This document shows positions 1-64,000 of a DNA stretch of 64,000 nucleotides, piece after piece. The number at the start of each line of letters is the position of its first letter. Within the stretch, counting starts at the first letter, position 1. Source of the stretch: Ilex aquifolium (taxonomy: Eukaryota; Streptophyta; Magnoliopsida; Aquifoliales; Aquifoliaceae); the NCBI GenBank assembly GCA_951799425.1, contig OX637393.1, positions 33,533,244 to 33,597,243 on the forward strand, written 5' to 3'. The position numbers were made by a program, and so were the translations under genes. The notes under the pieces were generated by a model that had not been told where the DNA came from, ran no database searches, and worked only from the letters and a program-made list of their open reading frames with translations.

Positions 1-5
1 ATCAA

Positions 6-311
6 CTATCCATGCCATCGGGAGTCATATACGGCATGGGGTAAAGCATTGTGCTTCTCCCCCTGAAACTTGAAACAAACCCCGTCTAAAGTGTAAGCCG
101 TAACCCTCTTGCGTTCGCAATCAATGACGACCTTATGTGCCGCCAACCAATCCATCCCGAGTATGACACTGAACTCCGTCATCTCGATGACCCTAAGGTC
201 AACGGTAAGCTGAGTCCCTTTGATCTCCAACTCATAACCCCGACATATCTTGTCAATACAAACTCCAGCACCTAGGGGCAAACTCACATGCAATGGCTTT
301 TCAAATAGCAA
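6..311 (-). pseudogene. Retrotransposon aspartic protease fragment
   Basis: A 101-residue open segment resembling the second half of the protease of element A (38760-39060). The shared blocks include ILGMDWLAAH, VVIDCERKRV and the ending [10 protein letters not shown]. The catalytic D-S-G-A segment that precedes this part in A is missing, lost together with gag, so no active protease could be made. The sequence continues leftward out of the window, where RT would be expected. Protease of this family (RVP_2 type) normally matures the Gag-Pol polyprotein in virus-like particles. Confidence 0.82.
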
Positions 312-632
312 TAGAGCACTAACTTAATATCTCAATGTCGGGATCAAAGACGTAACATTGAGATTTCTCTCCTTGTCTCACTAGTAATGCATGTGCCACC
401 AACTAGTAGACATCTAAATCCTGAACCGTCTCATTCCTTTTCTTTTTCCGACCCCTAAGGTTATGTTCTCTAACCCTAGTGTCCCCTTTCCATATATATT
501 TAACCATGCATATTATTCATATAACACATAACACATAACATGTAGCATATTAAAGCACATAACATGAAATGCACAATGAATGCAATGGTCTAGGCCCATG
601 CCAATCAAGCCCTAGGTAAATCGTATACCTAA

Positions 633-644
633 GCTCTGATACCA
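633..644 (-). other. Primer-binding site, initiator tRNA-Met type (F)
   Basis: The minus strand reads TGGTATCAGAGC, the standard plant primer site complementary to the 3' end of initiator tRNA-Met. It starts three bases inside the LTR boundary at 648. This fixes the element as minus-strand with its 5' LTR on the right. Confidence 0.92.
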
Positions 645-647
645 AGT

Positions 648-2021
648 TGTGACGCCCCAAAAACCGGGGGTCCTTTGTCAACCCGTTGATCACCCATCAA
701 CTCGCGAAACACCCGTAGATACCGTGTAACTCGATAACACGCCGTTATGCCCCATTTACCGGGTTCCATAACTTAACAAAATTCAGATTTTACACTTCTA
801 ATCCACTCGGAGTAAGAAATGCATCTACCCACTCAACGATACCCAATTAACGGTCACCCATGTCAATCAAAACATCCACATAAGAGATACAATACCAAAC
901 CAATTCACCAAATCACAGGTAAAACAAGAACCATAATTCCACATGTATTTTTCCAACATAACAACTCAAGAACATATGCAAGAGATCATCAAGAAATATA
1001 ATTTTATTGTTCAAACAAAACACTAGAGTTTTTAAATCAAGAACAATGAAATATTAAAGGTAAAATCTATATTTCTTGAAAATTAGGATTTTTGATATCA
1101 AGAATGAGGTTTTTTATGACTATCAAATGATAATCTCATTCGAGACATGATACGAATTGCACGAAAACCAAGAAACGATGATTTTGTAACATATATATAC
1201 AATTTAGAATCAAAATATACATATATATTAATCCTAGCCTCAATTGACAAATTTAGGAAGAAACCCCTACCTTTAATTCGATGTTTGAAGATAACCCTAG
1301 CGTGTTTGAATCAGTCCAGAAATGAGAATCCTCCTCGTGTCTCCTCTCTTTCTTCCTCTCAAGCTTCCTAGGGTTTTCTCAGATGAACAATTGTTGAACA
1401 CATGCCTAAGGGTCATTCCCTAGGTATTTATAATGCAAAATTTGGAGAAAAACACTCAACACAGGTTGTACAAATTCTGCCCGGTGCGTCCGGACGCATG
1501 TTTCTCCCGTCCAGACGCGTCTGACTTTTTGTCCAGACTTCCGATGACATTTTGACCTAGTTAGAAGCTGATTTACGAAATTTTCGTGAAATACACTTTT
1601 GTAGCTCTGGAAGTCTTATTTCGTGAAATAAACTTTTGGACATTATAATAAAAAGTTATAACGAAAATATTGAGATAGTGTCAAATTTCTTTCTAACCAA
1701 ATCCTCTCCAAAATAGGTTTTAACTTCGGAATACTTCCTAACTTCTAATACACCCCATATTACCTCTCCCAAGGTTTCTCGACCTTCCAGATTCACCGGT
1801 GACCTTATTTTTACCTAAAAACATTCACAAACTTACCTAACCGCCTTCTCAACTTAAATATCTCCATAACTCAATTTATCTCAAACGTAAATACGCACGA
1901 AACTCAAACTTTATAATCAATCTTTCAACAATTATTCTAAGTTTCTACCTTCATTTTATTTATCTTAGGAGAACTCTTAAGATAATATTATCCTTCTTTA
2001 ATTTTAATACGAGGTCTTACA
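648..2021 (-). mobile_element. Shared LTR of tandem element F
   Basis: On the minus strand the LTR starts TGTAAGACC and ends GGGGCGTCACA. A primer-binding site abuts its left end (633-644), and a polypurine-type tract plus 3' internal sequence (from 2022, TTTCGTCCTCGAAA, like 35698-35735 of A) abuts its right end. One LTR therefore serves two elements, the signature of a tandem pair. A TATA box lies at 1424-1434 (minus, TTATAAATACC). Upstream of it is a 14-bp perfect palindrome TGCGTCCGGACGCA (1485-1498) and two degenerate copies GTCCAGAC (1509-1516 and 1531-1538). Confidence 0.85.
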
Positions 2022-2955
2022 ATCCACCCCCTAAAATAAAGTTTCGTCCTCGAAACTTAATCGTCGAGTTAGTCTATCTAATTCTAATTAACAACAAGGT
2101 CTCAACGCATATTCATCCCTTAAACATCAAATCCAACAATAGAATAGAATATCATATTCTAAATTTTAAATCCATCCCTTCCACTTACATCATCATTAAG
2201 TCCCCAAGATTACCTTCCTTCACTAGCATTCATTTATCATATTCATTCTCAATAATTTTATACGATTGTTTCAACTAATTTCTTATTATGCATAACTACT
2301 AGTTCATAAAACTTAATTGTCTACTCATCAAATATCACTTCTCTTTTGAATTTCACCAATCCTTTCAGTAAACCTCATGTTTACTTCTAACATGTAGCTT
2401 ATCTATAAGCATATCAAAACAAATCATATGCAATTCCACTAATAGGGTCACTTATCTTTCTTATACTAACATCATGGTATAACACAAAATTTAGATACGG
2501 TAAGATTTATCTCGACTCTTGAAATAGATACAACATTCTTAATGACTTTATCTCTCACTAGCAAAAAGGAATTCACAATCTTTGAAATCTAACAATAATT
2601 TCAATTCACCACTACACACTCCCACATAAGTCAATATTCTAGGATCAACTCTTAGGTTGCACATCCATTTTCAATTTCTCATGATACTCCTTACCTTCAC
2701 CTTTGTAGTCATTACTCAAATAGTTCGTTGCGCACTCTGATAAAAATTATAATCAACCAATTCACAAATCAAAACTAGCCACAAGATAAGAATTATCATA
2801 GTTTGAAAGTTTTGAAAAGATATGTTAGATTCTACCGAAGTGTACAATTGAAACCTAACCACACTTGTCCTCCAATTACAGCTTCTAAAATGTGTACACT
2901 AACGATCCATCTAATCCATTCAAAGGAAATTTTAGTAATTAACCAACTATACTAC
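2022..2955 (-). mobile_element. Non-coding 3' internal region of tandem element F2
   Basis: This begins with the polypurine-tract complement (ATCCACCCCCTAAAATA) and the motif that follows the PPT in A, so it is internal retrotransposon DNA. No protein similarity is visible in it. It is AT-rich, with many stops in all frames. It resumes after solo LTR H at 5303 and after solo LTR G at 9058. Confidence 0.6.
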
Positions 2956-3475
2956 TGTAACACCCCGCATTTTCTTTTATATATATGTATATAGATATAT
3001 AGTAAATAATTGTTGTAAAAATGTGGATATGTGTAATGATGTAAGAATGAACTATATAGATTGTAATAGTAGGAGAAATGCTAGAAATGCATATTGATTG
3101 GGAAGTTGGAGTTTCCAAGACGTTTAAACTTGGAAAGGGTGATTAGATGAATTTTTAAATATTTTTAGGTCAAAATAAGGTGTCCATTGAATCCAGAAGG
3201 TCGACCAACCTTGGGAGAGGTAATATGAGGTGTATTGGAAGTTAGGAAGATTTTTGGAATGAAAGCACATTTAAGAGAAAACTTGGGTAGAAAGGATTTT
3301 GGACACTTCCTAGTATTTTGATCATAACTTGTTATCCTTATGTCCAATTGATCTGAAATTTTGACAGTGGATAGTAGACATCCAGGGCTACAAAAGTGTA
3401 TCTCACGACAATTTTGCAAATCAATCTCTAAATAGGTAAAAACTTCACTGGAAGTTGCAGCAGAAACAGGAATTC

Positions 3476-3668
3476 CGTTCGAACGTGAATCGACGTTCGA
3501 ACGTGAATAAACGTTCGAACGAAAGTGCGTTCCAGTACTCTTTGTCTGATGGAAAAACAAAAGTACTGAGAGTGACGAACGTTCGAACGCCAATGACGTT
3601 CGAACGTGACTTGCGAATTCTGAACTTCAGAATCGCGCACAGGAGGTCATTTCTTCCACTATAAATAC
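3476..3668 (+). promoter_or_regulatory. CGTTCGAACG palindrome cluster and TATA box of LTR H
   Basis: Five perfect CGTTCGAACG palindromes occur at 3476-3485, 3494-3503, 3512-3521, 3580-3589 and 3597-3606, with start-to-start spacings of 18, 18, 68 and 17 bp. The likely TATA box CTATAAATAC (3659-3668) follows 53 bp after the last copy. The arrangement resembles a promoter-proximal enhancer in U3. The protein that might bind it is unknown. Confidence 0.7.
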
Positions 3669-4228
3669 TTAAGGACACTCCCATTAGCCCCATTTCAACA
3701 TTTCAAACCCTAGGAAGACTTAGAGAGGAGGAAAGAAAGGGAAAACACAAGATCAAAGGAGGATTTGCACCTTGAAGAAGATCAAAACTTCAAGTTTTCA
3801 AGAAAACATAGGAAGAAGAAAAGTAGGGGTTTTCTCTCACTCTCTTACATTGACGCTAGGGTATTTATATATGTATGTTTTGGCTTATAATGGTATATAT
3901 ATGCTATGGAATCATCCTCTCTTAGGCTTTTTGGCAAAGATTACATGTTTTGAACAAAGTTAGGGTTTAATACCCATGAAATCTCTTTTCTAGTTTTAAA
4001 ACCCTAGTTTTTGGGAGAGTGATGTATTTCTTCTTAAATGCTTTCTTCATTATGAACTTCGAAAACCGTAGTTGTTCTGTTGGGTAGAAAAATGATGCTA
4101 TTGTGATCTCATGTATTTTCTTGGTTGGTTGGGGAATTGTTACATGATATATTTTGGGGATGTTGGATAGATGCTTGTAAATTGATAAAAATATTGGAAT
4201 TGTATGCTTGGTTGGGTTGTTTGTGATG

Positions 4229-4676
4229 CCTTGAGGGTAAGAGGTTCCTTATAAGGATGCTCATGCCAAAAGAGGACAGTATGTGATTTCCCTCAAGAGG
4301 TTCCTTATAAGGATGCTTGAGAAACCAAGCCTTGAGGGTGAGAGGTTCCTTATAAGGATGCTCATGCCAAAAGAGGACAGTATGTGATTTCCCTCAAGAG
4401 GTTCCTTATAAGGATGCTTGAGAAACCAAGCCTTGAGGGTGAGAGGTTCCTTATAAGGATGCTCATGCCGAAAGAGGACAGTATGTGATTTTCCTCAAGA
4501 GGTTCCTTATAAGGATGCTTGAGAAACCAAGCCTTGAGGGTGAGAGGTTCCTTATAAGAATGCTCATGCCAAAAGAGGACAGTATGTGATTTCCCTCAAG
4601 AGGTTCCTTATAAGGATGCTTGAGAAACCAATCCTTGAGGGTGAGAGGTTCCTTATAAGGATGCTCATGCCATGGA
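4229..4676 (+). repeat. 101-bp tandem array with CArG-like boxes in LTR H
   Basis: Units beginning CCTTGAGGGT start at 4229, 4330, 4431, 4532 and 4633, exactly 101 bp apart, giving about 4.4 copies. Each unit carries the block GAGGTTCCTTATAAGGATGC twice, 56 and 45 bp apart alternately. The core CCTTATAAGG is a perfect 10-bp palindrome that fits the CArG-box consensus CC(A/T)6GG. I count nine copies, eight perfect and one with a G-to-A change near 4550. The array lies downstream of the TATA box, so it is probably transcribed. Confidence 0.92.
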
Positions 4677-5297
4677 GGACAATATTATATAATGTGTGGG
4701 AAATGGTTTATCTTTTGAAAATGGATGTTTATTAGAATTGGTTATTATTGTTCATTTCTAGTACTATTGCTACTTAAACTTGAGATCCATTGTAAAATGT
4801 CATGGTTTTACTTCAAAGATTATATATGCTATTTGTGAAATGAGACCGGCTGTTTTAAATGCTTTTCTAAACCTTGTATGGGTTTGAGAGAATTTTTCTA
4901 CAGAGCTTCGTGCTCACCCCCTACCGCTAACATTTTTCAGATTACCTGCTTGAGGAGGACGTAAGGGTTGAGGAGCCCGCTACTTGGGAGACTCCACTTG
5001 ACGGGAGTGTGGATCCCGGGGTGGACGCATAGAGCGACCTCCTTTCCTTTTGTACTAGACTAGGACATTCTTTTGGAACATTGTGTAGTCTAGTTTCTTT
5101 TGTTATTCCGCTGCTAAGTTACGTTTGATCCTTTGAGATGTAAATGCCATAGCTTGGCTTATTCTTTTGGGATGATATTGTAAATTCTATGGATGATGAA
5201 TGGAAAAAATTTCTTATTGATGGAATTATATTAGTGCTCTCATGATATGAATGTTTTAGAATGTAATGACGTCCAGGGTGTGTTTTGGGGTGTTACA

Positions 5298-6555
5298 ACT
5301 ACTTAGGTTAAGGTTCAAGTTATATCTCCAAGATATTTGCTCTCAATCCCCAATCTTGAGCTCAAATCAACAAGCCTTACAATCCCCTTCATAACTCACT
5401 TGTATCCGAATTCATACTTTTAGATCAATCTTAATATCTCTACATGTTCACCAACTCGGTTAAGGCCACTTATTTTTTCTATCTTTCAAGTAATTATTCT
5501 CAATCTCTAACATTGAGCTAGAATCAATAAACTATGTAATCAATCCTTAGGGACTTTCATTTACCTCTCTAATGTTTTCACGATACCTATATTTTCGAAT
5601 CCCTATGATACAATCCAATATAATATATATCTTTTAATATACCAAAAGGTAAAGATAGACTACCAAGGATTCTAAAATATCTCTTAATTAATTATTGTCA
5701 AATTTCTTGTGATATAATCAAAACCAAAACTAGAATCCCATTAATTCAATTAATGTTCTTCAATTTAACTACATTAGTTATCATAGACTTAACAATTATT
5801 CATAATCCCCGAGATAATAATGATCTGCTAATTAGTAGGATAACCTTAGTTATTTACCCCCAAAAAAATTACTTAAAGTTTCTCAATTCATGTTAAAGCC
5901 AATCTGCATAGGTATCATCATTGATTCCTCAAATTACATCTTTCCAATTATTACCACTAAAAGTGAAGTTCGAATCTTCAATACTCATACCAATAATTCT
6001 CAAGTATAACTAATCAAACATATCTTAATAATGAACTAAGAGAGACAGGAAAAAAAACTCCATATTCCCCCAACACAACTTCAAAAAACATTAAAAGATC
6101 CCATGGAATAATAGAAGTGCATATTAAACTTTGGATATCATCCTTATTTCAATAATTGTCTGCTATATCTGACCTCGAGCTTTTAAACTTCTATAATCTT
6201 TAATCCTACAATATTTAGGGTCAAAGGTAACTACGAAAACTTAGTCAGGCTTCCTAGATTTCCTTTTTACATGTCTATAAGTTCGTTTCCATAACTCGAC
6301 CTCAAAATTCAAATCAAAATTTGTAAATACAAATCAACTATTAACTCCACACTCAACCAAGAGATTCTTGATTGTTAATACTTTACAGAGTTTAAGTGTA
6401 GTGAACTAAGCCCACCACGAAATAAGATTACTTAAGTATATAGCCCTCAATGAGTATCCTACATATGACCCTTCTAATCCATTAATACTTTCAAAATAAA
6501 TTTAATCAATACTTCGTAATATTTTCAAACTAATATTGGCAACCTCAAGTACATA
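5298..6555 (-). mobile_element. Non-coding internal sequence of F2, continued
   Basis: This is the continuation of the AT-rich F2 internal region between the H and G insertions. It includes the right ACTAC duplication of H (5298-5302) and the left ACATA duplication of G (6551-6555). I see no coding trace, RNA gene or additional repeat boundary. Confidence 0.5.
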
Positions 6556-9052
6556 TATGACGCCCCTAAAACTGGGGGTCCTTTGTCAACCCGTTGATCA
6601 CTCATCAACCCGTGGAAGTACCCGTGAATGCCGCATAACCCGACACCACGGCAATAATATTCCCTTTACCACGATCATAAACAGCACGACGTTTTGGGCA
6701 AAGTCTCCCTTTTATCGAACACTTCCAAATGCATAACCTGTGTACATTTCAATCATTTGACCATTTCAAGTTCCAATATACATCAATTTATCCTTAATTA
6801 TTCTCCATTTACATCCTTTGAACAAAAGGACTCAAGACCCGAAGGCTTGGCAAGACCATTTTAATTTTTTGAAAATTAAAGGGGACCTACCGGTAGAAAA
6901 TCAACATTCTACCGGTAGAAAAACTCACTGAAAGTTTCTACCGGTAGAAGATCAAAGTTCTACTGGTAGAAAAGCTCACTAAAAAACTTCTACCGGTAGG
7001 TAATCAACGTTCTACTGGTAGATCACCCCAGTTTTCTCCCGATTCAATACTTTTTCATTTCCAATCTCATACAACATCAACACAAACTCATATAACATAC
7101 ATTTGTACACAAAACTTAGTCCATATGAGCTTGCTTTACAATTCTTTACATAATATTACATGTCAGTTTTACAAAAAACATAATTTAAAGCCACATCTCG
7201 ACTTTTCTTCATCAATGAGGGCCCGAGTGAGAACCATCCACCGGCGCTTGTCCCACATCTGAAATGTTGTCCCCATAAAAGGTGAGATGCTCGATAGGGT
7301 GTCTCCTAAAGAGACTACTCCCCAACCTAAATGCATATAAAATGCTCACATGCAAGTCAACAATCAACAAACACTCCATTTAAGAATATGCAATTTATAA
7401 TGGAATTCTCTATGTCATGCCATATTATGAGATGAGACTCACACATGCAATTCAATCCGAGCCTTCTCCGGCTCCCATAACACATGCAATATCATACGTA
7501 TGAATTCGGGCATTCCAAGTCCCCGCCATTGATGTTACACATCTAATGACCATTATAATTCACGGGTCTTTCTTGGGGTGGGTATTTATGGACTTACACC
7601 AACGGGCACCCAACCGACACAGCATTTATGGACTTCCACCAACGGCTCCGTGTACGCCGACACACTTTATGAACTCGATACCAATAGAGTGCGTATCCAA
7701 ATCACCGGGTCTTGCACCCGAGAGGCAGTCTAGCCCTTCTTGCTAACCTCGACCCTATTTTCACTACAACATGTGCGACTCAGTTGAACCTTTGTCCAAC
7801 TTTCCCGAGCCCACGCATCATCCACCAAGAGTGGTGTTTGATCAAAACCATGCACACACCCACACTCATGTTACTTGCCTACGAATGTGATGTTTCTCGT
7901 GCATATGCAAATGTAATGTACAATTGCAAATTCTCAATTCATGTTCAATATGTCATGAGCACATTATGAACAATATTTCATTCAACATTTCCAAGTCCTC
8001 AATGTCAATATATCATAATGCATATACCAACATTTCTCAACATCAAGTCTCAAGCATGTTATAACATAATCAATGCAAATAACACACTTAATCTACATAG
8101 GCATTTCATCAAACACCTTCAAGGCATAAATGTAAACACATACCATGCCCAATCAATACATTTCTCAAGAAATCACAAACAAGTAATTTCAACAAACTCA
8201 ATTCATGCTAGAATTGATTTTAACCATTCTTATACTCATTTTTCATGTTTCAACTACCATAGGTATGTTTCATACATGAGATTACATCTCTAACACCCTA
8301 CACATTTCATATTTCAACTCTAGGTTGGAAATAAACCTAATTATGAAATGAACCCTGCCTCTTGAAGCGTAATTCGAGCGGTAAAAGACTCCCAAGACCC
8401 AAATCAAGCTTTAACTCTTGATTTTCAAAAATCTCGTCTTTCGGACTTCTTCAAAACTTTCAATTTTTGGTATGATTTTGTAGCCACGTCGTGTAGAACA
8501 ATCTTTGTTCTTGGCCCTAGGTGATTCGACGAACGGAGAGCCATAGATCGTTGAGAGAAGTTCAAGAAAACCTTTGATTTTTCCTTTTCTCTTCTCTCTC
8601 TCTTCCCAATGAAAATCTGATGGGTAATGGGGAGAAAATCTGATTTTTCTCCCCTATTTATATCCCTAGAATACTTGGCCCTCGTTGTTTCACACGTCCG
8701 CCTTTCCCGGTCTGATTTCGTCCCGAATTAATTAAATCTCGTCCCAATTCAAGTTCAATATATTTTTATTTGAACTAAATTTAAATTATTATCCATTTTT
8801 TTTTAATTTAATTCCCGGTCGCGTTTATTTTAGTTACTCGACACCCGATCGCCTCATAAAACGCAAAAAATCCGACTGTCTCAGAATTTAACGAAAATTG
8901 ACTAGGTAACTAGATTTCGCGAGATGAATCCAATGGTGAGGTCCATTTTATCATCAGATTTCTAGAAAATTTTGATTTTTCAACCCGCACTATAGCGGCT
9001 AATTACCGTTTTGCCCTTTTTATAAAAATTTTAATTTTTTACGGGTTTTACA
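6556..9052 (-). mobile_element. Solo LTR G of the element-A family, ACATA target duplication
   Basis: The left end TATGACGCCCC corresponds to TGTGACGCCCC of LTR A, and the right end ACGGGTTTTACA corresponds to the end of LTR A (35697). It is flanked by ACATA on both sides (6551-6555 and 9053-9057). The segment from about 7200 onward aligns with LTR A sequence from 33904 onward, including the motif ACTCCCCAACCTAAATGCAT. It is therefore a solo LTR of the same Tekay family in minus orientation, clearly older than A's LTRs. A TATA box lies at 8655-8664 on the minus strand. Palindromes of the CTACCGGTAG type lie at 6887-7021. Confidence 0.92.
6887..7021 (-). promoter_or_regulatory. CTACCGGTAG palindrome cluster of LTR G
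   Basis: Perfect CTACCGGTAG copies lie at 6887-6896, 6909-6918, 6938-6947 and 6990-6999. Single-mismatch copies CTACTGGTAG lie at 6960-6969 and 7012-7021. The homologous place in LTR A carries GTACCGGTAC instead. In this family the cluster lies in the PBS-proximal part of the LTR, about 1.6-1.8 kb downstream of the TATA box, so it is probably in transcribed leader sequence. Confidence 0.72.
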
Positions 9053-9057
9053 ACATA

Positions 9058-10029
9058 TTTATTAAACAACATCCTATCCATTTAAGACCTAAAACCACAA
9101 TTCCAGTTCTTATTCCAAAAATAGGCTCCCATTTGAGGTTACTTCCCCATATCTTTTCAATTTTTGTAACTTTTGAGTAACACACATAACTTCCCCGAAC
9201 CTTATTATTCAAAAATTAGTTCGTCTTAAAAACATATAAGTTGACCTTATCTCCACACATCCAAATTAGGTTATCACATCTCCTTGACTTCCAAAAATAT
9301 AAGCAACACTAATAGTAGAATAAAATACTTAGAGTCAACAAGCCACCAAATCGTATTCACATTTTATATTGTTATCCATCAAAACACTTCAATCAACATG
9401 GGAGTGTCTCTGAATCAAAGCCTAAATAGTGTGGAAGCTCACTTAAGGATAAGTCCTTCAAAGTCTAAGAAGAAAATCATGAAACTTTGCTAGCAAAGCA
9501 ATAGAACAGTATAGATTTATAATCAAATTCGGAGAATAAACTGATTTAACTCAGGTATTTCTAGCGTGTGTGACCTATATGGTTGGAAAGATATAGGAGT
9601 TAAGCTTCTAACCAAAAAAAAAACAAAAAATGGCACACAATTTGGAATTTCCAACAAAGAGTTATGGTCCAATTAGTGAAAGGTAGTCTGCTTGACTGAT
9701 GGTTCTGCTACAGTTGTCCAATTCAAGTTTGGGTGTCTTTTGTCACTAATCCTATCTCATACCCATCTCCAATATCGATAACATCACTTGCATAAAGATC
9801 TATTCATAACATCATTTACAAACCAAAAGCCAAATTACCATCCGTCTCCTAAAATAGTCCATAACGACATGATATAAAACTAGCATATCCATCCCAAAAT
9901 TTTCATTAACCCCTCTAAGCTAGCTAATTCATGCATTCAAACAAATAATTAATCCATAATCTAACTAAACAACCAATCACATTTATCTTATAAACATATA
10001 ACTTCAAACAAATTCAAGTCTAGAGTTTC
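9058..10029 (-). mobile_element. Non-coding internal sequence of F2, last part
   Basis: AT-rich sequence between the right duplication of solo LTR G and the truncated F2 LTR at 10030. No open reading frame has recognisable similarity. No PBS is visible before the LTR remnant, so the 5' end of F2 was deleted. Confidence 0.45.
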
Positions 10030-10478
10030 TTCGTGAAATACACTTTTGTAGCCCTAGAAGTCTAGTTTCTACTGTCCAAAAATCAGCTCAATTGGACATT
10101 AGAGCAAAAATTTATAACCAAAATACTGAGGTAGTGTCAAATTCCTTTCTACCCAAACCCTCTCCAAAATTGGTTTTAACTCCAGAATACTTCCTAACTT
10201 CTAATACACCCCATATTAACTCTCACAAGGTTTCTCGACCTTCCGGATTCACCGTTGATCTTATTTTTACCTAAAAACATTCACAAACTTACCTAACTGC
10301 CTTCTCAAGCTTAAACATCTCCAAAACTCAATTTATTTCGAACGTAAATACACGCGAAACTCAAACTTTATAATTAATCTTTCAACAATGATTCTAAGTT
10401 TCTACCTTCATTTTATTCATCTTAGGAGAACTCTTAAGATAATATTATCCTTCTTTAATTTTAATACGGGGTCTTACA
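10030..10478 (-). mobile_element. Truncated LTR of tandem element F2
   Basis: This segment matches 1583-2021 of LTR F, from the TCGTGAAATACACTTTTGTA block to the terminal GGTCTTACA, with moderate divergence. Only the U3-start third of the LTR remains; its PBS side is missing. It closes the right side of the tandem F pair. It abuts 15 bp of an inverted Athila-type LTR end (10479-10493), which suggests F originally inserted into that LTR. Confidence 0.8.
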
Positions 10479-10730
10479 ATTATGCTCTCATCACACCTCC
10501 TAACTTAGAGTTTGCTAGTACCTTAGCAAACCAAAGTAAACAAACATCAAAATTCTTAAATATTATAGTATGAATTCCAAAGCATACTCAATCACATAAC
10601 AAATATCATCAAATTGAAATGCAAATGCTTAAAGAAATAAATGGCACACCAACGGAATCAAAAGGATTTCATATATATATTTGTTATGTGCTTTTGGGTA
10701 CAAAAGAACAAAATCGTAATAGCCTTCTGT
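10479..10730 (-). mobile_element. Inverted 3' end fragment of an Athila-like element (C')
   Basis: On the minus strand this reads through the 3' non-coding segment, polypurine tract (complement of 10494-10506) and first 15 bp of an LTR (TGATGAGAGCATAAT, complement of 10479-10493). It is homologous to 18733-18977 of element C in the opposite orientation. Shared blocks include TTGTTCTTTTGTACCCA and CTTTTGATTCC. It was already present when C inserted at 10731. Confidence 0.83.
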
Positions 10731-11588
10731 TGAGTGCTCAATATTGCATTATTTTATAGCTTAACACATTAGTTTTAGGCTTGCTAACAAACTAACTTGC
10801 TTCACTTAGTGCATATTGTGTCTTATGCTTTGATTTCTATGATTGTAGGTAATTTGGGTGTAAAGCTTGAGATGAAGCATTAATGGGATGGTAAGGAACT
10901 AGTTGGGAATGAGTTTGCTTGAGAGAAGATGAAGCCCGGAGCCTTGGAAGTCATTTTGGAAGAAAAGAGAAGCCCTATTATAGGTGTTATACCAATACGA
11001 AGGAATAAAAATATGAAGGTTATGCCGGTAGTAAGTCATTTCTACCAATAACTTGAGCTACAGAAGAATAGTGCAGAAGTTCTACTGGTAGTTGGTACAG
11101 GTTCTACCGGTAGAAGAACTCACAAAAGTTTACATTTTTTTTTATCAAAGAAGTTCTACCAGTAGTTAATACATGTTCTACCGGTAGAAAAACTTATAGT
11201 AATTTGTCAGAGGAAGTCCTACCGGTAGGTAAATGATGTTCTTCCGGTAGAAAAAGCTACAAAAGTTTTAGAGTTTTCATCAGAACAGAGAACTATCGGT
11301 AGTTTTCACTATTCTACCGGTAGGTCGTGCTACAGGAGTTGCTACTAGTAGATGAAGGAAGGTTTTCATGGGAAGCTCAATTAAAGATCATATCTCACCA
11401 TATCTTTTGGGGATTCTCAACCAATCAAAGGAGGAGATAATTTTGGGATGAATATAGGCAAAGATCTGAATATTCTCCTTCCAAATATTTCCTGAGGATA
11501 TAACCTTGGACTTCGGTTCGAGTTACTACACAATACTATTCTCTTATGCTTTGGAGCACTCGTGAAAATATAACCCCTTTGGAGGGCA
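10731..11588 (+). mobile_element. 5' LTR of element C
   Basis: It starts TGAGTGCTCAATATTGC, matching the 3' LTR start TGATGAGAGCATAATATTGC (18963) loosely. The right end at 11588 is inferred from the position of the primer site. Perfect CTACCGGTAG palindromes lie at 11104-11113, 11178-11187, 11219-11228 and 11314-11323, with several degenerate copies between 11025 and 11350. Confidence 0.7.
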
Positions 11589-11597
11589 AGAATTTTT

Positions 11598-11614
11598 TAC
11601 GTCGTTGCCGAGAA
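11598..11614 (+). other. Degenerate tRNA-Asp type primer-binding site (C)
   Basis: ACGTCGTTGCCGAGA corresponds, with several substitutions, to TGGCGCCGTTGCCGGGG of element B at 31921-31937. Position, just after the LTR and 140 bp before gag, supports the call. Confidence 0.6.
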
Positions 11615-11751
11615 AGTTAACGGTAATCTAAGACGATATAGAAGTATTTAGGTAGGTCTTGTGATTTTCATCATGAGCCCATGTGCGTATCTCTATTGGA
11701 ATTTAATTCTTGCTTTCTTGCAATTTTAATTCTTAAGTTTCATAGATTTGC

Positions 11752-12790
11752 ATGTGGAGTAGAGACCAAGCAGACCGACATGTTAGACTTAGACATGACT
11801 TACCACTAGTTTTAGGTATGACTACCCAGAATAACAACAATGACATTGATCCACCCATTAATTTGCCAACAGGGGTTAATGTTGGGAATAATACGGTTAT
11901 AGTTCCGCCTGGTCAAACTACGAAGGATTATCTTCAACATACCCGAACTTCCTCACCATCGTGCATTGTACTTCTAGTGCAAGCACATCAATTTACTATT
12001 AAACCAGGGATGCTCCAATTACTCCCTCAATTCCATGGACTGGCAAGTGAAAACTGCTATCTCCATCTCAAGAAATTCGATAAAGTAGTTAGTACATTCC
12101 TGGAACAGAATGTGCAGGAAGAAATGCCTAGATTGAAACTCTTTCCTTTCTCACTCAAAGATAAAAGCAAAGACTTGGCTAAACTCCTTGAAGTCACGGA
12201 TGATCTCTACTTGGGATCAAATGCAAAAAGAATTTTTGACTAAATTTTTTTCCCGTTCATAAAATGACTACTTTGAAAAAAAGGATAAAAAATTTTGCTA
12301 AGAAATCAAATGAGTAGTTTTATGAATGTTGGGAAAGATTTAAAGAGCTCTCAAACTCTGTTCCATGCTATGGCTTTGAACAGTGGCAGATGGTAACTTT
12401 CTTCTACGAGGGAATTACCCCTAAACATCGTCAGTTCATCGATATGATGTGCAATGGAGAATTTCTACATAAAGATCCAGAGGAGGCTCTTGATTATTTT
12501 GATTGTTTGGTAGAGAGTGCCAAGTTTTGGGATATCTCAGACCCTACGGAACAATCAACATCATCAGCAGCCCCTCAATCGTCTGATCTCCTAGCCAGGA
12601 TTGCTAAAATTTCAAGGAAAGTGGAGAGTTTAGAGTTTTAAAAGGTCAACGAGGTGAACAGTGTGGCTAAAGTTGATGACCCTTTCTCAATTTGTGAGTC
12701 AATTGAGCACCCGACGAATGAGTGCCCAATTATTCCTATGTTTAGGGAAATGCATGAGCAGGTTAATGCATTTAATTAGCCAAGGTAGTT
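11752..12790 (+). pseudogene. Athila-type gag remnant (C)
   Basis: The first open piece (11752-12243) starts MWSRDQADRHVRLRHDL and aligns with the B gag start (MWGRDDYHRLVRQ, 31782). It shares TRTSSPSCI, MLQLLPQFHG and LKLFPFS-type blocks. A second piece (12390-12641) shares VTFFYEGITP and RQFIDMMCNGEFL with B 30724-31056. A third (12650-12790) keeps a decayed Cys/His knuckle region. Frames change between pieces and stops intervene. Relative to B, roughly 250 residues of the low-complexity linker before the protease are missing around 12790-12810. Confidence 0.85.
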
Positions 12791-12807
12791 ATTTACTCCA
12801 TATTCGG

Positions 12808-15800
12808 AGCAGGTAAGTACCATTCTCCGAACCAACACTCCACCTAAGTATAAAGATACCACCTATCCCACCATTGCAATTGCCATTGGGAATTTCCAGG
12901 TTGAACAAGCATTGTTAGATTTAGGTGCGAGTGTGAATCTACTACCTTTCTCAGTCTACAAGCAGTTAGGCTTGGGTGAATTGAAACCCACTTAAATTAA
13001 TCTTCAGTTGGCAGACTGGAGTGTGAAAATATCGAGGGGGTGGTGGAAGATGTTTTGGTTCAAGTAGATAGGTTTTACTTTCTTGTTGACTTTATAGTAT
13101 TAGACATTGTAGATGTTACGGACCATTCTTCTCAAATTCCAGTAATTTTAGGAAGACCATTCCTTGCTACATCTAATGCTATTATTAATTGTAGGAATGG
13201 ACTCATGGAGCTTACCTTTGGTAACATGAAGATGGAGTTGAACGTGTTTAACACTGGGAAATAGCCATTTGATAATGTGGAGTCTCAGGAAGTCCAAATG
13301 ATTGATGTCATTGAACAACAACAGGTAACTAATTCTTGTAATGATCATGTAGAGGAGTTTCATATAAAAGAAAATTGGGATGTAGAAGAAATTTGTAAAG
13401 TAGGAAACTATCTACCTAAGTTTGAAGAACTTCCCCCAATAGAGAAAAAAGGTCTTCCATCTACTATTCATCCACCCAAGCTAGAATTGAAGCCACTACC
13501 TGCCACACTGAAATATGCATATCTAGGTAGTGACGAGACTTACCCTGTGATGATTAGTGCATCTCTATTACCAGAACAAGAAAGGTTGTTGAGAGTGTTA
13601 AGGGACCATAAAGGAGAAATAGGTTAGACCATAGCTGACTTAAAGGGAATTAGTCCTCTTATCTGTACACACCGAATTTATTTTGCAGAGGAACCAAGCC
13701 ATCCCGACAACCACAACATAGGCTAACTCAATCATGAAGGATGTGGTTAGGTCTAAAGTTTTAAAGCTACCAGATGTGGGGATCATTTACCCAAATTACT
13801 GACAGTAAATGGGTAAGCCCCACATAAGTGGTACCTAAAAACTTAGGGTTGACTGTGGTAGCCAATGAAAATAATGAATTGATCCCCACTCGGGTGGTTA
13901 CTGGGTGGAGGGTGTGTATAGATTATACGAAGCTAAATGTGTGCACCTGTTAAGACCATTTCCCACTTCCATTTTTTGATCAAGTCTTGGAACGGGTAGC
14001 TGTTCATCTATTCTATTGTTTCCTTGACGATTATTTTGGATATAATCAAATTGAGATTGCCTGAGGATCAGGAGAAAACAACTTTCACTTGTCCCTTTGA
14101 AACTTTTGCTTATCGAAGGATGTCATTTGGGCTATGTAATGCCCCAAACACTTTCCAACGATGCATGATGGGTATTTTTAGTGATATGGTAGAGAAAATT
14201 GTGGAGGTATTCATGGATGACTTCTCTTTGTTTAGTGATTCGTTTGAGGGATGTTTGGAAAATTTAGAAAAGGTTCTAGTCTGATGCGAGGAGAAGAATC
14301 TAGTGCTGAATTGGGAAAAGTGTCATTTTATGGTCACTCAGGGGATTGTGTCGGGACACATCATGTCGAAAAGGGGAATAAAGGTAGATAAATCCAAAGT
14401 TGAATTAATTTCAAATCTCCCTACCCGTAAATGTGTCAAAGATGTCAAGTCATTTCTTGGACACACTGGGTTTTATCGACAGTTCATAAAGGATTTCAAT
14501 GCTCTATCACGTACTTTATGCAACCTTTTAGCCAAGGATGTTCCTTTTGAGTGGTCGCAAAGTTGTGAGGTAGCATTTCGAGAATTAAAAAATATGTTGA
14601 TAACACCTCCAATTATACAACCACCCAATTGGGAACTCCCATTTGAGCTTAAGTGCGGTGCCAGGGACTACGCAGTGGGAGTAGTGTTAGGTCAATGGTG
14701 GGACAAGAAACCCCATGTCATCTACTATGCTAATAAAACATTGAATGAAGCTCAAATGAATTACACAACAACTAAAAAAGAATTACTAGTTGTTGTTTTT
14801 GCTCTTGATAGGTTTAGGTCATACATCATTGGCTCCCCTATTATTGTTTATATTGATCATGCTGCTTTGAAGTATTTGTTGTCTAAGCAAGATGTAAAGC
14901 CAACGCTTATTAGGTGGATCCTCCTCCTTTAGGAGTTTCATTTGATCATTAAAGACAAAAAAGGAGTTGAGGACGTGGTAGTTGACCATTTGTCACATCT
15001 TATTTTTTATGACACATAGGAGCATATTCCAATACCTGACACCTTCCCTGATGAGCATTTATTTGCAGTTAATACCATTAGTCCCTAGTATGCTGATATA
15101 GTTAATTTTCTTGTTACAAGAAAACTACCAGTGCATTGGAGTCCTCAGGAGAAAAGGAAATTTTTGTTTGAGATAAAGAAGTTATATTTTGATAACACCT
15201 ATTGATTCAAGTATTGTCTTGATCAGGAAAATGAGAAGATTCGTGCCAGATGATGAACAACAGCAAGTTATTTCTTTTTGTCATTCGGAGGCATGTGGCG
15301 GACATTTTTCCTCTAAGAAGACTTCAGCTAAGATCTTGTAGTCTGGGTTTTACAGACCAACCCTTTTCAGAGATTGCTACCAATTTTGTAAGAGTTGTGA
15401 GCGCTGCCAAGGTTAGGTAATGTGACTCATCAAAATATGATGCCCCTCACCCCTATTCTTGTGATAGAGGTGTTTGATTGTTGGGGCATTGATTTCATGG
15501 GTGGGTCCCTTCCCTGTCTCTTTTGGTTATGTTTATATTTTACTGGCTGTCGATTATTTGTCTAAATGGGTAGAGGCTATCCCAACTAAGACTAATGATC
15601 ACAAGGTTATGATCAAATTCTTAAGAAAACACATTATGTCTAGATTTGGGATGCCTAGGGAAATTATTAGTGATGGTGGCTTACATTTTTGTAATCGCCC
15701 ATTTGCTACTCTTATGCATAAGTACAGCATTACACATAAAGTCTCTACTGCTTACCATCCACAAACTAACGGCCAAGCCGAGTTTGTCAATAGTGAGATT

Positions 15801-16385
15801 AAGCATATTTTAGAAAAGGCGATTAACCCTAATCGAAAGGATTGGTCGCTTCGGTTGACTGATGCTTTGTGGGCATATAGTACGACGTACAAAATAAACT
15901 TATGTATGTCTCCCTATTGGTTGGTTTATGGTAGAGCATGTCACTTGCTAGTTGAAATGGAGCATCAAGCTTATTGGACCATAAAGACCCTTAATTTCAA
16001 TTTGGGTCTAACTGGCAGTCAGAGAAAATTGGAATTGAATGAGCTAGAGGAAGTTCGTAGAGACACATATGAAAGCACCCGTATTTATAAAGAAAGAATC
16101 AAGGATTTTCATGATCAGTCGATTTTGAGGAATAATTTTTAGCCATGACAAAAGGTACTCTTATACAACTCTCGACTTCACCTCTTCCCCAGAAAACTTC
16201 ACTTCCATTGGGCGGGTCCTTTTGTGGTTCGTATGGTCTATCCTCATGGTGCAGTTGACGTTAAAAATCCCAAGAATGGTAAAAACATTTAATTTCAATG
16301 GTCAATGACTAAAATCATTCTTAGAGGGTTTACCAATGGAGGAGACTATCGAGGAGCTTGTGGATCCAATATATAGGGACCATCC
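12808..16385 (+). pseudogene. Athila-type PR-RT-RNase H-integrase remnant (C)
   Basis: Protease is recognisable by LLDLGASVNLLPFSVY (about 12913-12960). RT appears by VCIDYTKLN (about 13915), FETFAYRRMSFGLCNAP (about 14096-14150) and the catalytic FMDDFSLF (about 14211). RNase H follows through [15 protein letters not shown] (about 14770), then the integrase zinc finger (about 15285-15410). The integrase core (15474-16142) shows the IDFMG, ISDGG and NSEIKH segments that carry the D, D and E positions. It ends with EELVDPIYRD (about 16345-16380). At least five stops or frameshifts interrupt it, including a TAG at 13262-13264 between PR and RT where B has a glutamine codon. Confidence 0.9.
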
Positions 16386-17337
16386 ATCTGCATAATGAAT
16401 AACCTTTGTGTTATCCATCTTCAGAAGGTATGGTTGAGTGTGTAAGCTTTGATTTCTAGGAAACATACCAACTACATTACTTGTATGTTTTTTAATATAG
16501 CGTAAAGATTGTCTTAGTTACATAAATTTGACCCTCAAATATACATAAGAGGGTATTTGTCATTGATAATTAGAGAATTTCTTTTCTGAGTGTGGAAGCC
16601 TTTGTGAGTTTTGGCATTGAAACTAGCTTTGGATAGCTAATAGGTATATGAATCTGGGTTGATGAATCTTTTGATTTGCATAATCATATCACACCCACAC
16701 GGGTTTTGAGTACTAACATAATGGTGAATATTTTTGCATAGCCTTGAAGCCTTTAGGAGACCTATGCGCTAATTAGTTTGAGGAGACATGATATATCTTT
16801 GATCTCACAGTAATTGAGAAATAATAAGTTGGAAATTAGACAAAGTGAAGTTTGTAGGTATCTTCTCTGGAAACCTTTACGAGACAACGCTCGTCTACTA
16901 GGGGTAAACTAGGGGCTTAAAGGGTTAGTACATAGGCTAAATGCATTCGTGTTACCTACAAAAATGGTTTTGTATTTTTAGTTTTGCAATTAGATTTTCA
17001 TTTAATTAGATTGTTTATTATGTTCTAAATTCCTTAGCATTTTATTTGTTGTATTGTATCATAAATTGCATTGCATATACTTGAGAATCTGTGGTACATT
17101 GGAATAGGATTAAGACTCTAATTTGGGTTTATTTTGAGTTAGTGTTCTATCAGTAGGAAAACATTTCAATACTTCCAAAGCTTAAGACCCATCCCTCTTA
17201 ATTCTCTCTCTACCTTCTGAAAATCCCTAAAGAAGATCCCTAAACCCTCAATCTCCTCAATCACTCTTGGAATCCACCTTTATTCTTAGTTTCTAACTCT
17301 CCCCTCTGATGAATCTTTTGAGTTTACACACCTACCA
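16386..17337 (+). mobile_element. Non-coding spacer between pol and ORF3 (C)
   Basis: AT-rich, with no coding similarity. A single decayed palindrome CTATCAGTAG lies at 17147-17156, about 200 bp upstream of ORF3. It differs from CTACCGGTAG, the motif of this element's LTR, by two symmetric transitions. The corresponding region of B carries four good copies. Confidence 0.55.
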
Positions 17338-18603
17338 TGGGTTCTCTTCATCTCTATGGTCCCTCTGATTTTGGTGGGTATGGCCAGAACGTTGGGTGGC
17401 CAGAGGACACCTCAGGCTAAGAGTACCCCAGCGTCTAAGGGTGTGGGTTCTTCATCCACTCGGGCTTCTGCAAAAGAGAAAGGGAAAAGGAAAATGGTGG
17501 TTCAATCAGGTTCTGAGGAGGAGGATGAGGCACCTCCTGTGGTGAAGAAAGCAAAGAAGCCTAAGAAGCCCAGGTACAAGGAGACTATAGAGAAGAGGGG
17601 GTAATCTGTGAGTGGATGGTGGATGTCGATAGCTTAGGTAAGACTCCAGAAATTAGAGTACTTGTTGATAAGGACTAAGGTCCGGGGGAAGGTGATTGAT
17701 GTTACCCTGACCTCTATAGCCTAATACTTGAGCTATACGAGCCCGAAGCCCACTGAGATTGATTATCCCCACATCACTTTTGCTACCAAGGACGTCTCAG
17801 AGTATATAGCAGAGATGTATGAGCATCCTGTGAACTTCAAGGAGAAATTTTTGCATGGTCATTTGGATGGGCATTATAGGTTGCTGAACAAGATTCTCCA
17901 TTATAATGTGTACCCCAAGGGATTAGAGAAGCAACCAGGGATACAGAAGATTGTGTTGTGTTATGAGTTCATGTCAGGGTCAAAGATCGACATCACCTTG
18001 ATGATTTGGGGCATGTTGAGAGACTATTGCACCACACACAGGCTGAAGGGGAACATGCCCTTTGGTAATATGACACTCAATTTTGTCTGAAGCCTGGTAT
18101 GAAGAGATTGGCATCCTACATTATGAGCCCTCCAGAGTTTGGGCCCATAGGCAATGTAAGGGAGAGGAAGAGATCGACTATGTTGAGGGCTAGTGGTTTG
18201 AAAGGCAAGAGTACAACCACTCCTTCCACTGGGACAAAAACTGCTACGGAGACTACCCCAACCTCTCATGCCACTTTGAATCAAAATATAAGCAAGTTGG
18301 AGGAACAACTTGGTTATATAGAGAGGGGGGAGGATTACTATGAGAGCTTTAGAGAGGGTTAAGTCCAAGGTGGACATGTGTGTGGGGATGCTGAGGAGGT
18401 TGTTTGAGCTTGCTTTTCCTAGAGAGGCGATTCTAGAGGAGATGACAGCACCCACTTATGCTTATACTCCTAGATCGCGTTCCACTCCTATTTTTGTTAA
18501 ACCTCTTAGTATGGCTATAGAGAGCACTACTGAGGAGGATAAGGAGTCTTTAGAAGAGGAGGGAGAGAATGAGAGTGATGATGATGGGGATGCATCAGAC
18601 TGA
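17338..18603 (+). pseudogene. Athila third ORF remnant (putative plant transposon protein family)
   Basis: Three open pieces (17356-17604, 17728-18090, 18340-18603) in shifting frames align with ORF3 of B. The first starts best at MARTLGG (17380) and is rich in K and R (KKAKKPKKPRYK). The middle piece shares NKILHYN, YPKG and a helix-like IWG segment with B. The last ends in an acidic tail rich in E, D and S. A basic start, a central conserved domain and an acidic end are thus shared by both elements despite strong sequence divergence. No signal peptide or membrane segment is visible. Function is unknown. Confidence 0.78.
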
Positions 18604-18962
18604 TAGACCCACTCTTTCTATTTCTTGCTACTTTTCCATTTCTATCTTATTTTTAGTGTTTAGTAGTACATAGGTTCTAGTAGAACCTTAGGGATTTTAT
18701 TTTGGGTAGTACTAGCCAATAGAAGAGTCAATAGGTAGAGGCTACTACACTTTTGTTCTTTTGTACCCAATATATATATATATATATATAAAGTCTTTTG
18801 ATTCCAATTGTGTGTCATTTATTCTTCAGGCATACGCATTTCAATTTAATGATATTGATTATGTGGTTGAGTATGCTTCGGAAGTTATAGTATGATGTTG
18901 GGTAGTTTAATGCTTGTTTGTTTTGTTTTGCTAAGGGACTAGCAAAATCTAAGTTGGGGGTT
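18604..18962 (+). mobile_element. 3' non-coding segment and polypurine tract of C
   Basis: Contains a short (TA)n run at about 18771-18790 and the polypurine tract AAGTTGGGGGTT at 18951-18962, which primes plus-strand synthesis. The segment from about 18733 is the homologue of the inverted fragment at 10494-10724. Confidence 0.75.
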
Positions 18963-19415
18963 TGATGAGAGCATAATATTGCATATTACAAGCCTCATTA
19001 CCATTCATCTTAGTTATGTTTGTCGCTTAATTCCTTTGTGTTAGTTAAGTTTTGTATTTTATAGTGATTTTGGATGGTTGCATTTGAATTTATGCAAAAG
19101 CATGGAATTACATGTGTTTCAATGCCATGGAAGACTTGGGACATGGTTTAAGAGGTTCAGAAGTGCAGCCAAGGCCATTGCAAGCAAAATTGAGGAAAAT
19201 ACCACTTTTAAAGGTAGGTCTTGTACCGATACAACTAAAGACAAAAAGAGGTTCTACCAGTAGGTCATCACTCCTACTGGTAGGTGCAATCCAGAGAGTT
19301 GTCCTATCAATAGGTGATTATTGTCCTACTAGCAGGTTGAAGGCAGAAGGGCGTCCTACCAGTAGAAGAACAAAGCAACCAGTAGGAGGAAAACAGTGAA
19401 CAGTCCTATCGGTAG
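18963..19415 (+). mobile_element. Truncated 3' LTR of element C
   Basis: It starts TGATGAGAGCATAATATTGC after the PPT. It stops where LTR A begins (TGTGACGCC at 19416). Decayed palindromes of the CTACCGGTAG type (CTACCAGTAG, CTACTGGTAG, CTATCGGTAG) cluster at about 19255-19415. The last one ends exactly at the A insertion point. Confidence 0.8.
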
Positions 19416-20008
19416 TGTGACGCCCCAATTTCCGGGGGTTCTATATTAACCGTTGACCAACCGTCAACCCGCGGAAGTATCCGTGAATGTCCCTTAAACC
19501 CGACACCACGTCAACTAACATTCCTTTAACCGGAATCATAACCCACAACTGTAAATTGAAATCAATTATTCATTTGGTTTAACCAAGACCCAACGCACCT
19601 TGATTTACACTCCATTATAGTCCATTTACATCATTGGAGGAAGGGAAAACATAGATTGAAAATAGGGCAAAGCAATTTAAAAATCAGTAAATTTTGGAGA
19701 GTGTACCGGTACACAGTACCGGTACTGTTAACCTACTGGAAAGGGGGTACCGGTACACAGTACCGGTACCATACTGTACCGGTACCCAGTACCGGTACTC
19801 TCTGTCCAGTTTTGCCATTTTCAACCATTTTTTCATTTCCAATCCATTCAAAACCTTTCCCAATTCATCAAATACATGTTTGACAAGGATTTCCATATAA
19901 AACATGGTTTGTACAAGTTCTATTACAATTGATTCCATATATTTACATATCAAAATGGAATTCTTACAAAAGCTTTACAAAATAACCATAAAAGCCACAA
20001 GTCGGCTT
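19416..20008 (-). mobile_element. 3' LTR of A, left piece
   Basis: Starts TGTGACGCCCCAATTTCC, identical in structure to 40732 onward. It contains six GTACCGGTAC palindromes (19703-19798). It ends with GGCTT (20004-20008), the target duplicated by insertion of B. Confidence 0.93.
19703..19798 (-). promoter_or_regulatory. GTACCGGTAC palindrome cluster of LTR A
   Basis: Six perfect GTACCGGTAC copies start at 19703, 19716, 19747, 19760, 19776 and 19789. Start-to-start spacings are 13, 31, 13, 16 and 13 bp, so they form three close pairs. The cluster is repeated in the right LTR at about 41019-41114. It lies about 290-380 bp from the PBS end of the LTR. Confidence 0.72.
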
Positions 20009-21971
20009 TGATTGTCACAAAAATGATATCTTTCCTAACCCCTAATTACTATCCCTCATGTATGCAATGTATGAACGGGGGAGAAGACTTTCTTCCCCTA
20101 GGAATAGTGTCAAAATAAAGGGCAATGAGGAAAGGGAAGTGGGACGATGTAAATATGGGATATGTATGCACAAAAATGCTCCCCAATCGCAAGGAGACTT
20201 TTGTGTATTGTGAGTTACTTGGAAGAGTATTCCAAGGTCGTATCCACAGGGAAGGTAGTGAATCAAGATTAAAGTGATTTGGTGAAAAACGGAAATGTAA
20301 AATCTTTTGTCTTGAGAGTTGATTGGTGAAGTGTATGCTAATGAAAATGTAATGATAAAAATAAGTGTTGACAATTCCAAGAGATCACTCCAATGGGTAT
20401 ACCACCTCAACTCAAATCACTCCTCCTATTGAGCATGAATGAACGCTTGAATCACGGAAAGCCGAGGATGGCATCGATGAGTATCTAAGCATAAACCGTG
20501 ACTAAGCCTACGGTTTATCAAAGACTCATCGACTAATCCATCTTCTATCCGGTCAAAACGAACCATTTGACTCTAAAGGGAAAGAGGAGAAAGAGTTGAA
20601 ATGGTATCCCCAAGGGAGATCCCTCTTGGTCTTGCCAACTAGAGGATTTAGCTACTCATATTTGGAATGGAAATAACTATGTAATGGAGAAGCATTGCAA
20701 ATCTATGAACTTCTAAAGTTACTAAGTATCAGAATTTATGAGCTAAAAGAACATGTATTTAAACCCATTGCATAGTTATGAGAAATTAAGAACTTGAAGC
20801 ATTAATGGTGAAACATTAAATGAGCATTGAACTAACAAAACATGAAGGGAAAACAACATTCATGGCATTCAATGAACTACTAAGAGTCTTACTCCAGATT
20901 ACAAAACAGTGCAGTAGAAGAATATGCAAAAATCACAACTTTCTCTCTCTAAAAACTACTGTTCATCTTCTTCTCCGCCCAGAGTTTCTCTCTCTAAAAA
21001 CCCTCTTACAAAAGTGCTCAGTCTAAAAAAAACTGCTTGCTCCTCCTCCCCATCCTTGGAGAACATTTCTTTCTCAAAAACGTGCCTGGGTATCCCCTGC
21101 AGCTTCAGCAGCAGCACCCAGCCTGCCAAGCCTGAACCAATAAGATGCAGCATCCCTCTGCAACCCAGCTTGCCTTCTTCGTGTAATTTCTTTTGCTATG
21201 GAGAAAAACCCCTTTTTCCCCTCACTCCATATTCTGGAGAGGAAGGAGTCTCCTATCTGATTACTGGAGGGAGACAAACAGGGTATGACAGAGGTGTGCA
21301 GAGCTGGTCTGCACACCCAGCAGCTCCTATTTTCTCTTTCTTCAATTAATGCCATGGCTTCAAAGTCCAAGGATAAAGATATGGAGGGATATTCTGTATG
21401 TTGAGCGAGTCAGAGGAGTGAGGGAGACTAGCTGGTGGGGCCCTTGAAGCAGCAGAAACAGTTCAGCAGAATTTTAGATGAAACAGCATCGGATACCGGT
21501 AGCTCGTGCACTGACTACCGGTAGCTGATACACCAGAAACAATTGGCTACCGGTAGTCGTGCGGTAGCTGCAACTCCAGTAGTATTTGGCTACCGGTAGC
21601 TCTGCGGTAGCTGATTCTCCAGTGGTATTTGGCTACCGGTAGCTCTGCGGTAGCTGATTCTCCAGTGGTATTTGGCTACCGGTAGCTCTGCGGTAGCTGA
21701 TTCTCCAGTGGTATTTGGCTACCGGTAGCTCTGCGGTAGCTGACTGATGTTGATTCCTTCTTGCTTCCTTCTTTTAATTCAAAATCAAAGATAGCCCTCA
21801 TCTCCATTCATCACAGCTTTGAAACAGTCGACATTTGCCTTGTTTAACTGCACAACTCACATATTACCAATAAGTGCTTGATTAACGCAATTCACATCAA
21901 TATAATCTCCAAAAATCAATCTAACCCGAGATGATTTGCACAACAAAATATACAAAATTTGGTGTGAATCA
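20009..21971 (-). mobile_element. 3' LTR of element B
   Basis: 1,963 bp, TGATTGTCAC...GTGTGAATCA on the plus strand. Palindromes of the CTACCGGTAG type lie at 21494-21728. The last four sit in a 43-bp tandem unit (CTACCGGTAG starting at 21590, 21633, 21676 and 21719). Confidence 0.96.
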
Positions 21972-21985
21972 CACCCCCCAACTTG
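21972..21985 (-). other. Polypurine tract of element B
   Basis: The minus strand reads CAAGTTGGGGGGTG directly before the 3' LTR. This is the expected plus-strand primer site. Confidence 0.88.
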
Positions 21986-22308
21986 AGCTTTGCTAGTCCC
22001 TAGCAAAGTTTTGGCACACAGCATTGTATTACAAAAACGAATTCATTCACCCATTCACACAATCAATTCTTTGATCAATCATTCACACAAGAAATCACAT
22101 TGCAATTTTAGAAATTAACAAGGGCAATACTAAATTCAAACTGTGGTTTACTTTCATAACTCAAATTTAAATTTGGAGTACATGGGGTTAGGTTTCAAAG
22201 AGAGACAAAACAACCTAACATAGCTTCTTCTACTGACCCACTGACTCCGTCAGGACAAACAACCTAAGAACAAAAACAAAGGGACCCAATTGACCCTAAA
22301 CCTCAACT

Positions 22309-23613
22309 TCATTCATCATCACCACCTTCTTCCTCCCCAGAATCATCCCCAGACATGTCATCATCATCACCCTCCTTGTTCTCATCGGATTCATATTCAT
22401 CACCCTCTTCCACCACTGTGGAAATGGAGGGCCTAGGTCTAGGGGGATTATAAGCAGGAGGTGCGAGCCCTTCCGGTATAGACCTCCCGGGAAAGGTATG
22501 CACATAGAGATCTTTCATCATCACTGCCATCCCCTGCATAACAGCTTCCATTCCCAGCACAATGCCCTCCAATGAATCCAAACGACGAGCAATGAGGCTT
22601 TCTGGCATCGCAGTGGATGGCCTGGACTCAGATGGGCCCTCCTCAGGCGGTCCTGCACTAGATGACCCTGGACCTGAAGATCTAGCACGCTCGGCTCGAG
22701 TCATGGCCGACCTCTTCATGCTGCTAGCTTGACCAATGGTTCCAGTATCCGGAGGGGTGATTTTATCAGACACAATTCCTTTCACCTTGAAATGATTACA
22801 CATCCGAGTTACCAAGTTTCCATAAGGGAGGTTCGCCCTTGGATGGTCAGTCTCGGCGAACTCCTTCATTACCTCCCAGATGAAAAGCGCGATATTCAAT
22901 TGCTTCCCCGTCATCACTGCATCCAAAAGACCCAACTTCTCCACATTTGGTGTCTTTTCTGATCCCTTTGGAAACAGGTTGTAATGAAGAATTTTGTTCA
23001 TCAATCCAAACTCATGCCTAAGACCCCCAGAATGGACAGTTCCCTTGAACTGTGTTGGGTCTACATACATTGAATTCACATAATCCTGAATGGGAATGAC
23101 ATTCTCGACATTGTGAGGATAAATCGAAGTGGAGGGAGGTGGCTGTTGATACTCCAACAGAGTAGCAATCACCTCGGGGGTCACTTCAAACCCCTTTCCT
23201 CGCACGTTCGTTTCCAAGATATTCTCATCCTCATTCGCCACCTTGAGTCTTTGGTAAAACTCTCGGCATTTAGGCAAATTGAACCCACTCACCTCCTTGA
23301 ACCAAAATGTCATTCCAAGGGCCTCAATGGTCTTCACCACCACATGATCTACACCCAAGGATCTCCTATGCACAGCCCTTTCACAAGTCACATTTTTCTC
23401 ATTAATGAACTGCTCCCTAGCCTCATTCCTTGCCTTTTTTCTCTGCTCCGCCCTTTGAGCACTTGAACCTTCCCCACTTCTCTTTCGATTGGGTGCCTTT
23501 GAGGGTTGTGGGGAACTTGGTCCTGCACGTTTGGAACGAACCATGTTGATGATTCTGTGAGTCTGCAACTGAGAGGAGGAAGGTGGGTTTTGAGAGATTT
23601 TCGGCTGGCCCAA
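22309..23613 (-). CDS. Athila ORF3 protein, putative plant transposon protein family
   Basis: An intact 434-residue ORF between pol and the 3' LTR. A start at the second methionine (MVRSKRAGP, about residue 24) is equally plausible and fits the C homologue better. Residues about 24-75 are basic with nuclear-localisation-like KR clusters (NRKRS). About 85-290 form the conserved domain, with TFWFKEVSGFN, NKILHYNLFPKG and FIWEVMKEF. About 290-340 are Ser/Pro-rich, about 345-375 are likely helical, and the last 30 or so are strongly acidic. I see no signal peptide or transmembrane helix, so an envelope-like role is not supported despite its position. It resembles proteins annotated in plants as putative plant transposon protein; molecular function is unknown. 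Confidence 0.85.
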   Translation of the reverse strand: MGQPKISQNPPSSSQLQTHRIINMVRSKRAGPSSPQPSKAPNRKRSGEGSSAQRAEQRKKARNEAREQFINEKNVTCERAVHRRSLGVDHVVVKTIEALGMTFWFKEVSGFNLPKCREFYQRLKVANEDENILETNVRGKGFEVTPEVIATLLEYQQPPPSTSIYPHNVENVIPIQDYVNSMYVDPTQFKGTVHSGGLRHEFGLMNKILHYNLFPKGSEKTPNVEKLGLLDAVMTGKQLNIALFIWEVMKEFAETDHPRANLPYGNLVTRMCNHFKVKGIVSDKITPPDTGTIGQASSMKRSAMTRAERARSSGPGSSSAGPPEEGPSESRPSTAMPESLIARRLDSLEGIVLGMEAVMQGMAVMMKDLYVHTFPGRSIPEGLAPPAYNPPRPRPSISTVVEEGDEYESDENKEGDDDDMSGDDSGEEEGGDDE

Positions 23614-23680
23614 GGTTTCGGAAAAACAGAGGGTTTGAATCTTGAAGGAGAAATGCCAATTTCACAGTTCTATGGTTAGG

Positions 23681-23945
23681 AATTTATAGATGAAAGGGGA
23701 AAGGGAACGGTTTGGGTATCTAGGGGGGTTATGGGTGAGAGGGATTTGGAATGGGTTCAATGTATTGTGAGGACACTAAAGAGTCTCTCCGAAAAAACCC
23801 AATTAAAAACCCTAATTTCAGGCGTTCTGACCCTCGGATACCGGTAGCTCGTGCACTGGCTACCGGTAGCTGCTACACCAGAAGCAATTGGCTACCGGTA
23901 GTCAATGCGGTAGCAGCAAATCCAGTGGAATTTGGCTACCGGTAG
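23681..23945 (-). promoter_or_regulatory. Putative internal promoter of ORF3: palindromes plus TATA box
   Basis: The core TACCGGTA occurs at 23839-23846, with CTACCGGTAG at 23860-23869, 23892-23901 and 23936-23945. The surrounding 130 bp is clearly homologous to the LTR cluster (for example TACCGGTAGCTCGTGCACTG at 23839, with one mismatch to 21494). About 150 bp nearer ORF3 the minus strand has TCTATAAATT (23681-23690), a good TATA box, 68 bp before the first ATG. The sequence is observed; promoter activity is inferred. Confidence 0.6.
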
Positions 23946-23965
23946 CTCTGCGGTAGCTGCTTCCT

Positions 23966-26030
23966 TAATTCCAAAATACCCCTACAGTCGTTTCACTTTC
24001 ATTCCACTCTCTCTTAGGATCTCCCTTATGCATTCAAACACTCTTTTCATGACCACCACTCCACCCTAAACATCTAATCCACTTGCAAACCACAGTTCGA
24101 ATAATTATGCCCAATTCATTACCGAAATTGCAATGTGATTTACAACTTTGATGCCTTCCATGTATAGTGGGTGAATTTCTAAAAAAAATTTTTTTTTTTT
24201 TTTTTTTCAAAATAAATACCCAACATGCAAATCACTAATTAACATTTGAGCAATACCAAATCTTTCCAAATATCCAAAATTTGAGAAATATTCCCTCATT
24301 CTTGCAAGTATGGCACTTCTAACACATTCCTCATATGACTAGAACTAAGTAAACATGAACAAAAGTATAGTCTCAGATGCTAGGTTAAAGTATGCACTTA
24401 CCATATTAATTTCCAACTTGTGTGCAAATGAATTAAACAAGTAATTTAGGGATTTACAAATAGAATTCATATTTGAAAAGCTAGACAACTCAGTTTCAAT
24501 GCAAAACTCACCAAGGAACACTCTTAAACAATAATTGCACTCATGCTATCCTGGTATGCACTCCATGTGTACATGTGACGTAGAATCTTGTATTCAAAAA
24601 CAAGGTGTTCACATGTAATCCAAAAATGAAGTTCATATTTAGAAGTAAAGCGACCTTGGCATAGTCTCATGAATAGGATGCTAGTGCATTAGGTAGTAAG
24701 ACGCAACTTATCATTTTCTTTGAATTTATGCACCTCCCATGCTTTTCTAGATCACCTAGGACTTTTAAAGGTTATAATGGGGCCTTGGGGTGATATTGAA
24801 GTAAGGGAAATGAAGGATATAGAATAACAAAGAGGGTTGTTCCGAGTGAGAGACTTTAATCTTAGAAAAACACTTCCCTTTTATGGGATTTTGATTTTCA
24901 CACCATCACCACACCCTTTGTTTCTTTTCTTTCTTTTCCTTTACATTTCCCTTTTTCTTTTGATCATTCTTTCTTTATTCTCACCCCTTTTCTCCTTTTC
25001 TTGGCTTTTCCATTCTTTTCCATTGAACTCTTTGAGTTTCAACATCCATTATCCCTTGCTTGAATTTCCCCACACACTTCCTTCTTTTGCAATCACTCAT
25101 TTTTGTTTTAGGAACAACCAAGGTAAGGTAGGTATTTCTTATTTCCTTTGGCTTGGTTCAATGTGTGGCATAGAAATGAATTCAATTAAGGCTCAATCAT
25201 GGCACTAGGGATAAAATTTCCTCAAGAAAAAGGGCTAAGGCTCAAAATATTCAACAATGGCCTAAGATCACTTCCAGGTCCACATGGGGAGAGCATTACA
25301 TGATCAAGACAAATCAGTCTACTAACCAAATGCAACTAACCAAAACAAGCATAATGAGACTATTGAACAAACTTGATATCAAAAATTGTTCTTTGAGTAA
25401 ACGTAAATTCCCTCCAACAAGGTTTGGCACTAAAACTCTCATGGGTCTTTACTCATCTCCACTACTTATGTCAAGCTTAAAACATGAATCCAACCCATAA
25501 ATCACTGAAATTACAAATTCAGAAATCACATACAGATGAGTTCGAAAATCAATACATATGTGATACTTATGCATAGGATCCATTTCTATAGTAAGCTCAT
25601 GTACACAAGGTTCACAATAACGATCAACATGTCATCCAGTTCATACTCGCTTCATAAGGGAATACAGATCAACTTAAAGATATTTTTCATCAAAAATTTT
25701 CAAAATTTTTCACATATTTTGTACTAATGCGACAAAAGCAGAATACTTCCCAGCAACCTTGGTGTAACATACAAATGGTGCACCTCACCCCCCAACTAGA
25801 ATCATGCATTGTCCTCAATGCAACAAAAGGATATACTATGCAATGGAAGACAATAAAAGATAAATAGGGTAAGAGAACACCTCGCAATTGCGCTTTTGAC
25901 AAAAGCACCAAGATCTGGATTCAAGAGAAAACAAGCTATACACCAACAACAAGTAAGTGACATGAAATAACAGAAAAACATGACATAATTAAAACAAAAG
26001 AAACTGTACATGCAAACAAGGGTCCAATTG
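23966..26030 (-). mobile_element. Long non-coding spacer between pol and ORF3 (B)
   Basis: AT-rich, no recognisable gene. It holds a poly-A/T tract (24181-24208), a pyrimidine-rich stretch at 24900-25100, and another poorly structured stretch up to the pol stop at 26031. A spacer of 1-2.5 kb at this position is also present in element C. Confidence 0.7.
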
Positions 26031-29000
26031 TTATTCCTCAACCACATCCGGATACACCGGGTCGGTTAACTCTTCCTCCACCACTTGGTTTTCAAAACCC
26101 TCAAAGAATGGCTTAAGTCTTTGGCCATTGACCTTGAATGTTTGGCCATCTTTGAGGTTGGTGATCTCAACAGCTCCATTGGGGTAGGCCACCTTGACAA
26201 GATAGGGGCCATCCCAACGGGATCTTAACTTTCCGGGAAAGATGGAGAGGCGGGAATTATACAAGAGTACCTTTTGCCCGGGCTCGAATGATTTCCTCAC
26301 TATGGAGTTATCATGAAAGATTTTCGCCCGTTCCTTTGAAATTTTGGAACTCTCGTATGCATCCCGCCGAATCTCTTCCAATTCATTCATTTCTAACATC
26401 CTATGTTTACCCGCCATTCTCATATTGAAGTTTAGAGTCTTGATGGCCCAATAGGCCTTGTGTTCCATTTCTACCGGCAGATGGCAAGCCTTTCCATAGA
26501 CAAGCCGATAGGGAGACATGCCCAAAACTGTCTTGTAGGCAGTACGATATGCCCACAGGGCATCAATCAATCTCTCAGACCAATCCTTCCTATTGGGGTT
26601 AATTGTTTTCTCAAGGATGGTCTTGATCTCCCTATTGGCTAGCTCGGCTTGGCCATTTGTTTGTGGGTGATAAGCGGTGGATACTTTATGTGTAACGCCA
26701 TATTTGAACACTAAAGATGCAACTGGCCTGTTACAGAAGTGTGATCCACCGTCACTAATCAAAGCACGAGGCATCCCGAACCTCGAAAAAATGTTCTCTT
26801 TCAAGAACTTGACCACAACCCGGTGGTCATTAGTCTTTGTCGGGATAGCCTCCACCCATTTGGACACGTAGTCCACTGCCAGCAGAATGTATAGATAGCC
26901 AAACGACATAGGGAAGGGACCCATGAAATCGATGCCCCAACAATCGAATATTTCTATCACAAGTATAGGGGAGAGGGGCATCATATTCCTTTGGGTCACA
27001 CTCCCCAACCGTTGGCATCTATCACATTCTTTACAAAATGAAATACAATCCTTAATTAAAGAAGGCCAGTAGAAACCTGATTGGAGAATCTTTGCAGAAG
27101 TTTTCTTGGCGGAGAAATGGCCACCACAGGCTTGGGAGTGACAGAAGGCAAGGACGTTCCGCTGCTCATTTTCAGGCACACATCGCCTCATGATTTGGTC
27201 CGGACAATACTTGAACAGATACGGATTATCGAAGTAGAAGTACTTCACGTCGGCCATAAATCTCCTTTTATCTTCAGGGCTCCAGTGTGATGGGATTTGT
27301 CCTGTTGCAAGATAATTGCAAATATCAGCATACCAAGGACAATGAGAATGAATGGACAATAATTGCTCATCAGGGAAGGAGTCTGTGATAGGGATGTGCT
27401 CATTTGTCTCTTGTGCCACCAGTCGGGATAAGTGATCCGCCACGACATTCTCAACTCCCTTCTTGTCTTTAATGGTCAAGTCAAATTCTTGTAGGAGGAG
27501 GATCCACCTAATGAGTCTTGGCTTCGCATCCTGCTTAGATAACAAGTACTTTAAGGCAGAATGGTCAGTGAAGATAACAATAGGTGAACCAATGATATAT
27601 GAACGGAATTTATCAAGAGCAAACACTACAGCTAGCAATTCTTTTTTAGTGGTAGTGTAATTCATTTGTGCCTCATTAAGTGTTTTGCTAGCGTAGTGTA
27701 TAACATGCGGTCGATTGTCCTTCCTCTGACCAAGCACTGCGCCGACCGCGTAGTCACTCGCGTCGCACATAAGCTCGAAGGGTAGATCCCAATTGGGTGG
27801 TTGCATGATAGGAGGCGTGACAAGCATGCTTTTTAGTTTCTTAAAAGACGTCTCACACTCATGCGACCACTCAAAGGGAACATCCTTGGACAGTAAATTG
27901 GTCAGGGGTCGGGCCAATGCACTAAAATTTTGAATGAACCGGCGATAGAAACCTGCATGGCCCAGAAATGACCGGATACCCTTGATAGTTGTCGGCGTGG
28001 GAAGGTTGGAGATGGCCTCCACCTTGGATTTGTCAACTTCGATGCCCCTTGCCGACACTATGTGACCCAACACAATCCCTTCCGTCACCATAAAGTGACA
28101 CTTCTCCCAATTCAGCACAAGATTCTTCTCCTCACATCTCTCCAACACCTTCTCCAAATTTTCCAAACACCCCTCAAAGGAATCCCCGAAGACTGAGAAG
28201 TCATCCATAAACACCTCGACAATCTTCTCCACCATATCACTAAAAATCCCCATCATGCAACGTTGGAATGTTCCAGGGGCATTACATAGCCCGAAAGGCA
28301 TGCGACGATACGCAAAGGTACCGTAGGGGCAAGTGAAGGTGGTTTTCTCCTGGTCTTCAAGGGCAATCTCTATCTGATTGTAGCCGGAGTATCCATCTAA
28401 GAAGCAATAGAAAAGATGCCCCGCTACCCGTTCTAGCACTTGATCGAGGAATGGAATTGGAAAGTGGTCTTTTTTTGTGCACAAGTTGAGCTTCCGATAA
28501 TCAATACACACTCTCCACCCAGTGATTACTCTTGTTGGAATAAGCTCATTCTCCTCGTTTTCCACCACAGTCACACCCGACTTCTTGGGGACTACTTGCG
28601 TGGGACTAACCCACTTACTGTCGGAAATTGGAAAGATAATGCCCACGTCAAGTAGCTTTAGAACTTCATCCCGTACCACATCTTTCATGATTGGATTTAA
28701 TCTCCTTTGTGGCTGGCGGGATGGTTTTCCATCTTCTTCAAGGTAGATCCGGTGTGTGCAAATGGTAGGGTTGATCCCCTTTATATCCGCAATTGTCCAA
28801 CCAATTGCTCCCTTATGTCTCCGCAGCACTTCCAAGAGCTCTCCCTCTTGCTTTACATCCAATGTAGAACTAATCACCACCGGGAACGATTCATCTTCCC
28901 CAAGATATGCGTATTTCAAATGGGAAGGTAAAGGCTTCAATTCTAAGGTAGGTTTTTGTACATCAGATGGGAATATCTTCTTTTCTTGGTGTGGGAGTCT

Positions 29001-29102
29001 TTCAAATGTAGGAATCCACTTCTCCACCCCTTTCAAACTTTCCACTTCTTCATGCTCAACAAGCTCTTCATCTTCCACACTCAAAGTGCTCATCAACTCC
29101 AT
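26031..29102 (-). CDS. Athila-type Pol: RT, RNase H, integrase
   Basis: 1,023 codons open from ATG at 29102 to TAA or TGA at 26031. RT occupies roughly residues 110-390: [25 protein letters not shown] and the catalytic VFMDDFSVF (FMDD is usual in this lineage). RNase H lies at about 440-570: [37 protein letters not shown]. The integrase zinc-binding region ([10 protein letters not shown]...CKECDRCQ) is at about 655-705. The core with D, D and E in [15 protein letters not shown] and NREIK is at about 725-850. A C-terminal region with WDGPYLVK follows. The upstream PR ORF is in the same frame, separated only by a TAA (29109-29111). Confidence 0.95.
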
Positions 29103-29108
29103 GTGCTC

Positions 29109-31782
29109 TTACACCACAGTATCAATCCGATTTACCTCATGTGCATCCTCATCATCCCCCGGTTGCTTGCACAGGTTGAACACATTAAGCTCCATTGTCA
29201 TGTTTCCAAATGCCAGCTTCATAAGACCATTCCTGCAATTAATCACAGCATTAGATGTAGCAAGGAAAGGTCTACCTAGTATCACAGGGATTTGAGAGCT
29301 AAGATTAGCAACAGGGTGAGTATCAAGCACAATGAAATCAACAGGAAAGTAAAACTTATCCACTTGGACTAAAACATCCTCAACCACTCCCCTTGGTGTG
29401 CGAACACTGCGGTCCGCCAGTTGAAGCGTGATTGGAGTAGGCTTCAATTCCTCCAGCTTAAGTTGTTGATACACAGAATAGGGGAGGAGGTTCACGCTAG
29501 CACCTAAATCAAGCAAGGCTTGTTCCACCCGGCAATCTCCAATGGTTATGGCAATGGTGGGGCAGCCGGGATCCTTAAACTTGGGAGGAGTGTTAGTCCT
29601 CAAAATTGAGCTCACTTGCTCGGTAAGGAATGCTCTTTTGTGAACATTTAGCCTTCTTTTCACTGTGCACAAGTCCTTCAAGATCTTTGCACAAGAGGGG
29701 ATTTGCTTGATGGCATCCAGGAGCGGAATGTTTATCTTTACCTGCTTAAACAAATCCAAAATGTCAGCATAGTTAGCCACCTTGAGAGGTGGCTTCAAAC
29801 GATTAGGGAATGGGGCAGGGATAGGAAAAACAGTCACACCTTCATCACTCAATTTCTCTTTGTCAACCACCTCACTTTCTTTACTCTCACTCACCCCACC
29901 ACCATTGGTGCTACCCTTAGTCTCTTTCTCAAGTGGCAATGCGACCTTGGGCGAGGCCTTTGGCAACATGGTCTTATTAATTTCCTTGCCACTTCGAAGG
30001 GTAGTCACTGACTTGAGTTGTTCACAACTCTCTTGGGTGGTGTCGGCCAACTCAATCACATTTTGACCTTTAGGATTTTGTTGAGGTTGAGAGGGAAATT
30101 TTCCCTTCTCTTGTTGAGACAACCCAATGGTATTGGTGATTTTGGTGAGTTGGGCCGAAATGTCCTTATTGAAGGTGGTTTGGCTTTGAATGAAGGTATG
30201 GACCACATCTTCTAGACTCCGTTTATGAGGTGGTTGGTAGCTGGAAGAACTAGATGGGCCTTGTCCCGCAAAATTCTGTGGGGGAGGGTTGGATTGGTAC
30301 CCTTGTGGATTGGTCCGTGGGTATTGGGAGCTAGAAGCTTGCCCTTGACCTTGATGTTGTGATTGGTACGGACCTTGCTTGGGAGGTGCAGGAGGTGTAT
30401 ATGTGTTAGAGCCATAGGGAATGGGGTTCTCATTCCTCCAACTGAAATTAGGGTGATCACGATACCCCGAATTGTAAGTGTTGGAATTTGAAGGAAATGA
30501 TTGTCTTGGTTGGTTGAAGGCATTAACTTGTTCATGGTATGCCTCCTTAAGTGCCGGAATGCTCGGACACTCCGATGTGGAATGCTCGACACCACCACAA
30601 ACAGAACAAGCCTCCTCGGCTCTTGACACATGAGAGACATTTCGTCTCCTTTCCACCTCAAGGCTATCCACTTTCCTAGACAATTTGGAAATTTGGGAAA
30701 GTAGATCCTCACGGTCTTTCAAGTCATACATCCCCCCCCCGTGGTGGTTGACTACTACCCGGCATTGTCCTAGGTAAGTCATCCGGATCCTGAACACCCC
30801 AAGTTTGTGCCTTTTCAGCGAGGGTACCAAAATAGTCTAGGGCCTCATCGGGATCTTTGTTCAAGAATTCACCATTGCACATCATATCTATGAATTGTCT
30901 ATGGTCTGGGGTGATTCCTTCGTAGAAGAAAGTCACCAATTGCCATGAGTTAAAACCATGATGTGGTATGGAGTGAAGTAGATCCTTATAACGGTCCCAA
31001 CATTGATAAAACTGCTCATTGGGTTTTTCAGAAAAGTTTTGGATTTCCTTTTTCAAAAAGGTGGTTCGATGAACCGGGAAAAATTTTTTTAAGAAAAAGG
31101 AGACAATGTTATCTCAAGATAGCATAGTCCGTGGTCCCATGGAATCAAGCCACACTCTTGCCTTCCCATCCATAGAGAAAGGGAACAATTTCATCCTGGC
31201 TATCTCTTCCAAATTGTGATTTGGGAGAAACGTTGCAACCATTTCCTCGTAAGACCTTATGTGGTTATACGGGTTCTCATTTTCAACCCCCCTGAATTTG
31301 GGGATTAGTTGCAACATCCACGGTTTTAACACAAAAAGGTGATGTTGGACAGGGAGACGGATGCATGATGGTGTGGTGCTACGGGTCGGTTGAAGGTACT
31401 CTTGCATAGTTCTTGCCTCAAAATCAAGTGGGATGTTCCCTTCATTTCTTGGTGGGGGAAAATGCGCTTGTTGGTTGGGCATTCTAGGTGGTTGCACTCC
31501 CCCACCACCTCGCATATTTGGGTTGACACCCACATTGTCAAATTGATCGGGAGGGGGATAGTGTAATCTTGGGTCATGCTCCCTATATTCGGGCATTCCC
31601 CCACCCCTTTGGTCATTTAGGTTTGCACCTACATTGTCAAAATTCCCACCCCCTTGCATGTTTTGGTTGACAGCTATATTTTCAACATTGTCACCCACAT
31701 TCTCGGGTGGGTCTTGGTCGATATTCATGTTGGGGCCTAAGGGTTGTCTAACTAATCGATGATAGTCGTCCCTTCCCCACAT
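29109..31782 (-). pseudogene. Athila-type gag and protease with two lesions (B)
   Basis: Gag starts MWGRDDYHRLVRQ (31782). An in-frame TGA at 31114-31116 interrupts the capsid-like domain right after GPRTMLS. A G9 run (complement of 30732-30740) shifts the frame by one between the RQFIDMMCNGEF and SQISKLSRKVDSLEV blocks. The following ORF carries a zinc knuckle CSVCGGVEHSTSEC, a long Q/P/S-rich linker, and the protease with LLDLGASVNLLPYSVY and VILGRPFLAT. It ends at TAA 29109-29111. D-L-G-A in place of D-S-G-A also occurs in C. Gag forms the particle shell; protease matures it. Confidence 0.9.
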
Positions 31783-31920
31783 GCAACAAAATATCTATAC
31801 AAATGAAATTATCCAAAACCAAGAAGATGTACACGAGACAACGTACCTCAGCCCGTGATGAAGATCACGGGACTTACCTTGGTTGTTCGAAAATCACTTC
31901 CTTGATTTTACACTTGCCTT

Positions 31921-31937
31921 CCCCGGCAACGGCGCCA
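31921..31937 (-). other. Primer-binding site, tRNA-Asp type (B)
   Basis: The minus strand reads TGGCGCCGTTGCCGGGG, three bases inside the 5' LTR. It complements the 3' end of plant tRNA-Asp as I know it (CCCCGGCAACGGCGCCA), the usual primer of Athila-type elements. Confidence 0.88.
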
Positions 31938-31940
31938 AAA

Positions 31941-33903
31941 TGATTGTCACAAAAATGATATCTTTCCTAACCCCTAATTACTATCCCTCATGTATGCAAT
32001 GTATGAACGGGGGAGAAGACTTTCTTCCCCTAGGAATAGTGTCAAAATAAAGGGCAATGAGGAAAGGGAAGTGGGACGATGTAAATATGGGATATGTATG
32101 CACAAAAATGCTCCCCAATCGCAAGGAGACTTTTGTGTATTGTGAGTTACTTGGAAGAGTATTCCAAGGTCGTATCCACAGGGAAGGTAGTGAATCAAGA
32201 TTAAAGTGATTTGGTGAAAAACGGAAATGTAAAATCTTTTGTCTTGAGAGTTGATTGGTGAAGTGTATGCTAATGAAAATGTAATGATAAAAACAAGTGT
32301 TGACAATTCCAAGAGATCACTCCAATGGGTATACCACCTCAACTCAAATCACTCCTCCTATTGAGCATGAATGAACGCTTGAATCACGGAAAGCCGAGGA
32401 TGGCATCGATGAGTATCTAAGCATAAACCGTGACTAAGCCTACGGTTTATCAAAGACTCATCGACTAATCCATCTTCTATCCGGTCAAAACGAACCATTT
32501 GACTCTAAAGGGAAAGAGGAGAAAGAGTTGAAATGGTATCCCCAAGGGAGATCCCTCTTGGTCTTGCCAACTAGAGGATTTAGCTACTCATATTTGGAAT
32601 GGAAATAACTATGTAATGGAGAAGCATTGCAAATCTATGAACTTCTAAAGTTACTAAGTATCAGAATTTATGAGCTAAAAGAACATGTATTTAAACCCAT
32701 TGCATAGTTATGAGAAATTAAGAACTTGAAGCATTAATGGTGAAACATTAAATGAGCATTGAACTAACAAAACATGAAGGGAAAACAACATTCATGGCAT
32801 TCAATGAACTACTAAGAGTCTTACTCCAGATTACAAAACAGTGCAGTAGAAGAATATGCAAAAATCACAACTTTCTCTCTCTAAAAACTACTGTTCATCT
32901 TCTTCTCCGCCCAGAGTTTCTCTCTCTAAAAACCCTCTTACAAAAGTGGTCAGTCTAAAAAAAACTGCTTGCTCCTCCTCCCCATCCTTGGAGAACATTT
33001 CTTTCTCAAAAACGTGCCTGGGTATCCCCTGCAGCTTCAGCAGCAGCACCCAGCCTGCCAAGCCTGAACCAATAAGATGCAGCATCCCTCTGCAACCCAG
33101 CTTGCTTTCTTCGTGTAATTTCTTTTGCTATGGAGAAAAACCCCTTTTTCCCCTCACTCCATATTCTGGAGAGGAAGGAGTCTCCTATCTGATTACTGGA
33201 GGGAGACAAACAGGGTATGACAGAGGTGTGCAGAGCTGGTCTGCACACCCAGCAGCTCCTATTTTCTCTTTCTTCAATTAATGCCATGGCTTCAAAGTCC
33301 AAGGATAAAGATATGGAGGGATATTCTGTATGTTGAGCGAGTCAAAGGAGTGAGGGAGACTAGCTGGTGGGGCCCTTGAAGCAGCAGAAACAGTTCAGCA
33401 GAATTTTAGATGAAACAGCATCGGATACCGGTAGCTCGTGCACTGACTACCGGTAGCTGATACACCAGAAACAATTGGCTACCGGTAGTCGTGCGGTAGC
33501 TGCAACTCCAGTAGTATTTGGCTACCGGTAGCTCTGCGGTAGCTGATTCTCCAGTGGTATTTGGCTACCGGTAGCTCTGCGGTAGCTGATTCTCCAGTGG
33601 TATTTGGCTACCGGTAGCTCTGCGGTAGCTGATTCTCCAGTGGTATTTGGCTACCGGTAGCTCTGCGGTAGCTGACTGATGTTGATTCCTTCTTGCTTCC
33701 TTCTTTTAATTCAAAATCAAAGATAGCCCTCATCTCCATTCATCACAGCTTTGAAACAGTCGACATTTGCCTTGTTTAACTGCACAACTCACACATTACC
33801 AATAAGTGCTTGATTAACGCAATTCACATCAATATAATCTCCAAAAATCAATCTAACCCGAGATGATTTGCACAACAAAATATACAAAATTTGGTGTGAA
33901 TCA
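31941..33903 (-). mobile_element. 5' LTR of element B
   Basis: 1,963 bp, the same length as the 3' LTR, with five substitutions seen, for example at the positions corresponding to AAAAACAAGTG and AAAAGTGGTCAG. Palindromes lie at 33426-33433 (TACCGGTA) and at 33447, 33479, 33522, 33565, 33608 and 33651 (CTACCGGTAG starts), 240-480 bp inside U3. Confidence 0.96.
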
Positions 33904-35697
33904 GGCTTTCTTCAACCTTGAGGCTCGAAATGGGAGCCGTCCGCCGGTGTAAACCCCGCACCTAAAATGTTTTTCCCACAAAGGGTGAGCCACGCTCAAT
34001 AGGGTATCTCCTAATGAGGCTACTCCCCAACCTAAATGCATATGAAATGTTCACATGCCAAAATCAACAATTCATAACATTCCAAGCAAGGAAATATATT
34101 CAATGATGGAATTTGCAATGCCATGCTATGGAATGAGGTGAGACTCACTCATGCATATCAACCGAGCCCTTCCTGGCTCCTCTACACATGCAAGTGCCAA
34201 TGTGTACCAATCCATCATTTATGTTGCACATCAAATGATATTTCATTCTAGGGTCGTTATAGGGGTGGATGTTCATGGACTCACACCAAAGGTCACCCAA
34301 CCTACACAGAATTCATGGACTTCCACCAACGGTTCCGCGTACACCGACACACTTTATGGGCTCATATACCAACGGAGTGCGTATCCAATCACCGGGTCTC
34401 TCACCCGAGGGATAGTCTAGCCCTTCTTGCTACCCCAACCCTAACAACCATGCAAATCGTGAGACTCGACTAGGTCACCAACCCGTATCACCCGAGCCCA
34501 CTCGTCGTCCACCAAACTTGGTGAAGACAACCACCATGCACACACACCCACTAAATGCGATGTTCCCGTGCATATGCAATGTGATGTCCCATTGCAACAA
34601 TAATACAATGTTCAATATGGTATGAGTAACATATGAACATTTACAACACATTTCACACACTTCATGGCAAAATCATATCATAAGCATATAATTTCCATAA
34701 AACAATTTCCAAGCATGTTGTCACATAATCATGTTATCAACATCTTAAATTCCTCAAGGCATATATATAAACACATAACATGCCCACAATTCCATATAAC
34801 CCAAGATTCACATTGGATTAATTTCATGTACCCAATTCTAGAAATCTCATTTAGAAACTTCTAATTACCAATCCAATTAGAATTGATCTTTACCCAATTC
34901 CATAACCATTTCACCCAAATCAAACAAATAGGCAAGAGATACACATCCTATCATCCTACCCATTTCATTAAAACATTCTAGGTTTGGAATAAACCTTAGT
35001 AGGAAGAAACCCTACCTCTTGAAGCGTAAGGAACGACCGTACGAAGCTCCAAGACCCGATTCAAGCTCTAAGCTCTAGCTTCCCAAAATTCCGTTCCTCG
35101 AATTTCGCCCAAACCCGACCTTCTTGGTATGGTTTTGTAGTCCTTGGCGAGGAGAACAACTTTCTCTCTTGGCTCGAGTTGATTTGAGCTCTCAATCGTT
35201 GTAGATCGTAGAGAGAAGGTGGAGAAAACTTTGCTCTTTCCCTCTCTTCCTCTCACGTGTATCGGCTGAACAAATGGGGAGAAAATCTGATTTTCTCCCC
35301 TTTAAATACCCTTTAAATACTTGGCCCTCAATGCGCCACACGGCCCTTATTTCCCGGGTCCGTTTTAGCCCTGAAACGATTAAATTTCGCTCCGATTCAA
35401 GTTCAAAATATTTTTGTTTTAACTTGCCGTCATTTATTTCCCAAAATTTAAAATTTTATTCAGAATCTCGTTTTTGGGTCTCCCGAGGTTCGACCGCCTC
35501 GTAAAACGCGAAAAATCCGACTAACTCGGAATTCAATGAAATTTGACAAGGTAACTAGGTTTCGCGAGACGAATCCAACGGCGATGTCCGTTTCGTCATC
35601 CGAGCTCTAGAAAATTTCAGGTTTACAACCTGTACCATAGTGGTAATTTACCATTTTGCCCTTTTTCTCAAAAGTTTAAATTTCCTCGGGTTTTACA
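33904..35697 (-). mobile_element. 3' LTR of A, right piece
   Basis: Continues LTR A after the second GGCTT and ends ...GGGTTTTACA at the PPT. It aligns with solo LTR G from about 7200 to 9052. A weak TATA-like region lies near 35300-35330 on the minus strand. Confidence 0.92.
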
Positions 35698-35710
35698 TTC
35701 TTCCCCCCTT
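35698..35710 (-). other. Polypurine tract of element A
   Basis: The minus strand reads AAGGGGGGAAGAA directly before the LTR start TGTAAAACCC. Confidence 0.88.
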
Positions 35711-35791
35711 AAAAGAATTTCGTCCCCGAAATTCACACACTCATGCACAAACAACCACATGCATATGCCACAGTCATATAACACTAAATGA

Positions 35792-38700
35792 CTATAAGAA
35801 TGTACCTCCATCCTCAAATAAGAAAGGATAATTGGCACGTATGGTGTCCTCACGCTCCCATGTTGCCTCCTCCACTCCTCGATGCTGCCACAACACCTTC
35901 ACAAGCCTCACGGTCTTGCCTCGCAAAACCTGATCCCGGCTATCCATGACACGCACTGGCCCCTCCTCAAAGGTTCCATCCGTATCAACAACAAGCTCGC
36001 CCCAATCCACAACATGCGTCGGATCTGGAGTATATTTCCGGAGCATGGAGACATGGAATACCGCGTGAACACCTGATAAAGTTGGCGGTAACGCCAATCT
36101 GTAGGCCACAGTGCCAACTCTCTCAAGTATCTCGAAGGGCCCAATATACCTCGGCGACAGCTTTCCCCGCTTGCCGAATCTGACCACTCCTCTCTTAGGC
36201 ATCACCTTCAAGAAGACATGATCTCCCACCTCAAACTCCAGAGGTCGCCGCCGTCTATCGGCGTAACTCTTCTGCCGGATCTGAGCCGTGAGAAAACGCT
36301 TCCTTATCAAATCCACCTTCTCTGAGGTGTCTCTAATCAAGTCTGGACCAGTAGAGGGTCTTTCTCCAATCTCCGTCCAACAAATTGGAGAACGGCAAGG
36401 CCTCCCGTAAAGCGCCTCATAGGGTGCCATCCGTATGCTCGCCTGATAGCTGTTATTATAGGCGAATTCCACTAAGGGTAAATGCTCTTCCCAGCTACCC
36501 TTGAGGTCTAGGACACATGCTCGTAGCATGTCCTCTAACGTCTGAATGGTCCTCTCCGACTGACCGTCTGTCTGGGGATGAAAGGTTGTGCTCATCCTCA
36601 ACTGAGTCCCCATGGCTCGCTGGAAACTCTCCCAAAAGTGAGCCGTAAACCTGGGATCCCGATCTGATACTATAGATACGGGTACCCTATGCAACCGGAC
36701 TATCTCCCTTATGTACAACCTGCAGAATTCCTCCAGCGAGAAGGTCATCCGCACCGCCAAAAAATGTGCCGACTTCGTAAGTCGGTCCACTATCACCCAC
36801 ATCGCATCATGTCCCCGCGATGTCCGTGGCAAGTGGGTCACAAAATCCATCGTGACGTGCTCCCACTTCCATTCAGCCACTTCCAACGGCTGAAGCATAC
36901 CAGCTGGCCTTTGGTGTTCAGCCTTAATCTGCTGACATGTGAGGCATTTACTCACAAAGTCGCCAATCTGCCTCTTCATCCCGCTCCAATAATACTGGCG
37001 ACGAAGATCATGATACATCTTCGTGCCGCCTGGATGCACCGCAAAACGAGAGCAATGGAACTCCCTGAGAATTTCCTCTCTCAGATCCGCCGACTGGGGA
37101 ACCACAACTCTTCCCCTAAACCGAAGACTGTCATCCGAGTGAATGGCCCAGCCCTCGTCACCAGTACCCGCCTGCACTCGGTCCCTGATGGATGATAACT
37201 CTGGGTCCTGCCCCTAGGACTCAATCACTCTGCTCAGTAGGGAAGGCGTAGCCACCAAGCTCCCTAAAACACCCTGAGTCCGACCCCGATAATGCAGCCC
37301 AAATTGGCCCACGGTCTCAAGCATCTGCCACTCCCGGGAAGCCACACTAGCTAAGACACCCCGTGACTTCCGGCTAAGTGCGTCAGCCACCACATTTGCC
37401 TTACCAGGGTGGTAATGCAAAGTGAAGTCATAGTCTTCTAGGTACTCCATCCACCTACGCTGCCTCATGTTGAGGTCCCGCTGAGTGAAGATGTACTTTA
37501 GACTTTTGTGGTCCGAAAACACCTCAAATTGTTCACCATATAAATAGTGGCGCCAAGTCTTCAAGGCAAAGACAACGGCCGCCAACTCCATATCATGCGT
37601 AGGGTAATTCTACTCGTGATTCTTCAATTGTTGAGAACCATAAGCCACCACTCTCCCGGATTGCATTAAGACACAATCAAGTCCGTCCTTGGAGGCATCG
37701 CAATACACCGTGTAGTTTTGTCCCCTCTCTGGAACAATCAAGATAGGAGCTGAAGTGAGCCTCCTCTTTAGCTCCTGGAATGCCTTCTCACACGAATCAT
37801 TCCACTCGAACTTGACCTCCTTCCGGGTCAATCTAGTCATAGGTGTTGCTAGTCGGGAGAAGTCTTCGATGAATCTCCGGTAGTACCCTGCCAATCCCAA
37901 GAAACTACGTATCTCGAAGACTGACTTTGGCCTCTCCCAACTCATAACTGCCTCAACTTTCTCCGGGTCAACTGACACCCCCGAAGCTGACACCACGTGT
38001 CCCAAAAATTTCACCTCCATGAGCCAAAATTCACACTTACTGAACTTGGCGTACAACTGGTGGTCCCTCAAGGTCTGGAGAACAATCCTCAAGTGACCCT
38101 CATGCTCCTCCTCAGTCTTGGAGTAGATCAGGATGTCATCAACAAACACCACGACGAACTGATCTAAATAGGGTTGGAACACCCTGTGCATGAGACCCAT
38201 GAATGCCGCCGGGGCATTCGTCAATCCAAATGGCATCACAATGAACTCAAAATGCCCGTAACGTGTTCTGAACGCCGTCTTAGGGATATCTGCCTCCCTA
38301 ATCCTCAACTGATGGTAGCCCGTGCGGAGATCTATCTTGGAATAGATCCGCGCTCCCCTCAGCTGATCAAACAGGTCATCAATCCTCGGCAAAGGGTACC
38401 TATTCTTTATGGTGACCCGGTTCAACTGCCGATAGTCTATACACAATCGAAGGGTCTTATCCTTCTTCTTAGCAAACAGCACCGGAGCGCCCCAAGGTGA
38501 AGTGCTCGGTCTAATAAAGCCCTTGTCCAATAATTCTTGTAATTGAACCTTGAGTTCTTGCAACTCAGCTGGCGCCATCCTATGTGGAGTCATAGAAATG
38601 GGCGAAGTACCAGGATGTAACTCGATGCTAAAATCCACATCCCTATGGGGAGGTAATCCCGGTAACTCGTTCGGAAAGACGTCCTCATACTCACACACCA

Positions 38701-39144
38701 CCCGAGGTAGACCAATTCCTGTCTTGCCTCGTCCTCCAGGGTAAGGCTCGCAAGCCAACCCATCAACTGCCCATGCCATCGAGAGTCATACACGGCTTGG
38801 GGCAAAGCATCATGATTTTCCCCCTGAAACTTGAAACAAACACCGTCCGGTGTATAGGCAATGACCCTCTTCCTATCACAATCAATGACGACCCGATGTG
38901 CCGCCAACCAGTCCATCCCAAGGATGACATCGAACTCCGACATGTCCATAACCCTAAGGTCCACGGTGAGTAGAATCCCCGAGATCTCTAACTCACAACT
39001 CCGACATATCTGATTCACACACACCCTAGCTCCTAGGGGTGAATTCACATACAACGGCTCTTCCAAAGTATCAACCTCTAAGCCCAAATCCCTCACACAT
39101 GATGCAGAAATGAATGAATGTGATGCACCAGAGTCAAATAACAC
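35792..39144 (-). pseudogene. Tekay-type PR-RT-RNase H-integrase-chromodomain (A)
   Basis: Protease: LFDSGASHSFIS at 39144 onward. RT (38779-37610): [29 protein letters not shown] and the catalytic [11 protein letters not shown]. RNase H continues at 37591 with [18 protein letters not shown] and DHKSLKYIF. Integrase (37177-35792): HPGGTKMYHDL, CLTCQQIK, the D-D-E core (TMDFVTHLP, VSDRDPRF, SERTIQTLED) and GPFEI. A C-terminal chromodomain (KVLWQHRGVEEATWE) marks the chromovirus clade. Lesions: a one-base frameshift near 38710 between PR and RT, and in-frame TAG codons at 37610-37612 and 37214-37216. The chromodomain of such elements is thought to steer integration to heterochromatin. Confidence 0.93.
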
Positions 39145-39189
39145 TTTAGCCCATAAGCGAGAAAGTAGAAATGTACCCTGAATGACCGA

Positions 39190-40377
39190 CTAGTCCACTG
39201 GCTCAGCCTGAGGTGTAATGGCGTAGACACGCCCTTGGGTCCCCGAAGTCCTGGCCTGCATGCCCTGCCCTCGGCCTCGACCCATGTTTTGGCCCATCTG
39301 GCCCGACTGCGGAGTCCCCGCTCGAAAAGTGGTAGGGACCTGAGTAGTGCCCTGGAACTGATACTGGCTTCCCTGGCCCATGGTGGGGTAGGGAGGAACA
39401 AAGTGTGTCTGTGACTGTCCCACTGATGACTGGGACTGAGATGTCCCATAGCTCTGGGATCCTTGCCTCTGCAGACAATCCCGCTTCATATGCCCCGGTT
39501 GGTGGCAATGGAAACATGTCTTCTGGCCTGCCTGGTAGGTAGTCCTGAAGTTTCTCCCGCCCTGGGAAAATTGACCTTGGCCTTGGCCTTGATAGCCGCG
39601 GCCCTGTCCTTGAGGAGCAGAGGTCCTCTGCTTCTTCCCCGAACTAGAAGAAGAGGATTGGCCCTCCTTCTTCTTATCCTTGGCACCCGCCTCACGGATG
39701 CTTCGTGCATCGTCAACCTCCCTCTCAATGGCCATAGCTGTCTCGACCATAGAGTCCAAGTCTTGTAGGCGGAGGCCCACAATCTTCCCCCGGATGGATA
39801 GTTTCAATCGATCCTCAAACCTTCTTACCTTGGCCATATCCGTGGCCACGTAATCATCAGCAAATCGGGCTAATTCTGTGAACTTAGCCACATACTCCAT
39901 CACAGTCATTGACCCTTGCTTCAATTCTAGGAATTCTCGGGCCTTTGCATGTCGAACGGCCGTTGGGAAATATTTACCCATGAAGAGCTCCTTAAACTCT
40001 CCCCATGTCATGGCCTCTAAGTTCTTCGAGGCCGTCACCCAATCCCACCACAATTGGGCTTCTCCCTCTAACTGGAATGCAGCTAGTCTTATCTTAGTAG
40101 CATCTGAGGTGACCTCCATTGCTCCTAAGATTTTGTTGATTTGCCGGAACCAATAGTCGGCCACCATCGGGTCCGCCCCTCCCATAAAAACTGGAGGTTT
40201 GTGTGCTTTAAACTGTTGGAGGTTACTCGTGCCCCCATGCCCGGCATTTGCACAAGCTTGTGCAACAGTAGCCACCATCATGCCCATGGTTTCCGTAAAC
40301 GCTTGTTGATCGAAGACCGGTGGTGGTTGATTATTGTTCCGCCCACCGTCTCGACGTCCTCTTCTCCCACTTGCCAT
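39190..40377 (-). CDS. Tekay-type Gag (A)
   Basis: 395 codons from ATG at 40377 to TAG at 39190-39192. The capsid-like retrotransposon gag domain covers about residues 70-200 (YWFRQINKILGAM, LWWDWV, FMGKYFPTAVRHAKAREFLEL). A Ser/Lys/Gln/Gly-rich linker follows, then a CCHC zinc knuckle CFHCHQPGHMKRDC near residue 290. The protease ORF follows in the same frame after the TAG, so the gag stop is either a mutation in a single gag-pol ORF or a readthrough site. Confidence 0.93.
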   Translation of the reverse strand: MASGRRGRRDGGRNNNQPPPVFDQQAFTETMGMMVATVAQACANAGHGGTSNLQQFKAHKPPVFMGGADPMVADYWFRQINKILGAMEVTSDATKIRLAAFQLEGEAQLWWDWVTASKNLEAMTWGEFKELFMGKYFPTAVRHAKAREFLELKQGSMTVMEYVAKFTELARFADDYVATDMAKVRRFEDRLKLSIRGKIVGLRLQDLDSMVETAMAIEREVDDARSIREAGAKDKKKEGQSSSSSSGKKQRTSAPQGQGRGYQGQGQGQFSQGGRNFRTTYQAGQKTCFHCHQPGHMKRDCLQRQGSQSYGTSQSQSSVGQSQTHFVPPYPTMGQGSQYQFQGTTQVPTTFRAGTPQSGQMGQNMGRGRGQGMQARTSGTQGRVYAITPQAEPVD

Positions 40378-40731
40378 CTACACACGTCAAATGGCAATGG
40401 CACACTAACTTAGTACCCCGAGGTAGGGACCAAAGTTAAAATGTTTATAATTTTCTCATTGTCTCACTAGTAGAGCGTATGCCACCAATAGTAGACATTT
40501 ATTCTTTGAACTTTCCCGTTCATTTGCGTTCCCACTCCCAAGGTTAAGTTCTCTAACCCTAGTGTGTCCATTTCCATCCACATTTTACCATGCATATAAT
40601 ACACATATCACATATCACATAACATGTAGCAATTTAAGCACATAACATGTAATGTACAATGAATGCAATGGTCTAGACCCATGCCCCATCAAGTCCTAGG
40701 TAAATCGCATACCTATGCTCTGATACCAAGC
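40378..40731 (-). other. Leader and initiator-Met primer-binding site (A)
   Basis: Non-coding 5' leader between gag and the LTR. The PBS TGGTATCAGAGC is on the minus strand at 40717-40728, three bases from the LTR. The leader resembles 312-632 of element F1. Confidence 0.88.
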
Positions 40732-41804
40732 TGTGACGCCCCAATTTCCGGGGGTCCTATATTAACCGTTGACCAACCGTCAACCCGCGAAAGTATCCGT
40801 GAATGTCCCTTAAACCCGACACCACGTCAACTAACATTCCTTTAACCAGAATCATAACCCACAACTGTAAATTGAAATCAATTATTCATTTGGTTTAACC
40901 AAGACCCAACGCACCTTGATTTACACTCCATTATAGTCCATTTACATCATTGGAGGAAGGGAAAACATAGATTGAAAATAGGGCAAAGCAATTTAAAAAT
41001 CAGTAAATTTTGGAGAGTGTACCGGTACACAGTACCGGTACTGTTAACCTACTGGAAAGGGGGTACCGGTACACAGTACCGGTACCATACTGTACCGGTA
41101 CCCAGTACCGGTACTCTCTGTCCAGTTTTGCCATTTTCAACCATTTTTTCATTTCCAATCCATTCAAAACCTTTCCCAATTCATCAAATACATGTTTGAC
41201 AAGGATTTCCATATAAAACATGGTTTGTACAAGTTCTATTACAATTGATTCCATATATTTACATATCAAAATGGAATTCTTACAAAAGCTTTACAAAATA
41301 ACCATAAAAGCCACAAGTCGGCTTTCTTCAACCTTGAGGCTCGAAATGGGAGCCGTCCGCCAGTGTAAACCCCGCACCTAAAATGTTTTTCCCACAAAGG
41401 GTGAGCCACGCTCAATAGGGTATCTCCTAATGAGGCTACTCCCCAACCTAAATGCATATGAAATGTTCACATGCCAAAATCAACAATTCATAACATTCCA
41501 AGCAAGGAAATATATTCAATGATGGAATTTGCAATGCCATGCTATGGAATGAGGTGAGACCCACTCATGCATATCAACCGAGCCCTTCCCGGCTCCTCTA
41601 CACATGCAAGTGCCAATGTGTACCAATCCGTCATTTATGTTGCACATCAAATGACATTTCATTATAGGGTCTTTATAGGGGTGGATGTTCATGGACTCAC
41701 ACCAAAGGTCACCCAACCTACACAGAATTCATGGACTTCTACCAACGGTTCCGCGTACACCGACACACTTTATGGGCTCATATACCAACGGAGTGCGTAT
41801 CCAA
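40732..41804 (-). mobile_element. Truncated 5' LTR of element A
   Basis: Matches the left LTR from its start through GTGCGTATCCAA, then stops. In the intact copy the next bases are TCACCGGG (34391 onward). About 1.3 kb of LTR is missing, including U3 and the promoter. The break joins an orphan B-type LTR (D). Confidence 0.92.
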
Positions 41805-41806
41805 AA

Positions 41807-43027
41807 TGATTGATTGGAAACTATGTCTTTCCTAACCCCTAAAATGCTATCCCTCAAATGATGCAATGTATGAGCGGAAGGAAGGATTTCTCCCCCTTTG
41901 GGATAGTGTCAAAACAAAAGGGCAATGAGGAAAGGGAAATGGGATGATGTAGATATGGAATGTGTATGCACAAAAATGCTCCCCAATCGCAAGGAGACTT
42001 TCGTGAGTTGTGTTTTACTTGGAAAGTATTCCAAGGTCGATTCCACAGGGAAGGAAGTGAACCAATGTGAAAGTGATTTGGTGAAAAACGGAAATGTAAA
42101 ATCTTTTGTCTTGAGAGTTGGTTGGTGAAGTGTATGTTAATGAAGATGTAATGATAAAACAAGTATTGGCAATTCCAAGAGATCACTCCAATGGGTATAC
42201 CACCTCAACTCAAATCACTCCTCCGATTGAGCATGAATGAACGCTTGAATCACGGAAAGCCGCGGATGACGTCGGTGAGTATCTAAGCATAAACCGTGAC
42301 TGGAATGCAAGGCAATGTACTGGAAAATAAGTGAAAATTATAAATTTCTCTCTCTAGAATCTACTATTCATCATCTCTACGCTTGGAGCCTCCCTCTCTA
42401 AAAACTCTCTCATGTAATATATATTCCCCTCAGCCATGGAGAACCCTCTACATCAAAACGTGCCAAGGGACAGGGGTAGCCCTGGAGATGTGATCTCCAT
42501 CAAAAGGTTGCAGGTGATGGCTTGGACAGGGCATGGCAGGGCACTCCTCAAGACCCAGCAGCTCAACTTCTCACTCCTCTCATTAATGCTCTCTTGCAAT
42601 CAATAGTCTAAAAGAGGTGTGAACACAATGAATAGTGTTGTGGGCTTGCAGGAGGCAGGTGGGAAAAGACATGGTGGGGTCCACAAAAATCGGCTGAGAC
42701 AAGTTCGCAGAATTTGGGCAAAATTCCTTCGGGCGTACCGGTACGCGTACCGGTACGCAGCACACCAGTAGGGTCAGCGTACCGGTACGCGTACCGGTAC
42801 GCTAGCCCTTTTTTTTCCTGAATTTCTTCCTGTCCTCCCCTGTTGAGCTTGCCTTTGGTTTTCCTTCACCCTTATTCATCTTGATGTATTTGAGAAGCCT
42901 CAAGATGGTTATGTTGCGCACTTTTACCCTGCAATCATCAAATGCTAAATTGAGAAATTATGAAGTAAAACTCCATCTTTTAATTATAAAAACCATTCAA
43001 TTAACATTGATTTGCACATGTGAATCA
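41807..43027 (-). mobile_element. Orphan Athila-like LTR D, related to LTR B
   Basis: Starts TGATTGATTGGAAAC and ends CATGTGAATCA. The blocks CTTTCCTAACCCCTAA, AATGCTCCCCAATCGCAAGG and CAAATCACTCCTCC match LTR B. It is 1,221 bp, about 740 bp shorter than B, mainly because of a deletion near 42300. The bases before it (CCAAAA) match the PBS-side bases of B. This suggests that it was the 5' LTR of an element whose body was deleted. Its cluster consists of four GTACCGGTAC palindromes at 42735, 42747, 42779 and 42791, two pairs each 12 bp apart. Confidence 0.87.
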
Positions 43028-43124
43028 TACAATATATTGTGCTAATCACCGCCTACAACATCCAGCAGCTCTCCACGAAGAACGGCGTTGTCGCCCAAAC
43101 GATCTTCTTCCTTGGAATTGCCTA

Positions 43125-43285
43125 AGCTACCCGAGCCGTCGCCCAAGTGACCCGAGCCGTCGCCCAAGTGACCCGAGCCGTAGCCCAAGTGACCCGAGTC
43201 GTCGCCCAAGCAACCCGAGGCATTACCCAAGTGATCTGAGACGTCACCCAACCGACCCGAGACAAAATCCATGTGACCCGAAGTA
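43125..43285 (+). repeat. 21-bp minisatellite in unit 1 of array I
   Basis: About seven to eight units of the type ACCCGAGCCGTCGCCCAAGTG, degrading to the right. Equivalent arrays occur at about 48388-48520 and 52760-52890 in units 2 and 3. Because 21 is a multiple of three, long open frames result on both strands. I do not regard these as genes. Confidence 0.85.
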
Positions 43286-44450
43286 ACGCCTTCTCCGTCG
43301 ACGCCTGTACCCTGGGCGCCGCCGCCAACGAGGCCAGCCCCTCCCTCATCGGTGTGTCCCTCTCGGGCATCTCTAGCGCCCAGCGACACCCACTTGTTAA
43401 TTGGCTAAGGATTGACTCGGGACCTAGAAACCTATTGAAACTCTACTCTAAGTATCAAGGACTGTTGATAAACAATGCCTCCTAGCGAGCACATCTCATC
43501 CTACAATTTAGGACTCAACGTCCTAATACGACTCTACCTCGAATGTCTAGGGAATTGGTGATGAGGTCTATCCTATCACAACCTGAAATTCAAGTCCATG
43601 TGGAGCACCGTTTCCTATACCATTATGAATAAAGGTTCCAGATACCATGTATGTTATGGAATTCTAGCCTATTCACCATATACTTTTTCTTCAACTTGTT
43701 TACTGATTTAAGCATCGGAGTCCCTTTGGCCGCCTCCAGCCATTGGTTCACCTAGATTTTCTCTTGTCTTGCAAGTTTACCAAAACTTCCCCGCCATCAT
43801 CTTTGTTTGTACAAGGCGGTCGAAATTGAGCGGGCAGCAAGAATAAGAATCAACCTCTAAAACATATGTTCTCTGGCCTCACATGGATTGCAGTGTTGAA
43901 CTGATCCTCGAGCTAATTGGAATCCTTGAATTTGACTAGGGAAGGGTCAGCGCCACCCATGCCTCACTACCCAACAGTGCTCTCATGCAAGAACCTTATA
44001 TCTCTAGCTGCCAGGAAGCTCGGCCTAATCCTGCCTCTGCTCTCAAGCAGTCTATATCTCCAGCTTCGCACTCTCTCGCGAGTCGCCAGGAAGCTCGGCC
44101 TAATTTTACCTCTGCTCCCAAGCAACCTCAGTCTCCAGCTTAGCACCTCCATCACGAGTCGTTAAAAAGCTCAGCCTCACTCAGCCTCTACTCTCATGCA
44201 TGGGAGTCTACATCGCCATAGGAGTTCTGGGAATCTACACCACCACAGGGATCCCGGGAGGAAATGTCACGAGCCCCTGCACTCGCCTGCTCAGTGCATA
44301 ATGCCTCCACCCACCATGAGGCAAGCCAAACACTATCCCGAGAAAGCCCGACATCTCGGAGATATCTCCACAGGCCTTGGGAGACCACACTCCGAGACTA
44401 GAGGCGCCCGACTCCTTTGCCTACTCTACGGGAGCCCTCTGTGCCCTCGC

Positions 44451-45513
44451 TGATTAAGGTCCAATATTTACCTTTATTACTGGGAAGGATTAATCATTTA
44501 GTTATGAAAGTATGATAAATATGGGAGATTATTTAAGAACTGGTGTTATGCTAATAAAAGATAAATTGTGTTTATTTTGCAGGAGAATAGCATAAAATTG
44601 GGAGAAAGTACGGAAAGATGAAGCATAGTTGAGGAGGAAGCATACTGGAATACGCGTCCGGACGCAAGTGGCAGAAAGCAAAGAAGCAGAAAAGGAGTAC
44701 ACTGGAAGTCGCGTCCGGACGATTGAAGAATGCGCGTCCGGACGCGTGTATTGGTCTGCCAACGCCAGATTAAGAATTTCAATATAATTGAATCTTTTCT
44801 CAGAAGAAATATATAAATAGGAGCTGAAGACCATGTAAAGGGACGACTTTTTTTTGCTTAGGAACTTTTTAATTTTAGCTTTAATTTTTGTTGATCATGT
44901 TTGGCCAGAAGGCTAAACTAGGGCTAGGGGAGAACCTCTCAAGGAAGTACGGTAACGTTATTGATTCTGAATTTAATGATTTATGATGTTTTGGTAATTT
45001 AACTTCTGATATTTTAGCAAAGTTTTTGTTCTGTAAAAATCCTTGAGTTGTTGTACTATGTACATCAATTGCTTGAATTTCCCTGCGAGTAAATAACTGG
45101 TTATTCTATGCTTGAGGTAATTATCATTATTTCGTAAAATAATATAATTGGGCGATTATTCAGGTTCTTGAATAATTCGTTGATTATAACTTTTGGTTTT
45201 CGTACTTGACTTTTAATTGAATCAACCGACATCTGATTCTTGTCTCAAGTTAATATTTGAGTCTTTAATCGTTATAGTACGGAATTGAGAGGGAGTACCT
45301 AACGCTCTAGTTTATTTATTACTGTTTTAATTATTTAAATCAATTTTCTCCATTCAACAATTCCTTAAACAAAATCATTTATTTTTAAGTTTGTTTTAGT
45401 ATTTGTGTGATTGCTTTCTTGTTACAATTCCTTGAGGGTTCGACCTCGGTATTCCGAGAAGTATATTACTTCGCTCAACTTGCGCTTGGGTTTACAATAA
45501 AAAAGTTGAAGCA
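44451..45513 (+). mobile_element. Solo LTR E with CTCGC target duplication
   Basis: 1,063 bp, TGATTAAGG...GTTGAAGCA, flanked by CTCGC (44446-44450 and 45514-45518). The homologous sites in units 2 (about 49712) and 3 (about 54055) are uninterrupted, so this is a clean insertion. TATA box ATATAAATAG at 44811-44820. Upstream are three perfect palindromes: GCGTCCGGACGC (44654-44665), CGTCCGGACG (44712-44721) and CGCGTCCGGACGCG (44733-44746). Family not assigned. Confidence 0.94.
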
Positions 45514-45518
45514 CTCGC

Positions 45519-45740
45519 TACCATCTACTGTACCATGTTGGAGGCTATACGTGGATGGGTCCTCCACCAGCGAGGACGGCGGCACAGAACTAGTGTTGAT
45601 CAGCCCCCATGGCACTCCACTCAACTACGATGTCTCTCTCGACTTTGCAACATCCAACAGCCAAGATGAATATGAGGCCCTCAAATCAGGCTTGAAGCTC
45701 GCACTGCCTGACAGCTTACAGTGACTCACAGTTGATAGTC
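45519..45740 (+). pseudogene. Retrotransposon additional RNase H fragment, unit 1
   Basis: Translated segments CWRLYVDGSSTSEDGGTELV, LISPHGTPL and SQDEYEALKSGLKLAL match the second, archaeal-like RNase H domain of Tat-lineage Ty3/gypsy elements. The first Asp (YVDGSS) and a Glu (DEYEAL) of the catalytic set are kept. A TGA after DSLQ ends it, and the C-terminal part is lost. This is the only recognisable coding trace in the unit. Confidence 0.75.
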
Positions 45741-45867
45741 AACCAGGTAAAAGGAGGGCTCCCCTAGGCATCCGTACCCAGCGCCACACAGCCTAGGCGT
45801 CCGTGCCAACCAACACCCAGCGCCCCTCTTCGTCCTCTCCCAGCGGCGCCTGCGTCTTAATCTCCAA

Positions 45868-46190
45868 CATAGCGGCTCTCACGAGAGTCGCCAGAAAGCT
45901 TAGCCTATATTTGCCTCTACTCTCACGCAAGCAGCCTATGTCTCCAACTTAGCAGCTCTCACGGGAGTCGTCAAAAGCTTGGTTTATCTCTACTCTGCTC
46001 TCAAGCAGGCAACCTATGTCTCCAGCTTAAGGGCTCTCACGAGAGTCGCCAAAAACTTGGCCTATCTATGTTCTGCTCTGCTCTCAAGCAAGCAACCTAT
46101 GTCTCCAGTTTAACGGCTCTCTCACGAGTCACCAAAAGCTTGGCCTAATCCTAACTCTACTCTGAAGCAGCCTTGGTCTCCCAGAAGCTC
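45868..46190 (+). repeat. About 79-bp tandem repeat in unit 1 of array I
   Basis: Repeats of a unit with TCTCCAGCTTAGCGGCTCTC, then ACGAGAGTCGCCAAAAGCTT and a stretch ending in AAGCA. Equivalent arrays lie at about 50053-50560 (starts 50053, 50133, 50211, 50290) and 54390-54830. Copy numbers differ between units. Confidence 0.85.
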
Positions 46191-46801
46191 AGCCTAACTC
46201 AGTCTGTGCTTATACGTAAAAAAACCTCATTCTCTAGAAGCTCGGCCTCGAGAGCTGTTGCTCTCTTATGAGCCAACCTCAACTGCAGCCTGGTGCCCAG
46301 GTCTCTCCTCCACCAAGGCTCTCTACACCTCGTTGAGTTTGAGCATCCTCAAAAGTACAAAAAAACTGCAGCCATCTGCACATTTTTGAAAGCCAGAATG
46401 CCAGCATGACCAAACACACAGAACAGAGGGTTCCACATAACAGCAGGGTACCATAGCAAAGTCCTCTATCTCGGTATCAATGATACCCTCAAGACCCCAA
46501 GAGTTAACATCCAAGGGTGTCACAAACATCCAAAGCCTCTCCTTAGCCAAAATTCACATCCTGTAGCAGGGACATCACACCATTGCTAGAAGCAGGATAA
46601 TTATGTGAACCGCTGGGCCTTCCGAGAAGCAGCAGGACCATCAGACCTCAGTTGGGAAGCATTGGGGGCATCAGATCTCACCCCTTCTAGGAGGAAGGGA
46701 AGCCACCATATGGAACAAGATATATGTTCTACCCAAAGGAATGAGCTCACTCATGCCCTCAACCCCCAATCACTGCTAGGGCTTGGGGCATGGGGGGCAA
46801 A

Positions 46802-47362
46802 TGACGAGCCCAGATTTAATTGGGTCGGGCCCAATTAATGAGCTAGGCCTAAATCAGCTAAAAGGAGGGTCAAGCCCTGTTCGCAAATTCGACCCAGTCC
46901 AAAAGTTCAAGGAGTCCATAAGGATTAGAGCACGTGGGGAGCAATTATCGGGATACTCCATCTCGAAGATCAAGGCAACCTTTTATGGCAATTACCTTTT
47001 GTAGACACCTGGAGAATTAGTACATTTGCCCTCAAATGCCGCCTTAACCAAGGTCATGTGCCTATAAATTGTAAATTCTCTCTCTACACACACATAGCTT
47101 TTCTCTCTCCTAGCTATTGTATCTCTCCAGGAGCTAACCATAGCTCTCTCCCCCGTTTACCTTACTTCATCAATAAAGACCCCCCGGCCACCGTTGTCGT
47201 TTCTCAGAGTGGAGTAGGTCACGTAGACCGAACTACTATATATCTGTGTGTTGACTCAATATTTACATTACTGTCATTGATTGCTTTATTTATTGTCCAT
47301 TAATTACACCTTATCACACACTCGACTGTTGATCTTGCACGAAACTATTTTTGGCATCATCA
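46802..47362 (+). mobile_element. LTR1 of array I
   Basis: Starts TGACGAGCCCAGATTTAA after a purine-rich tract (46781-46801) and ends GGCATCATCA. TATA box CTATAAAT at 47062-47069 and AATAAA at 47172-47177 fix the plus orientation. Confidence 0.88.
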
Positions 47363-47365
47363 GTT

Positions 47366-47383
47366 TGGCGCCGTCTGTGGGAA
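47366..47383 (+). other. Primer-binding site of array I
   Basis: TGGCGCCGTCTGTGGGAA, three bases after LTR1. A second copy lies at 51803-51820 after LTR2; LTR3 has none. This sequence is common after LTRs of Tat/Retand-type plant elements; I do not assign the tRNA. About 35 bp further (47420 and 51858) a short ATG frame MARTIRSMNHQ stops after some 12 codons, a likely relic of gag. Confidence 0.8.
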
Positions 47384-50300
47384 GTGATTTGATTCTCTCC
47401 TTATACTCTTTCTACCTCCAATGGCAAGAACAATCAGATCCATGAACCACCAAGCATAAGATGACCCGCCATATCATGACGAGGTCCCACCACCATCGGC
47501 GAAAAGTAGACACATGTGAAGTCTACTTTTTCACTAATTTTGGGGTTAAAAACTCAAATTCAAAGAGTAAGAAGCATTTTTTTGGGTAAATTTGTCGTCC
47601 AAACCGCCTTTGGCATTTGTATGTCGTAGATCTCGAAAAAAATACCCGAATTCAAATAAAAATTCGCCTCAAACGGACAACCGAGAGCAAAGTTATGGTT
47701 GTTCAAAGTTTTGCCCTTTTTCCATGGTTTTCTGATCCCAACGCGTACTCCCCTCTCCTGACTATGCCCAGGCCTCCCTAGCGTCGCCCAAATTAGCCCT
47801 GGCGTCACCCAGCCAGCTCCCACCTGGATTCGCCCAGCCAGCGCCCATACCTGGCGTCGTCCAGCTACCCAGCGCCTGTGTCGTCGCGATGTAGCCTCCT
47901 ATTTCGCTAGGATTAGAGGCCTCATGAGCATCGTCATTCAGCCCATACCCATCATGGGCGCCACCTAATGTCCCTTTTTCTCAACGTGTGACATAGTGGC
48001 CTCGCCTAAAGAGCCACTGGCATCGCTTGAGGAGCTAACGCCCTACACCAGCCAGTGCCCTTTGCCTGGCACCCCCTGCTTGCTCGCCCAGCCTGGCAGC
48101 TTGGCGTCACCCAACCAGGCAGCCTGGAGTAGTCTAGCCTGGCACTGCCAGCTACTGTTCTGTGCAGGAGTCGCCTAGCCTGCCTTGCTACTCGCCTGCA
48201 CCCCTGCCTTGCTGCTCGTCTGCGCCCCCACCTCGCTTGCGCCTCGTCCACGTAGCCTAGTCCATTGCCACCCATGGGCGTCGCCCACAACATCTTGCCA
48301 CCCACCCACAACGCCATGGGTGCTGCCTACAACATCCAGCAACTCGTCGCGAAGAACGGCGTTGTCGCCTAAACGATCTTCTTCCTTAGCATCGCTCAAG
48401 TAACCCGAGGCGCCGCCCAAGCGACCCAAGCCATCGCCCAAGTAACCCGAGGCATCGCCCAAACGACCCGAGACTTCATCCAAGCAACCCGAGAAAATCC
48501 CAACCGACTCGAGACAAAATCCATGCCACCCGAAGTAGCGCCTTCTCCGTCGGCGCCTGTACCCAGGGCGCCGCCGCCGACGAGGCCAGCCCCTCCCGCA
48601 TCGGCATTTCCCTCTCCGGCGTCTCCAGTGCCCAACGGCACCCACTTGTTACTTGACTAAGGATTAACTCGGGACCTAGAAACCTATTGAAACTCTACTC
48701 TGAGTATCAAGGAATGTTGATAAACAATGCCTCCTGGCGAGCACATCTCATCCTACAATCTAGGACTCAACATCCTAATACGACTCTACCTCGAATGTCT
48801 AGGGGATTGGTGATGAGGTTTATCCTTTCACAACCTGAAATTCAAGTCCATGTGGAACACCGTTTCCTATACCATTATAAATAAAGGTTCTGGATACCAT
48901 GTATGTTATGGAATTCTAGCCTATTCACCATCTACTTTTTCTTTGACTTGTTTACTAACTTAAGCATCGAAATCCCTTTGGCCGCCTCCGGCCATCGGTT
49001 CACCTAAATTTTCTCTTGTCTTGCAGGTTTACCAAAACTCCCCCGCCATCATCATCTTTGTTTGTACAAGGTGGTCGAAATCGAGAGGGCAGCAAGAATA
49101 AGAATCAACCTCTAAAACATCTGTTCTCTGGCCTCGCATGGATTGCAGTGTTGAACTGATCCTCGAGCTAATTGGAAACCTTGAATTCGACCAGGGAAGG
49201 CCCAGTGCCACCCATGGCTCACTGCCCAACAATGCTCTCATGCAAGCACCCTATATCTCCAGTCACCAAGAAGCTCGGCCTAATCCTGCCTCTGCTCTCA
49301 ATAAGTCTATATCTCCAGCTTCGCACTCTCTCGCAAGTCGCCAGAAAGATCGGCCTAATTTTTCCTCTGCTCCCAAGCAGCCTCAATATCCAGCTTAGCG
49401 CCTCTCTCACGAGTCGTTAAAAAGCTCGGCCTCACTCTACCTCTACTCTCATGCACGGGAGTCTCGGGAGTCTACACCGTCATGGGAGTTCTGGGAATCT
49501 ACACCACCACAGGAATCCCAGGAGGAAGTTTCACGCACCCCTGTGCTCGCCTGCTTAGTGCATAATGCCTCCACCCATCATGAGGCAAGCCCAGACACTA
49601 TCCCGAGAAAGCCCGACGTCTCGGAGACAACTCCACAGGCCTCGGGAGACCACACTCTGAGACTAGAGGCGCCCGAATCCTTTGTGCCTACTCTACGGGA
49701 GCCCTCTGCACCCTCGCTACCATCTACTGTACCATGTTGGAGGCTATACGTGGATGGTTCCTCCACCAGCAAGGACGGAGGCACATAACTAGTGTTGATC
49801 AGCCCTCATGGCACTCCACTCAAGTACACTGTCTCTCTCCACTTTGCAACAGCCAAGATGAATATGAGGCCCTCAAATCAGGCTTGAAGCTCGCACTGCC
49901 TGATAGCCTACAGTGACTCACAGCTGATAGTCAACCAAGTAAAGCGAGGGCTCCCCTAGGCGTCCGTACCCAGTGCCACAGCGCCTAGGCACCCATGCCA
50001 ACCAACACCCAGCGCCCCTCGTTGTCCTCGCCCAACGGCACCTACGTCTTAATCTCCAGCTTAGCGGCTCTCACGAGAGTTGCCAGAAAACTTGGCCTAT
50101 CTTTGCCTCTGCTCTCACGCAAGCAACCTATGTCTCCAGCTTAGCGGCTCTCACGAGAGTCACCAAAAGCTTGGCCTATCTCTGTTCTGCTCTCAAGCAA
50201 ACAGCCTATCTGTCCAGCTTAGCGGCTCTCACGAGAGTCGCCAAAAAGCTTAGCCTATCTCTGATTCGCTCTCAAGTAAGCAGCCTATGTCTCCAGCTTA

Positions 50301-51240
50301 GCGGCTCTCTCACGAACCACCAAAAGCTTGGCCTAATCCTAACTCTGCTCTGAAGCAGCCTTGGTCTCCTAGAAGCCTCTCTCGCGGGTCCCCAAAAGCT
50401 TGGTCTATCTCTACTCTACTCTCAAGAAGGCAACCTATGTCTCCAGCTTAGCGGCTCTCACGAGAGTCGCCAAAAGCTTGGCCTATCTCTGCTCTTCTCT
50501 ACTCTCAAGCAGGCAACCTATGTCTCCAGTTTAGCGGCTCTCTCACGAGTCACCAAAAGCTTGGCCTAATCCTAACTCTGCTCTGAAGCAGCCTTGGTCT
50601 CCTAGAAGCTCAGCCTAACTCAGCCTGTGCTTATACGCAAAACAGCCTCGTTCTCTAGAAGCTCGGCCTCCAGAGATAGTTATTGCTCTCTCTTGAGCCA
50701 ACCTCAACTGAAGCCTGGTGACTAGGTCTCTCCTCCACCAAGGCTCTCGACACCTCATTGAGTTTGAGAGTCCTCAAAAGTACAAAAAAGCCACAGCCAT
50801 CTGCAAATTTTTGAAATCCATAATGTCAGCATAACCAAGCACACATAACAGAGGGTTCCACATAACAGCAGGGTACCATAGCAAAGTCCTCTATCTCGGT
50901 ATCGATGATACCCTCAAGACCCCAAGAGCTAACATCCAAGGGTGCCACAAACCTCCAAAGCCTCTCCTTAGCCAAAATTCACATCCTACAGCAGGGACAT
51001 CAAACCATTGCTAGAAGCAGGATAATTATGTGAACCGCTGGGAGTATCAAACCTTGCCTTCCGAGAAGTAACAGGACCATCAGACCTCTGCTGGGAAGCA
51101 CTGGGGGCATCAGATCTCACCCCTTCTATGAGGAGGGGAAGCCACCATATGGAACAAGATATCTGTTCTACCCAAAGGAATGAGCTCACTCATGCCCTCA
51201 ACCCCCAATCACTGCTAGGGCTTGGGGCATGGGGGCCAAA
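47384..51240 (+). mobile_element. Internal region of unit 2, non-coding
   Basis: 3.9 kb without a gene. In order it holds a C-rich low-complexity region (47750-48330), the 21-bp minisatellite (48388-48520), a unique stretch (48650-49700), the RNase H fragment (49715-49930, with a TAA in the domain), the 79-bp array (50053-50560) and the purine-rich tract before LTR2. Confidence 0.8.
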
Positions 51241-51799
51241 TGACTAGCCCAGATTTAACTGGGCCAGGCCCAATTAATGAGCTAGGCCCAAATCAGCTAC
51301 AAGGAGGGTCAAACCCAGTTTACAAATTCGACCCAGTCCAAAAGTTCAAGGAGTCCATAAAGATTAGAGCACGTGGGGAGCAATTATCGGGATACTCCAT
51401 CTCGAAGATCAAGGCAACCTTTTATGGCAATTACCTTTTGTAGACACCTAGAGAATTAGTACATTTGCCCTCAAATGCCGCCTTAACCAAGGTCATGTGC
51501 CTATAAATTATAAATCCTCTCTCTACACACACATAGTTTTTCTCTCTCCAAGCTATTTTATCTCTCCTGGAGCTAACCACAGCTCTTTTCCCCATTTACC
51601 TTACTTCATCAATAAAGACTCCCCGGCCACCGTTGTCGTTTCAGAGTGGAGTAGGTCACGTGGACCGAACTACTATATATCTATGTTTTGACTCAATATT
51701 TACATTACTGCCATTTATTGCTTTATTTATTGTCCATTAATTACACCTTATCACACACTCGACTGTTAATCTTGCATGAGACTATTTTGTGCATCATCA
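51241..51799 (+). mobile_element. LTR2 of array I
   Basis: Starts TGACTAGCCCAGATTTAA and ends GTGCATCATCA; followed by the PBS at 51803-51820. Confidence 0.88.
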
Positions 51800-51820
51800 G
51801 TTTGGCGCCGTCTGTGGGAA

Positions 51821-54800
51821 GCGATTTGATTTTCTCCTTATAGTATTTCTACCGCCAATGGCAAGAACAATTAGATCCATGAACCACCAAGAATAAGATG
51901 ACCCGTCATATCATGACGAGGTCCCACCACCATCGGCGAAAAGTAGACACATGCGAAGTCTACTTTTTCACTAATTTTGGGGTTAAAATCTCAAATTCAA
52001 AGAGTAAGAAACATTTTTTGGGTAAATTTGTTGCCCAAAACGCCTTTGGAATTTGTATGTCGTAGATCCCGAAAAAAATACCCGAATTCAAAAAAAAATT
52101 CACCTCAAACGGACAACCGAGAGCAAAGTTGTGGGTGTTCAAAGTTTTGCCCTTTTCCATGGTTTTCTGATCCCGCGCGCTCCCCTCTCCTGACTATGCC
52201 CAGGCCTCCCTAGCGTCATCCAAATCAGCCCTGGCATCACCCAGCCAGCTCCCACCTGGAGTCGCCCAGCTACCCAGCGCCTGTGTCGTCGCGATGTAGC
52301 CTCCTATTTCGCTAGGATTAGAGGCCTTATGAGCATCGCCATTCAGCCCATACCCATCATGGGCGCCACCTAATGTCCCCTTTTCTCAACGTGTGACATG
52401 GTGGCCTCGCCTAAAGAGCCACTGGCGTCGCCTAAGGAGCCAACCCCCTACACCAGCCAGAGTCTTTTGCCTGGCGCCCCCTGCTTGCTCGCCCAGCCTG
52501 GTAGCCTGGCACCGCCAGCTACTGTCCTGTACAGGAGTCATCTAGCCTGCCTTACTGCTCGTCTGCGCCCCTACCTTACTGCTCGTCTGTGCCCCCACCT
52601 CGCTTGCGCCTCGCCCACGTAGCCTAGTCTATTGCCACCCATGGGCGCCGCCCACAACATCTTGCCACCCACCCTCACAGCCATGGGTGCCGCCTACAAC
52701 ATCCAGCAACTCGCCACGAAGAACGGCGTTGTCGCCCAACCGATCTTCTTCCTTGGCGTCGCCCAAGCAACCTGAACCGTCACCCAAGCGACCCGAGCCT
52801 TCGCCCAAGTAACCCGAGGCATCGCCCAAGCGACCTGAGACTTCGCCCAATCAACCCGAGAAAATCCCAACCGACCCAAGACGAAATCAATGCGACCCAA
52901 AGTAGCGCCTTCTCCGTCGACGCCTGTACCTAGGGCGCCACCGCCAACGAGACCAGCCCCTCCCTCTCCGGCGTCTCCAGCGCCCAGCAGCACCCACTTG
53001 TTACTTGGCTAAGGATTGACTTGGGACCTAGAAACCAATTGAAACTCTACTCTGAGTATCAAGGAATATAGATAAACAATGCCTCCTGGCGAGCACATCT
53101 CATCCTACAATCTAGGACTCAACCTCCTAATACGACTTTACCTCGAATGTCTAGCGGATTGGTGATGAGGTTTATCCTATCACAACCTGAAATTCAAGTC
53201 CATGTGGAACACAGTTTCCTATACCATTATAAATAAAGGTTCTGGATACCATGTATGTTATGGAATTCTAGCCTATTCACCATCTACTTTTTCTTCGACT
53301 TGTTTACTGACTTAAGCATCGAAGTCACTTTAGCCGCCTCCGGCCATCGGTTCACCTAGATTTTCTCTTGTCTTGCAGGTTTACCAAAACTCCCCCACCA
53401 TCATCATCTTTGTTTGTACAAGGTGGACGAAATCGAGCGGACAGCAAGAATAAGAATCAACCTCTAAAACATCTGTTCTCTGCCCTCGCATGGATTGCAG
53501 TGTTGAACTGATCCTCAAGCTAATTGGAATCCTTGAATTCGACCAGGGAAGGCCCAGTGCCACCCATGCCTCACTGCCCAACAGTGCTCTCATGCAAGCA
53601 CCCTATATCTCCAGTCGCCAGGAAGCTCGGCCTAATCCTGCTTCTGCTCTCAAGCAGTCTATATCTATAGTTTCGCACTCTCTCGCGAGTCGCTAGGAAG
53701 CTCAGCCTAATTTTACCTCTGCTCCCAAGCAGCCTCAATATCCAGTTTAGTGCCTCTCTCACAAGTCGTTAAAAAGCTCGGCCTCACTCTACCTCTACTC
53801 TCATGCACGGGAGTCTACACCGTCATGGGAGTTCTGGGAATCTACACCACCACAGGGATCCCAGGAGGAAGTGTCAGGCGCCCCTGCGCTCGCCTGCTCA
53901 GTCCATAATGCCTCCACCCACCATGAGGCAAGCCCAGACACTATCTCGAGAAAGCCCGACGTCTCGGAGACAGCTCCACAGGCCTCGAGAGACCACACTC
54001 CGAGACTAGAGACGCCCGAATCTTTTGTGCCTACTCTACGAGAGCCCTCTGCGCCCTCGCTACCATCTACTGTACCATGTTAGAGGCTATAAGTGGATGG
54101 GTCCTCCACCAGTGAGGACGGCGGCACAGAACTAGTGTTAATCAGCCCTCATGGCACTCCACTCAAGTACGTTGTCTCTCTCCACTTTGCAACATCCAAC
54201 AGCCAAGATGAAAATGAGGTCCTCAAATCAAGCTTGAAGCTCGCACTGCTTGATAGCCTACTGTGACTCACAGCTGATAGTCAACCAGGTAAATTGAGGG
54301 CTCCCCTAGGCGTCCGTACCTAGTGTTTTGGCGCCCGTGCCAACCAACACCCAGTGCCCCTCGTCGTCCTCGCCCAGCGGCGCCTGCATCTCAATCTCCA
54401 GCTTAGCGGCTCTCACGAGAGTCGCTAGAAAGCTTGGCCTATCTTTGCCTCTGCTCTCACGCAAGCAGCCTATGTCTCCAGCTTAGCGGCTCTCACGAGA
54501 GTCACCAAAAGCTTGGCCTATCACTATTATTCTCTCAAGCAGGCAGCCTATCTCTCCAGCTTAGCGGCTCTCACGAGAGTCGCCAAAAGCTTAGCCTATC
54601 TCTACTTCGCTCTCAAGCAAGCAACCTATGTCTCCAGCTTAGCGACTCTCTCGCGGGTCGCCAAAAGCTTGGTCAATCTCTACTCTGCTCTCAAGAAGGC
54701 AACATATGTCTCCAGCTTAGCGACTCTCACGAAAGTCGCCAAAAGCTTGGTCTATCTCTGCTCTGCTCTACTCTCAAACAGGCAACCCATGTCTCCAGTT

Positions 54801-55504
54801 TAACGGCTCTCTCACGAGTCACCAAAAGTTTGGCCTAATCCTAACTCTGCTCTGAAGCTGCCTTGGTCTCCTAGAAGCTCGGCCTAACTCAGCCTGTGCT
54901 TATACGCAAAACAGCCTCGTTCTCTAGAAGCTCGGCCTCAAGAGCTGTTGCTCTCTCTTGAGCTTACCTCAACTGCAGCCTGGTGCCCAGGTCTCTCCTC
55001 CACCAAGGCTCTCAACACCTCGTTGAGTTTGAGCGTCCTCAAAAGTACAAAAAATCCGCAGCCATCTGCAAATTTTAGAAAGCCAGAATGTCAGCATGAC
55101 CAAGCACACAGAATAGAGGGTTCCACGTAACAGCAGAGTACCATAGCAAATTCCTCTATCTCGGTGTCGATGATACCCTCAAGACCCCAAGAGCTAACAT
55201 CCAAGGGTGTCACAAACCTCCAAAGCCTCTCCTTAGCCAAAATTCACATCCTGCAGCAGGGACATCAGACCAATGCTAGATGCAGGATAATTATGTGAAC
55301 TGCTGGGAATATCAAACCTCGCCTTCCGAGAAGTAGCAGGACCATCAGACCTCAGCTGGAAAGCACTGGGGGCATCAGATCTCACCCCTTCTAAGAGGAG
55401 GGTAAGCCACCATATGGAACAAGATATTTGTTCTACCCAAAGGAAGGAGCTCATTCATGCCTTCAACCCCCAATCACTGCTAGGGCTTGGGCATGGGGGG
55501 CAAA
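51821..55504 (+). mobile_element. Internal region of unit 3, non-coding
   Basis: Same order as unit 2: C-rich region (52190-52690), 21-bp minisatellite (52760-52890), unique stretch, RNase H fragment (54060-54280, with a TAG or frameshift and a premature TGA), 79-bp array (54390-54830) and purine-rich tract. No gene is intact. Confidence 0.8.
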
Positions 55505-56104
55505 TGACGAGCCCAGATTTAACTGGGTCAGGCCCAATTAATGAGCTAGGCCCAAATCAGCTACAAGGCGGGTCAAGCCCAGTTCGCAAATCTGACCCAG
55601 TCCAAAAGTTCAAGGAGTCTATAAGGATTAGAGCACGTGAGAAGCAATTATCGGAATACTCCCTCTCGAAGATCAAGGCAAATTTTTATGGCAATTACCT
55701 TTTGTAGACACCTAGAGAATTAGTACATTTGCCCTCAAGTCACCACCTTAACCAATGTCATGTGCCTATAAATTGTAAGTCCTCTCTACATGAGAGGACA
55801 CATTGAGCTTTACCTCTACACCTCTCTACACACGCATAGTTTTTCTCTCTCCTAGCTATTGTATCTCTCCCGGAGCTAACCATAGCTCTCTCCCCCATTT
55901 ACCTTACTTCATCAATAAAGACCCCTCGGCAACCGTTGCCATTTCTCATAGTGGAGTAGGTCACCCAGACCGAACCACTATATATTTGTGTGTTGACTCA
56001 ATATTTACATTACTGTCATTGATTGCTTTATTTATTGTCCATTAATTACAACTTATCACACATTCGACTGTTGATCTTGCACGAGACTATTTTGTGCATC
56101 ATCA
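55505..56104 (+). mobile_element. LTR3 of array I
   Basis: Starts TGACGAGCCCAGATTTAA and ends GTGCATCATCA, with no PBS after it, so it is the terminal 3' LTR. It is about 40 bp longer than the others because of extra sequence around 55790-55830 (near ACATGAGAGGACACATTGAG). Confidence 0.88.
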
Positions 56105-56850
56105 CTTAGAATGCAAAGAAAAAAAAAATCTTTGGAAGTTATTTGAAAGAGTTGAATTTGGAAAACAGTAAATTTGATTTTAAAACAATATTTGAAAATA
56201 CTAAAACATCGGGGATACTTTTAAATTCCACATAGTAATTATTTATGATCCGATTTTCGAACTCAATTGAGAATCAGTTGGGGAATGATCACAATCGGAA
56301 TATTTAGCAGTGATTATATTGAAAACATAAAAAGTATAATTGAAAATTTATCTGAATAAATATTGGTATTTATTTGTAGATTACAAGCATTCATCGTATC
56401 CAGAGTCTACGATGAATAAACCTTTCTAACAAATAAACCATAATTTTATAACAAATAAGAAATCAACCATTTTATAAAAATTCTAACTAATTAATTCAAG
56501 CATAGAAAGTCAGTTATTTGACTCGCAAGGAATCTCAAGTATTCAATATATATGGCACAACTAATTAAGAAATTATACAAAACAAAAACTTTATTAAAAG
56601 ACATGAATTAAATTAAATGAATAAATCATATATTTAAAGAACATTGGATCAAAAACAATATTGTGTTTTATTGAAAGTATATCCCCTAGCTTTAGTTGGG
56701 GACTTTAGCAATCCATAGACATGAAAAAAATAATGAAAAATGTAGAAGATGAGATATAGAATTTTCCCCTCTCAAAAGAAAGAACTTATATTTATACTAG
56801 GAAGGCTAAGATTGGCCTTGGAACAAATCCTAGCCAAAAAAATGAGTAAA
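56105..56850 (-). mobile_element. Inverted, diverged relative of LTR E
   Basis: On the minus strand this resembles 44900-45450 of LTR E. Shared blocks, in plus-strand form here, include TTCAAGCATAGAAAGTCAGT, ACTCGCAAGGAATCTCAAG and CCCCTAGCTTTAG. Ends are not clear and no target duplication was identified. No coding sequence is visible. Confidence 0.65.
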
Positions 56851-58794
56851 TTTAGGTCAAACATTACTGCAATTGTGTCGAATCATGATCCTTGAAGGTT
56901 ATGGATTTTACAAACCATTGCCTAAAAAAGAGTTCATATCTCCGATCAACCCGCTGATAAGAGCAAGGGGAAAACATTACTGGTTCAAGTTCATGATGGT
57001 GATATTGATGCATGAAGCACTGAACATCAATGCTTTCTCGAAGAAAATTGATTAAAAAAATTCAAAGTTCTTTCACCCCGCGAGAGCATGGACAGCTTTG
57101 AAAAATGATGAACAGTCCAACAAAATCTGAATACATAAACGGCACACAGTCGACTGTACTCTTGGTTGTCCGATAACTCCCAGCAGATGCCCTGCTTTGG
57201 AAGCTTGGTTTGATACAACGAGAGGACGTCATCTTCTATGGATGTTATAAGAAAGACATGTCCTGGAAAGCATATCCAATCTTACAGAGTGTACTATGAT
57301 TCTACAAAATGCCATACAAACCAACCATCCTGCAACTATGGTTCGAAGGAAGAGACATCTTAGCATGCACAATCTCAGTGAATACTTAACAAAATTATGC
57401 ATCCACAATGAAGAGAGAAATAGAAACCTTTGAACAATGTGACAACTTAACATTGGAGCCATTGCAGTACCAAATCAAAAGGCAAATAGGTTGATATTCG
57501 ACACTTTCAAAATCCAGCCAAGATCTCATATGGACATAAAGCTATACGAAAACTGTAGGTATCATCTTATAGGAACTGTCACTGAAGAAATGCATCACAT
57601 CTCTTTCTATAATGTCCTGTAGGTATCCTGATATGGAAAATATTTTGAAAATTTTCCAGATAAAACTTCATATCAGATAATCCTAAATCACGCAACAACG
57701 AATGCTTTGAACATTTCTTTCTGTCCTTATGGAAGCTCCACCATTGCTCAATACCAAGATTTCACAAAGCGGCCCAACAACTCATTTTAGCTTATCATTT
57801 GCTTATTCGATAAGGAATGGACACAACTCGAATAGCATTTCGATATGGAGTACGAAAATGAACCAACACTTTTAGTACTCACCCTCTAGTGCAAGTTTAT
57901 ACATAAACAACAAAGAATAAAAACTTGCGAAAATTGGAACCAAGGATAATATGGCAATCTATTTTGCCAATATCGTCAGGTGCAAACTTATTGGGTTATT
58001 AAGGACATATGATGTGTAATATTTGGTTAGTAGGTCTAATAGTCTGTTTTTTTTTAATATTATTTCCTATTCTGCCCTCATGCAATCTGTTGCCCAAGGC
58101 TTCTGATCACCACCATGCACCGCTTGTTCCTCCATTAGCACCATCGGGAGAGAGTGAGAGAGAGAGGGGGGGAGAGAGGATTTTGGGTTTTCTCCATCGA
58201 ATTATCGCTTGAAATGAATTGCTTTGAGTGGGGCTTGTTTAAGTATTCTTCGAATCATTACCAATGGGATTCCAGAAGGTTCTTATAGACGGCTCGCTTT
58301 TTCTTGCTGGTTTAGACATCTATTGATTTGAAGATGCAATTCCCAACACTCCTTGAGTAGAAAAATTGGATTTCAGGGTTTCTTTTGGAAGGCTGCTAGA
58401 ATAGATAGCTATTGATTTGTGATGCTCCAACATTATTTGGATGTGAGAGGATTCTAAATTTTGTGCCTTGTAGGTGTGTAATCTTGTTATAGCTAAGTGT
58501 TATTTTTGGAAACTTCATATACAATCTCTCTATGAATTTGATATTAAATCATCAGAGGCAGTCATGTGGATAGTTTTGCATCGTAATGGATAATGAATGC
58601 CCATGGCATTCTTCAATTTATATGTTATGTCCAAATGGTGTTCGTTTAAATGCATGAGCTAAGGGTTTTATTACTTTTTGTGCAAAATTTTTTTAGATCT
58701 CCACTTTTACTTGGTTGTTTTGATACATTGATCTTGAATATGTCCTGATATAGATGCAAAAAATGTGTTTTTTTTTTGTTTAAACTTATGAACC
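56851..58794. other. Unassigned intergenic DNA
   Basis: No convincing gene, RNA or transposon end. A GA-rich microsatellite lies at about 58147-58181. The longest frames are under 80 codons and show no recognisable domain. Confidence 0.5.
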
Positions 58795-60960
58795 GTTCTA
58801 TTAGTGGTTGTGGTTGTTACTGTGATTGTTACTGTGATCATATGGTTGTTACTGTGATCATGTGGCTATCTAATTCACATTACTGTCGAGTTCCATAGAA
58901 TTTTGATAGTGACTGTGGTTGTTACTGTGATCATGGCTGTCTAGTTCACGTTATTGTCTAGTTTCGTACAATTTTGACAGTAACTGTGACTATTACTACT
59001 ATCGTGTTGTTGTTACTGTGCTCGTGTTGCTGTCTAGTCCGCCACCACTCTATGTTCCAATCCTGCTATCTTCCGTATCAACTCCATTACCAATCATCGT
59101 CCCTTATAGCATCTCCAACCTTGACTCAAATGTAGACTCAAATTTAAATTTGAGTCAAAATGACCTAAAAAACTTCTCCAACTTTGGACTCAAACCTATA
59201 CCAAATCAAGGCAAAATTTATTCTGGACCAAATTGAAACAGACTCAAATTTTATACCAAATTTCTAACAGTAACTTTTTAACCTATCCAAAACTAAAAAA
59301 CTTATTTAACTACTTGTTCTCTGTCTCTTCTTTACTACACTGCTTCCATTGCCGACCACCACCGAAGTTTTCACAAATCATTTGAAGACTTGTAGGTAAG
59401 TTTTTTGTTTTTCATCTTCCATCTTCTTAATTTCTTGTATTTTTCAAAACTCTAATCTCACACATCTTTCATACTATATAAACCCTAAGCTTACCCATCA
59501 AAATTTTCTTTGATTTTTTCGAGTTAAAACACTATCTGTAGTACAATTTCAGACTACCGATTCTTCTTGAAATTTTAAGTCTTTGGTACCTACAAATTTA
59601 GAAATTTTGTCATTTTATTTCTTCAATCTTCCATTTTTGTTAAAAACATATGTTTTTGTGTTCTTCAGACCATGCCAATATTAACTATTTTTTTTTCTTT
59701 ATCTGAATTTATAAAAAATGGTAAGGGATTAGAATAATCTTAGAATTCTGGGATGGTTTCTTTATTTTCATGTAGTGTTGTATACATATTCATTTTTTTT
59801 TTTTTTTTGAATTATCCATTTGTGGAGAGATGAAAGTTTCATTTATATTATCAAATATTATGATTTGAATGTCACAAAAAAATGAGTTTTGAGATAAGAA
59901 GAGAATTTTTTTAAAATATTTGAGTAGATATTTGAGTTTGTCCATTAAAGTACTCTATACCAAATCAAGTTTTTTACTCAAATTTGAGTCTAAATTTGAG
60001 TCATGGTTAGAGATGCACTTATACCTCAACGACACGGGCATTGTTGTTACTGTGACAGTGACTGTTACTGTTACTGTGTCGCTGTTACTATTACTGTGTT
60101 ATTTTCTTGTTGTTACTGTTCATTTTGTAATATAGCTATTTATGTCATTAAAAGTAAATTAGTCTTTGTCTTTAATTGTCCTTTAAGCCCCAAAAAGAAC
60201 GCGTCTGTCCTTTTTGTCCCAAAAGTACACAACTATAGACCAGCCTCCAACAAACCCAATATTTAGGTTGAATTGTAAATCTTGATGTTATTTTTATTTA
60301 GTTTAAATTTTTTGGACAATAAAATTTGAATAATGACAACAAAATTCACTATATTTGTCACTGTCACTGTCACTATGGCAGTTATTGTGTTGTGTGGCGA
60401 TTTAGTTCACGTTACTGCCTGATTTCGTAGAATTTTGACAGTGACTATGGCTGTTACTGTGATCGTGTGGTTGTCTACTTCACATTACTGTCTACGTCCA
60501 TAGAATTTTGACAGTGACAGTGGTTGTTACTGTGATTGTGTTCTTGTTACTGTGATCGTATTCATGTTACTATGATCATGTTACTGTCTAGTTTACCACC
60601 ACTCTATGCTCCAGCCCTGTCATCTTCTAAAGTACCTCCATTCCCAGTCATCGTCCCTTGCACCCCACCCATACAGGCATTACTGTTAATGTGATTGTGT
60701 TACTGTGATAGTGACTATTATTGTGTCGTTGATACTGTTACTTTGTCGTCGTTATTATTAATGTCCTGTTGTTACTGTGTCGCTATTACCGTCATCATCT
60801 TGTTATTACTGTTCATTTTGTAATATAGCTATTTATTTCATTAAGGATAAATTAGTCTTTATATTTTTAGTTGTCCTTTAAGTCCCAAAAAAAACGCATA
60901 TGTCCTTCTCTCAAAAGTCCACAAGTGTAGACTGGCTTCCAAAAAGTCTAAAAACTTCAC
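58795..60960 (+). repeat. Duplicated GTTACTGTGA-rich repeat region
   Basis: Two diverged direct copies, about 58795-60260 and 60340-60960. Each begins with a degenerate array of the decamer type GTTACTGTGA. Then come CATAGAATTTTGACAGTGAC-like blocks, a unique block (CACCACTCTATG...CATCGTCCCTT) and an end block starting AATATAGCTATTTAT (60128 and 60822). The first copy is longer because of an inserted MITE-like element. The family is not recognised. No protein-coding capacity. Confidence 0.75.
59109..60017. mobile_element. MITE-like element with about 46-bp terminal inverted repeats
   Basis: Left end GCATCTCCAACCTTGACTCA (59109) is the inverted complement, with few mismatches, of the right end (...TGAGTCATGGTTAGAGATGC, ending near 60017). 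The inverted repeats extend about 46 bp and contain ACTCAAATTTGAGT palindromes. CTTATA flanks both sides (59103-59108 and 60018-60023). The paralogous repeat copy near 60655 is uninterrupted, giving an empty site. No transposase is present. Superfamily left open, because a TTA duplication of PIF/Harbinger type also fits. Confidence 0.8.
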
Positions 60961-62400
60961 ATGCGAGCCTATAAAGAAAAATAACTGACTGGCTTCGTGT
61001 TTTATCACAATAACTTTAATCGACTGTCAAAAATATTTGGTCTCTATTGCCGATATAGGATCCTTTAAAATCGCAGATTTTTCTTCATGATTTTGCATCA
61101 CCGCCTTCCATGGCAAGGTATGACTTCGAAAAACCAAAAATATATTTCATTTTTCTAGTTCAAAACCTTCTTGGCCAGTTTTCATCAATTACATACCCCC
61201 AATGATTAGAAGCTATATGGCAACCAAAGTGATAAGAGAATGCAGGGGTCAAAACCAAAGGATCGAAGCTATCAGTCTATGATATTGCCAACCAAACAGG
61301 TAGGTATCTTCATAATCTCTGTGTGACTGATATACAGTTAGCTTTCCAACTCTGGAAATGTTCTCAAAGGGTCATGCCTACAATATTCCTTATCCATGTT
61401 ACATTCATTATTGGACATTTCAAACAGGTGTAGTCATAGAATTCTCTTATAGAGACATAGGAAAAGAAGAAAGCACACAAGAATTGATTACTTTAAAGTG
61501 AGAGACCCCTCAATCGAAAACTAAAATCAGATATTTATCTTCAAAGAAATCCAATCAACATGTCAACCATACCCTAGTCCAAAGACCGCGTTGATGTTCA
61601 AAGAGCATCGTCTACATAAAGTTTTTTGGACATGACAACGAGCGTATACAAAATAATTCTTGTACAATACAGTATAATCAGATATAGTAACAATGAGATT
61701 GTAATTAATAATCAGATGTAGTAACGAAAACAAATTCAAATCTCAGTATCGTATTCCAGACTATTTTTCCATAAAACGGTAAGCGGACAATCATGAACAT
61801 ACCACAACCAACCATCGATGCAATCAAATGACAAAACCTGGACTTGATACTCAAGTTTTGTATGACTGTACCCTATGCTATTTACAGGATGATTAATTTC
61901 TTTCCCTTCATCTTTTTTCTATGATAGTATGAAGCTACTAGCGTCAGATGCAAATATGGCTGTTTAAGAACTACTTTGGGGCTAATTGAACTGTTCAAAT
62001 CAGGCTATCATTTTATGCACCAGGTTTGAAGAATAAAAACTCCCGTTAATAGTGTGAATTCAAATTTATACGCCTAATACAAGCCATGATCATGCACGAA
62101 GTCTTGATTCATCTCGTAATTTCTCATTGACAGCTCTGCATAGACAAAGATGATGCATACTTCGAGAGTGTATTAACAAAAAATGATGTACAAAGAACTA
62201 TGACAATCAAATAGAATGGAAGTGACAGCACAAAATTAGGAATTACAAACAATGTTTCAAGCATCATCATGAAATGTGATTGTTTGGCTAAAATTCTAAA
62301 AATCATCCGTGTAGTTTAAGGCATGCTATAGATTTCTATTAAACAAAAGAATCAAGAATTAAATTTCTAAAGGTTATGGAAACGAGTTCATTCAGCAGAT
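60961..62400. other. Intergenic DNA downstream of the trehalose synthase gene
   Basis: AT-rich, with no recognisable gene or repeat boundary. The right end (about 62300-62636) probably contains the 3' UTR of the minus-strand gene that follows. Confidence 0.5.
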
Positions 62401-62636
62401 GGAACTATGAAAACCTGAATCAACTAATTTTGGTAAATTTCCAACTATTGGTGTTGAGATGACCTGTAAAAGTAAGTATGTTCTGTACAAAGCTGTGTAT
62501 CTCACTGGCTCTAGATTATGCCTGCCCCTTCGAAAACAGACAACAATAGAGAGCAAGCATTCTGCTCTGAACTTGGCGCCAAATGCCCTCTCTTAACGGC
62601 AGAGACTTGAATGATCTCTCCTAGTTGTCAATCCTA

Positions 62637-64000
62637 TCAAAGAGACCCTTCAAATGAGACTTGGAAATGAGCAGACTTTGGTTTCTGTGAGGATGTTGCT
62701 GCGACAAGGCCTTGCAGCATCCTAATTACTTCAACTGTATCATCAAGGTAGTATTTTGCCATACTTGGTTTCTGACCAACTGTGCACACGAATACTTCTG
62801 CTATGGCAGGCAAGGACGGGTTGGCAACTGAGCTTGCAATGCTCTCAAACATGTCTTCATCTGAACGATCATCGCCTATGCACACCACAAAATCTGGCGG
62901 CTTCCCTCTACTCTGTATGGTTGCAATAAGACTCTCCACCACTACACCTTTGCTCACACCCTGCAATACCAATGATTAGCATTAGCACAGATAAAAGAAT
63001 AGATTCAAACAGAAATGATCTAATAATAACTAAAAAGTCAAGAATTGTTGAATTGTACCTAAACTTTAATCAAACAAACCTATATACAATAACCATATAA
63101 AAAAAGAGCTAATAAATATTTGATCATAATAATATCCCAGCAAGTTCATCCCAAGATTATTTGGAAATTACAACCACATACTATCACGTATAAATCGATA
63201 AATCACAAATAACTACTAATTGAGTTCTTCTTGCAATTAGACAATCATTCCTAGTTTCTTTGCATATTTTCACGGGATTATAAATGATCGTTATGTTATG
63301 GAATGCTCCCATGTCCTACCCTCCCTCTTTCAAAATAAGAGTAACAAACGGGGAAGGAGTTGGAGTTGGGGTTTGGGGTTTTTTTTTTTTTTGGGGGGGG
63401 TATCCTGCATGACTATTCCAACTTCTGTTTATATTGGAATCCCTCCCAAGTAGTGCATGTTGTTATTTCAAAATGTTCCCAGAGCAAATAATTGTTCAAT
63501 AGATATGCTTTACACCTGTGGTTTCACTTCAACAATGTACTGGCCTCTTTTAACAACTACAGGCTCGTTAGCAAGAACATTCTCCAAGTGATCTAGAAGC
63601 TCCTTTGCTTGCCATGTCCCAAAGTCAGGGTCAGCTTCTTGATGGTGCCACACTAAAGCACTTTCTTTCTGTTCTATGAAAGAGCCATCTGTTGCCTCCG
63701 TATAATGCTCCATTACTGGCAACGCCATCTTTTTCCAGTCGACATCCATTGCTAACGTGCAGGACTCCCACTGGGAATCTCTAGTCCACCTGAGGATAGC
63801 AAGAGACCCAAATTAAACAGAGGAAACATCATTACAAAGAGAACAACAGGAATCCCATGACAATGATTCAATATATCAAAGAACCACAATGTTACCTAGT
63901 AAAGTAACCATGTTCTGCAGATAGGCCAAGTCTTTCACATGGGGAGAACCATTTGCTCAGAGAGTCCTTTCCTCTGCCACTCACTATAAAAACAACATTT
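62637..64000 (-). CDS. Class II trehalose-6-phosphate synthase/phosphatase-like protein, 3' exons
   Basis: Three exons of a minus-strand gene that continues off the right edge: 64000-63896, 63789-63516 and 62960-62637 (TGA stop), joined by GT-AG introns of 106 and 555 bp. The junctions keep frame: AG plus G forms an Arg codon, and the second junction gives VKPQ then GVSKG. The peptide covers the C-terminal phosphatase-like (HAD) domain: FIVSGRGKDSLSKWF, AEHGYF, ADPDFGTWQAKELLDHLE, the VKPQGVSKG box, GDDRSDEDMFE and CTVGQKPSMAKYYLDDT. This is typical of plant class II proteins (TPS5-11 type). They carry both synthase and phosphatase regions, usually lack clear synthase activity, and act in sugar signalling. 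No lesion is seen. Confidence 0.93.

Follow-up and report, generated by a model that had tools for sequence, protein, structure and literature searches.

Closest described systems

Palindromic boxes in clusters are known from the LTRs of Sirevirus retrotransposons. In Bousios et al. 2010 (PMC2829016), these RM boxes vary by element, lie in the LTR upstream of a conserved TATA box, mostly have a CGG-CCG core and precede the env gene in further clusters; they are reported from Ty1/copia only and are absent from the classic elements compared there. Short, non-coding repeated motifs that differ between related elements are also known from VANDAL, a DNA transposon for which binding and demethylation by VANC have been shown experimentally; the motifs (YAGTATTAY, AGTTGTCC) are non-palindromic and present too in the unrelated transposon AT9TSD1 (PMC5735166). 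Sunflower Athila elements carry a 3' accessory ORF with the domain PF20167, whose protein has a predicted nuclear localisation; the account, as far as available, mentions neither a promoter array nor motif matching (PMC11728184). Sirevirus RM boxes and VANDAL/VANC are the nearest precedents of the arrays described below. Sirevirus elements are not known to possess PF20167, and in a further case a 3' accessory gene with its own promoter reportedly has a nuclear product.

The window analysed here is a stretch of 64,000 nucleotides from Ilex aquifolium (OX637393.1, positions 33,533,244 to 33,597,243). Its arrays resemble the Sirevirus boxes in being clustered, varying by element and lying in LTRs, often upstream of TATA, and a PF20167 gene is preceded by a further cluster as env is there. 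Unlike the Ty1/copia Sirevirus, the carriers are of Ty3/gypsy type and of two kinds (gene order of element B; Retrotrans_gag, RT and SH3_Tf2-1 in element A). The words CGTTCGAACG and GCGCCTAGGCGC lack the CGG-CCG core, and TACCGGTA and CGTCCGGACG have CCGG. Differences from the Sirevirus case further include the words themselves, cassette exchange within a single LTR backbone, sharing across the two kinds and the connection to PF20167 clades. With sunflower Athila the domain and its 3' position are shared, with VANDAL the clustering of motifs in non-coding parts and their variation among relatives.

Palindrome clusters of the window

The original prediction, clusters of CG-centred palindromes in eight LTRs (A-H), was confirmed at every site. 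CG-centred palindromes of at least 10 bp number 53 against 8.4 expected (maximum 12) in 20 dinucleotide shuffles, simple-repeat palindromes being removed prior to the count, and they form 10 clusters against 0.00 in shuffles, which rules out base composition as their cause. Palindromes centred on GC (13 observed, 12.6 in shuffles) and AT (26 and 24.0) are as frequent as in shuffles, those centred on TA in slight excess (29 against 20.3, maximum 28); clusters with GC, AT and TA centres number 0, 2 and 0. A cluster overlooked by the prediction (23859-23946) is located inside element B, before its accessory gene. The features of the window are as follows.

1485..1523, minus strand: array F of a Tekay-like LTR, one CGTCCGGACG / TGCGTCCGGACGCA (1485-1498) and decayed copies
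2956..5297, plus strand: LTR H, apparently solo, with ends TGTAACACCCC...GGGGTGTTACA
3475..3607, plus strand: cassette of LTR H, 5x CGTTCGAACG (3476-3607)
6558..7700, minus strand: LTR G (bounds approximate), a homologue of LTR A, with array 6887-6999, 4x CTACCGGTAG
11102..11351, plus strand: array C, 4x CTACCGGTAG (11102-11323) plus decayed copies
17371..18191, plus strand: PF20167-like remnant of element C, 30-38% identity to P0001
19701..19799, minus strand: array of LTR A, 3' copy, 6x GTACCGGTAC; LTR split by the insertion of B
20009..21971, minus strand: 3' LTR of element B (Athila-like); array 21515-21729, 6x CTACCGGTAG plus a TACCGGTA
22312..23661, minus strand: accessory ORF of element B (protein P0001), 450 codons open; PF20167, E 6.5e-20
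23834..23963, minus strand: internal array of element B, 3x CTACCGGTAG (23859-23946)
26034..31794, minus strand: gag-pol region of element B; protease, RT, RNase H and integrase domains
31941..33903, minus strand: 5' LTR of element B; array 33447-33661, 6x CTACCGGTAG plus a TACCGGTA
35795..40377, minus strand: gag-pol of element A; Retrotrans_gag, RVT_1, integrase, SH3_Tf2-1
40732..41804, minus strand: 5' LTR of Tekay-like element A; array 41017-41115, 6x GTACCGGTAC
42733..42803, minus strand: array D of an Athila-like LTR, 4x GTACCGGTAC
44654..44746, plus strand: array E, 3x CGTCCGGACG; LTR homologous to that of PF20167 clade 377

The Tekay label (A, G, F, H) is based on the original prediction, LTR ends, a TGGTATCAGAGC site beside such ends and the Pfam domains of A; the Athila label (B, C, D, L021 and others) on the prediction, on gene order and on the presence of PF20167, known from sunflower Athila. 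The CG centre holds for the eight LTRs of the window, not as a universal rule, as one lineage elsewhere (c422) uses the TA-centred GCGCCTAGGCGC. Neither do the proposed spacings of 12-18 and 30-40 bp hold generally: centre spacing varies with the word, with 23 bp for E, 12 for D and 43 for most of B. Several arrays are built partly of tandem units. Among 63 copies of the core TACCGGTA in window and sample (see below), 59 have a complementary outer base pair.

The two LTRs of element B share 99.7% identity, and RT, RNase H and integrase follow in Ty3/gypsy order in one frame. The internal array matches a section of the LTR array at 92% identity over 130 bp and is accompanied by a TATAAA at 23688-23683; the start codon of P0001 is likely the ATG at 23544. 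P0001 consists of a basic N-terminus, the PF20167 domain and an acidic tail, and relatives share both termini. Protein searches gave six relatives in all; the closest named one, from Rhododendron molle, is 30% identical. Matches to PF20167 (Transposase_32) exceed the curated cut-off of 45 in P0001 (72.2 bits) and P0002 (92 bits). Domain searches found no known DNA-binding domain in PF20167, a PDB sequence search no relative at E <0.5 (best 0.58) and a scan of viral contigs with P0001 no relative; the proteins of c422 and c407 have weak, sub-cut-off matches of coiled-coil type (ZapB, E 0.15 and 0.0033).

Element A gave no PF20167 match. Element C has decayed motif copies at 19223-19415, probably its 3' LTR; that its PF20167 remnant retains an array is unsupported, with only one decayed motif upstream (17147). 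A TATA box follows the last palindrome within 100 bp in 8 of the 13 LTRs read, cases not all independent, F/H/L001 and E/c377 being homologous, and in 3 of the eight window LTRs: E (TATATAAAT, 65 bp downstream), F (TATAAATA, 54 bp) and H (TATAAATAC, 53 bp). Background frequencies in sample windows are 5.5% for TATAAAW and 11.4% for TATAWA. The TATA of D lies 311 bp from its array, and A, B, C and G (4 of 13) have no consensus TATA past the array in the stretch read.

Occurrence outside the window

In a sample of 20 stretches of 10 kb (200 kb) taken from set positions of contigs C1-C7, CG-centred palindromes number 41 against 19.6 in shuffles, and three of the window's words form 5 CG clusters (0.00 in shuffles) in 3 of the 20 stretches. 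AT- and TA-centred palindromes are in mild excess (120 against 93.0 and 107 against 75.5), with 3 and 1 clusters. Counts of two paired words over the 800-Mb genome gave 6,405 and 32,874 sites, versus 0 and 1 for reversed controls. The 20 other stretches and the genome counts of the two words rule out a peculiarity of the window as the cause of the clusters.

Cassettes shared and swapped between LTRs

Palindrome cassettes are shared and swapped between LTRs. The eight LTRs do not represent eight independent families as proposed: outside the clusters, A/G and F/H are homologous with about 75% identity and, over 480 bp, B/D with about 89%. The words of these relatives are unlike, as predicted, and the homology of their LTRs makes this difference more telling; those of B and D are one symmetric base pair apart. 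The Tekay-like LTR H and that of L010, likewise Tekay-like, are 88% identical before the cluster, unrelated inside and related again past it. As homology breaks at the cassette, shared LTR descent is rejected as cause of the clusters in F/H and H/L010. The predicted fast turnover with retention of the palindromic form is supported by unlike cassettes with sharp borders in homologous backbones and by accessory-gene lineages with palindromes of their own.

Sharing also took the predicted form: E and F both have CGTCCGGACG, and the core common to Tekay-type and Athila-type LTRs is found in A and other Tekay-like LTRs. Homology links the H cassette with the PF20167 promoter of the Athila-like L021 (Smith-Waterman score 130, maximum 39 in 300 shuffles; z 10.2 with palindromes masked), a match that blastn returned clearly under one parameter set and missed under another. 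The other 79 comparisons of Tekay-like with Athila-like arrays reach z <=3.8, with little in common beyond the palindromes. LTR and internal arrays of L021, c377 and c422 align mainly at or beside the palindromes (scores 58, 67 and 51, shuffle maxima 30, 25 and 28).

Matching words in LTR and PF20167 promoter

The PF20167 gene of Athila-like elements sits between pol and the 3' LTR. Arrays stand at PF20167 genes, and their words agree with those of the LTR: among the eight Athila-like lineages with both LTR and promoter read, seven carry a matching palindrome in the two places, two of them weakly, the eighth (C) being decayed. The words differ from lineage to lineage: CTACCGGTAG in B, CGTTCGAACG in L021, CGTCCGGACG in c377, GCGCCTAGGCGC in c422 and, weakly, CCGTCCGGACGG in c406 (one perfect copy each) and CAGCGCTG/AGCGCC in c407. 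The array of D also precedes the PF20167 gene of a D-type element elsewhere (L087), GTACCGGTAC occurring in both places; this promoter site was picked beforehand from the layout of B, and the letters of LTR and promoter come from different copies with LTRs 98% identical.

Upstream of P0001-like genes, CTACCGGTAG is found in 17 of 20 fetched (of 94 scored), versus 1.8% of sample windows; upstream of P0002-like genes, CGTTCGAACG is found in 15 of 15 (of 89) in 3-10 copies, 48 of 85 neighbour pairs being spaced 17-19 bp. A palindrome core repeated at least twice is present in 15/20, 15/15 and 9/20 members of three fetched sets; shuffles give 0.00, 0.00 and 0.05, and the frequency among sample windows is 3.0, 1.9 and 3.5%. 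Across seven clades, protein similarity correlates with half-site similarity, where the half-sites were assigned manually and P0004 represents D (r 0.69, reached by 16 of 5,040 permutations; without c407, by 8 of 720). PF20167 genes without an array upstream are L038, L080, L082, L070 and L071; L039 and L041 have decayed arrays only, and L072-L074 have TGATCGATCA once or twice within AT-rich DNA.

In the seven stretches (of 11) of the 55-62% lineage that were read by eye, a more upstream ATG seems to add a hydrophobic N-terminus, which would suit an envelope protein better than a regulator.

Discussion

With a probability of about one half, we interpret the arrays as upstream activating arrays read by a dimeric factor, most likely PF20167, and exploited by Tekay-like elements. 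Arrays in the LTR, often shortly upstream of TATA, would activate the retrotransposon promoter, and the second array of Athila-like elements would act at an internal promoter of the PF20167 gene. Recognition by a dimer would be the natural reading of perfect dyads, each array being bound by a word-specific, trans-acting factor. This factor may well be PF20167 itself, acting as autoregulatory activator or anti-silencer of its own LTR and its own promoter, with specificities diversifying in parallel with PF20167 clades. Tekay-like elements without a PF20167 gene could exploit it through an acquired or evolved matching cassette. The VANC analogy of the original prediction would gain a concrete candidate, a PF20167 protein that the element itself encodes and that has the array at its own promoter. 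Points against PF20167 as reader are the lack of a known DNA-binding domain or PDB relative in the searches made, the PF20167 genes with no clear array, the apparent hydrophobic N-terminus of the 55-62% lineage, the LTRs with no nearby TATA, the small overlap of Tekay-like with Athila-like arrays outside H and L021, and the comparable arrays of Sirevirus elements, in which PF20167 is not known.

The arrays might instead be enhancer sites for a family of dimeric host transcription factors, with lineages converging on or swapping words and the accessory gene using a copy of the LTR enhancer. A host factor as reader is possible, and we hold it rather less probable than not: the Tekay-like A, without PF20167 match, and other Tekay-like LTRs use the same core word, arrays of different lineages are mostly alike only in their palindromes, and Sirevirus LTRs and env promoters (Ty1/copia) bear analogous boxes (PMC2829016). 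A conserved host factor, however, would not need words that differ among close relatives and track PF20167 clades, and a literature text search for the words gave nothing relevant among the matches listed. As a single element unites LTR, promoter and gene, the clade concordance can also come from co-inheritance or array conversion. That recombination or gene conversion within elements alone keeps arrays alike, with word differences as neutral drift of tandem repeats, would suit the tandem units and the 92% identity between the internal array of B and part of its LTR array; we think it unlikely, given the alignment of the L021, c377 and c422 pairs mainly at the palindromes, the symmetry retained in the TACCGGTA copies and the sharp cassette borders.

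Readings centred on structure or methylation are very improbable. RNA or DNA hairpins might feed or evade small-RNA silencing, a role said to have been suggested for the LTR palindromes of maize Sireviruses; the arrays do sit in LTRs, and palindromes of neighbouring sites could pair. Zero-loop 10-mers, however, are poor hairpins, and folding gives no account of the site upstream of TATA, the favoured spacing or the clade-specific words. If function lay instead in the central CG, as the target of a methyl-sensitive or methyl-specific host protein, its C-to-T change in 8 of 19 one-mismatch copies of window and sample, and in several decayed copies near 19223-19415, would fit. Such decay is expected in any methylated transposon, and the c422 palindrome is TA-centred; in the promoter sets, 5 of 18 (P0001-like) and 3 of 29 (P0002-like) one-mismatch copies have the change at the central CG, which is not the main site of decay, the outer CG decaying more in the P0002-like set, in a mixed comparison of non-independent copies.

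To return to PF20167 as the reader, we suggest more tentatively that these proteins are fast-diversifying, transposon-encoded dimeric regulators, each reading its own palindrome, which unrelated retrotransposons hijack or evade through cassette swaps in a genome-wide lock-and-key network. Seven protein-motif pairs, among them those of the relatives B and D, are defined, so the reading is directly testable. If true, it would give a function to the plant transposon protein family PF20167, VANC-type activation or anti-silencing would exist in retrotransposons, and lineages would engage in regulatory parasitism through modular, swappable cis-elements.

Palindrome clusters in the window and in the genome

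The clusters of CG-centred palindromes named by the original prediction in eight LTRs (A to H) are all found in the window, and shuffling upholds their excess. With simple-repeat palindromes removed, the window contains 53 CG-centred palindromes of at least 10 bp and 10 clusters, versus 8.4 and 0.00 in 20 dinucleotide shuffles. A sample of 20 stretches of 10 kb, taken at fixed places outside the window, holds 41 such palindromes versus 19.6 in shuffles, and five clusters versus 0.00. These five fall in three of the 20 stretches (L007, L010 and L021) and consist of the words GTACCGGTAC, CTACCGGTAG and CGTTCGAACG. AT-centred (120 vs. 93.0) and TA-centred palindromes (107 vs. 75.5) of the sample are in mild excess over shuffles and form few clusters (2 and 0 in the window, 3 and 1 in the sample, respectively); GC-centred palindromes form none in window or sample. 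Throughout the genome (800 Mb, 103 contigs), CTACCGGTAG pairs with a gap of 5-30 occur at 6,405 places versus 0 for the reversed pattern, and GTACCGGTAC pairs with a gap of 1-31 at 32,874 places versus one. Among 63 copies of TACCGGTA, the outer base pair is complementary in 59 (38 C..G, 21 G..C), and C..C or G..G pairs are absent.

Of the 13 LTRs read, eight have a TATA box no more than 100 bp past the array; these eight are not all independent cases. In sample windows the rate is 5.5 or 11.4%, depending on the TATA definition. The motif ACTGGA/TCCAGT lies among the palindromes in six of the 13 cluster stretches checked, i.e. in A, B (LTR and internal), E, H and L010c, and the variants CTACTGG or CACTGG often stand between paired sites among the listed genome-wide GTACCGGTAC and CTACCGGTAG pairs. 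It may be the site of a second factor.

Further repeats occur in the window. Positions 43049-57000 are made up of three units repeated in tandem, each about 4.35 kb long and with internal subrepeats of 21, 75 and about 80 bp; the first of them bears the insertion of LTR E. Past its TATA box, LTR H contains a 101-bp tandem array (4228-4672) in which TCCTTATAAGGA palindromes occur.

Exchange of cassettes in related LTRs

Array blocks (cassettes) have been swapped in related LTRs. LTR H, with CGTTCGAACG, is 88.5% identical to an LTR in L010, with CTACCGGTAG, across H 1-511; the cassettes score 12 versus a shuffle mean of 15.6, and homology returns at H 699. The LTR of L001 has similar borders (78.9% identity to H, break at 511, resumption at 695), its cassette scoring 14 against that of H versus a shuffle mean of 14.8. 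LTR F, with CGTCCGGACG, is homologous to H before the cluster (244 vs. a shuffle maximum of 41) and past it, around the TATA box (64 vs. 34), with no homology inside the cluster (13 vs. a shuffle mean of 11.7). Three words thus reside within one Tekay-like backbone. L010 also harbours another Tekay-like element, with TGTGACGCCCC as its LTR end, which starts exactly at the TATA box (CACTATAAA) of an H-like LTR, at about 8912-8925.

The three CG-centred word classes, TACCGGTA, CGTTCGAACG and CGTCCGGACG, all occur in both Tekay-like and Athila-like elements read. The H cassette matches the promoter of the PF20167 gene in L021 with 77.4% identity over 137 bp, a homology confined to the cassette (score 130 vs. 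a maximum of 39 in 300 shuffles; z 10.2 with palindromes masked). Of the 80 Tekay/Athila comparisons, the remaining 79 show hardly any similarity in the flanks (z at most 3.8), so that words shared outside the H-L021 pair may have arisen by convergence or be old.

A second array at the PF20167 gene

The two elements concerned in the window are:

20009-21971 and 31941-33903, minus strand: LTRs of element B, 99.7% identical, Athila-like by gene order
40732-41804: 5' LTR of element A, Tekay-like

Element B sits within one of the LTRs of element A, and no PF20167 match was found in A. The labels Athila-like and Tekay-like follow the original prediction, LTR ends, primer-binding site and Pfam domains. 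The region between pol and 3' LTR of element B contains an open frame of 450 codons with Pfam domain PF20167 (E 6.5e-20); its product, P0001, is basic at the N-terminus and acidic in its tail. Upstream of this frame, at 23834-23963, lies a second array, 92% identical to a portion of the array in the LTR, and TATAAA follows at 23688-23683. The same layout is seen in a further copy (L026) and, with the different word CGTTCGAACG, in L021, whose PF20167 gene shares just 26% identity with its counterpart in B and whose own 3' LTR has nine CGTTCGAACG copies, then TATAAATAC. A small Cys/His-rich open frame (CKQCGRVFH...), placed after pol and ahead of the PF20167 promoter, was noted in L021 (2857-3276, minus strand) and at the start of L077; by eye, similar sequence precedes the clade 406 promoter.

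Three sets of PF20167 genes were surveyed. From 5,956 first-look candidates 94 P0001-like genes were scored, and 20 upstream stretches, picked to span 55-93% identity, were fetched; CTACCGGTAG is present in 17 versus 1.8% of 750-bp sample windows. Two others (L039, L041) retain the TACCGGTA core alone, and the fetched stretch of L038 has neither. P0002-like genes (89 scored of 7,500, 18 of them without internal stop by our own count) have 3-10 copies of CGTTCGAACG in 15 of 15 fetched stretches, with TATAAA 13 or 30 bp past the last copy. For the family at large, 150 of 6,661 were scored and 20 fetched as clade representatives by frame length. Their upstream words are CGTCCGGACG x7 in clade 377 (2/2), a single CCGTCCGGACGG in clades 406/399 (3/3), two or three GCGCCTAGGCGC in clades 422/418 (5/5), only 8-mers CAGCGCTG in clade 407 (3/5) and one or two TGATCGATCA in AT-rich DNA in clades 384/389 (3/3); no array was found in the fetched stretches of L080 and L082. 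A palindrome core is repeated at least twice in 15/20, 15/15 and 9/20 stretches of the three sets; shuffles give 0.00, 0.00 and 0.05, and among sample windows the shares are 3.0, 1.9 and 3.5%. Thirteen of the 150 scored rows, all of the 377-aa clade and spread over many contigs, share an identical score of 111.5 bits, suggesting that this family went through a recent burst.

Concordance of LTR and promoter words

The words of LTR and accessory promoter agree in seven of the eight lineages with both read (B, D, L021, c377, c422, c406 and c407); the eighth is the decayed element C. For the four clades the adjoining 3' LTR was read in one element each, the match being one perfect copy in c406 and an 8-mer with half-sites in c407; a TATA box follows the LTR palindromes in c377, c422 and c406. 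For D, an LTR pair with GTACCGGTAC was located 11.45 kb apart, and the layout of B served to set beforehand a 1.2-kb stretch lying some 1.9 kb ahead of the 3' LTR. It contains GTACCGGTAC three times, spaced 32 and 12 bp as in LTR D; next comes a PF20167 frame that shares 41% identity with P0001 over 116 residues. Across the seven lineages, similarity between the proteins correlates with similarity between the half-sites (r 0.69, reached by 16 of 5,040 permutations; without c407, by 8 of 720); the half-sites were assigned manually, and P0004, a further PF20167 protein, was substituted for that of D. Linkage within elements can also yield both the LTR/promoter and the protein/word concordance.

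Candidate binder and known systems

We propose that the arrays would act in the promoters of LTR and accessory gene, that a dimeric factor would bind the palindromes, and that the PF20167 protein would be this binder. Its basic N-terminus and acidic tail count for such a role, as does a sunflower relative predicted to be nuclear in the excerpt of PMC11728184. Against it, no known DNA-binding domain was found in PF20167 proteins, and the N-terminus may be membrane-like in one lineage: in seven stretches of the 55-62% lineage (L037, L038, L039, L041, L043, L045, L046) an upstream ATG, judged by eye, seemingly adds a hydrophobic N-terminus. A host factor in place of PF20167 would likewise explain much.

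Among the titles and abstract openings listed by the literature search, none gives an account of PF20167-linked palindromes or of cassette swapping in Ty3/gypsy LTRs. An internal promoter region is mentioned for Athila6A (PMC4977677), as is recombination between Athila families (PMC2410132). The closest known cis-element is the Sirevirus RM box (PMC2829016), and the closest functional analogue of the proposed PF20167 system is VANC, whose motifs also occur in an unrelated element (PMC5735166).
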